From positions 1-33,566 of IMG/VR virus record IMGVR_UViG_3300047478_000081: a stretch of 33,566 nucleotides of DNA; one strand, 5' to 3'. The DNA is from a virus. The notes under the pieces are model-generated. The model was not told the origin of the DNA and did no database searches. It worked only from the letters and a program-made list of their open reading frames with translations. Of this stretch, positions 1-33,566 are shown one piece after another. How positions within the stretch are numbered: position 1 is the stretch's first letter; each line of letters starts with the position of its first letter. Made by a program: the position numbers and the translations under genes.

Positions 1-423
1 GCCCTATACACGCAGACGTTCGGCGAACAGGCGAGACCACAGGCCATGCAGAAGGCAGATTTTGAGTACTGCATTACCATGGCAAAGCTTGGTTTGTTTG
101 GTAAGCTGCATGAACATGCCGGATCAACCACAATTTCCACAGTTTGGAAGAAATATACTAAACTACGGAAAAAACCAAAACCCTTTGCCACACTTAAGCA
201 AGCAGCTACAGCACAGGTTACATATGATGATGAGGAAGAAGATCACCACCCTGATGAGGAACTTTATGATCCACTCTGGCCACCACCACCACCACCAAAT
301 CTCAACAACATCCCAGCAGCCGACTTAATAGCTATGTTGGCAACACATCAACAACAAGCAAACCAACCACAACCTAATCCATGGTTTGGTACAAATACAA
401 ACCCACCACCAGGAGCGATCTAA
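1..423 (+). CDS. C-terminal part of an unrecognised phage protein (5' end outside window)
   Basis: The frame is open from the first base to a TAA at 421-423, so the gene starts upstream of the window. About 140 residues are visible. The first ~60 look globular and basic. The rest is low complexity: an acidic DDEEED stretch, a run of six prolines, then Gln/Asn/Pro-rich sequence to the end, typical of a flexible tail. It is followed after one base by the glutamine amidotransferase start, whose ribosome binding site (AGGAG, 411-415) lies inside this gene, so they are almost certainly co-transcribed. Clusters of this kind in other phages often include an amidoligase, and this could be the end of one, but no diagnostic motif is in the visible part. 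Coding status is fairly sure; function is unknown. Confidence 0.7.
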   Translation, partial: ALYTQTFGEQARPQAMQKADFEYCITMAKLGLFGKLHEHAGSTTISTVWKKYTKLRKKPKPFATLKQAATAQVTYDDEEEDHHPDEELYDPLWPPPPPPNLNNIPAADLIAMLATHQQQANQPQPNPWFGTNTNPPPGAI

Positions 424-424
424 C

Positions 425-1780
425 ATGTGCGGCCTTATTGGGATGATTTCACGCAAAGATTTTGGATTTGGTTTTAAAGACAAATCCATCTTTGAACAAC
501 TACTCTTCAGCGATACTCTGCGTGGCATTGACAGCACTGGCATCTTTGGTGTAAATAAATATGGAAATTTGCTTGCGCATAAAACAGCATCGCCAGGTTC
601 CGCTGCGCTACGTACAAGTACCTTCCAAGAGTTTCTTGGTAAAATCTACACGGACTACAAGATCGTGATGGGTCATAATCGTGCTGCTACTCGCGGTGCA
701 ACTACTGATGAAAACGCACATCCATTTGTAGAGGATAACATCTGCCTCATCCACAATGGTACGCTAACTTCACACAAACAATTGGCTGACAAAGAGGTAG
801 ATAGTCATGCGATTTGTCATAGCCTAGCCATCAAGGGATATGAAGAAACCTTTAAGAACATCAACGGTGCCTTTGCTCTGATCTGGTACGATGCTGATAC
901 CAAGAAACTATACATGGCTCGTAACAAAGAACGCCCACTACATATGGTCATGACTGATGACACATTTTATTTTGCAAGTGAACTAAAGATGTTGGAATGG
1001 ATCTTGCATCGTAACAATGTTGTATCAGGTAAATCTTTCTTCTTGGAAGTTGACAAGACATACATCTGGGATCTTGACAAATCAAAAGATTATCAAGTTG
1101 TTGACACTCCTAAACGAGAGATCAAACCATTTAACTACAAAGACAATAACTATCATGGGGGGTACCAGGGGTTGCTTGAAGACAAAGCAAATCACTATCC
1201 AAAAAAACGCCATCGCCACTCGCGAAACTCAGACAAAACCTATGGGAAATACTATGGAACTGATACGCCTGATGATGATGGAGGGATTTCTTATTTCTCT
1301 GGGGATGTTGTTGAGATTTATAACAAAGGTGCAGCAGAAAGCAAGCGAGGAAACTTGAACTTGATCGGCTACACCATCGATGGTACAAACACACCAATCA
1401 CCTGCCAAATCCCTGAAAAACTGTCAGATAAAGCTCTACAAGAGTTGATTGCTGCTGAGTATCTACAAGCAACAGTATCTATGATTTATAACACAAATGG
1501 CAAACAAAGCCTATACATGCGTGATCCAATCATCTTGGAAGATGAGCTAACAACGCTAAATCACAAGAAAATCTCACGAGCAATTCTTGAAGAACATGGA
1601 GGTAAATGCAATACATGTCAGACACAACTATCTATGGCAGAACCAGACGATATTCAGGGAAGTGTTGCCGTATTTGAGGCAGGCAAACTGAAAACAATCA
1701 CTTGTTCCGATTGTACAGCAGACTTAACAAGTTGGGGATGCTATACAGGTGGATATTATGCAGACTTAGGAGACTATTGA
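425..1780 (+). CDS. Class II glutamine amidotransferase domain protein
   Basis: The protein is 451 aa. The start at 425 is chosen because it makes Cys the second residue (MCGLIGM), the N-terminal nucleophile of class II (Ntn) amidotransferases such as PurF, GlmS and AsnB, and because AGGAG lies 9 bases upstream. Family motifs follow in order: HNRAATRG (residues 84-91, substrate Arg), HNGTL (N111 G112, oxyanion hole) and VDSH around D126. This domain releases ammonia from glutamine for a partner enzyme. From about residue 235 the protein leaves the family: a basic, Tyr/His-rich linker, then a C-terminal part with two CxxC pairs (CNTC and CSDC) that may bind zinc. No synthetase domain is fused, so the acceptor enzyme is probably the adjacent ATP-grasp protein. 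Substrate is unknown. Confidence 0.88.
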   Translation: MCGLIGMISRKDFGFGFKDKSIFEQLLFSDTLRGIDSTGIFGVNKYGNLLAHKTASPGSAALRTSTFQEFLGKIYTDYKIVMGHNRAATRGATTDENAHPFVEDNICLIHNGTLTSHKQLADKEVDSHAICHSLAIKGYEETFKNINGAFALIWYDADTKKLYMARNKERPLHMVMTDDTFYFASELKMLEWILHRNNVVSGKSFFLEVDKTYIWDLDKSKDYQVVDTPKREIKPFNYKDNNYHGGYQGLLEDKANHYPKKRHRHSRNSDKTYGKYYGTDTPDDDGGISYFSGDVVEIYNKGAAESKRGNLNLIGYTIDGTNTPITCQIPEKLSDKALQELIAAEYLQATVSMIYNTNGKQSLYMRDPIILEDELTTLNHKKISRAILEEHGGKCNTCQTQLSMAEPDDIQGSVAVFEAGKLKTITCSDCTADLTSWGCYTGGYYADLGDY

Positions 1781-1782
1781 CA

Positions 1783-2646
1783 ATGTATCACAAACGTGTT
1801 ATCATCGTGCCTTACAAGTTTGGCTCCAAAGGGGCCAAGAATCTACAAGAAGGCTTGCAAGCCGCGGTTGACATCCCAATACTACTGGTTAGCAAGAAGT
1901 CAACCAAGTATCAACCACGCTGGACTGATTATGTAATTAACTGGGGATGTAGTGCCGATTGGCCTTGGATTAATATGACTGACAAACACGCCAATCAAAC
2001 AGTTGTCAACAAGCTAGACTTCTTTCAGCAAGTTGGCGCAGCCAAGATTGTATGGCCAAATTGTCCAGTGAACATCCCTGAATGGACCACAGATTGGGAA
2101 GTAGCAAATTCCTGGTTTGGAAATAAATGGGATGTTGTAGAAGAAAACGAACACAAATCCCCACTAGTTGTTTGTCGGAAAATACTCAATGGCCATTCTG
2201 GAGAAGGGATTACTATTTATGATGCAGCCGGTTCAGGTATTGGGGAAGTAACTCCAGATTTCAAAACATACCCACTATATGTATTATACAAAAAGAAACG
2301 CCATGAATACAGGGTACACTTCTTCAAGGACGGTCATACATATACGGTTATCGATATTACTCAAAAGAAAAAGAGAAAGGGATTCGAGAATGTCAACACA
2401 AAGATCAGGAACCACCAAAACGGATGGGTATATGCCAGGGAAGACATCTTTAAACCGGAGGATCTTATTACACAGGCGCTTAATGCTGCTTTTGTTTCTA
2501 ATCTTGATTTTGGTGCTGTTGACCTAATCTGGAATGAACATGAAAACAAATGCTATGTGCTTGAAGTTAATTCTGCACCTGGCATCGAAGGTACCACATT
2601 ACAACAATACATAACCGCATTTGCAAAGGACATCAAAAATGTATAA
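1783..2646 (+). CDS. ATP-grasp family ligase
   Basis: The protein is 287 aa; ATG 1783 follows the amidotransferase stop by two bases, with AGGAGA about 10 bases upstream. ATP-grasp enzymes join a carboxylate to an amine or thiol through an acylphosphate. Visible signatures are a Gly-rich loop (NGHSGEGI, around residue 145), the EYRVHFF strand, and the Mg-ATP site made of D247 (GAVDLIW) and E261/N263 in LEVNSAPG, the usual E-x-N of the fold. The N-terminal ~100 residues resemble the Rossmann-like pre-ATP-grasp domain of RimK-type enzymes. Lying between an ammonia-releasing protein and an unknown protein, it probably makes an amide or peptide bond on a metabolite, envelope component or protein. 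The substrate cannot be read from sequence. Confidence 0.82.
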   Translation: MYHKRVIIVPYKFGSKGAKNLQEGLQAAVDIPILLVSKKSTKYQPRWTDYVINWGCSADWPWINMTDKHANQTVVNKLDFFQQVGAAKIVWPNCPVNIPEWTTDWEVANSWFGNKWDVVEENEHKSPLVVCRKILNGHSGEGITIYDAAGSGIGEVTPDFKTYPLYVLYKKKRHEYRVHFFKDGHTYTVIDITQKKKRKGFENVNTKIRNHQNGWVYAREDIFKPEDLITQALNAAFVSNLDFGAVDLIWNEHENKCYVLEVNSAPGIEGTTLQQYITAFAKDIKNV

Positions 2647-3466
2647 GCTCATTAAGAAAGTAATCAAATCCAACAGTCTCATCGAGAACTTTCAAGCACT
2701 TGAACTAAAATTCTCCTTTGGTCGTATGGACACGGATAAGAATGTCAAGCAAATCCACACTTGGGTCAAGTGCCGTGATTATTTTGGTGATGTCTTGATG
2801 TCCAACAGTGATGGAAAAAAGCGTGCGATCTATGGCTTTACTTATGATCCAGAGATTGATATTCCAGTGCATGTTGACAACTTGGTGATGCTATTGAAGT
2901 TTCCAAACCAAGAAATGAAAGAAATCTTTGTCAATAACAAGGCAATCTTGGACAACATTGACAAGAAAAATCAACAACAACCAGCGGTCATCGAAGAAAC
3001 CGATGACAAAGATGTGCTTATGCTTATTGCCAGCCCATTCTGGCAACAGAATATTATCACAATCTCTTTCTATACATATATCTTGAAGATTATGTGTGCA
3101 GAGTATACTGAACGAGACAACTGGCAGCAAGAAATTAAAGAACACGCATCTTGGCCTGAAGCTCGCTACGCGGATCGCCTTGGTGATAATCTACCAATCA
3201 TCTGTGATCATATCTATAATATTTATAAGAATGATTTCAATATCACTGGCTTTGGTGAGGATTGTCAGATTGAGCATCTCCATAATTACTCTGGTTTTGT
3301 TACTGTTTGTTGTAATGAATCCAAGTACTCTACGAACAAAGACAACACACATGAAGAGGAGTATAAAAAGTATGTCGCAGGACTACCAAAAACAACTAAG
3401 GGAGCTGCTCATAAACCCAAAAAAGTGGCTAAAGCCATCAATCCAACAGCCCCGGCGTGTTGCTAA
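2639..3466 (+). CDS. Hypothetical protein of the amidotransferase/ATP-grasp cassette
   Basis: The protein is 275 aa. ATG 2639 overlaps the ATP-grasp stop by 8 bases and has AAAGGA 8 bases upstream, so translation is probably coupled. I do not recognise the family. It is a mixed, probably soluble protein with many aromatic and acidic residues, several Cys in the second half (including a VCC pair) and a basic Lys/Ala/Pro tail (KPKKVAKAINPTAP). There is no signal peptide or clear membrane segment. The last ~95 bases overlap another open frame (3372-3554) that also looks coding, so the true 3' end is uncertain: either the genes overlap or ribosomes or a sequencing indel shift frame near 3439-3460. 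Its place in the cassette suggests it acts with the ligase pair. Confidence 0.68.
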   Translation: MYKLIKKVIKSNSLIENFQALELKFSFGRMDTDKNVKQIHTWVKCRDYFGDVLMSNSDGKKRAIYGFTYDPEIDIPVHVDNLVMLLKFPNQEMKEIFVNNKAILDNIDKKNQQQPAVIEETDDKDVLMLIASPFWQQNIITISFYTYILKIMCAEYTERDNWQQEIKEHASWPEARYADRLGDNLPIICDHIYNIYKNDFNITGFGEDCQIEHLHNYSGFVTVCCNESKYSTNKDNTHEEEYKKYVAGLPKTTKGAAHKPKKVAKAINPTAPACC

Positions 3467-3554
3467 TGCAGTAAAGACCGCCTACGCACCTTTGATTACT
3501 CTGCTAGAACTGCAAGCAGACTATATCAAGATCTTGGAAAAGGAATTGAAATGA
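3372..3554 (+). CDS. Small hypothetical protein overlapping the preceding gene
   Basis: A 60-aa frame from ATG 3372 with GAGGAG 10 bases upstream. Its stop overlaps the next start as ATGA (3551-3554), the coupling seen throughout this region, which is the best argument that it is translated. The C-terminal half (RRVANAVKTAYAPLITLL onward) is predicted helical and ends in a Lys/Glu-rich helix. The N-terminal ~30 codons lie over the 3' end of 2639-3466 in another frame. The alternative is that only the last ~35 codons are real, as the tail of the preceding protein after a +1 frame change. Function unknown. Confidence 0.45.
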   Translation: MSQDYQKQLRELLINPKKWLKPSIQQPRRVANAVKTAYAPLITLLELQADYIKILEKELK

Positions 3555-3757
3555 AACTGTATGAATGTAGACGAGGTGATCGGGTCATTATCAACGATCC
3601 TGATACTAATACACCACCAGCGCATCGTCAACTGTATGATACAGAGGTCTTGACATTCTATAAGATTGATGGTATGTATAGCCTCTGTCGGGACAAAGAT
3701 GGTAACATCGTGCATCCTGCTGCCTGGACAGAGGTTACTGTATTGGAGCAAACATAA
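3551..3757 (+). CDS. Small conserved-looking hypothetical protein
   Basis: A 68-aa protein starting by ATGA overlap with the previous frame; GGAAAAGGA lies just upstream. It reads as a compact beta-rich domain (RRGDRVIINDPDT, then YKIDGMYSLCRDKDGNI), resembling small phage proteins that hold an SH3-like barrel, but I cannot assign a family. Its TAA overlaps the next ATG by one base (TAATG), so the pair is coupled. Function unknown; coding status is good because of the SD site, overlaps and balanced composition. Confidence 0.68.
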   Translation: MKLYECRRGDRVIINDPDTNTPPAHRQLYDTEVLTFYKIDGMYSLCRDKDGNIVHPAAWTEVTVLEQT

Positions 3758-4242
3758 TGGGGAAATATTTTAGCGACAAAGAAATACGTGATCAGCAAGC
3801 GGAAGAAGAATCCCTGCGCCAACGCTTGAATGAGTTGGCTATTGATTGGCAAGTACTACATCAGCAACTCGCCAGCTTAAAAGCCGAGTTGAAAGCTATC
3901 GGTGAGGCCATTAATGACCCACGTACTGATCTGACAATGACCATGAGCGAAGTGATCGTTGAGCAGAAACAGCAACTCGCCGCCGCACTGGTGGCGATCA
4001 AGTTGAAGGATTCCTTGCTTGAGCAGCTTATTGCTCAGTACTCAGACCCTGTCAAAGCAGAGTACGAAAAGATACTCGCCATCCAGCCAGACGACAGCGC
4101 ACTCAAGGTGTGGCTTGGAGAGCCTGTTGCTTGGGCAAGATACCCAAGATTCACCGGCAGCTTACAAACGCCAATTACAGTATTCAAGGAACCAGAGGGT
4201 GCCGATTGGGTGCCACTTTACTCACCGAAGGAACTGAAATGA
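3757..4242 (+). CDS. Coiled-coil accessory protein with C-terminal PVAW...PLY module
   Basis: A 161-aa protein. Residues ~10-110 are rich in Gln, Leu, Ala and Glu in heptad-like spacing and should form a long coiled coil. The last ~40 residues form a module starting EPVAW and ending VPLYSPKE. The next gene has the same kind of module twice, so these are related accessory proteins. The family is familiar from many phages of Gram-negative bacteria but has no known function that I can name. From here to about 5020 the DNA is visibly richer in G+C than the flanks, which suggests a cassette gained from another phage. GGAG lies about 9 bases before the ATG. Confidence 0.75.
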   Translation: MGKYFSDKEIRDQQAEEESLRQRLNELAIDWQVLHQQLASLKAELKAIGEAINDPRTDLTMTMSEVIVEQKQQLAAALVAIKLKDSLLEQLIAQYSDPVKAEYEKILAIQPDDSALKVWLGEPVAWARYPRFTGSLQTPITVFKEPEGADWVPLYSPKELK

Positions 4243-4697
4243 CAATACCTGAATTCAAGCCGATTGCTTGGACAAATAAACAGGGCGACTATTTTGAAGC
4301 CGTCAGAAAAGACACTGTGTTTGGGTCGCACACCCGCCCACTCTACACATCCGACCAACTCGCAGAAGCCGCTGATCTGATCGAGCACCAAGCCGCGCAG
4401 ATCGAGCAGATGCGCCAGCAACTCGCCGACAGTCAGAAGCAGGTGGTGATGCTGCGGGAGGTTGTCAACCGGAACATTGAGTGCATACATTTCGAAGATA
4501 CCGGCCCTGAAGCTGAGTTATGCGTTGTATTTTCAAGAGAAGCACTCGCCGCCACCGCTGACCTAGATGGTCTGATCCTGTGCCATGCGGAGCCTGCCGC
4601 CATAGTTTATCGTGACTACGGTGGGAACGGTGCAATTCTACAGACAGAACTCGCAGATGATGAACCACTCTACCGCGCAAGAGGGGACAGCAAATGA
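4239..4697 (+). CDS. Coiled-coil accessory protein with two PxA...PLY modules
   Basis: A 152-aa protein; the start chosen is the ATGA overlap with the previous stop. The order is an N-terminal module (KPIAW...RPLYTSDQ), a Gln/Ala-rich coiled coil (about residues 45-75, IEQMRQQLADSQKQVVML), a short linker, and a second module at the C-terminus (EPAAIVYRDY...EPLYRARG). It is related to the preceding gene but permuted, as though modules were duplicated and rearranged. No catalytic motif is seen. Function unknown. Confidence 0.72.
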   Translation: MTIPEFKPIAWTNKQGDYFEAVRKDTVFGSHTRPLYTSDQLAEAADLIEHQAAQIEQMRQQLADSQKQVVMLREVVNRNIECIHFEDTGPEAELCVVFSREALAATADLDGLILCHAEPAAIVYRDYGGNGAILQTELADDEPLYRARGDSK

Positions 4698-5023
4698 CAA
4701 CTGAAAACTGGATTGACCTACCAACCTTGCAAGATCTAGCCAAGGCTCAGGCTGATGGGTGGGAGATTCAAATACAAAGCGATGCTGGCAATGACAAATA
4801 TTGCCCATTCAAAGAGTGGGATGGTCGGCACTGGCACACAGGATACTTGTTCCGTGGTCGCCCTCGCCAGCCGAAGATGAAAGAGGTCAAGATTCTTTCG
4901 TGGATTGACCCGCAAGGAGAATTCAGGAGAGGATTGGAAGGAAGCAATATCTGCAAAAGCGCAGCCAGTGGATTCTGGATTCGCCAGCCCCATCTGGACA
5001 TGATTGCGAGGGTGGCGGAATGA
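4694..5023 (+). CDS. Hypothetical protein, Trp/Arg-rich
   Basis: A 109-aa protein coupled to the previous gene by ATGA. It is rich in Trp, Lys and Arg, with KEWDGRHWHTGYLFRGRPR followed by VKILSWIDPQGEF. The 'RGRPRxPK' linker followed by a 'LxWIDPxGE' strand recurs in small phage early proteins and may be a small beta domain, but I know no function. It shares the higher G+C of its two upstream neighbours and is the last gene of that cassette. Confidence 0.7.
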   Translation: MTTENWIDLPTLQDLAKAQADGWEIQIQSDAGNDKYCPFKEWDGRHWHTGYLFRGRPRQPKMKEVKILSWIDPQGEFRRGLEGSNICKSAASGFWIRQPHLDMIARVAE

Positions 5024-5220
5024 CAGGACGCTGCGTAGCTTGCGACGCTATCTTAACAGAACAAGAAATGAAATATAAAGATAGCAACGAACAATATATC
5101 ACAGTTTGTTTTGCTTGTCAAACAGAAACAAAACTAGCTGAGGATGGCTATTACGACAATGCTTTTAATAGACCCTTTGTTATATCTGACTTTGGTATTA
5201 AAGAAACTTATAAGGAGTAA
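5020..5220 (+). CDS. Small zinc-ribbon-like protein
   Basis: A 66-aa protein coupled by ATGA. It has two CxxC pairs, CVAC (residues 5-8) and CFAC (about residues 31-34), 22 residues apart, the usual layout of a small zinc ribbon. The rest is acidic. The base composition drops to the A+T-rich state of the replication genes within this gene. It lies directly before the primase, and its 3' end carries the AAGGAG that serves the primase start. It might bind nucleic acid or a protein, but that is only an inference from the ribbon. Confidence 0.68.
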   Translation: MTGRCVACDAILTEQEMKYKDSNEQYITVCFACQTETKLAEDGYYDNAFNRPFVISDFGIKETYKE

Positions 5221-5230
5221 CTATGTAATG
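5212..5230 (+). promoter_or_regulatory. Primase ribosome binding site with an ATG-TAA start-stop element
   Basis: AAGGAG (5212-5217) is followed 5 bases later by ATG (5223), whose next codon is TAA. The primase ATG (5228) overlaps this as ATGTAATG. The SD spacing is ideal for the dead-end ATG and longer (10 bases) for the primase ATG. Ribosomes may start, stop at once and restart, which would lower or regulate primase output. The arrangement is directly visible; a regulatory role is an inference. Confidence 0.4.
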
Positions 5231-5971
5231 AGTCACTTCATTAAAAATACAGCCTGTCCAAAATGTCAAGAAGAAGGAAGGGATCGCAGTGGAAACAACT
5301 TGGGTAATTTTGCTGACGGTAGTGTTTATTGCTGGTCTTGTGGTTATTGGCAGCCTGGCAACGGCATTGCAAAAATTAAACAGGAGACACAAGAGGGAGA
5401 TTCGGTATCTACAAGAACAGTTGCGCTTCCAAGAGACAGCAGCTTCGAGCTACCTGGACTCGCTCGGAGTTACTTACAAAACTTTGCACTAACACAAGAT
5501 GATATTATTGTCAATAGGATTATGTGGTCAGAGGAATGGCAAAGAGTTATCTTCCCATACTTCGCACATGACCAGCTAGTTGGTTGGCAAGGAAGGTATC
5601 TAGGCAAGGAGAAGAAAGCTAAATGGTATAGTCAAGGAGTATTGCGTGATCTCATGCACGTTTGCGGCTACGCGCCCCCTGCTGGCAATCCTAGACCAAT
5701 TGTATTGACAGAGGATGTGATTAGTGCTATTAGGGTCGGTCACGTAACACAAGCCTCACCACTCTTTGGTAGCCATATTTCCACACAAGCAGCAATGCGT
5801 TACCACAAATTCTTTGACAACGTGATCATTTGGCTTGACAAAGATAAACAGATTGATTCAATCAAATTCACAGCACGTCTAAACAATCTAGGTATCACCA
5901 CAAGGAACATTATTACTGACAAAGACCCTAAAGAGTATACTGACACTGAGATTGTTGACATCTTAAAATAA
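5228..5971 (+). CDS. DNA primase (T7 gp4 N-terminal-like: zinc domain plus TOPRIM)
   Basis: A 247-aa protein. A zinc-binding domain comes first, with C10/C13 and C35/C38 (CPKC ... YCWSC), as in T7 gp4, where it reads the priming site. A TOPRIM domain follows with E162 (VLTEDV) and the D204-x-D206 pair (WLDKDK), the metal ligands for ribonucleotide polymerisation. The length matches only the primase half of T7 gp4; the helicase half is a separate gene at 6506. The two are separated by an HNH endonuclease gene. It makes RNA primers at the phage fork. ATG 5228 is used because upstream in-frame starts lie inside the preceding gene and lack an SD site. Confidence 0.88.
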   Translation: MSHFIKNTACPKCQEEGRDRSGNNLGNFADGSVYCWSCGYWQPGNGIAKIKQETQEGDSVSTRTVALPRDSSFELPGLARSYLQNFALTQDDIIVNRIMWSEEWQRVIFPYFAHDQLVGWQGRYLGKEKKAKWYSQGVLRDLMHVCGYAPPAGNPRPIVLTEDVISAIRVGHVTQASPLFGSHISTQAAMRYHKFFDNVIIWLDKDKQIDSIKFTARLNNLGITTRNIITDKDPKEYTDTEIVDILK

Positions 5972-5983
5972 TTATGTTACAAT
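5955..5983 (+). promoter_or_regulatory. Strong sigma70-type extended -10 promoter
   Basis: TTGACA (5955-5960) matches the -35 consensus fully. A 17-base spacer leads to TACAAT (5978-5983), five of six matches to the -10 box, preceded by TG at 5975-5976, the extended -10 motif. Transcription would begin near 5990, just before the AGGA and ATG of the stub at 6008. It would drive the HNH gene and the helicase. The surrounding DNA is A+T-rich, so chance matches are easier, but eleven of twelve positions with ideal spacing is unusual. Confidence 0.6.
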
Positions 5984-6007
5984 CTTTATATACTATATAG
6001 GAAATAC

Positions 6008-6043
6008 ATGATCAATATAATTTATTCATTACTTAATTATTAG
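6008..6043 (+). pseudogene. Eleven-codon stub: displaced 5' end of the helicase gene
   Basis: ATG 6008 has AGGA five bases upstream and encodes MINIIYSLLNY before TAG. The helicase at 6506 begins MVNIIYSLLSR: seven of the first nine residues after Met are identical, plus one Ile/Val change, yet nearly every codon differs (for example Ser is TCA here and AGC there). The simplest reading is that this is the original helicase start with its ribosome binding site, cut off when the HNH gene inserted. The stub stop overlaps the AGGA used by the HNH gene, so its translation may feed the HNH start. Confidence 0.6.
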
Positions 6044-6051
6044 GATAACTT

Positions 6052-6504
6052 ATGACTATCTGGCAGGATAACAACAAAGAGCACTTAAAGGAGTATAGAA
6101 AACAATATTATATTCAAAATAAAGAAACCATACTTAAAAAAGCAAAAGAAAAGGGACTTACAAAATTAGCGAAACTAAATAAAGGTATAAAAGCTGAAAA
6201 GAATTTTGAACGTATTTTATTTTATTCTAGTATTCAACATGCTAGAAAACTTGGCATAGAACACACAATTACGCTATCGGATATTATAATACCAACACAT
6301 TGTTCATATCTAAATATTGAACTAACAAAAACAAGAAATAATGGAGTAGTTTGGTCTAATGCCTCTATAGATAGAATAGATTCTACAAAAGGCTATATCC
6401 CTGGAAACATTCAAATTATTTCAAGAAAAGCAAACATAATGAAACAAAATGCAACACAGCAAGAATTACTTATATTTGCTAAAAATATTCTTAACCTAGA
6501 ATAA
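6052..6504 (+). CDS. HNH-type homing endonuclease between primase and helicase
   Basis: A 150-aa basic protein. The N-terminus (KEYRKQYYIQNKETILKKA) is a Lys-rich helix typical of DNA-binding tails of such enzymes. The catalytic part has PTHCSYLNIEL and then ASIDRIDSTKGYIPGNIQI followed by SRKANIMK, characteristic of a phage HNH endonuclease subfamily. These enzymes cut DNA of phages lacking the gene and spread by repair. The A+T-rich composition and codon use differ from the flanks. AGGA at 6042-6045 gives a six-base spacing to ATG 6052. Its stop lies one base before the helicase ATG, and the helicase has no good SD of its own, so helicase synthesis may depend on translation of this gene. 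Confidence 0.85.
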   Translation: MTIWQDNNKEHLKEYRKQYYIQNKETILKKAKEKGLTKLAKLNKGIKAEKNFERILFYSSIQHARKLGIEHTITLSDIIIPTHCSYLNIELTKTRNNGVVWSNASIDRIDSTKGYIPGNIQIISRKANIMKQNATQQELLIFAKNILNLE

Positions 6505-6505
6505 A

Positions 6506-7720
6506 ATGGTTAACATCATATATAGCCTGTTATCTAGAGAAATATATAGTAAATATAAAGATAGTTTATATAATATAATTAAAAAAGATAATAAAGAACT
6601 ATATTTACTATATAAATATATTACTGAACTTCACGATAAGTATTCTCGTGATATTACCTTTGAGGAATTTAGTCTATACACACTCTCTCGTGTACCTGAA
6701 AAAGATCGGGAAGTCTTCTCTGACTTGTTGCACAAAATCCAACAAGACGGCCCATCAGATATTGTACAAGATATTTTTGTAGAAATGCATAATAAACACG
6801 TTGCCTACAATCTTGCACTAAAAGCTCTAGAAGCGTCTGAGGGCCGTTTTTCTTTTGAGGAGCTACGTGGGTATACCCAAGAGCATTTAAATGCAGCCAC
6901 GCCCCTCGTAGGGCCCTCTATGGAGCCTGTAACGCATGATCTAGATGCACTTTTGAACGGAACCATCAAAACACAGGGGTTACGATGGAGATTAACCGCA
7001 ATGAACCAGATGCTTGGTTCGCTTAGAAAGGGTAACTTTGGATTCATATTCGCAAGACCAGAAACAGGGAAAACAACCTTCCTTGCATCAGAAATCTCCC
7101 ACTTCGCTCAACAAACAAAACGACCAATACTATGGTTCAACAATGAAGAAGATGGTGCCGCTGTTGAACTCCGAGTTTACCAAGCTACTCTTGGATGTAC
7201 ACTTACAGAACTTAGAGCTTTTCCAGAAGAATCTAATGCAAAGTTTATTGAACTCGGCGGGACTAACATCAAACTATTTGATTCAGCATCCATCCACCGA
7301 CGACAAGTTGAGGAACTTTGTGCGATCTACGACCCTGCCCTTATTGTCTTTGATCAACTTGATAAAGTCAAAGGATTCGTTGGAGACCGGGAAGATCTCA
7401 GACTTGGAGGAATTTATGTATGGGCTAGGGAACTTGCAAAACAGTATTGCCCTGTTATTGCCGTATCTCAAGCAGATGTGTCTGGAGAAGGAAAAAAGTG
7501 GCTAAACATGGAGAATGTAGCTAATGCCAAGACTGCAAAGCAAGCGGAAGCTGACTGGATTCTAGGTATTGGTTGCACTTTTCAGGATTCTGAACAGTAT
7601 GATAGGTTCTTACACCTGTCAAAGAATAAACTAATTGGGGATACAGATACCATCCCAGAATTGCGACACGGAAAAATGACTGTACGAATTGTGCCTGAGT
7701 TGGCAAGATATGAGGATTAA
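6506..7720 (+). CDS. Replicative DNA helicase (DnaB/T7 gp4 C-terminal family)
   Basis: A 404-aa protein. The N-terminal ~150 residues are helical, matching the linker/N-terminal region of DnaB-type helicases. The RecA-fold core starts near 165. Walker A is ARPETGKT (183-190; Ala replaces the first Gly), the Walker B strand is LIVFDQLD, and a later QAD/KTAKQAEADWIL segment matches the conserved glutamine and arginine-finger region. It should form a hexamer at the phage fork, working with the separate primase and the split polymerase. The first ten codons duplicate the stub at 6008-6043. ATG 6506 follows the HNH stop by one base and lacks an SD site. The first ~40 codons are strongly A+T-rich, like the HNH gene, and composition returns to normal near 6650. 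Confidence 0.9.
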   Translation: MVNIIYSLLSREIYSKYKDSLYNIIKKDNKELYLLYKYITELHDKYSRDITFEEFSLYTLSRVPEKDREVFSDLLHKIQQDGPSDIVQDIFVEMHNKHVAYNLALKALEASEGRFSFEELRGYTQEHLNAATPLVGPSMEPVTHDLDALLNGTIKTQGLRWRLTAMNQMLGSLRKGNFGFIFARPETGKTTFLASEISHFAQQTKRPILWFNNEEDGAAVELRVYQATLGCTLTELRAFPEESNAKFIELGGTNIKLFDSASIHRRQVEELCAIYDPALIVFDQLDKVKGFVGDREDLRLGGIYVWARELAKQYCPVIAVSQADVSGEGKKWLNMENVANAKTAKQAEADWILGIGCTFQDSEQYDRFLHLSKNKLIGDTDTIPELRHGKMTVRIVPELARYED

Positions 7721-8035
7721 ATGAAACAAAACACACAAGGTAGGAAGGCAGCAGGTGATATTAGATATACACACATGCTGACTCTTGCAAAAGAATTACG
7801 AAACAGTCCCTTAAATAAAGGTCAAAAAGATTTAATTGCTGCTTTTCTTGCACGATACTTTAAAAAACGAGTACTTAACTTTGATCTAGATAATTTTATG
7901 GCCGTATGTTTGGGTCTTTCGGAGGGTAAATATGCTGCACTTGTACACGATTCCCTTATCAATGGATGTCTATGCCAAGAACGAGAACGATGCGATATTC
8001 CAGTTGCAGAAGTTCTTGAGAACAGCAAGGATTGA
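7721..8035 (+). CDS. Hypothetical protein between helicase and polymerase
   Basis: A 104-aa protein starting directly after the helicase TAA, with a GAGG about six bases upstream. It is basic and helical (TLAKELRNSPLNKGQKDLIA then FLARYFKKR), with three Cys near the C-terminus. It might be a small helical DNA- or protein-binding factor of the replisome, but I do not recognise it. Its stop overlaps the region upstream of the polymerase start, and the AAGGA for the polymerase lies inside its last codons. Confidence 0.68.
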   Translation: MKQNTQGRKAAGDIRYTHMLTLAKELRNSPLNKGQKDLIAAFLARYFKKRVLNFDLDNFMAVCLGLSEGKYAALVHDSLINGCLCQERERCDIPVAEVLENSKD

Positions 8036-8037
8036 AT

Positions 8038-9228
8038 ATGGACTTGATGAAGTCATCACTCGTCACGACGTTGACGAAGAACTACTCGAATCCCGTCGTA
8101 ATGGATGTCGAAACATCAATTTATTTGAAGGGACACCCGTTTAGTACACGCAATACTCTTGAGATGGCTGTTGTTACCACACTGGATAACAAAAGTCAAG
8201 TATTTTTACCACAAACATTTACACAATTAGCACGAACATTGGAGAAATCTGACCTATGGATTACATTTAATGGCAAATTTGACATACACTGGATTCGTCG
8301 GGAGTTCGGATTGGTTCCCAAGTCCGTGTGGGACTGCCAGCTTGGAGAATTTTTACTCAGTAACCAGACGTGGAGATATCCCTCGCTTGATGAGTCCTGT
8401 CATAAACGCGGTTTACCAAGAAAAATTGATATTGTCAAGCAAGAATACTGGGATAAAGGAATTGACACCAAGGATATACCGTTTCAGACCCTAAAAGAGT
8501 ATGTAATTCAAGATGGTGAAAGTACTTTAGCCTTATTCGCTGACCAAGTTAAGGACTTTGAAGGAAAACATGCCTCAAAATACAAGCTTTTTAGGGTACA
8601 GTGTAACGATTTGCTTGTGTTACAAGAGATGGAATACAACGGTATCTTGTACGATGTAGAGGGATCACTGGCGGAAGCTGATAAACTAACACAAGAAGTA
8701 GTAGCTATTGATAGCAAGATGACCCAAATAGGCAAGCTGTCTTTCCCATTTAACTTTGATTCTCCCCAACAAATATCAAAACTATTGTATGGTGGTATTG
8801 TTAAGGAGGAATTCTCCGCCCCCATCGGTGTATTTAAAACCGGTCTCCGCAAGGGTGAAGTAAAGATGAAGAAGTTTGAACGAGAGCACGTCTTAGAACG
8901 CCTTGTAGAGCCGCTGGCTGGCACGGAGATGGCCGCTGAAGGGATATGGTCCATCAATGAAGATACCCTCGGCAAACTCGCTGCACGTGGCCCTGCTAAG
9001 GCACTCATTAAACTATACCAAGAAAGGGTAAAGCTACAGAAACTAAACTCAACTTACCTAACCGGTCTACCAAAGAGAATTAAAGAGATGGATTGGGATG
9101 ATAACATTATTCACTCCAATCTAAACCAATGTGTTGTTGTATCTGGTCGCTTGGCTAGTAACAAACCAAACGTACAGAACCAACCAGCACAAGCTAAACA
9201 ATTCTGTATAAGCAGATTTAAAACCTAA
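8038..9228 (+). CDS. Family A DNA polymerase, N-terminal fragment (3'-5' exonuclease, thumb)
   Basis: A 396-aa protein. ATG 8038 is chosen over the TTG at 8032 because AAGGA lies six bases before it. The proofreading exonuclease is complete: D23/E25 (MDVETS), the Exo II strand FNGKFDIHW and Exo III YVIQDGESTLALF. The thumb follows, and the protein ends just after the conserved SGRLASNKPNVQNQP segment and QFCISRF, right before motif A. In intact family members such as T7 gp5 (about 700 aa) the chain continues; here it stops at TAA 9226-9228, and the palm/fingers are a separate gene. The two products presumably assemble into one enzyme. Confidence 0.9.
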   Translation: MDLMKSSLVTTLTKNYSNPVVMDVETSIYLKGHPFSTRNTLEMAVVTTLDNKSQVFLPQTFTQLARTLEKSDLWITFNGKFDIHWIRREFGLVPKSVWDCQLGEFLLSNQTWRYPSLDESCHKRGLPRKIDIVKQEYWDKGIDTKDIPFQTLKEYVIQDGESTLALFADQVKDFEGKHASKYKLFRVQCNDLLVLQEMEYNGILYDVEGSLAEADKLTQEVVAIDSKMTQIGKLSFPFNFDSPQQISKLLYGGIVKEEFSAPIGVFKTGLRKGEVKMKKFEREHVLERLVEPLAGTEMAAEGIWSINEDTLGKLAARGPAKALIKLYQERVKLQKLNSTYLTGLPKRIKEMDWDDNIIHSNLNQCVVVSGRLASNKPNVQNQPAQAKQFCISRFKT

Positions 9229-9274
9229 AAAACTGAAAAATATGCAAAAAAAATTCCGGCTTAAGGAGAGCTAA
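9229..9274 (+). other. 46-base spacer splitting the DNA polymerase gene
   Basis: An A-rich stretch without a reading frame of note, ending with AAGGAG (9264-9269) five bases before ATG 9275. The downstream part is in a different frame, and TAA directly precedes its ATG in that frame, so simple readthrough cannot join the halves. It may be all that is left of a lost mobile element or a result of gene fission. It is too short to be a self-splicing intron. Confidence 0.6.
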
Positions 9275-9991
9275 ATGATAGTGCAGGTAGATGCTAAGAG
9301 CCTGGAATGGTGTACATACTTATTCCTCTCACAAGATCCTGTAGGTGTTGAAGAATGGTATGGTGTAGTTAATGATCCAAGCAAGAATGATATTCATCGT
9401 GCTAATGAGACAGCCTTCAAGCTACCGTCACGACTAGTAGCTAAGGTGTTTCTCTTTCGTTGGATCTATCGCGGTTCTGCCTTTGCCTATAGCCGTGATC
9501 CAGATTTCATGGGTGTCTCACGCAAGGTTGACTTCTGGCAAGATGTTATTGATAGGTACTATAGTAAGTACAAAGGATTACATAAGACTCACTTGAATTA
9601 TATTGAAACTGTTAAGAAGACAGGTCAATTAGTTTCCCCACTCGGTAGGGTATATGACTTTGAACCACAAAAGAAAAGAGGTGAGCTAGTCTGGAATGAA
9701 TCAGACATTTGTAACTATATCAACCAAGGATTAGGTGCAGATGTTATGTCAGTTGCACGCATTATTACCAAACAAAAGTTTGATAAATATAAACTACGAT
9801 CTTTGCTTGTTAATACAGTACATGATTCTATAGTAGCGGATTGTCCTGAGAAGGAGGTAGCAAATGTAGAAGAGATTTTCCTTGATGTTTTTAAGGAATT
9901 ACCAAAGCGTGTGTCACAAGCATACGATATTAACTGGAACTTGCCCATGCTGGGAGAGGTTCTGGTAGGTCCAAACATGGACATTCACTAA
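9275..9991 (+). CDS. Family A DNA polymerase, C-terminal fragment (palm and fingers)
   Basis: A 238-aa protein with a strong AAGGAG ribosome binding site. It begins in the motif A strand: IVQVDAKSLEW, with D6 the first catalytic aspartate. Motif B (O-helix) is intact: R53, K57, F61, Y65 and G67 in SRLVAKVFLFRWIYRGSAF, matching the Arg-x3-Lys-x3-Phe-x3-Tyr pattern. F61 is the position at which Phe or Tyr sets dideoxynucleotide discrimination in this family; Phe is seen here. Motif C is VNTVHDSIV with H183/D184. All catalytic residues of the polymerase are therefore present across the two genes, and the split seems functional rather than decay. Neither part should be active alone: exonuclease upstream, both palm aspartates here. 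Confidence 0.9.
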   Translation: MIVQVDAKSLEWCTYLFLSQDPVGVEEWYGVVNDPSKNDIHRANETAFKLPSRLVAKVFLFRWIYRGSAFAYSRDPDFMGVSRKVDFWQDVIDRYYSKYKGLHKTHLNYIETVKKTGQLVSPLGRVYDFEPQKKRGELVWNESDICNYINQGLGADVMSVARIITKQKFDKYKLRSLLVNTVHDSIVADCPEKEVANVEEIFLDVFKELPKRVSQAYDINWNLPMLGEVLVGPNMDIH

Positions 9992-10013
9992 GCTCGATAT
10001 AAGGAGATTACTA

Positions 10014-10556
10014 ATGAGCGCAATTCAAATTAAAGTTATTTCTGTAGAAGTATCCACACAAAAAACCCAGAAGGGTAGCTATGATATTGCAGAGGTAACA
10101 TATAAGAACCTCACCTTCCAAGATAAGGTAGAAGCAAAGAAGGTTGTTTCATTCAACCATAAGGAAGTCTTTAATACATTGAAACATGCCGCGCAAGGGG
10201 CCGTATTCACCGTACAGCGCGTCAAGAATGATGCTGGATACTGGGATTGGGTTAGCCTCGGTGATGATGAACCAGCGGGTACAGCTACGAGTACAGCGAG
10301 TGGAGGTAAAACTATGGCATCACCTAAGTCTACATATGAAACTCCAGAGGAGCGTGCAAAAAAGCAAGTGTATATCGTGCGTCAGTCAGCAATCAACGCT
10401 GCTATCGCTACACTAAAGACAGATAAAAAGAATCCAACACCAGATGAAGTGCTAGAACTAGCTAGTCACTATGAAGGATACGTCTTTGGTATTGAACCCG
10501 CATCTGGTGTTAAGGCAGCCATGCCTGAACTACCTGATGACGACGTGCCTTACTAA
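10014..10556 (+). CDS. Single-stranded DNA-binding protein-like
   Basis: A 180-aa protein with AAGGAGA eight bases before its ATG. The N-terminal ~85 residues are beta-rich and fit an OB fold (VEVSTQKTQKGSYDIAEVTY and a later strand ending YWDWVSL). A Gly/Ala/Ser/Thr linker follows, then a helical region. The protein ends ELPDDDVPY, close to the acidic DDDIPF tip that cellular SSB proteins use to recruit partners. It lies between the polymerase and the 5' exonuclease, as expected for a fork protein. Assignment rests on context, predicted fold and tip; I see no strict family motif. Confidence 0.65.
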   Translation: MSAIQIKVISVEVSTQKTQKGSYDIAEVTYKNLTFQDKVEAKKVVSFNHKEVFNTLKHAAQGAVFTVQRVKNDAGYWDWVSLGDDEPAGTATSTASGGKTMASPKSTYETPEERAKKQVYIVRQSAINAAIATLKTDKKNPTPDEVLELASHYEGYVFGIEPASGVKAAMPELPDDDVPY

Positions 10557-10562
10557 AAATAA

Positions 10563-10589
10563 TGCCTATGCCCCCTTGGGGGGCTGGCA
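10563..10589 (+). other. G+C-rich hairpin between SSB-like and exonuclease genes
   Basis: GCCCCC, a two- to three-base loop and GGGGGC form a strong stem (10570-10584), extended by TGCC (10563) pairing with GGCA (10586). No T-run follows, so it is not a standard rho-independent terminator. It lies about 12 bases before the exonuclease start and just before its AGGA, where it could limit read-through, protect the upstream mRNA or influence initiation. Confidence 0.5.
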
Positions 10590-10600
10590 GTTAGGACTAT

Positions 10601-11347
10601 ATGATATGTTTAATTGATGGTGACTTAGTAGCATACCGCTGTGCTGCTACGTGTAAGGAAGATGATCCAGTAGATGTATCTCTTTATCGTGTAGATAAAT
10701 TGATACGTGAGATCATCGAGGCGGCTGACTGTGAGGAGTATCAAGTTTGGTTGACAGGAAGTAACAACTTCCGTAAAGAAATTAATCCAAACTATAAAGC
10801 CAATCGTAAAGATATGGTGCCTCCTGTTTATCTACAAGACTCACGCGAGTTCCTTGTAACTGAACATGGAGCGAAACTTGCTCACAATATGGAAGCAGAT
10901 GACATGCTTGGTATCAACCAAACGGATGGTACCATCATCGCTTCTCTTGACAAAGATCTGTTAATGATTCCAGGTAAACATTTTAACTGGATTAAACAAA
11001 TCTTTGGTGACTATACAGTAGTCACAGAAGAGATGGGATGGAAGCACTTCTGGAAACAAATGTTGATTGGTGATACGTCTGACAACATCAAGGGCGTAGC
11101 CGGGCTTGGGCCTGTCAAGGCCGGGCGGCTTATCGATCCACTGGAAACCAATGAAGAGTGTATGGAAGCAGTGCTTAGCAAGTATGATGATCACGACCGC
11201 TTCTTGATTAACGCAAATTGTTTATGGATTATGAGGAGTATGGATAGCATATGGCACAAGGATCTGGGCTTGACTTTACCAAACGAATTACAACAAGAGC
11301 AGGATCGCCTGTCGAAATCTATTATGTCCGTGAGGGAGTCTATATAA
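10601..11347 (+). CDS. 5'-3' exonuclease (FEN/T7 gp6-like)
   Basis: A 248-aa protein. The family metal site is visible in order: D6/D8 (LIDGDLVAY), EADDMLG, the ASLDKDLLM strand and IGDTSDNIKGVAGLGPVKA, which joins the last metal ligands to the helix-hairpin-helix that grips DNA. A PNYKANR segment matches the substrate-threading arch. It removes RNA primers and, as in T7, may degrade host DNA. Its 3' end overlaps the next gene by 97 bases in another frame, so the last ~30 residues are under double constraint. AGGA lies four bases before ATG 10601. Confidence 0.87.
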   Translation: MICLIDGDLVAYRCAATCKEDDPVDVSLYRVDKLIREIIEAADCEEYQVWLTGSNNFRKEINPNYKANRKDMVPPVYLQDSREFLVTEHGAKLAHNMEADDMLGINQTDGTIIASLDKDLLMIPGKHFNWIKQIFGDYTVVTEEMGWKHFWKQMLIGDTSDNIKGVAGLGPVKAGRLIDPLETNEECMEAVLSKYDDHDRFLINANCLWIMRSMDSIWHKDLGLTLPNELQQEQDRLSKSIMSVRESI

Positions 11348-11478
11348 ACGGTGCATACTATGAACAAGACGACGATGTTTGGTGGCCTGTACAATGGGAC
11401 TGGGAAGGCAATTATGCAAGTAAAAAATCAGCATTGGATTTAATTAATGACAAACCAACGAAGAAGGTCCAAGCTTGA
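11251..11478 (+). CDS. Small conserved phage protein, overlapping the exonuclease gene
   Basis: A 75-aa protein. It reads like a small single-domain phage family built as two beta hairpins around a tag 'TRAGSPVEIYY', an internal 'ING', 'WDWEGNYAS' and an ending 'ALDLIND'. That pattern recurs in many phages without known function, and it starts near the predicted N-terminus, which supports ATG 11251 despite the long overlap with the exonuclease. GAGGAG is about 12 bases upstream. Its last codons overlap the endonuclease start. Confidence 0.6.
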   Translation: MAQGSGLDFTKRITTRAGSPVEIYYVREGVYINGAYYEQDDDVWWPVQWDWEGNYASKKSALDLINDKPTKKVQA

Positions 11479-11827
11479 AGAACGCTTTGAAACAATCTTG
11501 CAAGAGTTTGGAGTAATCTATGAGTATGAAGTTACAAAAATTCCTTATACAATACCAGAATCCTACCATGTTTATACTGTCGATTGGACTGTACTAAATG
11601 GTAAGCTCATTGAAACGAAAGGGTACCTCTCCGATCACGCTGAGCGCAGAAAGTATGTGCTCCTCAAAGAACAGCATCCTGAACTCGATCTCCGATTTGT
11701 ATTTGACAATCCAAATAAACTCTGCGGAGGAACCAAAATGTCCCACGCTAAATGGGCAGACAAGTACGGATTCAAGTGGTGCTCCATCAAAGACACTGAA
11801 CAAATCTTAAATTGGATTAAAGAATGA
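11447..11827 (+). CDS. Endonuclease I, Holliday junction resolvase (T7 gp3-like)
   Basis: A 126-aa protein, close to the 149-aa T7 enzyme and collinear with it. The catalytic set can be placed: E11 (SKLEERFE), D46 (YTVDWTV), E56 and K58 (LIETKG). Other T7-like blocks are EYEVTKIPYTIP, then LKEQHPELDLRFVF and the ending LNWIKE. It cuts branched DNA, resolving replication and recombination intermediates and helping break down host DNA. The start overlaps the preceding gene by 32 bases, and its TGA overlaps the next ATG. Confidence 0.9.
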   Translation: MTNQRRRSKLEERFETILQEFGVIYEYEVTKIPYTIPESYHVYTVDWTVLNGKLIETKGYLSDHAERRKYVLLKEQHPELDLRFVFDNPNKLCGGTKMSHAKWADKYGFKWCSIKDTEQILNWIKE

Positions 11828-12369
11828 ATGTACTAATCGCTTGTGAATATAGTGGTGTAGTCCGTGATGCTTTTGTAGCTAAAGGACATCATGCTGTTAG
11901 TTGTGATCTACTACCAACAGAAAAAGCCGGCTTACATTATATTGGAGATGTGTTCAATCTTCTTGATCAAGGATGGGATCTAATGATTGCTCATCCACCT
12001 TGTACCCATCTAGCTGTTAGCGGGGCACGTTGGTTTAAAGATAAACAACAAGAACAAGCGGAAGCTGTTGACTTTTTTATGTCTTTAATCAATGCACCAA
12101 TTCCTATGATTGCTGTAGAGAATCCAATTAGTATTATGTCATCTCGCTATCGCAAGCCAGATCAAATCATTCAGCCTTGGCAATTCGGCCACGGTGAAAC
12201 CAAGGCAACATGTTTGTGGTTAAAGAATCTACCTAAACTAACACCAACTAATATTGTAGAAGGAAGGGAACAACGAGTGCATAAGATGCCACCTAGTCCT
12301 GATCGCTGGAAAGAACGTAGTCGTACTTATCAAGGTATCGCGGATGCTATGGCGGAGCAATGGGGATGA
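11824..12369 (+). CDS. C5 cytosine methyltransferase-like protein (no recognition domain)
   Basis: A 181-aa protein. It begins like motif I of C5 methyltransferases, with a Rossmann strand MNVLIACEYSGVVRDAF, and has motif IV A56-H-P-P-C60 (PPC nucleophile) followed by THLAVSGARWF, then VENP at 98-101 in the position of the ENV motif VI. The length is about half of a standard enzyme, and there is no target recognition domain, so specificity must come from elsewhere or the protein may not methylate DNA sequence-specifically. Similar short forms are common in phages and often annotated as DNA methylases. It may protect phage DNA from host restriction. It is coupled by ATGA at both ends. Confidence 0.7.
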   Translation: MNVLIACEYSGVVRDAFVAKGHHAVSCDLLPTEKAGLHYIGDVFNLLDQGWDLMIAHPPCTHLAVSGARWFKDKQQEQAEAVDFFMSLINAPIPMIAVENPISIMSSRYRKPDQIIQPWQFGHGETKATCLWLKNLPKLTPTNIVEGREQRVHKMPPSPDRWKERSRTYQGIADAMAEQWG

Positions 12370-13130
12370 CAACACACCTAATTATTCCAGATACTCAGGT
12401 AAAGTTTGGTGAAGACTATACTTATCTACGTCATGTGGGCCAGTACATTGTAGACAAGAAACCGGATGTAGTAATACATCTTGGTGACTTTGTTGATATG
12501 GAAAGTCTTAGTAGCTATGATGTAGGCACAAAGAACTTTGAGGGTAAACGATATGTCAAGGATCTGGAGGCAGCACACGAAGCCATGTCTGTCTTACTAT
12601 CACCGCTTCAGGAATATAACTCCAAGGCAAAGCGTAATAAGGAGAAAACTTATAAGCCACGCCTTGTCCTTACGCTTGGCAACCATGAGCAACGCATCAT
12701 GCGGGCGGTCAATAGTGATCCAAAACTTGAAGGACTAATCAAATATGAAGATCTACCTTACCAAGCTTGGGAGGTACACGACTTTCTTAAGCCAGTTTTT
12801 ATTGACGGAGTTGCATACTGTCACTATTTTCCTTCAGGTGTACTTGGTCGCCCTGCTACTACCGCTTCAGCGTTGGTTGCAAAAATGCATATGTCTTGTG
12901 TGGCAGGGCATCAGCAAGGCAAGCAGGTTGCATATGGAAAACGACCGGATGGGTCTACCATTACTTGCATCATCGCAGGATCTTGCTATGAACATAATGA
13001 AGGATACCTGGACCATCAATCAAACAACCACTTTAGAGGGCTCGTCATGCTACACGAAGTTACCAATGGTACCTATGACGAAATGTTCGTGTCACTAAAA
13101 TACTTGAGGAAGAAGTATGAATCCACCTAA
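12366..13130 (+). CDS. Calcineurin-like metallophosphoesterase
   Basis: A 254-aa protein. ATG 12366 is preferred to 12360: it overlaps the previous TGA as ATGA and has GGAG eight bases before it. Metal-binding motifs are in order: D9-x-Q11 (IIPDTQ; the usual His is replaced by Gln), G40-D41-x-x-D44 (HLGDFVD), G105-N-H-E108 (TLGNHEQ), CHYF and GHQQG. The fold covers nucleases such as SbcD as well as phosphatases; the substrate here is unknown. Its place among nucleic acid genes suggests a nuclease or phosphatase on DNA ends or nucleotides. Confidence 0.8.
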   Translation: MTTHLIIPDTQVKFGEDYTYLRHVGQYIVDKKPDVVIHLGDFVDMESLSSYDVGTKNFEGKRYVKDLEAAHEAMSVLLSPLQEYNSKAKRNKEKTYKPRLVLTLGNHEQRIMRAVNSDPKLEGLIKYEDLPYQAWEVHDFLKPVFIDGVAYCHYFPSGVLGRPATTASALVAKMHMSCVAGHQQGKQVAYGKRPDGSTITCIIAGSCYEHNEGYLDHQSNNHFRGLVMLHEVTNGTYDEMFVSLKYLRKKYEST

Positions 13131-13365
13131 CCATTACAAAAGTACTATGTTGATGGACTATCTTGTATCACATAACATTGGCTTTGCCGAAGGGAACATC
13201 TGTAAATATGTCGCTCGTTGGCAAAACAAAGATGGCATTAAAGATCTTCTTAAAGCTCGTGATTATCTTAATGCCCTTATCGCTCATGCCGAGCTACAAC
13301 AACCCAATGTCTGGTCTGGTGTGTCAGCCAGTGAAGGACTACTATCCAAAGGTGAGAAGCTATGA
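13117..13365 (+). CDS. DUF3310 family protein (T7 gp1.7-like)
   Basis: An 82-aa protein starting inside the last codons of the phosphoesterase gene, with AGGAAG upstream. It follows the DUF3310 pattern: NHYKS at the start, FAEGNICKYVARWQNKDG at ~23-40 and DLLKARDYLNALI. In T7 the gp1.7 protein, which carries this domain, has been linked to nucleotide kinase activity. It sits beside other nucleotide-pool genes here. The C-terminal 25 residues look disordered. Confidence 0.8.
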   Translation: MNPPNHYKSTMLMDYLVSHNIGFAEGNICKYVARWQNKDGIKDLLKARDYLNALIAHAELQQPNVWSGVSASEGLLSKGEKL

Positions 13366-13688
13366 ATGTAAACACATATCTTGATGCAACAGATGCAACA
13401 GCAATCTACCCTGAGGCTGGTACTGGTGCACGTATTGAACTATACTACCTAGCTATGGGTCTTACCTCTGAAGCTGGTGAGGTTGCTGGTAAGATTAAGA
13501 AACTAATTCGTGATGATGTATATGATCAAGGGGCAATCGCCTATGAGTTGGGAGATGTATTTTGGTATTTAGTTCGTCTGTGTGATGCTATTGGTTATAA
13601 ACCTTCGGAAGTAATGGAGATGAATATCAACAAACTACTTAAACGAAAAGAAAAAGATACCATTAAAGGTAATGGAGATGAACGATAA
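13362..13688 (+). CDS. MazG-like nucleotide pyrophosphohydrolase
   Basis: A 108-aa protein, ATGA-coupled to the previous gene with AAAGGTGAG upstream. The all-alpha NTP-PPase metal site is clear: E37 and E40 (SEAGEVAGKIKK) and E62 and D65 (YELGDVFWYL), the ExxE...ExxD pattern of MazG and dUTPase-like proteins. Such proteins hydrolyse (d)NTPs to monophosphates and pyrophosphate; phage versions have been proposed to tune nucleotide pools or (p)ppGpp. Length fits a single-domain MazG. Confidence 0.85.
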   Translation: MNVNTYLDATDATAIYPEAGTGARIELYYLAMGLTSEAGEVAGKIKKLIRDDVYDQGAIAYELGDVFWYLVRLCDAIGYKPSEVMEMNINKLLKRKEKDTIKGNGDER

Positions 13689-13836
13689 ACCCGTCTTACA
13701 AATCAATGAGCATTACGAAAAGGTAAAGCTCGAACTACAAGAAGCTCTATACTTAATTAAATACCTATCAAAAGAATTGGTAGAATTAAAACGAGCTTTC
13801 AAAGCATTAGAAAGAGAGCGCACCAATGACTTTTGA
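13678..13836 (+). CDS. Small coiled-coil hypothetical protein
   Basis: A 52-aa protein overlapping the MazG end. ATG 13678 is chosen over 13672 because AAAGG (13665-13669) then has an eight-base spacing. Nearly the whole protein is one Leu/Lys/Glu helix (EHYEKVKLELQEALYLIK...KELVELKRAFKAL), a likely coiled coil. Its stop overlaps the next gene's start by 11 bases. Without family resemblance; coding status rests on the RBS, helix pattern and gap filling. Confidence 0.5.
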   Translation: MNDKPVLQINEHYEKVKLELQEALYLIKYLSKELVELKRAFKALERERTNDF

Positions 13837-14014
13837 TGACCTTAAAAATAGGCTACGAGAAGAGACAGAGCTAGACTTCCTTGAGATTCTTGATTTAACT
13901 TCTATTGAATTGGTTGATCTACTTGAAGCAGAGATCTATGATAAACAAGATAGGATTCGAGCATACTACAATGAAGATGAAGAAGAATTGGACGGGGAAG
14001 AAGGAGATTACTAA
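13826..14014 (+). CDS. Small acidic protein
   Basis: A 62-aa protein with GAGAG about eight bases before the ATG. It is strongly acidic, more so at the C-terminus (EDEEELDGEEGDY), with a helical N-terminal half (TFDDLKNRLREETELDFLEI). Small acidic phage proteins often act as DNA mimics or protein inhibitors, but nothing here shows that. The pattern 'LREETELDFLEILDLTSIEL' resembles small proteins found near nucleotide-metabolism genes in other phages. Function unknown. Confidence 0.65.
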   Translation: MTFDDLKNRLREETELDFLEILDLTSIELVDLLEAEIYDKQDRIRAYYNEDEEELDGEEGDY

Positions 14015-14138
14015 CCCTGTCCGCAAGGAACAGCACGAGATTCGTAAATATAAACTATGTTATCTTCGTGAATTAGAAGAGCATGAACATAGACAAGCAA
14101 TAAAGGAATACAATGCAAATAAACAGATTCAAGAATAA
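13971..14138 (+). CDS. Small basic hypothetical protein (tentative)
   Basis: A 55-aa frame (MKMKKNWTGKK...) overlapping the acidic gene by 44 bases and the ribonucleotide reductase start by 26 bases. It is rich in Lys, Arg, Glu and His and predicted helical (YKLCYLRELEEHEHRQAI). No convincing SD site precedes ATG 13971, so the start is doubtful. I include it because it fills the only gap between coupled genes and its composition is protein-like; it may be a chance frame. Confidence 0.38.
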   Translation: MKMKKNWTGKKEITNPVRKEQHEIRKYKLCYLRELEEHEHRQAIKEYNANKQIQE

Positions 14139-15759
14139 CCTAGCAGAGAACATCTTCCGTAATAAGTATGCACAAGGACCAGAGGATACCTGGGATGCGC
14201 TATCTGAACGAGTTGTTGAGGATGTTTGTGGTACTCGTTGGGGTCAAGATCGTGCCCTTATGTCCAAGGAAGATAGGGATCAGCTAGCTGAATACATTAA
14301 AGAACAGAAGTTTATTCCTGGTGGTCGTTACCTATGGTATGCTGGTCGCAAGAACAGTTATTTTAACAATTGTTTTCTGCTACGCGCAGAGGAAGATACG
14401 AGAGAAGAATGGGCAGCAGTAACACAAAGGGCAGTGAGTTGTCTCATGACTGGGGGTGGCATTGGGATCGACTATTCTATTCTCCGTCCATCAGGCAGGC
14501 CGCTGACTCGTACTGGTGGATTGTCCAGCGGTCCGATTCCGCTGATGCAGATGATAAACGAGGTTGGTCGCGGAGTGATGCAAGGTGGCTCAAGACGATC
14601 CGCGATTTACGCGAGTCTCAATTGGCTGCACGAAGACATTCCCCTTTTCTTACAAGCGAAGAACTGGAGCGAGAAAGTAAAGGCACTGAAGAACGAAGAC
14701 TTCAACTTTCCTGCCAACTTAGACATGACAAACATAAGTATTAACTATGATGATAAGTGGCTTCATAATTCAAGTCGTAGTACTCTGCATACTTTTGTGG
14801 AGAATGTTCGACAAGCAATGATGACAGGGGAACCTGGCTTCTCATTTAACTTTGGATCTAAACAAAATGAAACGCTTCGCAATGCTTGTACAGAGGTTAC
14901 GTCTGAAGATGATAGCGACGTATGTAATCTTGGTTCCGTCAATCTCTCTAATGTGGAAAGTCTGGACGAGTTCAAGTCAATCGTTGAACTCGGTTCTAAA
15001 TTCCTCATCTGCGGTACTCTACGAGCAGACCTCCCCTACGACAAGGTTTATGCAGTCAGAGAAAAGAACCGTCGTCTTGGACTCGGACTCATGGGTATCC
15101 ATGCGTGGCTTCTAAAGCGTGGTTATGGGTACGAGGTAACACCAGAGCTACATAAATGGTTAAAGGTATATAAAGATGAATCCGAGCGAGCAGCTAATGA
15201 ACACGCTGAACGATTGTATGTATCAAAGCCAGTTGCCTATCGCGCTATTGCTCCAACAGGAAGTATTGGTATCCTTGCTAGCACGACTACTGGAATTGAA
15301 CCACTTTTTGCGGTTGCCTATAAACGAAGATACCTTACTGACGGCACTAAATGGAAGTATGAATATGTCGTTGACTCTACCGCAGACCAGCTCATCAAAG
15401 AGTACGGCCTCGACCCAAGCAAAATAGATACAGCATATGGACTAAGCCATGACTACGAAAGACGCATCAAATTCCAAGCAGACATTCAAGATTACGTTGA
15501 CATGTCAATCAGTTCTACCATTAACTTACCTTCTTGGGGCAGTCGAGGGAATCGAGAAGAGGACGTTGAGCACTTTGCACAAGTGCTTAGTAAGTACGCT
15601 CCACGACTACGCGGGTTTACGTGTTATCCAGACGGATCTCGCGGAGGGCAACCCTTAACAGAAGTACCTTATGAAGAAGCAATCAAACACAAAGGAGTAG
15701 TATATGAGGAGAACGACATCTGTGTGATCGGTGGTAAAGGAGGTTCATGTGGGCAGTGA
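14113..15759 (+). CDS. nrdJ: Ribonucleotide reductase, probably class II (adenosylcobalamin-dependent)
   Basis: A 548-aa protein with AAAGGA five bases before ATG. Catalytic features: NNCFLL gives the first redox Cys; N257-x-C259-x-E261 (NACTE) is the thiyl-radical Cys and its partners; DVCNLGSVNL holds the second redox Cys; APTGSIGILASTTTGIEP is the phosphate-binding segment. Two C-terminal Cys (537 and 546) would regenerate the active site. No small radical-generating subunit gene is visible, and the SLNWLHEDIPLFLQAK and GVMQGGSRRSAI segments fit class II enzymes. It is shorter than the ~740-aa Lactobacillus enzyme, lacking most of the N-terminal region. It converts ribonucleotides to deoxyribonucleotides for phage DNA. 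A class I large subunit is the alternative. Confidence 0.85.
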   Translation: MQINRFKNNLAENIFRNKYAQGPEDTWDALSERVVEDVCGTRWGQDRALMSKEDRDQLAEYIKEQKFIPGGRYLWYAGRKNSYFNNCFLLRAEEDTREEWAAVTQRAVSCLMTGGGIGIDYSILRPSGRPLTRTGGLSSGPIPLMQMINEVGRGVMQGGSRRSAIYASLNWLHEDIPLFLQAKNWSEKVKALKNEDFNFPANLDMTNISINYDDKWLHNSSRSTLHTFVENVRQAMMTGEPGFSFNFGSKQNETLRNACTEVTSEDDSDVCNLGSVNLSNVESLDEFKSIVELGSKFLICGTLRADLPYDKVYAVREKNRRLGLGLMGIHAWLLKRGYGYEVTPELHKWLKVYKDESERAANEHAERLYVSKPVAYRAIAPTGSIGILASTTTGIEPLFAVAYKRRYLTDGTKWKYEYVVDSTADQLIKEYGLDPSKIDTAYGLSHDYERRIKFQADIQDYVDMSISSTINLPSWGSRGNREEDVEHFAQVLSKYAPRLRGFTCYPDGSRGGQPLTEVPYEEAIKHKGVVYEENDICVIGGKGGSCGQ

Positions 15760-15925
15760 TAAATATAAACTAATTTTTATGCTTGACTTTATCAGTGGTG
15801 TTATGGCTGGTATTGAGTTTTACTTTGGTGAAAATCTAGAACCAGAAGACAAGTTCGCAATGACTGTAGACTTACTGATCTTCCGAGTAACTGTTGTATA
15901 TACGAAAGGAAATAATTATGGATAA
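15749..15925 (+). CDS. Small hypothetical protein with GTG start
   Basis: A 58-aa protein. GTG 15749 is chosen because a near-perfect AAAGGAGG (15736-15743) lies five bases before it, inside the last codons of the reductase gene. The protein has a hydrophobic middle (LIFMLDFISGVMAGIEFYF) and a second hydrophobic patch (TVDLLIFRVTVVY), which could be a soluble alpha/beta fold or membrane-associated. An 11-base overlap with the reductase suggests coupling. Not recognised. Confidence 0.62.
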   Translation: MGSDKYKLIFMLDFISGVMAGIEFYFGENLEPEDKFAMTVDLLIFRVTVVYTKGNNYG

Positions 15926-16022
15926 TTATAATCGCTTTATGATGACTTTGATTCAGTGGGAATACGATATGATGTTGCAACAAGAACTATATGAAGGTGT
16001 GATGGAAGAGATGGACGAATAA
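15918..16022 (+). CDS. Very small hypothetical protein (34 aa)
   Basis: ATG 15918 has AAAGGA (15905-15910) seven bases upstream and overlaps the previous stop by eight bases. The 34-residue product is Met/Gln/Glu-rich and helical (LIQWEYDMMLQQELYEGVM) with an acidic end. It is the last gene of the plus-strand block, directly before the terminator. The RBS quality supports translation; function is unknown. Confidence 0.52.
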   Translation: MDNYNRFMMTLIQWEYDMMLQQELYEGVMEEMDE

Positions 16023-16033
16023 GTTAGACAAAG

Positions 16034-16069
16034 AAAAAGGGTGGCCTCTTGCGAGGACCACCCTTTTTT
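16034..16069. terminator. Bidirectional rho-independent terminator between convergent gene blocks
   Basis: GGGTGGCCTC and GAGG-A-CCACCC form a ten-base-pair stem with one bulged A and a TTGC loop (16039-16063). Six T follow on the plus strand, and AAGAAAAA precedes the stem, giving a T-tract on the minus strand. It can end both the replication transcript and the virion transcript. The minus-strand stop codon of 16068-16907 lies in the plus-strand T-run. Confidence 0.9.
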
Positions 16070-16907
16070 ATTCACCACCCCAGATCATATCATCATGGAA
16101 GGTTCTATTAGGCATGCTATTACCACTATCAAACACACTTTGTAAACCATTATCAAAGTAGTTTTGGTGCCACATCTTGTCAGGTCGTTGCAACCGTTCA
16201 TTCAACCTAGCCCGAATCTCACCTTGATTGTGTAAGTAATGATCTAGGTTTGTATATGAGAGTTGTGGATCTTGTTTTACAGATCTCAATATATCCTGAA
16301 GATCAGTACCAATTTCTCTAGGAGTACTACCAATAGATCTACTTGGTTGTGACTCATCAAACAAATGTTGGAACTCGTGTTGCACGGTTCCTCTTGTTTT
16401 ATTGTCAGGCATACCACGTCTAACTTGTATCATGGAGTTTGGCCTATCATAACCCCCCAAGTTTGGTGCTTGTAATGGATCATACCTAAGTCGTAGGTGC
16501 TTGCCTAAGTCTGGTGCAACTTGATTAGAGATGACATCGGATAGTCGTTGTGATATACCAGAATCGCGTAGATGTTTTTGTGGTAAGTTAACTTGGTCTG
16601 GTGTTAGCTGTTCCCATTTCCTACCTGTCCATACAGCCTTGTGTCGATTAAACATCTCTTCTCTTGACAATCCTTTGGCTGCTGATTCTGCTACAGCTTT
16701 CTTGGCAAGTCCTGAGAATGGGTGTATAAGAGCTTGGGCATCGGTAGAATGCAAGGCTAGAGGTGCAAAGGTATCAAAGAGACCCTCTAACCCCCGCCTA
16801 CGCATGTCTTTGAACTCCCAATCATCGTACATCTTTTGCCTGGTTGGGCCAGCCCTACCGGTAGTATCAGTACCAACAGCACGACCAGTGATTGGTGATA
16901 TGTTCAT
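16068..16907 (-). CDS. Late protein with zincin-like HEFQH motif
   Basis: A 279-aa protein. ATG 16907 is used: it follows the stop of the giant gene by one base with AGGGA seven bases upstream; a longer frame would run far inside the giant gene. The centre holds TVQHEFQHLFD (HExxH at 177-181), the zinc-binding and catalytic motif of zincin metallopeptidases, with later acidic residues (EIGTD, GEIRARLNE) as possible third ligands. The first ~100 residues are basic and disordered-looking. Phage HExxH proteins of this kind are often fused to large ejected proteins; here it is a separate last gene. It may be a protease delivered with DNA or one acting on the peptidoglycan or capsid. Activity is inferred only from the motif. 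Confidence 0.65.
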   Translation of the reverse strand: MNISPITGRAVGTDTTGRAGPTRQKMYDDWEFKDMRRRGLEGLFDTFAPLALHSTDAQALIHPFSGLAKKAVAESAAKGLSREEMFNRHKAVWTGRKWEQLTPDQVNLPQKHLRDSGISQRLSDVISNQVAPDLGKHLRLRYDPLQAPNLGGYDRPNSMIQVRRGMPDNKTRGTVQHEFQHLFDESQPSRSIGSTPREIGTDLQDILRSVKQDPQLSYTNLDHYLHNQGEIRARLNERLQRPDKMWHQNYFDNGLQSVFDSGNSMPNRTFHDDMIWGGE

Positions 16908-16908
16908 C

Positions 16909-19900
16909 TTATCGTTCCCTATTCTGTATGTATGGTCCAGCGTTATCACGCATGAATCTACTTTGTTGTTGTGGATTACTGTTACCCTCTTTATCCGCAT
17001 ACATACGCCATAGTGCTGGAACATTCTCTTCAGTACTTTGTTTCTCAATAAGAGCTTTAAGCTGGTTACTATCACCCTTATAGTACTTATTCATTAGGAT
17101 GTCTATAATTTGCTTACTCTTCTCGGTATAACCTTGAGAAGCATATTGAGCGAACTTAGTTTCAAGTTCTTTTTGAGACTTGCTCATGTCCTTAGCATGT
17201 TTAATATGTGCTGCGTCCTTAGCTGCTAGTAAAGAACGTGATCCAACAAATGGTGCTAACAACTCAGGAGTCTTGCGTTCCACTAGAGCACCACCCTTAG
17301 CTCCCATTGGTACCATCCTTGTATCCTTGTTACGGAAGTACTCAACAGTACCATATACAGGCCCTTTAGGTAATGCTTGTTTCAGTGCCCTGTCTACATC
17401 AGCTTTTGGTGTATCTACTATAGCACTCTTAGCTAATGTTGTAGCACCGGACAGAGCTTGTGCACCCCAGTTAAGATGTGGGAAGAACGACATCATACCT
17501 TGTTCTTCAACATCAGTTAGCTTCTTAAACAAAGAAGTGTACCGCATTGATGCATCTATATCTACACCAGTTGCACCAGAGAAGGCTCCGTGAGATATCC
17601 ACGATGGGGTATAGTCAATCATTAACTTAGTAACACTAGGTAAACTATCAGCACGGATCAAACCTGCGGCTATTGCAGCTTGTCTGATTAGCTCATACTC
17701 TGCAAGAATGGGTAGTGATATTGCCCCACCCATAATCATCATAATACCTGACGTTAAGATTAATGGTGCTGCGGTTCTAAAGTTAGGCTTACTGGCAAAC
17801 TCTTTAATATCAACCAGCATATTACCAAGCTGGCCATGAGCGAAGGTCATTAGTGGTGAGGCTTGCTCACCAAAGATGCCCAACTCACGGTAGATTGCTG
17901 GCAGGTTCTTGGAACCATAGGCAATCATATTATCAGTAGCGTCCTGTGCTGACTTCTTAATCAACTCATCACCAGTTAGACCAGAGCGTTTGTGTAGATT
18001 ATAAAAGTATGTGAAGCTAGCGAACCGTGAGAACTTATCACCAGCAGCAGAGATAGTTCTACCCAAACCATGATCAATTGTTTTGTTTAATATGGAATCT
18101 GGGTTGTGCCCAATAGTAATACTATTAAACTCATTGTTCATTTGTGGGTGTAGTGTGTTATGCTCAGCACTAACCTTCTGCAAAGCTTCTGCAAAGTCAG
18201 GATCTTCTGCCCACCGTTGACCAGCTAGTTTATAAACCGTTTCACCAAAAGCTGCGAGAGCTTGCCGTACAGACTCCTGATTCTTGAAGCTACTTCTGGT
18301 AGCCATGAGTGCTTGCATTGGCTGTGCTAGCCAAATGGCCGGTTTCATTGTGATATTAGCAACATAAAATACAGAGCTAAACATACCAAGTAAGCGGTCT
18401 ATAGCATGCTTATCACGCATGTGATAGCCAACAACATTCTTATCCCAAGCATTGGTGGTTAGTTCACGCAGACCTGTAGATAGATCATGTAGATGTTCTC
18501 TAACGGTAGTAGCATGGGCTTTATCCCCACCCTCAGCACTGCGTACTCGATCTGTTTTGTATGGCCTGTCGATCTGGCTACGTGTATAGAAGTCTACCAA
18601 CTCACGAGTAGTGCCTTTCATAGCATCGTCGTTGTCAATATGAAACTCAATCAACTTCTTCTGAATTTCTCTTGAAGCAATGTTATCTACGTACTGGTTG
18701 AACGCTCTAGGCATAGCTTCACGAAGAAGTTTACCACGCTGCGCTTTAGTTAAGCCAGCTTGGTCACCCACAAAACCAGGCAACTGCATAGACCGGTTAG
18801 TATGACCACCAATAGATGTGTTATTTCGTTCTAATTCTAGTAGTTGTTTGTTTAGATGATCACGCAACCCACCAGGTTCTACATTACTTAGACTCTCAAT
18901 AAAGTCAATAAGGTTCTGTGTCATGTCCCGTTCTTTAGCCTTTGGTACAGCCTTAATACGTGGATCACTGTCAGTATAAACCTTAGCCCAGTAGTTAGCC
19001 TCACCAGCAGTCAAGAAAGATTGCTTGCGTAGTGGCACACCTTGGATAGATATCTCTACATCATAGTCACCAACACGAGATGTAAGCATATAACCAATAC
19101 GCTTTTTCAAATCTTGATCAAGATCAGTACGACCATACATACGAACAGCTTCTTCGTACAAGGTGTCTACGTTCTTGGCAAGAGCCTTGGCAAGAGCAGC
19201 TTGATCTGGTGTCCAGCCTGCTTGGTGTGCAGCGATAGTCTGTTCATGGTCAATACCACGCTCATAACCATCAATCATCTTGTCATGTACATCAGCTATA
19301 TCCGCATCTTTAGCAATACGATGGATGGTTGGTACAAGAGCCGCTTCTTCCTTTGGGCCCTTTAGATTGTAAAAGAAACCCTTTGTTTGTGGTGCTCTAA
19401 CACCACCTAGTAGCTTTGTCTTTAGCGATTCAGCTTTCCACTGAACATCTTTGATTGTCTTTGACCACTGATTAAAGTGTTTGTCATTACGCATTACCTG
19501 TGGTAGTTGTGCAGTAAACAAATGTGAGAATACTTTCAAAGAACCATTACGAATACTCTGTAACATGGCCTCTGGCGTATTCTTAATTCTGAACTTTACT
19601 TGTGGATCAATACCCATTAACCCCTTAGGTGGTTGTGCTGTTGATAAGTCAATTAATGATTGACCATACTCAAGCACATCATCTAGAGCAGTGCGGGTAT
19701 TAGATGACTCCCCAAAGAAATCTTTGAGTGTATCTTTAAGTGTAGACCAGAATGATTTACCATCTGATTTAATTTGACGCAGAGCATTCTGTACTTTGTT
19801 ATCAGTTAAACCATAAGCTAGAAACTCTTGCTCATTACTCAAGACAATCTTTGCATTATCAGCACCAAGGATTTGATCAAACTGTTCACGAATAGCGCGA

Positions 19901-22098
19901 TTGGTTCTAACTTTATTGTGTAGACTAAACAGCTTGCGTGTTGCAGCTAACGCACGTGGATCTAGATGATGACCCATACCAGAACGCACGAAACCAACGG
20001 CTCGGTTGACAAGCGCGTGTGTAGTCTCATGTAAGATAGCTGACGGTGTGATCTCTCCTTGTGACTTGAAGATAATCTCACCAGTATGGTTGTTATACTG
20101 TGCACCATAGACTGCACTAGGATCTACACGATGCTTGATACTCGCTACATGTGGGTTGTTAAGGATGGTCTTGGCTAAAGCACCATAGAACCTACCGTAA
20201 TCACCCTTACCAAGTGTCTTACCGTAGTTACCAATAAAAGACAAGGCATTAACAATACCACCATCGTTCAATGCACCGCGAGCACCAGCAATAAATGGTG
20301 TCATAGCAACATAGTCATTGAACAGCATGGCACTTAGCTTGTTACCTTCCGCTTTGTCAACATCACTACGCATTTTGCGTAGATCAATCTCACTGCGGAA
20401 GTCCTCTGCCTCATCATTCAGAAGGTTTCTATAGCGTTGTACACTAATAACCTTATCTAATGAACCACCATTCTCAGCTAGGCTAGCAAGTGTGGCATCT
20501 ACCTTATCTACCTTGGCTTGTTTTGTGGCTAGTGCTTGAGCTAGTGCAGCATCGGACATAGCTTGAATATCAATCTCACTATGCTTCTGATGTACCTCAA
20601 TCTTAGTACGTCCAGGTACAAACTCAGGACGATTAACACTGTTCTCTATCTCAGTAATCTTTTGTTTTGTTTTTTCAACAAGACCACTATAGGTACTTGG
20701 ATCGCTTTGTGCTTTCCATTCCCACCACTGTAATTGCTTAAGTAAGTCAGAGCGATACTTGTTAGCCTTCTCTGATAGCCCTGGGAGCAACGTAGAGGGG
20801 CCTACATTGGGTTTGTTTATTGGCTGTGATACATCCACTCCACCCTCAGCAGCGCGGTCAGCAGCGGCCTGCTTTTGGAACATGGCAGACATGTCTTGAT
20901 TTGGAGTCTCCTCTTCACCAAAAGCTTTTGCAGCGTTCCTCTCAGCTTCATCAGCAAGAGAGTCAAAGCGAGATTCAATAACAGCAAGACGTGCCTTGTC
21001 CTCCACAGTAAGAGCAGCACCTTTAGCTTTAATGGTGTTGTGTTCTGTCTGTAGAGCAGACATCTCTTGTTCAGCAGCCCTCACTCTCTCCTGTGCAGCT
21101 TGCCTTTCAAGGGCAGCAGCCGCATCTAGATCTTGTGTGGTCTTACCAACAGAGATTTCAGTAGCACCGGTGAGCTTCTCTAGTTGGATTAGATCACCAG
21201 TGGTTTTACGCAGTTCTTCGCGTAGTTGTAGTGAGTAGTCAGAGTTTTGATCTGACTGGCGTTCTAGTTGATCACGAATAGCGCGTTCTGTAGATCGTAG
21301 TGAGTTAACTCTACGTGTCATATCAGCATCTACATCTAGTCCGGGTGTCTTCTCTATCTTTGGTGGTGCGTTGTATGGATTGTCTTGTACCTTAGCACCA
21401 ATATGGCCTATAGCTGCACCTGGTAGAGCACCAGTGATACCAGATACGGCATACTTCTCCATGTCTGGTTTATAAAAAGATTGTGCCTGCTCTGGTAATA
21501 GGTTTGGTGCAATCAAATCTTGTCCAACGGTAGCTGCTAGATTACCTCCGGCACCATAGGTAGCGCCTTTAAGTATACCACTACCGCCTGGAATGAGCTT
21601 AGCGGCTGTCATGTCTAAGGCTCCCTCGGCAATAGCTTGAGGTACGGCTTGTGTCATCGCATCAGCACCAGACTGTACGTTACGACCACCCTGACTAAGC
21701 GCAGACATACCAGACAAGACACCCATAGCTGGGGCAGGGCCAACAAAGGGCATAGCGGCTACGGCAGGAGCTAGTTGTGTTAGTCCTGATACAACCTTAC
21801 CACTAAATCCTTGTTCTTTCTTTGCTTGCTCTTCCTGCCATGCTTTGTTACGTGCTTCCATATCCGCATAGATACTATCAGGATCACCACCTAGATGTGT
21901 TGCAGCGGCACCGGCAAGCAGGTCTAGAGCATCTTTACTCATGTGTCCAAGACTCTTAAAACCAATACCAACATCTTCACCAATAGTTGTTTTAGTTTCT
22001 AGCAAACCAAGAGGATCAGAATCATCACCGAAAAGACCCAAAGGGTCTTGACTATTTGGTTGTGCATCAAACAACCCTAGTGGATCTTTTTCAGTCAT
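16909..22098 (-). CDS. Giant virion/ejection protein with HETTH zincin motif
   Basis: A 1729-aa protein. The N-terminus repeats DPLGL three times (residues ~5-33), followed by an Ala/Gly-rich amphipathic region (about 80-240) and Glu/Arg/Gln-rich coiled coils (about 260-420). HETTH (near 690, in SAILHETTHALVNRA) is a zincin-type motif. A long helical region follows, then a hydrophobic segment (about 1440-1470, LTSGIMMIMGGAISLPILA) that could insert in a membrane. Size, context after tail genes and layout fit an internal protein ejected into the cell ahead of DNA, like T7 gp16 or the large 'polyvalent' phage proteins. ATGA overlaps the upstream stop. Lytic transglycosylase motifs were not found. 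Confidence 0.75.
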   Translation of the reverse strand: MTEKDPLGLFDAQPNSQDPLGLFGDDSDPLGLLETKTTIGEDVGIGFKSLGHMSKDALDLLAGAAATHLGGDPDSIYADMEARNKAWQEEQAKKEQGFSGKVVSGLTQLAPAVAAMPFVGPAPAMGVLSGMSALSQGGRNVQSGADAMTQAVPQAIAEGALDMTAAKLIPGGSGILKGATYGAGGNLAATVGQDLIAPNLLPEQAQSFYKPDMEKYAVSGITGALPGAAIGHIGAKVQDNPYNAPPKIEKTPGLDVDADMTRRVNSLRSTERAIRDQLERQSDQNSDYSLQLREELRKTTGDLIQLEKLTGATEISVGKTTQDLDAAAALERQAAQERVRAAEQEMSALQTEHNTIKAKGAALTVEDKARLAVIESRFDSLADEAERNAAKAFGEEETPNQDMSAMFQKQAAADRAAEGGVDVSQPINKPNVGPSTLLPGLSEKANKYRSDLLKQLQWWEWKAQSDPSTYSGLVEKTKQKITEIENSVNRPEFVPGRTKIEVHQKHSEIDIQAMSDAALAQALATKQAKVDKVDATLASLAENGGSLDKVISVQRYRNLLNDEAEDFRSEIDLRKMRSDVDKAEGNKLSAMLFNDYVAMTPFIAGARGALNDGGIVNALSFIGNYGKTLGKGDYGRFYGALAKTILNNPHVASIKHRVDPSAVYGAQYNNHTGEIIFKSQGEITPSAILHETTHALVNRAVGFVRSGMGHHLDPRALAATRKLFSLHNKVRTNRAIREQFDQILGADNAKIVLSNEQEFLAYGLTDNKVQNALRQIKSDGKSFWSTLKDTLKDFFGESSNTRTALDDVLEYGQSLIDLSTAQPPKGLMGIDPQVKFRIKNTPEAMLQSIRNGSLKVFSHLFTAQLPQVMRNDKHFNQWSKTIKDVQWKAESLKTKLLGGVRAPQTKGFFYNLKGPKEEAALVPTIHRIAKDADIADVHDKMIDGYERGIDHEQTIAAHQAGWTPDQAALAKALAKNVDTLYEEAVRMYGRTDLDQDLKKRIGYMLTSRVGDYDVEISIQGVPLRKQSFLTAGEANYWAKVYTDSDPRIKAVPKAKERDMTQNLIDFIESLSNVEPGGLRDHLNKQLLELERNNTSIGGHTNRSMQLPGFVGDQAGLTKAQRGKLLREAMPRAFNQYVDNIASREIQKKLIEFHIDNDDAMKGTTRELVDFYTRSQIDRPYKTDRVRSAEGGDKAHATTVREHLHDLSTGLRELTTNAWDKNVVGYHMRDKHAIDRLLGMFSSVFYVANITMKPAIWLAQPMQALMATRSSFKNQESVRQALAAFGETVYKLAGQRWAEDPDFAEALQKVSAEHNTLHPQMNNEFNSITIGHNPDSILNKTIDHGLGRTISAAGDKFSRFASFTYFYNLHKRSGLTGDELIKKSAQDATDNMIAYGSKNLPAIYRELGIFGEQASPLMTFAHGQLGNMLVDIKEFASKPNFRTAAPLILTSGIMMIMGGAISLPILAEYELIRQAAIAAGLIRADSLPSVTKLMIDYTPSWISHGAFSGATGVDIDASMRYTSLFKKLTDVEEQGMMSFFPHLNWGAQALSGATTLAKSAIVDTPKADVDRALKQALPKGPVYGTVEYFRNKDTRMVPMGAKGGALVERKTPELLAPFVGSRSLLAAKDAAHIKHAKDMSKSQKELETKFAQYASQGYTEKSKQIIDILMNKYYKGDSNQLKALIEKQSTEENVPALWRMYADKEGNSNPQQQSRFMRDNAGPYIQNRER

Positions 22099-23036
22099 TG
22101 TAAATCTTCTCCTGTTTTTTGTTTATACGCTTTACGAATCTCGTCATCAGACTTACCTGCATATTGTGGATACTTACTTCTAAAATCAGTCATAGACATA
22201 GTAGCTGGTTTTGGTTTTGCAGTGTTGGTAGATGCGTTAGGAACGTATGGTGGGGTCTCTGGTTTAGGTACAAAAGTATTACCAGTAACCTCTGGTGAGA
22301 GCATCTGCCCTGGCTGAATCTTCGGTGCAGTGAGCCTGTTAAAGATCTGTGCCATTTCCATAGCATACTCATCAGGAGTAATCTCACCCTTATTTAATCT
22401 ATCTCTATGATATGTTACCAAAGCTTGTTGAGCATTTTTGTCACCAGCAACAGCACGTTCTTTAAGACCAGCAATACGCTGCTGTGCAGCTAGGCGTATA
22501 CCTAGTAAATCCTCTGCTCCCTCTAGTTTGGTACCTAGCATACGCTCTTGGAACATATTCTTTGGATCAACTTGTGAGAGAGTATCAGCTAGGAAGTATG
22601 CTCCTTGACCAGCAGCTTCACGCTTATCTGGGTCAAGTGATTTATCATGTTGCTTACCAATACCAGAGTACATGTTAGCGAAGAGTGGATCACGAGCAGC
22701 AGCTAGTTGTGCCGCAGCGATTTCAGCTTCTTGTTTAAATGGTTGTAACGCTTTGGCTGTCTTGCCTGCTGCGATCTGTGATTCCATCTGACCACCGTAG
22801 CCATCAGTATATAGCTTAAGCATCTCTGGATCATTCATAGCATTGGCACGATTGCCTGCAAGAATGGCTTCCATTACTTTGTATGGGTCTTCCGCTTGAC
22901 TCTTCTGCAACTCCCACTCAGCCTGTAGATTGGCTAGCCTGGAAGCGTTATCAGCATTGCCCGCATTGAAACCATGATACAAAGCACCCAGAGCGAACTC
23001 TGGTTTATAACCAGTAGAGATCTGTTCAATAGCCAT
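22095..23036 (-). CDS. Putative ejection/internal virion protein
   Basis: A 313-aa Ala/Gln-rich, almost fully helical protein (LANLQAEWELQKSQAEDPYK, and later IAAAQLAAARDPLFANMYSG). A Pro/Thr-rich linker near residues 240-280 leads to a short C-terminal domain 'MTDFRSKYPQYAGKSDDEI' that recurs at the ends of phage virion proteins. Helical Ala/Gln-rich proteins in this position correspond to P22 gp7/gp20 or T7 gp14/gp15, which form the conduit for DNA. No enzymatic motif is seen. It lies six bases from the upstream gene and overlaps the giant gene. Confidence 0.65.
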   Translation of the reverse strand: MAIEQISTGYKPEFALGALYHGFNAGNADNASRLANLQAEWELQKSQAEDPYKVMEAILAGNRANAMNDPEMLKLYTDGYGGQMESQIAAGKTAKALQPFKQEAEIAAAQLAAARDPLFANMYSGIGKQHDKSLDPDKREAAGQGAYFLADTLSQVDPKNMFQERMLGTKLEGAEDLLGIRLAAQQRIAGLKERAVAGDKNAQQALVTYHRDRLNKGEITPDEYAMEMAQIFNRLTAPKIQPGQMLSPEVTGNTFVPKPETPPYVPNASTNTAKPKPATMSMTDFRSKYPQYAGKSDDEIRKAYKQKTGEDLQ

Positions 23037-23041
23037 TGTAG

Positions 23042-24061
23042 TTATCCAAAGAGTTTAGAGAGTAGGGCTTGCATGTCTGGGTTACTGTCGTAGCTATTAG
23101 CAGTAGTGCCATAACCTAGAGCAGACATGTATGGTGAGTTACCTTGTGCACCATACTTAAGTGCACTAGCCAGTTGCTCTAGGCCACCACTATATGGATT
23201 GATATTAGCACCAGCAGCATTCATTAGACCTTGTTGATACTTATGTGCAGCGTCAGCCTTGGCTGCTAGCATAGCTGGTGCAGAGGTAGCCATGTTGCTA
23301 CGCCTACCAGCGGCAGCATCTTTGCGTGCTTGCATACTGTCAATGTTTGCTACCTGATCCTGCACAATCTTCTGACCATATGGATCATTCATTGCCGCAG
23401 CTAATTTCTGTTGCATGGCATCACGCATGGATGAACCACCCATAGCAGCACCACCGGCAGAAGCTACGTCAAATGGAGACCTGAATCGGTTCTGTTGCTC
23501 CACACTGCCTTGTAACCCTGAGGACATTCGCTGGTTAGATTTCTTCTCTTGATTGGCAGCATACAAGCCCATCAAGGTTTTCATCATTTGGTTAGTAGCA
23601 CCACTAGAACCAGTACCACCAGTACCTTTAGACAAAGCTGAACCAATAGCACCTAGACCACCCTTAAAGATACTACCAAGATCCCAACCACCAGCACTGG
23701 ACTGATCATAGGGATTATACTGACTACCTTGTTCCATATAACCAGCGTAGTCACCATCTTGATTCTTCCAGAACTGCGTTCCTGAATTGATGTCAGTAAA
23801 GTATTGCTGGTTTGGGTCGTACTGTTGATTGTTGTTGTAGAAGTCTGGGCTATTTAGATACTCATTAGCTTGAGCATCCCAACCAGACCAGTCAAAGCCT
23901 TGCGGTGCTTGTGGCATCTGTGAAACACCACCAAGCACGTCACCACCATTCCATGAATAGTCATCGTTATATTGACCACCCCAGTCCGTAGTATCACCTA
24001 GATCTTCAAAGTCACCTGTATCAAAATTCTCGTACTCACCTTGATAATCATAATCATCCAT
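23042..24061 (-). CDS. Putative ejection protein, Gly/Gln/Tyr-rich N-terminus
   Basis: A 339-aa protein. ATG 24061 is chosen over 24073: GAGG lies about six bases before it, and it follows the upstream stop by one base. The first ~110 residues are low complexity, acidic and rich in Tyr, Asp, Gly, Asn and Gln. Then a Gly/Ser/Thr stretch leads into an Ala/Met-rich helical half (DAMQQKLAAAMNDPYGQKI, later ATSAPAMLAAKADAAHKYQQ). The two-part form fits small internal/ejection proteins of podoviruses. Function is inferred from composition and position only. Confidence 0.65.
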   Translation of the reverse strand: MDDYDYQGEYENFDTGDFEDLGDTTDWGGQYNDDYSWNGGDVLGGVSQMPQAPQGFDWSGWDAQANEYLNSPDFYNNNQQYDPNQQYFTDINSGTQFWKNQDGDYAGYMEQGSQYNPYDQSSAGGWDLGSIFKGGLGAIGSALSKGTGGTGSSGATNQMMKTLMGLYAANQEKKSNQRMSSGLQGSVEQQNRFRSPFDVASAGGAAMGGSSMRDAMQQKLAAAMNDPYGQKIVQDQVANIDSMQARKDAAAGRRSNMATSAPAMLAAKADAAHKYQQGLMNAAGANINPYSGGLEQLASALKYGAQGNSPYMSALGYGTTANSYDSNPDMQALLSKLFG

Positions 24062-24062
24062 A

Positions 24063-24761
24063 TTATACCTCATACTTTCCAGAAATTATCATTTTATCAC
24101 CTGTCGCTCCCCAATCAGGAGTATATCCTCTATCAGTAGATGCTTCTAAATACCCCGTTTCACTAGATCCACCATGATTACCTTGCCTAGTCACCGAATT
24201 TGCTGTAAATACAACATCATCATACACAGCACTAATAGGTAGGTCAAAGTAGGTACTATTAGCCGTACTCTTAGTAGTCGCTGTACCCGTACAAGTTATT
24301 GTGACTGTGTAGAAGACTGTCCTACCAATACGGCTATACCTACCAGCATAGACAGCACTACCGGTTCCATTAACAACAGTTAGATTTGTAAATGTTGGTG
24401 TCCAAGTACCTTGTGTGGAGTTTATTAGTGCATCATACTCAGCAGCGGTCATGTGATAATACTGACTAGCTGTACCACCTTGCAATCCTGATAAACTATT
24501 GTGTGGTCCTGCCGTTAGGGCACTATGTTGTGCCGCTGTTAGGTGGTACATCTCACCAGCCGTACCACCCTGCAAACCTTGGAGATTATTGTGTAACCGG
24601 GTAGCAATATCAGTTATGTTTGATCCGGCAAAGTCGATAACATACCAAGGTACTGAACCAGATGTGGAGATATAACTACGTAACTGGCGGTACCACTCTA
24701 GCCAGGTAAAAGAACCAGGTGAGTCGTTGATTGGTGGTGGAGGTAATCCTGTAGAAGCCAT
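24063..24761 (-). CDS. Short tail fibre / tail-needle-position protein with knob domain
   Basis: A 232-aa protein. After a Pro-rich N-terminus come two copies of a 30-residue fibre repeat, HNNLQGLQGGT..YHLTA (about 57-85) and HNSLSGLQGGT..YHMTA (about 87-115), known from phage fibre proteins. The C-terminal half starts GTWTPTF and has the beta-rich 'GRYSRIGRTVFYTVTI' pattern of trimeric knob domains. It follows directly after the gp10-like gene, where P22 has its 233-aa needle gp26, so it may be the tip that plugs the tail and contacts the host. The repeats themselves do not resemble P22 gp26. TAATG couples it to the upstream gene. Confidence 0.7.
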   Translation of the reverse strand: MASTGLPPPPINDSPGSFTWLEWYRQLRSYISTSGSVPWYVIDFAGSNITDIATRLHNNLQGLQGGTAGEMYHLTAAQHSALTAGPHNSLSGLQGGTASQYYHMTAAEYDALINSTQGTWTPTFTNLTVVNGTGSAVYAGRYSRIGRTVFYTVTITCTGTATTKSTANSTYFDLPISAVYDDVVFTANSVTRQGNHGGSSETGYLEASTDRGYTPDWGATGDKMIISGKYEV

Positions 24762-26227
24762 TAGGAGATGCCCTCTGTGTAAGTTACTTCAAGTGATTCC
24801 AGTCTTAGTGGATAATTAGCATCATGTTTAATGCGCCAAGCTCTCCGCCTGAAAGCACCTAGTTGTGGGTGTGATGGATAGTCATCATTGAGATAAATCC
24901 TGTGAGTACTAGACCAAGTTTCATAGTCATCATCTGACCACGACACGTCAACATAGTTGGGATATTCATACCTGTCACCAACAACAAAGAAAGCATTAGC
25001 AAACTTGCGCTTATATGAGTCCATATCATACTTGTTTGTTCGGATCTCAACAACAATGGGTGTTGTCTCATCTGTGTATGTGCTAGGATCTAGGTAGTAT
25101 AAGTCACCAGTAGATGCACCGAGTAGGTAGATCTTACCAGTCTTGTTATCAGCAACATGATTATAATCAAAGATGTTTTGTGTGGGTGGGTCAGTTACTA
25201 CACCGTTATGTAAGCCAGATGCCCACTCGTGCCATAGCTTCTCATCCATATCATATACAAGAGTTCTGTTTTGTGATACAAGATTAATGAGGAAGAACAT
25301 ATGTCCCTTAGTTCTAAAGCCATAGCCATGGCAAGATGTTATGCTGGTCTCTGCATCCAAGATTCGCTCGACATACTCATCAGAGATCTTGGCAGCTTTG
25401 AAACCATCAATGCGCCATACGGCACGACCACCTGAGTTTGACTGTGCTACAAAGACACAGAACTGCTCATTCTGATAAACAATTTGTGGTGCAGCAATAC
25501 CCATTTGAATAGCCGCTGCGTCGTTACGCGATAGTGGTGAACCAGCGGCGTTAGCTGCATCATAGAAGAACTCAATAGAGTTATCACCAAAGACAACTAC
25601 TTGGTTATTCTGTCGAGCCAAAGCGCGTACTGGATCTGGGAACATTTCTGCTGATAGGTACTGATCTGTCTGCCATGAGAGTGGATCATCAACATCACAG
25701 TTATAAACATCACTACCCTTAGCCAAGATCACATAACCGTCAATGAATGTTGGACTAGGGATATGTGGTGTTGGGAAGTCAACGTCAGTTACCTGCGTGG
25801 CTGTACCATCAGATTCAACAACCCAACCGACAGTACCATCACAGATAAAAATGTAATCACCTAAGGTGGATGAGTTACACTCAACGATACCACAAGGTCC
25901 TGTTGATGTTGGTAATGTTATAATACTGGTTACTGTTGCACCTGTATTAGATACACGATATACAGTGTTGCCAATCACAGCATAGAAGTATGTGTGGAAG
26001 TGAACTAACCCACGCCCTTCTGCACTGGCTGCAATATCTTTTAGTTCAACCAGTCCGGGCCGTTTGTTAATATATATTCTAGTGTTGTCTAGTTGCTCAA
26101 CTTTGCGTGTCTCTGGAAAGGCATTGACAAATCGCTGATCTTTTGCAGGATCAGAACCACGATTTGAGTATGCCCCAATCAATGGTATGCGTACCTTCTG
26201 TGGTCCACCTTTCTGTTTTTCAGCCAT
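24761..26227 (-). CDS. P22 gp10-like packaged-DNA stabilisation / tail hub protein
   Basis: A 488-aa protein, close to the 472 residues of P22 gp10. N-terminal KVRIPLIGAYSNR and DQRFVNAFPE are typical of the family, followed by repeated beta-propeller-like blades with Trp/Tyr/Gly turns and the conserved GDNSIEFFYDA strand (about residues 220-230). In P22, gp10 assembles below gp4 at the portal and closes the packaged head. Neighbours fit: gp4-like two genes upstream and a needle-like protein downstream. It overlaps both neighbours by one base (TAATG). Confidence 0.8.
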   Translation of the reverse strand: MAEKQKGGPQKVRIPLIGAYSNRGSDPAKDQRFVNAFPETRKVEQLDNTRIYINKRPGLVELKDIAASAEGRGLVHFHTYFYAVIGNTVYRVSNTGATVTSIITLPTSTGPCGIVECNSSTLGDYIFICDGTVGWVVESDGTATQVTDVDFPTPHIPSPTFIDGYVILAKGSDVYNCDVDDPLSWQTDQYLSAEMFPDPVRALARQNNQVVVFGDNSIEFFYDAANAAGSPLSRNDAAAIQMGIAAPQIVYQNEQFCVFVAQSNSGGRAVWRIDGFKAAKISDEYVERILDAETSITSCHGYGFRTKGHMFFLINLVSQNRTLVYDMDEKLWHEWASGLHNGVVTDPPTQNIFDYNHVADNKTGKIYLLGASTGDLYYLDPSTYTDETTPIVVEIRTNKYDMDSYKRKFANAFFVVGDRYEYPNYVDVSWSDDDYETWSSTHRIYLNDDYPSHPQLGAFRRRAWRIKHDANYPLRLESLEVTYTEGIS

Positions 26228-27825
26228 TATCGTTTCCTTGTGTTATTACTATAAATGTTCCCAAGAGTGCTTGTTGTGGCCTGAGCCATGTTGTTAGCAA
26301 GTTTCCTATCATCTGGAGATGTATTAGAGCCTGTAAACAATGTGCCTAAGGTTGGCGTAGCTGCACCTAGAGCAGCTTTAACCGCTAGGTCGGTACCGTT
26401 GATACCACCACCATTAAACAAACCGCTTAGAGCCCCGCCAGTGAGTCCCTTAACACCACCACCAAGCATCTTGGCAGCCATTGGCCCTAAGGCATCTGAT
26501 GTACCACTCGTTGTTAGTCCGCCTAAGTAACTACCAAGGCCACCGGCCACACCAGAAACAAGACCGCCCTTAAGTGCATCACCAAAAGATTGTCCATTCA
26601 ACATGCCACCAGCAGTACCTACACCAGTACCGATAATACCTGCTCCGACGTTCTTTGCAAGATCACCAGTAAGCTCTAAAGCTCCACCAACATCACCGCC
26701 ATATTTTGCACCAAGCTGTGATCCAGCATAACTAAGAGCACCTTGTCCAAGAGCCTTGCCCCAATCCCCACCATTTAAGCCTGACCGGGCCGTTGACATT
26801 ACCGCACCGGCAATAGGATTAACAGCAGAGAAGATTGCATTGAGTACTGTTGGGAAATATGTTCCCATAAAGCCAGGCTTCTCCCATTTACGGAAATCAT
26901 AACCAGCCGCTTTGGAACCTTCTGGACGATAATCAAGTACACCATATGGATCACCACCCTTATGGGTCCATCGCCCACTATTCTCTGGGCTTATCCAAGA
27001 TCTATATTCATCTCGCCATTCTTTTTCTAGTTGTTGATGTGTTTTTTGACCTAGATTAAGAACCTGATTATCACCACCTCCAGGCTGTTGTTGGTTATTA
27101 TAATATGTTGGATCTATTCCACCACCATCAGTACCATAATGAGACTGTGCTTCTTCGGCCATACGTCTATCTAAATCATCAGCATAGTCCAGTTCCATGT
27201 TAGTCAATCTAGGGCCCGCACCAGCTTGCCAAATCCAGTCACCATTATCTTGGCCTGGAACGAATCCCATACTGTAATACTCACCACCTGGTAATTTAGA
27301 AAAACTGTTAGCTAGTGATTGTTGTTTTTGTTGTTCTAAATATTTTGGATAATTTGCATTATAGTCATCCACATACTTACCTAGATCACGCTGATATTGG
27401 TTTGCTAGCTTGTGACCAAACACAGATGGTAGCTTCTGTCCTACCTGATCAAAGTTCTTTTGTAGTGAACTATCCGCTAGATCATATCCCGCTTGTTTAG
27501 TTAAACTGAGAGCACCCTCTGATGTATATGGATTAGTTGCACCATAATAACCTTCTCTATCTCTACCACCTTCTTGATAAGTTCCTAGGAGTGGTTTTAG
27601 AAAGGTATGGGTATCTTGATCCATGCTGGGCATATTTGTTGGATCAACTTCATTGAACCCAGCAAAGCGTTGACCAGAGACACCACGCTTAGCCCAATCA
27701 GTTGAGCCAAGGTCTTGTGAGTTTTCCCTACGCAGGTTGCGTAGACGCTCTTGTTGACTCTGCCCTAAGGTATTCTGTAGTGTCTGATTATATTGTGATT
27801 GGAGATCCATTCCAGGAATTGCCAT
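26227..27825 (-). CDS. Gly-rich putative internal virion protein
   Basis: A 532-aa protein placed between the gp4-like and gp10-like genes. The N-terminal ~270 residues are polar, Gln/Asn/Tyr-rich with many Gly (including a GGGID and QQQPGGGDN stretch). The C-terminal ~200 are Gly/Ala-rich with repeated hydrophobic 'GGxLxGLxGG'-like turns (GVGTAGGMLNGQSFGDALKG), a pattern of membrane-active or ejected phage proteins. P22 has no gene of this kind at this point, so it is an insertion relative to that layout. It may be an ejection protein. Not recognised by family. Confidence 0.62.
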   Translation of the reverse strand: MAIPGMDLQSQYNQTLQNTLGQSQQERLRNLRRENSQDLGSTDWAKRGVSGQRFAGFNEVDPTNMPSMDQDTHTFLKPLLGTYQEGGRDREGYYGATNPYTSEGALSLTKQAGYDLADSSLQKNFDQVGQKLPSVFGHKLANQYQRDLGKYVDDYNANYPKYLEQQKQQSLANSFSKLPGGEYYSMGFVPGQDNGDWIWQAGAGPRLTNMELDYADDLDRRMAEEAQSHYGTDGGGIDPTYYNNQQQPGGGDNQVLNLGQKTHQQLEKEWRDEYRSWISPENSGRWTHKGGDPYGVLDYRPEGSKAAGYDFRKWEKPGFMGTYFPTVLNAIFSAVNPIAGAVMSTARSGLNGGDWGKALGQGALSYAGSQLGAKYGGDVGGALELTGDLAKNVGAGIIGTGVGTAGGMLNGQSFGDALKGGLVSGVAGGLGSYLGGLTTSGTSDALGPMAAKMLGGGVKGLTGGALSGLFNGGGINGTDLAVKAALGAATPTLGTLFTGSNTSPDDRKLANNMAQATTSTLGNIYSNNTRKR

Positions 27826-28542
27826 TTACCAACCCCGTCGATCCGCTTGAAAGTACATAGAACCCTCTTCCAAGCCAAAGTTTAGAGCGTCTTGCTTGAT
27901 GATTGATGCCTCTTGCCACAGAACCTTGCGGTCAGCGGCAGGTAGGCCATACTCAGGAGCTAGTCGTGTAGCTAGGCCGTAGGTCACAGCATCATACCAT
28001 TCTTGTGGAAAGTCTGGTGTATCTGTTGAAGTATCAAAGTCCTCGAAGGGGCGTTGATAAACAAAGTACAAAGTCTTGTTAGCTGCTTCTACACTGGTAG
28101 GTGTTGGGAAGACATGCATAACACCAGAGTCGCGGAGAGGCTCGTAGAAGATCTGTATTGGCATACCAGATGTAGTCTTGTTACCAAGAATGTTATACTC
28201 TTGTCTAGTCAAGATCCTCATGGGTACATCAATGTTATTGCTGTTATCATGCAACCAAGCTTGATAGATCTTTAGTGGCTTAGAGATATCTACAGTAAGA
28301 CCTGTGCCAACCGTATAGGAGTTTGTTGCATCTGTCAAGGACATGCCATACTGTTTCATGGCCCACAAAGGCATACCGTCAGCTTGCCATGCCTTTACCA
28401 AACCATTAAGAGCAATAGCCGCTTCTGTAATCTGTGTAGTACTGGGTGTTTGTCCTTGAGCTAACACACCTAATAGGCGCAAAGCTCGCTTGATAATATC
28501 ATCTCTAGATACAGAGAAGTCTGTTGAATTTGATGTGGTCAT
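27826..28542 (-). CDS. P22 gp4-like head-completion / tail adaptor protein
   Basis: A 238-aa protein. The N-terminus (DIIKRALRLLGVLAQGQTPS followed by ITEAAIALNGLVKAWQADG) is the helical bundle typical of phage adaptor proteins that dock on the portal. A beta region follows, then PDFPQEWYDAVTYGLATRLA, the conserved motif near the C-terminus of this family. It is longer than P22 gp4 (166 aa), with an inserted beta-hairpin region around 75-170. In P22 gp4 binds the portal after packaging and recruits gp10. The start overlaps the holin-like stop by ATGA. Confidence 0.78.
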   Translation of the reverse strand: MTTSNSTDFSVSRDDIIKRALRLLGVLAQGQTPSTTQITEAAIALNGLVKAWQADGMPLWAMKQYGMSLTDATNSYTVGTGLTVDISKPLKIYQAWLHDNSNNIDVPMRILTRQEYNILGNKTTSGMPIQIFYEPLRDSGVMHVFPTPTSVEAANKTLYFVYQRPFEDFDTSTDTPDFPQEWYDAVTYGLATRLAPEYGLPAADRKVLWQEASIIKQDALNFGLEEGSMYFQADRRGW

Positions 28543-28766
28543 GTTTTTATTCCTTTAACCAGAGCCATAAAAGCTGTCACTGCCATAGCAATACCACCAA
28601 ACCACTTGACCAAACTAACAATCCAATTGGCTGCCTTCCATGCTGAAACAAGATCGGAGACATCAATAGACAACCGATTAATTTCTGTTCGCATTTCTTT
28701 AATTGCATTATCCATATGAAGTAGTCGCTTCTCTTCGGAGACTAAGTGTTCTGTAAGTTGGTCCAT
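28539..28766 (-). CDS. Small tail-anchored membrane protein, holin-like
   Basis: A 75-aa protein with AGAGG five bases before its ATG. Residues 1-45 are a charged helix (EEKRLLHMDNAIKEMRTEIN), followed by one membrane segment (about 47-70, NWIVSLVKWFGGIAMAVTAF) and a basic end (KGIKT). This layout fits small one-span phage membrane proteins of the XhlA/holin type. No endolysin gene is next to it, so lysis function is tentative. It overlaps the upstream gene by 25 bases and the downstream gene by ATGA. Confidence 0.5.
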   Translation of the reverse strand: MDQLTEHLVSEEKRLLHMDNAIKEMRTEINRLSIDVSDLVSAWKAANWIVSLVKWFGGIAMAVTAFMALVKGIKT

Positions 28767-29206
28767 GTAAGCCTCTTTATCCTAGGAGAGAAATGAAACA
28801 TTGCTCTACCATTCTCAATATTATCAAGCATCCACCCAAAATTTAAATCTAAATAGAATGTCTTAAAGTAAAATTTTTTATGCCACTGCCAAGCACCTGG
28901 ATGCCCTTCTGGTAATGATAGCACCGTCCACTTAAACCCATATAGAGAGTTTCTATATAACCAAGCTACCATATTCCAGTAAGTACCTGATGGATGGTTA
29001 GCATGCCATTTAGCATCACCTAATAAACTATTATCTCTAGTATCAAACCAAGACAACCATGTAGGTAGTCTTGGACCAATACCAAAAACATTATTATTAT
29101 TTAAACCACCGTAACGCTCTTTAGCAAAAAGAGGTAGTACAGGTGTCACGATGTACGTGAGCACCTGCACAGGGAGATACGCTGCCAGTGTTAGGAGGTA
29201 GCGCAT
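28742..29206 (-). CDS. Conserved phage membrane-anchored protein
   Basis: A 154-aa protein. ATG 29206 overlaps the upstream TGA (TGATG); a GTG one codon earlier is less likely. One N-terminal membrane segment (about 3-27, LLTLAAYLPVQVLTYIVTP) is followed by a Trp/Tyr-rich domain with conserved-looking GIGPRLPTWLSWFDT, DNSLLGDAKW and WLYRNSLYGF. I recall this layout from many podo- and siphovirus genomes, placed near tail fibre and lysis genes, with unknown function. It may act at the inner membrane during lysis or superinfection control. Confidence 0.68.
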   Translation of the reverse strand: MRYLLTLAAYLPVQVLTYIVTPVLPLFAKERYGGLNNNNVFGIGPRLPTWLSWFDTRDNSLLGDAKWHANHPSGTYWNMVAWLYRNSLYGFKWTVLSLPEGHPGAWQWHKKFYFKTFYLDLNFGWMLDNIENGRAMFHFSPRIKRLTWTNLQNT

Positions 29207-29433
29207 CACACCAGCCGCACCTTGACTGTGCCTGTCGTATGGTACAGGCCACCTACAGCAACGCCACCAGCGGCGGCAGCCGAGTCATCTGCGTAACTGG
29301 TCAGGGGGAGCAGCGCGTATCCATTGATCCCCTTGATAGTCTTCGCCGTCTGGTCGATTTCCAGTGCATCTTCTGCTGCATTGCCGATAGTGACTTTAAG
29401 CCCATCGAGGGAGGCTGAGATTTTAGCGGTCAT
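29206..29433 (-). CDS. Small fibre-associated domain protein
   Basis: A 75-aa protein with GGAGG seven bases upstream, coupled by TAATG. The ending 'YADDSAAAAGGVAVGGLYHTTGTVKVRLV' region carries the AAAAGGVAVGGLY motif common at the C-terminus of phage fibre and baseplate-associated proteins. It stands as its own gene here. DNA is markedly richer in G+C than most of the operon, matching the 3' part of the adjacent fibre gene. Probably a virion decoration or fibre chaperone. Confidence 0.58.
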   Translation of the reverse strand: MTAKISASLDGLKVTIGNAAEDALEIDQTAKTIKGINGYALLPLTSYADDSAAAAGGVAVGGLYHTTGTVKVRLV

Positions 29434-30332
29434 TATGCGGCCTCCAGTAGTGCTGCACTAACCATTGCGTCAGACCAATTCAGGGTTCCTGCACCGCCAG
29501 CAGCATCGACAAGGAACTGCACATAATCAGTCGTTCCATTCATGTAGAAGATGCCAGAGATAGCGGGTTGTCCGTAGAGGGAAGTACTATACGGTGCGAC
29601 GTACTGCTGAACCTGATTCCCTGCGCCGCCAGCGTTCTTCCTGATTGTCACACCGAAGTAATTAGCAGCAACAGAGGTTTGACCATTGACCCTGAAGTTG
29701 AACTGATACCAACCTTCCACAGTGGGCAAGAACCTGTCGGTCGCAGGGTTCCATGCGTTACCAACATTGGTTTCTGCAACGATGTCGGTCAGACTAGTCA
29801 TAACGAACCCCGCGCTTGTCGGCCCCGCTTGCCTTCCTGTGAAAGCGATCTTCGTGTTCTGAGGGAATGCCACCTTCCCCGCAGCATCCACAGTCAGAAT
29901 ATCTTGTGTGGTTGCACCAGCATTACCCCTAGCTAACTTCATAGTACCATCAGCAGCCTCAGCCGTAATGGTAAAATTATTAGTAGCAGTACCAGAGTCA
30001 CCAAATTGACCAGCTTTGATTTTTGGTGCTGTTATAGTTTTATTTGTTAGTGTAGATACGGCACTGTCTTTAGTTGCATCACTTGTGTTATCTACATTAC
30101 CCAAACCAAGAGTAGTTCTTTGTGCTGCTGCATCAACATCATCTAATAAAGCTAGTCCGGCAGTAGTCGGATTAACAGCAGCATACTCTGTTAGATTTGC
30201 TGAGTATGGCTGAATAGACACACCAATATCAGTTGAATCTACTTTATCAGTGTTAAGGTTAATAAAGTTTGCATCTACCTCATTCCAAGATAGTGTAAAG
30301 CCTTTACCAGCTCGTGTTACAATTGTACTCAT
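29433..30332 (-). CDS. Tail fibre protein with C1q-like C-terminal domain
   Basis: A 299-aa protein. It begins MSTIVTRAGKG with a small anchor, then a fibre segment with 'GLGNVDNTSD' and 'TLTNKTITAP', the usual phage fibre shaft motifs. The C-terminal ~140 residues match the C1q/TNF-like knob pattern: NWNPATDRF-like turn, TVEGWYQFNFRVNG, VTIRKNAGG and a final strand before SAALLEAA. Such knobs bind host surface sugars or proteins. The base composition changes inside the gene: the 5' part (about 29,930-30,332) is A+T-rich, the 3' part (29,433 to about 29,900) G+C-rich, which fits a knob exchanged from another phage. Confidence 0.8.
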   Translation of the reverse strand: MSTIVTRAGKGFTLSWNEVDANFINLNTDKVDSTDIGVSIQPYSANLTEYAAVNPTTAGLALLDDVDAAAQRTTLGLGNVDNTSDATKDSAVSTLTNKTITAPKIKAGQFGDSGTATNNFTITAEAADGTMKLARGNAGATTQDILTVDAAGKVAFPQNTKIAFTGRQAGPTSAGFVMTSLTDIVAETNVGNAWNPATDRFLPTVEGWYQFNFRVNGQTSVAANYFGVTIRKNAGGAGNQVQQYVAPYSTSLYGQPAISGIFYMNGTTDYVQFLVDAAGGAGTLNWSDAMVSAALLEAA

Positions 30333-30616
30333 AGTAAATCATCTCCTGTTACATATCCACTTACTGAATATCCCGAATCCCAGTATAGGATATAATCAAC
30401 AGTTGTAAAAACATATGTTGGGATTGGTCTTGTGAATGGTACTGAGATCTTGTCCTGTCTAGCCCTCACAAAGTCCTGTTCGTGTCGCGGTTCCCAGTCA
30501 TCCAGACAGACACGGAAACCATCCCAACGCTGTCTGGACTCTGAGGCTTTTATCTTCCTAGAACATACATCGCATGTCACATTGAATTCGCCGGAAACGT
30601 AATAATTCTTAGACAT
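30329..30616 (-). CDS. Small zinc-ribbon phage protein near fibre genes
   Basis: A 95-aa protein. N-terminal YYVSGEFNVTCDVCSRKIKA has CxxC, and VCLDDWEPRHEQDF continues with a Cys and a conserved Arg/His stretch; the series RQRWDGFRVC is typical of a small protein family found next to tail fibre genes in many phages. The C-terminal ~30 residues (Tyr-rich, VSGYVTGDDLL) look like an add-on. It probably binds zinc. Its first 14 residues are repeated at the start of the HNH protein just upstream. It overlaps the HNH 3' end by eight bases; the GAGGA RBS lies in the HNH gene. Confidence 0.7.
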   Translation of the reverse strand: MSKNYYVSGEFNVTCDVCSRKIKASESRQRWDGFRVCLDDWEPRHEQDFVRARQDKISVPFTRPIPTYVFTTVDYILYWDSGYSVSGYVTGDDLL

Positions 30617-31109
30617 GGTATATGTTCCTCTTGCTTAAATTATGTTGTGCCGGAAGATACTGAAGATTATTTTCAACATGCAATCCTGAGACTAGTTTAC
30701 CACGTAAAGGTATAACATGATCTACATGGAAACCTATAGGACAACCTAAATACAAAGCTTTTATTTTAGGAAGGTCAGACCAACTTGGAGTACGTTTTGC
30801 TTTTTCTGCTCTATATGTGGCAGCACGAAAAGCATCATAAGGTAGATTATTTCTTCTCCATGTTCTGGTGCTTTGTCTAGACAGCTCTCGATTATTTGCT
30901 TTGTTTCGCCAGTTTTCCGTGTATTCTTTCTGTTTTTCTGGTTTCATATGTTTCTTATTTGCTTCTAATAAACAGGGTTTACAACGAGAAGCAACACCAC
31001 ATTTACCATCCACCTGTTTATAGAAGTTGTCTAAAGACTTTTCTTCTTTACAAACAGAACAGCACTTGGTAATATTCCAATCACCAGATACATAATGATT
31101 TTTGCTCAT
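30609..31109 (-). CDS. HNH endonuclease with N-terminus copied from the downstream gene
   Basis: A 166-aa protein. Residues 1-14 (MSKNHYVSGDWNIT) match the start of the downstream zinc-ribbon protein (MSKNYYVSGEFNVT). Then come a CxxC zinc finger (CSVC ... CKPC), a Lys/Arg-rich linker and an HNH core: GFHVDHVIPLRGKLVSGLHV followed by NNLQYLPAQHNLSKRN, the canonical HVDHxxPL...NLxxLP...N pattern. This is a free-standing homing-type endonuclease. It is A+T-rich relative to its neighbours. ATGA couples it to the repeat-protein gene, with AAGGTGAT eight bases upstream. It uses the virion operon's transcript. Confidence 0.87.
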   Translation of the reverse strand: MSKNHYVSGDWNITKCCSVCKEEKSLDNFYKQVDGKCGVASRCKPCLLEANKKHMKPEKQKEYTENWRNKANNRELSRQSTRTWRRNNLPYDAFRAATYRAEKAKRTPSWSDLPKIKALYLGCPIGFHVDHVIPLRGKLVSGLHVENNLQYLPAQHNLSKRNIYHV

Positions 31110-32857
31110 AGCGACATCACCTTACCTTCATCAATAATCATAACTATATTCCCTGTTGCTATGTCAATTCTAAACTTCTTACCAATATCTAGAGTACCTG
31201 TGTATTCCCCACTAGCGCCATAAACAACTCCGAGTAACACATCTTCTTCTGCTGGATAACCACCGGCAGAGGTTTTTGTTATTATAGCACTAGATCCTTG
31301 GTAACTATAAGAACCACTAAGAGCTACAAGCATCCGGTTACGACTAAGGATTGCTGACTGCCCAGCTAAGCTATAAACACCACCAGAAGCGACAAGAACT
31401 TTGCTCCTCAGTAGTGTAGTAGAGGCACCTGTGAGGTTGTATGAGCCACCTTGTAGGGTAAGTACCTTAGACCTAAGTAAAGTAGCTGTACCACCAGTAA
31501 CAGTGTAACTACCACCACTTGCTGTTAGCTTCTTATTTCTAGATAGAATGGCAGAAGCGCCCGTTACAGAGTATGAACCACTAGAGGCAGTTAATTTCCT
31601 ATTGCGACTAAGTACGGCAGAAGCACCATTTACTACATAGGAACCACCATTACAAGTCAGGGTATAATTAATAGCCCCTGCTGTATATGTAATTGTTACT
31701 TGCTGCCCAGTGTATGTATAAACACCACCTTGAGCAACCAACAAATGAGACCTGCGCAGGTTTGCGCTAGCACCAGAAACAGTGTAAGAACCGCCATTAG
31801 CAGTAATGCGCTTGGATCGTAACAGAGTCGCGTTAGCACCGCTTATGGTATAGGCACCACCACTAGCCGTGAGTTTTCTATTCCTAGATAGTGTTGCGCT
31901 AGCTCCAGTTAGTGTGTAGCTACCACCAGACAAAATAAAAGAATAGTTAGCAGCCGTTGGTGTATAGGTTATTACAGCCTGCGCACCTGTGAGCGTATAT
32001 GAACCACCGGAAGCAGCTAAGTACTTGCTACGTTTGAGTACAGCACTAGATCCTGTTAATGTGTAAGAACCACCTTGTGCGGTAAGTGTATAAGCACCTC
32101 CAACATTTGGTTTAATTGCTATGATGGAAACACCATCATAACTTGTAGATCCACCAGTGAAGGTTGTTGTGCTTGCACCAGGCGAGTCCGCTGTACTTAA
32201 CCTACCACCTTCAGAATTATTGCCCTGAGTTGATATTGATGTCCAACCAGAAACAGTTCCAGGTATTGCTTGACCAGCATCATAATGGCTTTCAAGAGCC
32301 AGTACAAGATCATTAGCCGTTGAAGCAACAGTCCTTGAAGCAGTGCTACCAGAGGAATCTAATGCTATTGCATCTGAAGCTCTGTAATAATCACTGGTAT
32401 TTACATTCTTTATGAATGTGATAAAAAACAACGGACCTTCTGCCGGAGCATTTGTCCATACAGGGGTTATTGTCTTAGAGCCTGTACTACTAACAACAGC
32501 ATGTGAAACTGTCGTTCTCTCTGTGCCACCGTTACTATCTTGTGTGGTAGTAAAAGTACCAGTAAAGTTGCTTGTCAGGGATAAATCTGCACCTGACGCA
32601 GAGTAATTACGGGAAGTAACAACAACAACTTGAGCATCAGCAGGAACCGTAATTGCCTGTGCACCTGGCGTTGCACTTGTCCCTAGCACAAGTGTTGTAG
32701 TACTAATAACTTCTGGTTTAATACCAACAAAAGTTATATTAGCATTACTACCAGTAAGACTATATGATCCTCCTAAACAAGTTAATGTATATGCTCCCAA
32801 GGAGCCACTTAACTGCTGTGCACCCCCAGGCAGTAGGGGCTGAAAAGCCCATGACAT
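31106..32857 (-). CDS. Repeat-rich appendage/fibre-like structural protein
   Basis: A 583-aa protein. The N-terminal ~240 residues form a Ser/Thr-rich beta domain with AITVPADAQVVVV and later ASDAIALDSSGST, an all-beta sandwich by appearance. Residues ~250-525 are an array of twelve GGSYTLTG-type repeats, mostly 22 residues apart, with two 27-residue variants. The C-terminus (PAEEDVLLGVVYGASGEYTG...) carries a motif common in phage structural proteins. It lies upstream of fibre genes in the same operon. Likely a virion or head-decoration/fibre protein. No enzymatic motifs. Confidence 0.7.
   Translation of the reverse strand: MSWAFQPLLPGGAQQLSGSLGAYTLTCLGGSYSLTGSNANITFVGIKPEVISTTTLVLGTSATPGAQAITVPADAQVVVVTSRNYSASGADLSLTSNFTGTFTTTQDSNGGTERTTVSHAVVSSTGSKTITPVWTNAPAEGPLFFITFIKNVNTSDYYRASDAIALDSSGSTASRTVASTANDLVLALESHYDAGQAIPGTVSGWTSISTQGNNSEGGRLSTADSPGASTTTFTGGSTSYDGVSIIAIKPNVGGAYTLTAQGGSYTLTGSSAVLKRSKYLAASGGSYTLTGAQAVITYTPTAANYSFILSGGSYTLTGASATLSRNRKLTASGGAYTISGANATLLRSKRITANGGSYTVSGASANLRRSHLLVAQGGVYTYTGQQVTITYTAGAINYTLTCNGGSYVVNGASAVLSRNRKLTASSGSYSVTGASAILSRNKKLTASGGSYTVTGGTATLLRSKVLTLQGGSYNLTGASTTLLRSKVLVASGGVYSLAGQSAILSRNRMLVALSGSYSYQGSSAIITKTSAGGYPAEEDVLLGVVYGASGEYTGTLDIGKKFRIDIATGNIVMIIDEGKVMSL
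31290..32098 (-). repeat. Twelve tandem coding repeats of ~66 bases (22 residues)
   Basis: Each unit encodes G-G/S-x-Y-x-x-x-G followed by A-x-A-x-L-x-R-x-x-x-L-x-A, for example GGSYTVTG...LLRSKVL. Two units are 27 residues long and replace the basic middle with an ITYT...NYTLT strand. Copies differ at many third positions, so the expansion is not recent. A thirteenth copy (GGSYSLTG) stands alone near the protein's N-terminus. It should fold as repeated beta hairpins. Confidence 0.8.
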
Positions 32858-32858
32858 A

Positions 32859-33203
32859 TTAAGCTACCTGTCTAACGGACCAAGCAATCGTCCTATCGGT
32901 ACCAGCAATCTTGTCTATGGTCACATCCCAGCCATGCATCAGAATTAGTGATGGAGATACCCATAGGCCGGACTGTGCACCTTCCAGCGTCGAGGCGTAG
33001 ATTACTCGCTTTGTGCCGCCTGAAGTGCATTTTTCATAAATCTGGATTAGGTATTCATCGCCGCCAGCCATCGCGGAGAAGTCGAGGAACACCTGAAAGA
33101 CGCCATCCGTGGTGTCATTGGCCAGCGTTGTGCCGGGGGTGATGATCGAGTATTCGGTCGCGCCGATCGAAGCAGAACCCGTTTTGTATTCAGTGATTGC
33201 CAT
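32859..33203 (-). CDS. Small virion-associated hypothetical protein
   Basis: A 114-aa protein. ATG 33203 is chosen because GGAGGG lies four bases upstream; the ATG at 33215 would contain that SD site inside the gene. It is beta-rich (TEYSIITPGTTLANDTTDGV, then VFLDFSAMAGGDEYLIQIYE) and ends with a WDVTIDKIAGTDRTIAW strand pair, a form common to small phage decoration or tail proteins. The DNA is richer in G+C than the next gene, continuous with the partial gene before it. Specific function unknown. Confidence 0.66.
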   Translation of the reverse strand: MAITEYKTGSASIGATEYSIITPGTTLANDTTDGVFQVFLDFSAMAGGDEYLIQIYEKCTSGGTKRVIYASTLEGAQSGLWVSPSLILMHGWDVTIDKIAGTDRTIAWSVRQVA

Positions 33204-33204
33204 C

Positions 33205-33566
33205 TTACCCTCCAAGCCCCCATGCCATCATCGTCGGGGTTGAATCCGCCGTGGCGCTTGACTGCCCACGCACATACACATTTTGTCCAGCCGCCACGTT
33301 CGCCACGCAACCCACTGTCGTTGGCAGGTTGCTGATCTGCTCTGCGGAGGTGGTGACCAGCGGGCTGTCCTGAATGAGAATTTTTTTGTTCGTTGCATCT
33401 CCCGCGCTGCAATCCAGGTGAATCATCGCGGCAGTCATCGTGGTATCGGCGCAGGTGTAGCCTGTTTGCCACCACCACAACGGCATCGGTGTTGCCGATC
33501 CTGCTTGCGCCCAAGCACCGTCGCCTGTTGTTCCAAGCGTAACGGCAGTGCCTATAGCATTCGTCG
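33205..33566 (-). CDS. 3' part of a virion-associated hypothetical protein (start outside window)
   Basis: The frame is open from the right edge to TAA 33207-33205, so the gene begins beyond the window; about 119 residues are seen. It is beta-rich with Gly, Ala and Thr (NAIGTAVTLGTTGDGAWAQ), several Cys and a WWW cluster. It ends MAWGLGG just before the next start. High G+C like its downstream neighbour, so the two probably moved together. Unknown function; a fibre or decoration role is inferred from the operon. Confidence 0.6.
   Translation of the reverse strand, partial: TNAIGTAVTLGTTGDGAWAQAGSATPMPLWWWQTGYTCADTTMTAAMIHLDCSAGDATNKKILIQDSPLVTTSAEQISNLPTTVGCVANVAAGQNVYVRGQSSATADSTPTMMAWGLGG

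Follow-up and report, generated by a model that had tools for sequence, protein, structure and literature searches.

How did a phage replicative helicase gene come to have its first codons written twice, in largely different codons, with an endonuclease gene lying between the two versions? The question is raised by the primase/helicase junction of a 33,566-base virus record, the whole of which is here called the window. A DNA primase gene (5228 to 5971, plus strand; phrog_47 DNA primase, 1.5e-29), whose order relative to its neighbours is kept in relatives, is followed by an AGGA (5999 to 6002, plus strand) placed 5 nt upstream of an ATG (6008-6010). This ATG opens a short frame, MINIIYSLLNY-stop (6008 to 6043, plus strand; TAG at 6041-6043), which we call the stub. 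An HNH endonuclease gene of 150 amino acids and of PacI-like bba-metal type (6052 to 6504, plus strand; phrog_3322 endonuclease, 6.7e-27) begins 8 nt after the stub stop, and its own putative ribosome-binding site, a second AGGA (6042 to 6045, plus strand), overlaps that stop and lies 6 nt before the HNH ATG. A single base separates the HNH stop from the ATG of a DnaB-like replicative helicase of 404 amino acids (6506 to 7720, plus strand; phrog_19, 3.5e-47; Pfam DnaB_C, 1.4e-8), in the arrangement TAA-A-ATG. The helicase ORF is whole, aligns from residue 1 to those of the relatives L003 and L005, and reads MVNIIYSLLSR at its restored start, with no Shine-Dalgarno sequence in the preceding 18 bases (TTCTTAACCTAGAATAAA). 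The first-pass annotation had given this order, with the AGGA and the ATG at 6008 opening the stub, and had noted a ribosome-binding site before the stub and none before the restored start; its coordinates and this asymmetry were both borne out, and the AGGA of the HNH gene was absent from it.

Over their first nine residues the two starts share eight identical residues and one Ile/Val pair. The same annotation had counted eight of nine as identical or Ile/Val, so the likeness that it reported is real and the correct count is all nine; it was right that only ATG and TAT are unchanged among the nine codons. Six of the seven conserved residues that have synonymous codons are recoded, and nucleotide identity over the nine codons is 56%. 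Across 11 residues the pair scores 40 with BLOSUM62. One could regard the stub as an independent leader peptide that regulates translation, resembling the helicase through coincidence or convergence, and its shortness, its good ribosome-binding site and the overlap of its stop with the next such site would suit that role; but when the 80-nt leader was dinucleotide-shuffled 2000 times, no shuffle matched the restored start as well as the stub does (largest score 33), and HNH-free relatives have the helicase start in the same place, which makes this explanation very improbable. Against a helicase N-terminus profile from which the window sequence had been excluded, the stub reached 13.2 bits, a value equalled or exceeded by 29 of 2000 shuffles, and the restored start only 6.9 bits. 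The match spans just 9-11 residues of AT-rich DNA, too short for a tree, and the grouping of the two copies is given by these two values. Among 49 distinct relatives, 18 of 1176 pairs of helicase N-termini agree, like the stub and the restored start, at at least seven of positions 2-9. Judging from these scores, the likeness is not a chance one, and of the two copies it is the stub that resembles the family more closely. As far as sequence comparison can show, both starts diverged while each was translated as a helicase start, since the silent differences imply that both copies were under protein-level selection in different genomes, as a useless local copy would not have been. Nine codons are no proof of selection for recoding, because free codon choice alone changes most silent positions. 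The high AT content of the helicase 5' end was considered as a sign of foreign DNA and rejected, insert-free relatives being equally AT-rich there.

What occupies this place when the HNH gene is absent? We collected 79 helicase relatives from IMG/VR, one of which (L001) is the same phage, and found primase followed by helicase in the IMG/VR relatives and in several annotated phages (MEP401 is filed under Zobellviridae). The nearest helicases are about 58% identical in protein to that of the window, and no empty, that is HNH-free, allele of the window phage was found in the data, so the interpretation of the window rests on relatives. A megablast of window positions 1-25000 against annotated phages gave no match, an exact search for the primase end in IMG/VR found none, and a helicase search of bacterial genomes returned three distant matches only. 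In the window, a promoter-like sequence, TTGACA-17-TACAAT, lies at the primase end (5955 to 5983, plus strand; 11/12 matches, with TG before the second hexamer) and is presumed to be the native helicase promoter, as the AGGA before the stub is presumed to be the native helicase ribosome-binding site. In the short-gap, HNH-free relatives L005, L031, L033 and L341, sites of the same form were seen by eye at the same place, with the helicase start next; a promoter scan of the region gave a total of 8 against 7.2 expected by chance, i.e. no excess. The DNA that follows the primase-end promoter in HNH-free relatives is a stub-like helicase start: INIIKYLLNI in L007, VLYLIKLLLNY in L008 and AGGAAATTACATGATTGAATTACAA in L031, where AGGAAATTAC-ATG precedes the helicase at the counterpart of AGGAAATAC-ATG in the window. 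The family pattern is roughly x-I/L-x-x-I-K-x-L-L-N-x, and the stub matches it. The first-pass annotation had predicted that alignment with HNH-free relatives would reveal stub-like helicase starts, and had held that unrelated DNA at this place, or a separate conserved gene for the stub peptide, would refute its proposal; the alignment agreed with the prediction, if with no relative closer than about 58% identity, the helicase start fills the place of the stub, and no such separate gene was found among the relatives. L001, a separate assembly of the window phage, has 39,906 nt, runs 12.3 kb beyond the window end and is 100% identical to the window in the stretches compared. It begins at window position 6018, inside the stub, and hence gives no second allele; the break might come from a population in which some phages had the HNH gene and others lacked it.

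The window HNH protein was modelled with AlphaFold from 48 homologues (mean pLDDT 88.5), and the best PDB match of the model was PacI (3ldy), a rare-cutting HNH enzyme (E 1.4e-3, probability 1.00); the model also matched the fold of the Gme HNH nicking enzyme. C84, D107, Y115, N119, A127, N128 and K131 are invariant in the 48 homologues. PacI is the closest solved structure both by fold and by sequence, but it is a restriction enzyme whose sequence is only weakly similar overall (E 0.006 to 0.3). Pfam and NCBIfam searches with the HNH protein gave nothing, and an intron search at the HNH gene gave no group I or II match and no convincing overlap with an RNA family. Having an HNH/bba-metal fold or motif and lying outside any intron or intein, the gene agrees in these two features with a free-standing HNH homing endonuclease gene, site-specific cutting and biased inheritance being inferred; with no self-splicing intron around the ORF it does not qualify as one encoded by a group I intron.

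We consider it likely, with good confidence, that this free-standing HNH homing endonuclease gene entered after helicase codon 11 and brought with it a recoded replacement 5' end, the cutting, the mobility and the translational coupling being inferred. Related phages offer better resolved cases. A homologue of the window HNH protein is encoded at the helicase start of L054 and L050 (46% identity for L054). The L054 flanks are about 88-93% identical on both sides to the empty relatives L060-L076; on the left, identity stops 14 nt before the empty helicase ATG, and on the right it begins again past helicase codon 19, with about 50 bases that match L060 perfectly. The first 19 helicase codons of L054 read LIELIIIKYILCRETYSKY versus MIELIIIKYILNNIIYNKY in the empty relatives. 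The motif RExYSKY is common to the recoded start of L054 and the restored start of the window, and together with the silent changes relative to the stub it identifies the putative replacement 5' end of the window helicase (6506 to 6556, plus strand), whose right boundary was inferred from the L054 tract (Y17 of YSKY; codon 19 in L054) and not observed in the window. A candidate remnant in the L054 leader was not accepted, the alignment past GACA being low-complexity AT.

Other endonucleases have entered the same junction. In L036, L041, L042 and L071 the helicase's own ATG serves as the start codon of an endonuclease VII gene (PF02945). The L036 insert (1159-1524) comprises 362 nt at the helicase ATG and has a 9-nt repeat, TGATAGAAC, at both ends, and helicases of this type restart at a TTG after the endonuclease VII gene. 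Three leader haplotypes exist both empty (L033, L034, L047) and filled, which implies that the insert has been gained or lost by recombination. No convincing stub was found 5' of the endonuclease in L016, L051, L053, L183 or L018, and most of the other HNH genes at helicase starts (L016, L051, L053, L183) have no recognisable stub. At least three endonuclease types use the primase/helicase junction. The third type (HNH_3) overlaps or abuts the helicase start in L058, L065, L066 and L072.

With several endonuclease types at one junction, and phage genomes being mosaic, ordinary phage recombination might have brought in the HNH gene and a divergent helicase start as a block, without homing and with the endonuclease as a passenger; nuclease genes are known to mark exchange boundaries, according to the accessible part of one source (PMC10448857). 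The exchanged tracts, however, span very few nucleotides (57 nt in L054, and about 100 nt in L214 and at least 129 nt in L422, two cases at gene 3' ends described below) and are located at the endonuclease gene, and the same endonuclease family shows this at four or more unrelated genes. Exchange of this kind is thus an unlikely explanation.

The window itself contains a second case (30329-31109). An endonuclease VII/HNH-type gene (30609 to 31109, minus strand; phrog_1035, 3.5e-21) has first codons, MSKNHYVSGDWN, that copy the start of the next gene, a small conserved phage gene adjoining the tail genes (30329 to 30616, minus strand), which comparison with HNH-free relatives indicates to have a recoded start, MSKNYYVSGEFN. 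The duplicated stretch is formed by the first 12 codons of the endonuclease gene, and between the two copies the codons differ at six of the eight conserved degenerate positions. HNH-free relatives of the small gene keep the W of the HNH copy (MSRNYYEKGSWN, YDKGDWN), suggesting that the HNH gene took the native start and that its neighbour carries the replacement.

Endonuclease genes homologous to the HNH gene at the window helicase start are also found at the 3' ends of genes. A scan for duplicated termini that brought out such cases covered 167 distinct endonuclease loci, fetched by similarity to the window and L214 enzymes, and therefore gives no rate for phages at large. In L214 (2301-3064), a homologue of the window HNH gene follows the recoded 3' end of a primase-helicase gene; compared with L259, 27 identical codons are followed by 16 silent changes up to the gene end. 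A remnant lies 3' of the HNH gene; dozens of close empty relatives have 3' ends that match its last 80 nt at 96-100% identity, and it runs on into the same downstream DNA as in those relatives. L297/L298 represent a second filled lineage. The L214 cut site is predicted to lie around GGTGTCACAGGTCCAGCCTG, where the active gene reads GGTGTGACTGGCCCTGCTTG with five silent changes; cutting has not been measured. In L422 (1527-2437), the gene for the terminase large subunit has a recoded 3' end, followed by an HNH homologue and, downstream, the native 3' end. Over 43 codons the active end and the remnant have 9 identical codons, 30 silent and 4 replacement changes, and it is the remnant, not the active end, that resembles the empty alleles. 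The same recoded-3'-end layout occurs at another primase-helicase in L200 (2353-3270). In L214 and L422 the native copy clearly groups with close relatives and the active copy is divergent. Presence and absence at one site were seen for homologues of the window gene in L054, L214 and L422 and for endonuclease VII in L036, not for the window itself. In L400 (1726-2373), a C-terminus is duplicated (NSWHHKYVVWVFLTSL / NTWYHKYVVWIFLTSL) around an HNH gene at an unidentified phage gene. A polymerase/HNH junction in Caulobacter phage S2B was rejected, its matches being spurious reading frames in GC-rich DNA.

These cases also bear on the idea that the helicase 5' end was doubled in place, the HNH gene later splitting the two copies, which drifted apart afterwards. 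The direct repeats flanking the L036 insert would be in keeping with such a duplication; a functionless copy, however, would not hold eight of nine residues while changing six of the seven available silent positions, and the copy that matches the empty relatives in L214 and L422 is the remnant rather than the active one. We therefore give local duplication hardly any weight. The proposal of the first-pass annotation that the HNH gene integrated at the helicase 5' end together with a replacement start finds support in the empty and filled pairs among the relatives. DNA comparison establishes that the terminus is duplicated, that its copies diverged while the protein was kept, and that related phages have this architecture along with empty alleles; by the same token the relatives show phage endonuclease genes doing this repeatedly, at both ends of essential genes.

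If the HNH gene entered the helicase gene with a replacement end, the old start would have been left as an 11-codon stub with the native promoter and ribosome-binding site. The enzyme is inferred to cut close to the insertion point in a gene that is still uninterrupted; an HNH-bearing co-infecting phage would then serve as template for repair of the break, and the copied tract would include the donor's divergent gene end. One crossover would fall in the gene body, and the other event would join the donor to the broken native end, and what is left may be a stub, as in the window, a captured start, as in L036 and the second window case, a remnant downstream, as in L214 and L422, or, as in L054, nothing. 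Being recoded, the new end would keep the helicase intact and no longer match the cut site, and it may be divergent enough for deletion by recombination to be limited. Ribosomes that load at the stub could start again at the HNH gene, whose AGGA overlaps the stub stop, and once more at the helicase (TAAAATG). The helicase probably relies for its translation on ribosomes that reinitiate after the HNH gene, a reading taken only from the TAA-A-ATG layout and the missing Shine-Dalgarno sequence. Against this explanation as a whole, neither the window phage nor any close relative offers an empty allele, most other HNH genes at helicase starts lack a recognisable stub, the signal in the window is confined to nine codons, and silent saturation in a distant donor would suffice without selection for recoding. 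In the L422 terminase, the silent fraction (0.76) is higher than in any of the 264 empty-empty pairs with comparable protein identity (maximum 0.64), an excess that hints at selection for recoding; it is not general, because the L214 fraction (0.56) merely equals the largest of 13 comparable pairs.

The closest precedent is that of fungal mitochondrial mobile ORFs with foreign C-termini, described for atp6, atp9, cox2 and nad3 of Glomus sp. (PMC3630166), with an earlier Allomyces atp6 case cited in the part of that paper available. As in the window, the end of a gene is occupied by an endonuclease gene, the active terminus is foreign, the native terminus is a remnant, and the peptide is kept while the nucleotides diverge (63.5% nucleotide and 91% amino-acid identity for atp6; PMC3630166). 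The fungal cases are C-terminal and mitochondrial and involve LAGLIDADG or GIY-YIG enzymes, whereas the window case is N-terminal, in a phage, and involves a PacI-like HNH enzyme; it shares with them a terminus that flanks the endonuclease twice and, being at a 5' end, lacks their 3' location. The phage 3' cases L214, L422 and L200 match the fungal layout.

The free-standing seg/mob endonucleases of T4 (intronless homing), in so far as the accessible portion of PMC2988022 describes them, resemble the window gene in being promoter-less, lying between replication genes, using an upstream promoter and adjoining or overlapping their neighbours. According to the same portion, the T4 enzymes are encoded between genes, and their cuts usually fall at a distance of hundreds to thousands of bases, which counts against a cut near the window insertion point; only intergenic and gene-splitting insertions are described there for T4 endonucleases, and no duplicated recoded gene terminus. 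The genes in pieces that this partial source also covers (Aeh1 mobE in nrdA, T4 mobA in gene 60) likewise involve insertion within an essential coding sequence, but their target stays split into two working polypeptides, and the window helicase is made whole by its replacement end. The engineered HomeR drive (PMC7968924) resembles the window in placing a nuclease in an essential gene under the native promoter, with a re-coded end that restores function and, in HomeR, resists cutting; HomeR is designed, Cas9-based and at a 3' end in Drosophila, and the window element is natural and at a 5' end. Our best reading is that the element is in effect a natural home-and-rescue element, its cutting being inferred. 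That phages host natural home-and-rescue drives, in which HNH elements target essential-gene ends and are accompanied by a terminus under selection for silent recoding, we put forward only tentatively, as a possibility that falls short of being favoured; recoding would then keep the enzyme from cutting its own element and prevent recombination between the repeats from removing it.

No phage report of replacement gene termini was found in the literature, with subscription journals mostly outside our coverage. What is new is the occurrence in phages, the 5'-end version, the recurrence at several genes and with several types of endonuclease, and the excess of silent changes in the terminase. Free-standing homing endonucleases must enter essential phage genes without killing the phage or cutting their own copy, and a recoded gene end that is carried along would solve both problems, as a natural counterpart to engineered rescue drives. 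The arrangement would explain why endonuclease genes abut or overlap helicase starts in this phage group. It would also make the target of an enzyme readable from sequence, the stub or remnant and the recoded tract allowing direct prediction and testing of the cut site, and it serves as a warning that a phage replication or packaging gene can have ends whose ancestry is not that of the gene body.

A separate observation concerns helicase starts in the relatives. Twelve of 50 distinct helicase N-termini (L004, L005, L007, L012, L019, L028, L044, L045, L065, L073, L134 and L147), and likewise that of L341, lack an in-frame ATG, GTG or TTG ahead of the conserved LL motif. Several of these helicases have AAGGAG a few bases before an ATT or ATA (e.g. 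AAGGAGTATATCT-ATT in L134), suggesting putative AUU-type starts for the replicative helicase in such relatives.

Follow-up and report, generated by a model that had tools for sequence, protein, structure and literature searches.

Recoded 5′ rescue copies beside phage HNH endonuclease genes: candidate homing cassettes in the first codons of target genes

Two unrelated HNH endonuclease genes in a viral genome sequence (the window; the whole 33,566-nucleotide stretch analyzed) each lie directly upstream of a phage gene whose first codons occur twice, once at or before the start of the nuclease gene and once, respelled, at the restarted target gene. Comparison with other loci (L numbers) argues strongly that this architecture is real, repeated, and new as a 5′ variant and that it mirrors, at the opposite gene end, the logic of the mobile open reading frames (mORFs) of fungal mitochondria, which replace a 3′ end. 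Very probably, each such element is a free-standing HNH homing endonuclease cassette seated in the first codons of a gene and carrying a recoded 5′ rescue copy of it. The two window cases are read by analogy with loci L332, L054, and L094/L104.

Two HNH loci in the window

At the first locus (all features on the + strand), the nuclease gene HNH1 (P0001; 6052 to 6504) is followed by the restarted gene of a DnaB-like replicative helicase (6506 to 7720) and preceded by a leader (6008 to 6043; MINIIYSLLNY and a stop codon), which is read as the left-behind copy of the helicase 5′ end. AGGAA (5999 to 6003) is, from its sequence, the probable ribosome-binding site of the leader and formerly that of the helicase. 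The restart at 6506 reads MVNIIYSLLSRE, and its codons 1 to 10 (6506 to 6535) match the leader at 8 of 10 amino acids and 16 of 30 nucleotides, with six codons synonymously changed and a longest exact repeat of 5 nucleotides; the recoded block is at least this long (compare about 19 codons for L054 versus L060, below). HNH1 matched phrog_3322 (E value, 6.7e-27) and has the conserved residues D-R-I-D..GY..N, of which DR..GY..N aligned to PacI by profile alignment. PacI (3ldy) was also the top fold match of its AlphaFold2 model (mean pLDDT, 81; E value, 7e-3; probability, 1.0), and on this model HNH1 is a PacI-like HNH protein and predicted endonuclease. Contig IMGVR_UViG_3300043431_000047 carries the window's sequence too. 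The collections yielded no close relative of the window with an empty site, the nearest helicase being 58% identical in protein.

At the second locus (all features on the − strand), HNH2 (P0003; 30609 to 31109; phrog_1035) is a canonical HVDH HNH endonuclease (motif HVDH..N), read from 31109 to 30609 and starting MSKNHYVSGDWNIT (31068 to 31109), which is the 5′ end of the target gene fused to it. The target gene P0004, encoding a structural-region protein, restarts with MSKNYYVSGEFNVT (30329 to 30616), and the recoded copy of its codons 1 to 14 occupies 30575 to 30616. Two probable ribosome-binding sites were inferred from the sequence: AAGGTGA (31117 to 31123) for HNH2, formerly the target gene's, and GAGGAA (30625 to 30630), within the HNH2 3′ end, as the new site for P0004. 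Over 14 codons the two starts share 10 of 14 amino acids and 27 of 42 nucleotides, with seven synonymous codons and no exact repeat longer than 6 nucleotides. Among the relatives listed, the extra MSKNHYVSGDWNIT was present only in P0003; P0003 relatives with an N-terminal CxxC zinc ribbon begin at that ribbon, and P0004 relatives lacking any nuclease start MSKNYYVSGGFNVTCDVC and similar. The extension therefore belongs to the target gene and not to the nuclease family. A search of solved-structure sequences with P0003 gave no match.

Both window nucleases thus match phrog endonuclease families, site-specific activity being predicted; comparison of the two enzymes revealed no significant similarity. 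The initial annotation had described the duplicated start codons at both genes, copies agreeing in protein but not in DNA, enzymes differing in type, strand, and operon, a target gene kept intact, and a repeated architecture instead of coincidence. All of this held up: each target gene resumes from a start codon of its own and encodes a full N terminus, and the loci described below extend the pattern to several nuclease types at several genes.

Elsewhere on the − strand, P0005 (31106 to 32857) contains many imperfect repeats (GGSYTLTGASA..LSRNRKLTA) and had no family match, and a 1729-amino-acid open reading frame (16909 to 22098) probably encodes a large virion protein.

Occupied and empty alleles

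One set of comparisons came from the terminase large subunit gene, of which an empty site was seen in dozens of contigs. Locus L332, with an endonuclease-VII-type gene, has the order leader, nuclease, restarted terminase, and its leader is identical to the empty allele of those contigs over codons 1 to 15. The restarted terminase differs from the empty allele L440 at 21/54 nucleotides in codons 1 to 18 (11 synonymous and 2 nonsynonymous codons) versus 42/1200 in the later sequence (p = 2.5e-15). L344 belongs to another terminase lineage; its leader is of that lineage's native type, but its nuclease left end and block are nearly as in L332. Each leader thus matches its own lineage, and most of the block is common to both. 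Two other nuclease types target the same start. L485, with a canonical HNH gene, differs from L440 at 59/210 nucleotides versus 37/1044 (p = 3e-25; block of about 70 codons), and L456, with an HNH-AP2-like nuclease (class assigned by eye from sequence), has a recoded block without a clear leader. Terminase blocks thus ranged from about 18 to about 70 codons.

Three insert-free alleles (L439, L459, and L465), enriched by the search pattern WQQIVFSD, join native codons 1 to 13 to element-type codons 14 to 17. They are possible excision footprints or resistant alleles, of the form expected for insert loss through the 9-nucleotide repeat TGGCAACAA; alternatively, they may be of donor-type or partial-conversion origin. 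At L457, whose terminase start is also respelled, an unrelated gene lies directly upstream in place of the terminase small subunit gene.

Holin loci L094 and L104 share an HNH1-type nuclease and an identical restart, ATGTTCCCATTGACTGCAATTTTAGGTATTGGTTCTCAACTTATTGA, and differ in leaders and downstream flanks. The layout is also present at the same holin position in L191 and L352, whose nucleases have 69% and 49% identity to that of L104; it is therefore old and has been kept. The leader at the holin is the coding N terminus of the nuclease, as in HNH2, whereas in HNH1, L332, and L006 (below) it is a separate stop-ended peptide outside the nuclease.

Because L094/L104 and L332/L344 share nuclease and block and differ in leaders, the aligned alleles show that nuclease and recoded restart block move together and that codons 1 to n in the upstream leader are native to the recipient. 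By the same alignments, the gene beyond the block is the recipient's own sequence.

Helicase genes gave two further pairs of occupied and empty alleles. At L036 an endonuclease-VII-type gene begins with the helicase's own ATG-ATA-GAA and the restarted helicase with TTG-ATA-GAA; the near-identical L034, without the insert, represents the empty site. At L054, with an HNH1-type nuclease and a recoded block without a clear leader, helicase codons 1 to 19 differ from the empty L060 at 17/57 nucleotides and the next 60 codons at 7/180 (p = 3e-7). The captures at L036, L051, and L485 span 2 to 3 codons, too short for significance alone. At the metallophosphoesterase locus L269, the two starts read MRILVIPD-EKK and MRILVVPDCQ. 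In L006 (1040 to 1650), the leader MSTHCTHHTACPTCRRNGNDRG, ending in a stop codon, and a NUMOD4-like HNH gene (class assigned by eye) precede a primase starting MQHCVKHEQCPKCAELGNDK; this case surfaced blind among control pairs. The DNA polymerase gene downstream in L006 is overlapped at its start by a second HNH gene.

In all, at least six targets had a leader/restart pair or a recoded block (helicase, P0004, terminase, holin, metallophosphoesterase, and primase), with four or five nuclease types (PacI-like HNH, endonuclease-VII-like, canonical HVDH HNH, HNH-AP2-like, and NUMOD4-like HNH). A gene-end duplicate with diverged DNA and conserved protein was found in the window pairs, L332, L344, L094, L104, and L269, with exact repeats between the two copies of ≤9 nucleotides; one site was seen both occupied and empty for L332 (versus L440 and others), L036 (versus L034), and L054 (versus L060).

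Proposed mechanism

The cassette would consist of the nuclease gene and a recoded copy of the target 5′ end of about 10 to 70 codons. Cleavage of an empty allele would fall between codon n and the block end, a span running from the leader end at codon 16 to the block end at codon 18 in the terminase gene and from codon 13 to about codon 17 in the holin gene. In the homologous repair that would follow, the leader would serve as the left arm and the body of the gene as the right one. Recoding would remove the cut site, probably preventing renewed cutting, and also the direct repeat that would permit loss of the insert. The nuclease would be translated from the target gene's own start, as a fusion (HNH2), or, where a short leader peptide comes first, immediately after it (HNH1). 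The first insertion probably proceeded by one-sided, partly illegitimate repair, for which T4 offers a precedent (PMC2988022). Cleavage, resistance, and mobility of these enzymes we infer from their genes and alleles, and the recoded block, AT rich like the nuclease gene, may be a divergent donor's allele rather than the product of selected recoding.

This scheme departs from the initial annotation, which took the leader to be captured by the element; it is instead the 5′ end that the recipient already had, as seen in L332/L344 and L094/L104, where each lineage has its own. The further proposal that the element gains expression signals was borne out in part: the gene's own start or ribosome-binding site is used by the nuclease, in some cases only.

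That the elements form a distinct recurrent class of natural home-and-rescue elements is slightly more likely than not. Several unrelated HNH types would have converged on the first codons, where the native 5′ end supplies promoter, start, and left arm; the resistant recoded block would be too divergent for repeat-mediated loss, and excision would leave resistant footprints.

Alternative explanations and frequency

A possible but rather unlikely reading is ordinary intronless homing, with the nuclease lodged between genes, a divergent 5′ block that represents only the co-conversion tract of a distant donor, and a leader that is a role-less by-product of imprecise repair. For the free-standing enzymes of T4, both co-conversion and resistant target alleles derived from the donor are established, and repair that is one-sided and illegitimate has been described (PMC2988022); in addition, the AT-rich block codons resemble the nuclease gene, and most HNH neighbors have no leader. 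However, the leader occurs at the same position in independent elements and diverged lineages (holin L094/L104, L191, and L352; terminase L332 and L344), it forms the coding N terminus of the nuclease in the holin elements and HNH2, and the block ends are sharp.

The rescue cassette reading has also to be set against the similarity of neighboring genes in general. The initial annotation had proposed a scan of N-terminal matches as a means of separating nuclease genes from random neighboring pairs, and by itself it did not separate them: with redundancy removed, a score of ≥45 was reached by 3/249 nuclease pairs versus 6/889 control pairs (p = 0.31), because paralogous neighbors match too. The control matches were mostly such neighbors (among them L359 and L413), plus one new real case (L006). 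N-terminal matching alone is therefore no proof, and the claim rests on the empty-site comparisons. The same control neighbors with matching N termini lend something to the view that nuclease and neighbor share an N-terminal signal or zinc ribbon by function or paralogy, with no insertion, as do the CxxC motifs directly after the match in both P0003 and P0004. We consider this very improbable, since the N-terminal extension is missing from P0003 relatives, the leader of HNH1, L332, and L006 is a separate peptide, and insertion is seen directly at empty sites, which refutes paralogy for L332, L036, and L094/L104. Zinc-ribbon homology of P0003 and P0004 was likewise rejected, P0003 relatives being without the extension.

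That the peptide matches arose by chance and were chosen by eye is hardly credible: short matches are common (99% point of the permuted null, a score of 34; 99.9% point, 40.6; maximum, 53) and the neighbor-pair test was not significant, but the window pairs scored 64 (HNH2, on the exact contig) and 42 (HNH1; scores of ≥40 in about 0.15% of permuted pairs), and the empty-site p values for L332 and L485 refute it. Automated runs gave the HNH1 pair too low a score in its contig copy, because that contig ends inside the leader. In a permutation test of 82 and then 281 nuclease-downstream pairs, of which the loci were partly redundant and one was an artifact (L279, overlapping endonuclease open reading frames), 6 scores of ≥45 were observed versus 0.17 expected. 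Matches to DNKIEKMMQ (L386, L397, L365, L245, L268, and L421) were rejected as not N terminal. A self-splicing intron or intein was also rejected, because a start codon of the gene's own, followed by the full N terminus, lies after the nuclease stop codon or overlaps it.

Among HNH genes the leader/restart layout is a minority arrangement, and leader or capture was found in 0 of the 12 HNH genes examined in named phages.

Relation to known systems

No published phage 5′ version was found in a literature search limited to papers available without subscription. Fungal mitochondrial mORFs duplicate the C terminus of a gene (Allomyces atp6; Glomus atp6, atp9, cox2, and nad3), with copies agreeing 94 to 100% in protein versus 64 to 81% in DNA, and, like the phage elements, combine an endonuclease open reading frame with a foreign replacement of one gene end, the native end being left behind (PMC3630166). 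They replace the 3′ end, whereas the phage elements replace the 5′ end by a short block and have HNH enzymes, whose translation can begin at the target gene's start codon; the phage elements are accordingly not filed with the mORFs, which are defined by 3′ (C-terminal) replacement.

The T4-like enzymes SegF, SegG, and MobE are similar in being unspliced endonucleases beside a conserved gene, with a resistant donor allele, co-conversion, and nuclease genes that contain signals for the gene downstream (PMC2988022). Their location is intergenic and their cut sites are hundreds to thousands of base pairs distant, in contrast to the phage elements, which lie within the first codons and duplicate them (PMC2988022). 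HNH or other nuclease genes also occupy recurrent sites, often by essential genes, in Skunavirus and ICP1, for which 5′ duplication was not found in the searched portions of the two accounts (PMC12724721, PMC10448857). By carrying a respelled copy of the piece that it interrupts, a selfish nuclease without splicing could invade the interior of essential genes.

The ShiLan domain is a hidden HNH insertion in mycobacteriophage methylases whose first 11 residues are similar to the 11 that follow the insertion; the similarity is stronger at the protein than at the DNA level, and the authors left it unexplained (PMC11855218). In ShiLan gp65 (L521, 6500 to 7150), SYEPVCVAVKP stands before and AFEPIVVARKP after the insertion, 202 codons apart. 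The case differs in being internal, with the host reading frame open and no start codon involved; the repeat fits an internal version of the leader/restart pair, which would offer a simple reading of it.

Synthetic home-and-rescue drives likewise pair a nuclease targeting an essential gene with a recoded rescue, and uncut resistant alleles arise (PMC7968924). Those drives are engineered and CRISPR based, while the phage elements are natural and rescue the 5′ end only; the latter would be natural examples of the design, including apparent resistant footprint alleles.

For annotation, a short leader peptide or an odd N terminus of a phage HNH protein can be the beginning of the gene that follows, and a gene may have first codons with a history unlike that of the remainder. 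As a separate observation on gene starts, about a dozen helicase relatives (L004, L005, L007, L019, L044, L075, L185, and others) lack ATG, GTG, and TTG alike at the conserved start position. In several of them, ATA or ATT follows a Shine-Dalgarno-like sequence in place of the ATG found in others, a pattern that suggests non-AUG initiation.

What the first reader, a model, noticed from the sequence alone, without database searches (positions are those of the whole stretch)
8038..9991. DNA polymerase split into two genes exactly before catalytic motif A
Seen: the exonuclease/thumb part ends QFCISRF plus two residues and a stop; the palm/fingers part starts IVQVDAKSLEW after a 46-base spacer, in another frame, with its own AAGGAG. 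All exonuclease and polymerase residues are present, so both parts look functional. Split polymerase and reductase genes created by homing endonucleases are known in T4-like phages; here no endonuclease remains. Given two HNH elements nearby, the spacer may be the scar of a lost third one. An active enzyme would have to assemble from two chains broken inside the palm.
Basis: partly seen in the sequence, partly recalled or inferred. Interest (0 to 1): 0.76.

Follow-up and report, generated by a model that had tools for sequence, protein, structure and literature searches.

The report
Phage DNA polymerase in two genes
A large family of uncultured phages makes its replicative DNA polymerase as two separate proteins cut just before the catalytic motif, a cut that is old and shared rather than an accident of this one genome, and in some relatives selfish DNA-cutting genes are inserted at the same spot, leaving stop codons or frameshifts in the active-site codons that the ribosome would have to skip.

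Summary
In detail: an exonuclease/thumb gene (8038-9228) and a fingers/palm gene (9275-9991), 46 nt apart and in different frames, together hold all family A polymerase motifs. It is neither an error nor private to this phage. All 104 non-redundant relatives of the clade are split at the same residue, about six residues before the motif A Asp. HMO-2011-type relatives are intact. Between halves there is anything from a 17-nt overlap to 3.6 kb with eight ORFs, in all three frames, so intron splicing, inteins or translational joining are excluded as the general mechanism; two chains must assemble. The 46-nt spacer is not conserved. HNH origin is supported indirectly: in 12 relatives an HNH gene sits in the split, and the window carries such an HNH cassette at its helicase start (truncated original start, HNH, recoded restart). 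An unexpected result lies in the relatives. Every HNH (type A/C) in the split comes with a 1-8 nt indel or stop at the motif A Leu-Glu/Trp codons (CTG-TAA-CTG, CTT-TAG-CTA, CTTTGA...), 10/10 versus 4/94 without (p = 4e-11). This suggests ribosomal hopping or frameshifting, as in T4 gene 60. The split itself was noted in OM43 phages in 2023 but left unexplained.

The parts
8038..9228 (+). N-half of family A DNA polymerase: 3'-5' exonuclease, thumb and N-terminal palm; ends CISRFKT*
   Evidence: PF01612 and N-part of PF00476; AlphaFold pLDDT 89.7, aligned to Bst Pol I residues 313-646, Z 17-18
9229..9274 (+). 46-nt spacer with Shine-Dalgarno AAGGAG at 9263-9268; no intron, no conserved element
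   Evidence: sequence; no Rfam match at E<=1 in 7700-10100; gap length not conserved among relatives
9275..9991 (+). C-half of family A DNA polymerase: motif A strand, fingers (motif B), palm motif C; starts MIVQVDAKSLEW
   Evidence: C-part of PF00476; AlphaFold pLDDT 93.3; Foldseek to Bst/Aquifex Pol I, TMq 0.73-0.76
9290..9310 (+). motif A codons D-A-K-S-L-E-W (catalytic Asp at 9290-9292); intact here, disrupted by small indels/stops in HNH-bearing relatives
6008..6043 (+). truncated original start of the helicase gene (MINIIYSLLNY*), left flank of an HNH cassette
6052..6504 (+). HNH endonuclease of the same family as those found in the polymerase split of relatives
   Evidence: hmmsearch with profile hnhA E 2.6e-29; phrog_3322 endonuclease E 7e-27
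6506..7720 (+). DnaB-like helicase with a synonymously recoded restart (MVNIIYSLLSRE...): 6 of 8 shared residues use different codons from the stump

Best explanation
The two genes are the two subunits of one replicative family A DNA polymerase. An ancestor of this phage clade had the polymerase in one gene, as HMO-2011-type relatives still do. A homing-endonuclease cassette of HNH type inserted next to the conserved motif A codons, ended the upstream part with a stop and supplied a new ribosome-binding site and start codon for the rest. The endonuclease was later lost, and the fission became fixed. The protein break lies in the loop just before the motif A strand (Bst Pol I about residues 646-649; catalytic Asp653), so the N-half (exonuclease, thumb, part of palm) and the C-half (motif A, fingers, motif C) can fold separately and associate non-covalently into a complete active site. 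Translation of the C-half is by coupling (ATGA/TAATG overlaps) or by its own Shine-Dalgarno, as in this window. Shown: the conserved split point, free variation of the spacer in length, frame and gene content, invariant catalytic residues in both halves, intact outgroup, HNH genes at the same point in relatives, and the same cassette type in this window's helicase gene. Inferred: the original cause of the fission, and assembly and activity of the two chains.
For: All 104 non-redundant split loci form one clade apart from 17 fused HMO-2011-type loci (support 0.93). Every N-half ends and every C-half starts at the same profile position. Gaps: 24 of 97 at or below 2 nt including overlaps, 39 of 61-350 nt, 29 above 350 nt, up to 3,598 nt with eight ORFs including a methyltransferase; C-half in all three frames relative to N (28/27/42). 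This rules out splicing or translational joining as a general solution. Both halves conserved, with dN/dS mostly 0.03-0.16 in the C-half where dS could be estimated. Confident separate folds matching complementary parts of Pol I. HNH genes in the split in relatives; the L153 versus L165 pair shows empty and occupied site with the original start kept as a stump and a recoded restart after the HNH. The window's HNH at 6052 has the same layout at the helicase. Precedent: in T4-like phages endonucleases split nrdA, gene 39/60 and possibly gene 43, and split gp43A/B of phage 25 co-purify with polymerase activity (PMC2988022).
Against: No endonuclease remains in this phage's polymerase, and none of the overlapping-gene relatives keeps one, so the ancestral insertion is inferred. 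The HNH genes seen today insert slightly downstream, inside motif A of an already split gene, so they could be later invaders of a fission made another way. No biochemical evidence for assembly exists here. Some stem lineages may have been missed because searches kept only the best 80 loci.
Confidence: 0.82

Rival explanations
1. An intron (group I or II) interrupts the gene and splicing restores one polymerase, as suggested for MEP401/402 by its authors.
For: Group I introns with HNH genes are common in phage polymerases; SPO1 gp31 has one, and a group I intron with HNH sits at motif B in relative L083 (RF00028, E 3.9e-6).
Against: Many relatives have overlapping halves (TAATG, ATGA) or gaps of 0-50 nt, too short for an intron. 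No Rfam intron at the split in L062 or in this window. The SPO1 intron lies elsewhere, in the GRLSSNEP codons upstream. One member has 3.6 kb with eight ORFs between the halves.
Confidence: 0.02
2. Frameshifting, readthrough or bypassing joins the two ORFs into one protein.
For: Overlapping stop/start arrangements exist, and the T4 gene 60 precedent shows bypassing in a split phage gene (PMC3014915, PMC5009743).
Against: The two halves lie in all three frame relations and at distances from -17 to 3,598 nt, with intact genes in between. C-halves start with ATG in most cases (72 of 85 loci checked), often after a Shine-Dalgarno.
Confidence: 0.03
3. The fission arose by an ordinary mutation or recombination (a stop plus an internal start), and HNH cassettes invaded the ready-made split later.
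For: Present-day HNH cassettes insert inside motif A of the already separate C-half and are scattered at the tips of the tree. A similar doubt is stated for gene 43 of Aeromonas phage 25 (PMC2988022).
Against: The split sits within about 20 nt of the HNH insertion site, and the HNH cassettes are demonstrably able to truncate a gene and supply a new start.
Confidence: 0.2
4. Sequencing or assembly error, or a decaying pseudogene.
For: Single metagenomic record.
Against: Identical junction in a second record, the same split in isolates MEP401/402 and Alcaligenes phage QDWS535, strong purifying selection in the C-half of relatives.
Confidence: 0.005

Closest known systems
Split DNA polymerase of Methylophilales (OM43) phages MEP401/MEP402 and related metagenomic genomes (Zobellviridae), PMC10580990
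   Same: Same clade, same split point; C-half 41% identical; halves separated by a small ORF.
   Different: The paper treated it as a possible intron with an unknown ORF. Here the spacer is 46 nt without an ORF, and the comparison shows a clade-wide fission with a freely changing insert.
T4-like gene fissions by homing endonucleases: Aeh1 nrdA/mobE, T4 gene 39/mobA/gene 60, Aeromonas phage 25 gene 43A/43B (PMC2988022)
   Same: Essential replication gene split at a functionally critical site, HNH (or Seg) endonuclease at or near the split, halves expected to reassemble.
   Different: Family A polymerase rather than reductase, topoisomerase or family B polymerase; fixed across a diverse clade; the endonuclease is absent in this phage.
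T4 gene 60 translational bypass with MobA (PMC3014915, PMC5009743)
   Same: In relatives of this phage: a split gene, an HNH gene just upstream, and a non-coding insert with a stop after the take-off codon, in the first codons of the downstream half.
   Different: Inserts of 1-8 nt instead of 50 nt, at the catalytic motif A, in many independent phages; not present in the window itself.
HMO-2011-type family A polymerases (Puniceispirillum phage HMO-2011, Pelagibacter phage HTVC033P)
   Same: Nearest fused relatives, same domain order and neighbouring primase and helicase genes.
   Different: Single uninterrupted gene.

Membership tests
Family A DNA polymerase | PF00476 palm/fingers with motifs A, B, C | tested here: met
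   split over two proteins: N-half positions 51-136, C-half 200-359; residues invariant; folds match Pol I
Family A DNA polymerase | Proofreading exonuclease with DxE and YxxxD | tested here: met
   PF01612 E 4e-8; D23, E25, Y155, D159 invariant
Family A DNA polymerase | Polymerase activity of the assembled enzyme | not testable with these tools
   needs co-expression
MEP401-type split polymerase clade | Polymerase in two ORFs broken before motif A, in one clade with MEP401 | tested here: met
   L023 (MEP401) and the window fall in the same split clade, 104/104
Genes split by homing endonucleases | Uninterrupted gene in relatives | tested here: met
   HMO-2011-type polymerases fused
Genes split by homing endonucleases | Endonuclease gene at the split | tested here: inconclusive
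   absent in the window; present at the same point in 12 relatives
Genes split by homing endonucleases | Split chains assemble into an active enzyme | not testable with these tools
   only precedent from phage 25 and Aeh1 (PMC2988022)
Group I intron-interrupted polymerase | Intron RNA at the break | tested here: not met
   no Rfam match in 7700-10100 at E<=1; 46 nt cannot hold one
Split intein (trans-splicing) | Intein segments fused to the ends of the halves | tested here: not met
   N-half ends two residues after the conserved SRF and the C-half begins one residue before the motif A strand; no extra sequence
[quoted passage not shown]
   L062 CTG-TAA-CTG, L076 CTT-TAG-CTA, L087 CTT-TAG-CTC; not met in L161/L307 (CTT-TAG-CCC) and not present in the window
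T4 gene 60-type bypass (relatives only) | Ribosomes actually skip the insert | not testable with these tools
   needs reporter or mass spectrometry

The most novel reading that the evidence does not exclude
In this polymerase clade HNH homing cassettes repeatedly invade the motif A codons of the C-half. Each cassette leaves the original start as a stump, brings a recoded new start, and ends in a 1-8 nt indel or stop between the motif A Leu, Glu and Trp codons. Because the encoded amino acids there cannot change, a synonym-tolerant endonuclease can only be escaped by an indel, and the phage keeps its polymerase by ribosomal recoding: stop-hops (CUG UAA CUG, CUU UAG CUA, CUU UAG CUC), RF2-like +1 shifts (CUU UGA) and other short skips. 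This would be a natural, many-times-repeated miniature of the T4 gene 60/MobA cassette. The window carries the precise, non-recoding form of the cassette in its helicase gene.
Probability: 0.5. Interest if true: 0.9.

Novelty: new variant of a known kind. Interest (0 to 1): 0.7.

Why it matters
It shows that the replicative polymerase of an abundant group of aquatic phages can be permanently broken inside the palm and still be kept under strong selection, a natural two-chain Pol I that can be tested directly. The comparison also catches HNH cassettes in the act of splitting genes and restarting them with a recoded copy, which explains how such fissions can begin. The disrupted motif A codons in HNH-bearing relatives give a set of natural candidate ribosomal hops and shifts at an active site, so the idea that recoding protects against homing endonucleases, known from one case in T4, becomes testable on many independent examples.

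Tried and rejected
Intron at the break: rejected (overlaps). SPO1 intron as a guide to the split site: its 5' exon ends in GRLSSNEP, well upstream of the split. DNA-level relatives of the window in the phage collection: only a 69-nt match. L175 was not a polymerase. A second intact C-half in ten recoding candidates: none found, but most of those records are fragments, so absence is suggestive only. Readthrough of the motif A stops was considered; it would add two residues inside motif A, so hopping is preferred. The hop model does not fit L161/L307 (CTT TAG CCC), L015/L016, L305, L181 or L164 well; these stay unexplained. Purifying selection downstream of the indels is partly confounded because the cassettes are recent arrivals (L165 versus L153, pS 0.05). 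The HNH/indel association was counted on loci selected by similarity to the C-half, after the pattern was seen.

Full report
Observation. The window (a virus record of 33,566 bases, G000) has two consecutive genes, 8038-9228 (an upstream TTG at 8032 is possible) and 9275-9991, 46 nt apart and in different frames. The first carries the PF01612 exonuclease and the N-terminal part of PF00476, the second the C-terminal part of PF00476. The N-half ends CISRF-KT-stop and the C-half starts MIVQVDAKSLEW, the strand with the motif A aspartate. A second IMG/VR record is identical over 8,971 nt including the junction.

The split is a clade character. A search with the C-half gave 20 loci in IMG/VR, all with the same break. 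Profile searches with alignments of both halves reached more than 150 loci. After removing near-duplicates (95% nt) there are 104 split representatives. In a tree with 17 fused HMO-2011-type polymerases as outgroup, all 104 fall together (support 0.93). Split members include the isolates MEP401/402 (OM43 phages) and Alcaligenes phage QDWS535. The 2023 paper on MEP401 reported two DNAP ORFs, noted split polymerases in most related metagenomic genomes, and suggested an intron (PMC10580990).

What lies between the halves. In 97 representatives with both halves in hand, 24 have overlapping or abutting genes (gap at most 2 nt), 5 have 3-60 nt, 39 have 61-350 nt and 29 have more. In MW202796 the halves are 3,598 nt apart with eight ORFs between them by my count, one a cytosine methyltransferase. 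The C-half lies in all three frames relative to the N-half. Most longer gaps are filled end to end by small genes of 56 unrelated families; one small acidic family recurs in 31 representatives. No single joining mechanism, splicing or translational, can handle this, so two chains must assemble. Rfam finds nothing at the split of L062 or in the window. The 46-nt spacer of the window is one value among many and carries a normal ribosome-binding site.

Function of the halves. Catalytic residues are invariant in both. Pairwise dN/dS in the C-half of relatives is mostly 0.03-0.16 where dS could be estimated. AlphaFold models are confident: C-half pLDDT 93, N-half 90. The C-half matches the fingers/palm of Pol I (TMq about 0.75). 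The N-half aligns to Bst Pol I 313-646, so the chain break falls at about 646-649, just before catalytic Asp653 (residue number from general knowledge). Both halves should fold alone and meet in the palm. That they form an active enzyme is inferred; the split family B polymerase of Aeromonas phage 25 and the split reductase of Aeh1 are working precedents (PMC2988022).

Endonucleases at the split. In several relatives an HNH gene sits between the halves. Comparing the nearly identical L153 (no HNH) and L165 (HNH) shows the event: L165 keeps the original C-half start as a stump (ATGTTACTACAAGCAGA...), then has the HNH gene, then a Shine-Dalgarno and a new start with a partly recoded copy of the first codons (ATGTTACTCCAAGCGGATGCAAAACAACTT), after which the two phages match again from GAGTGG on. 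L062 versus L168 shows the same. The window has this arrangement in its helicase gene: a stump at 6008-6043 (MINIIYSLLNY*), an HNH gene of the same family at 6052-6504, and a restart at 6506 (MVNIIYSLLSRE) in which six of eight shared residues use different codons. Such a cassette, which truncates a gene and supplies a new start, is a sufficient cause for the N/C fission; that it was the actual cause is inferred.

Disrupted motif A in relatives. In the polymerase, but not in the window, the restart is imperfect. All ten representatives with an HNH of type A or C directly before the C-half have a 1-8 nt insertion (or, in L164, a deletion) at the motif A Leu-Glu or Glu-Trp codons; among 94 others only four do (Fisher p = 3.8e-11). 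Two more cases (L305 with HNH, L307) came from genome contigs. The sequences are: CTG-TAA-CTG-GAG (L062), CTT-TAG-CTA-GAG (L076), CTT-TAG-CTC-GAA (L087), CTT-TAG-CCC-GAR (L161, L307), CTT-TCTT-GAG (L073, L165, L178, L180, from four samples), CTT-T-GAG (L037, L127), ATT-T-GAA (L085), TCT-T-GAA (L022), CTG-TA-GAG (L181), CTT-ATAAACTC-GAG (L006), 4 nt in L015/L016 and 5 nt in L305. The downstream C-half remains an open, conserved frame, and no second copy exists in ten records searched. The first three are exactly the stop-hop design (matched codons around a stop, nine nucleotides giving one amino acid) described from synthetic constructs and reviewed in PMC5009743; CUU UGA is the RF2 shift site (general knowledge). 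The whole arrangement, split gene, HNH, recoded insert in the first codons of the downstream half, parallels T4 gene 39/mobA/gene 60. The likely logic, inferred, is that an endonuclease tolerant of synonymous changes at essential codons can only be escaped by an indel, which recoding then makes harmless. L161/L307, L181, L015, L305 and L164 do not fit a simple hop and remain open.

Verdict. The finding is real. Its interpretation as an HNH-related fission is partly supported, but the event is ancient and clade-wide and the spacer is not a particular scar. It is a new variant of a known kind (endonuclease-split phage replication genes), and it leads to a more surprising set of candidate recoding sites in its relatives.

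Noticed in passing
window 6008-7720: HNH cassette at the helicase start: stump MINIIYSLLNY*, HNH gene, and a synonymously recoded restart of the helicase (6 of 8 shared residues with different codons), like a natural recoded-rescue homing element.
   Followed up: partly
L062:6016-6042, L076:5920-5946, L087:2295-2321, L161:7031-7057, L307:4016-4042: In-frame stop inside motif A of the C-half, flanked by Leu codons in three cases (CTG TAA CTG, CTT TAG CTA, CTT TAG CTC) and by CTT/CCC in two; candidate +6 ribosomal hops.
   Followed up: partly
L037:330, L127:7886, L073:954, L165:3649, L178:2677, L181:2619, L085:5865, L022:4994, L015:4674, L305:3337, L006:428, L164:3713: Out-of-frame 1-8 nt indels at the same motif A codons, mostly beside an HNH gene; some are RF2-like (CTT TGA).
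   Followed up: partly
L083:2929-3512; also L068, L084, L086, L144: Second interruption of the C-half at motif B (between ..KFR and LIYGG) by an HNH-containing insert; in L083 it matches a group I intron (RF00028, E 3.9e-6, below the gathering score).
   Followed up: partly
L023:4766-4999 and the gap of 30 other representatives: A small acidic protein family of about 60-90 residues (EEAHxHH...EFSxLI..GxxxVL) sits between the two polymerase halves in about a third of the clade; a possible accessory subunit.
   Followed up: partly
window 386-2646: Glutamine amidotransferase (GATase, phrog_4736) followed by a gene matching ribosomal protein S6 glutaminyl transferase (phrog_2599), unusual metabolic genes next to the replication module.
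   Followed up: no
window 30612-31109 (-): A second endonuclease VII/HNH-like gene in the structural region.
   Followed up: no
L022 (MW202697.1) record 5055-5275: The deposited annotation starts the C-half about 70 codons too late because of the one-base indel in motif A.
   Followed up: yes
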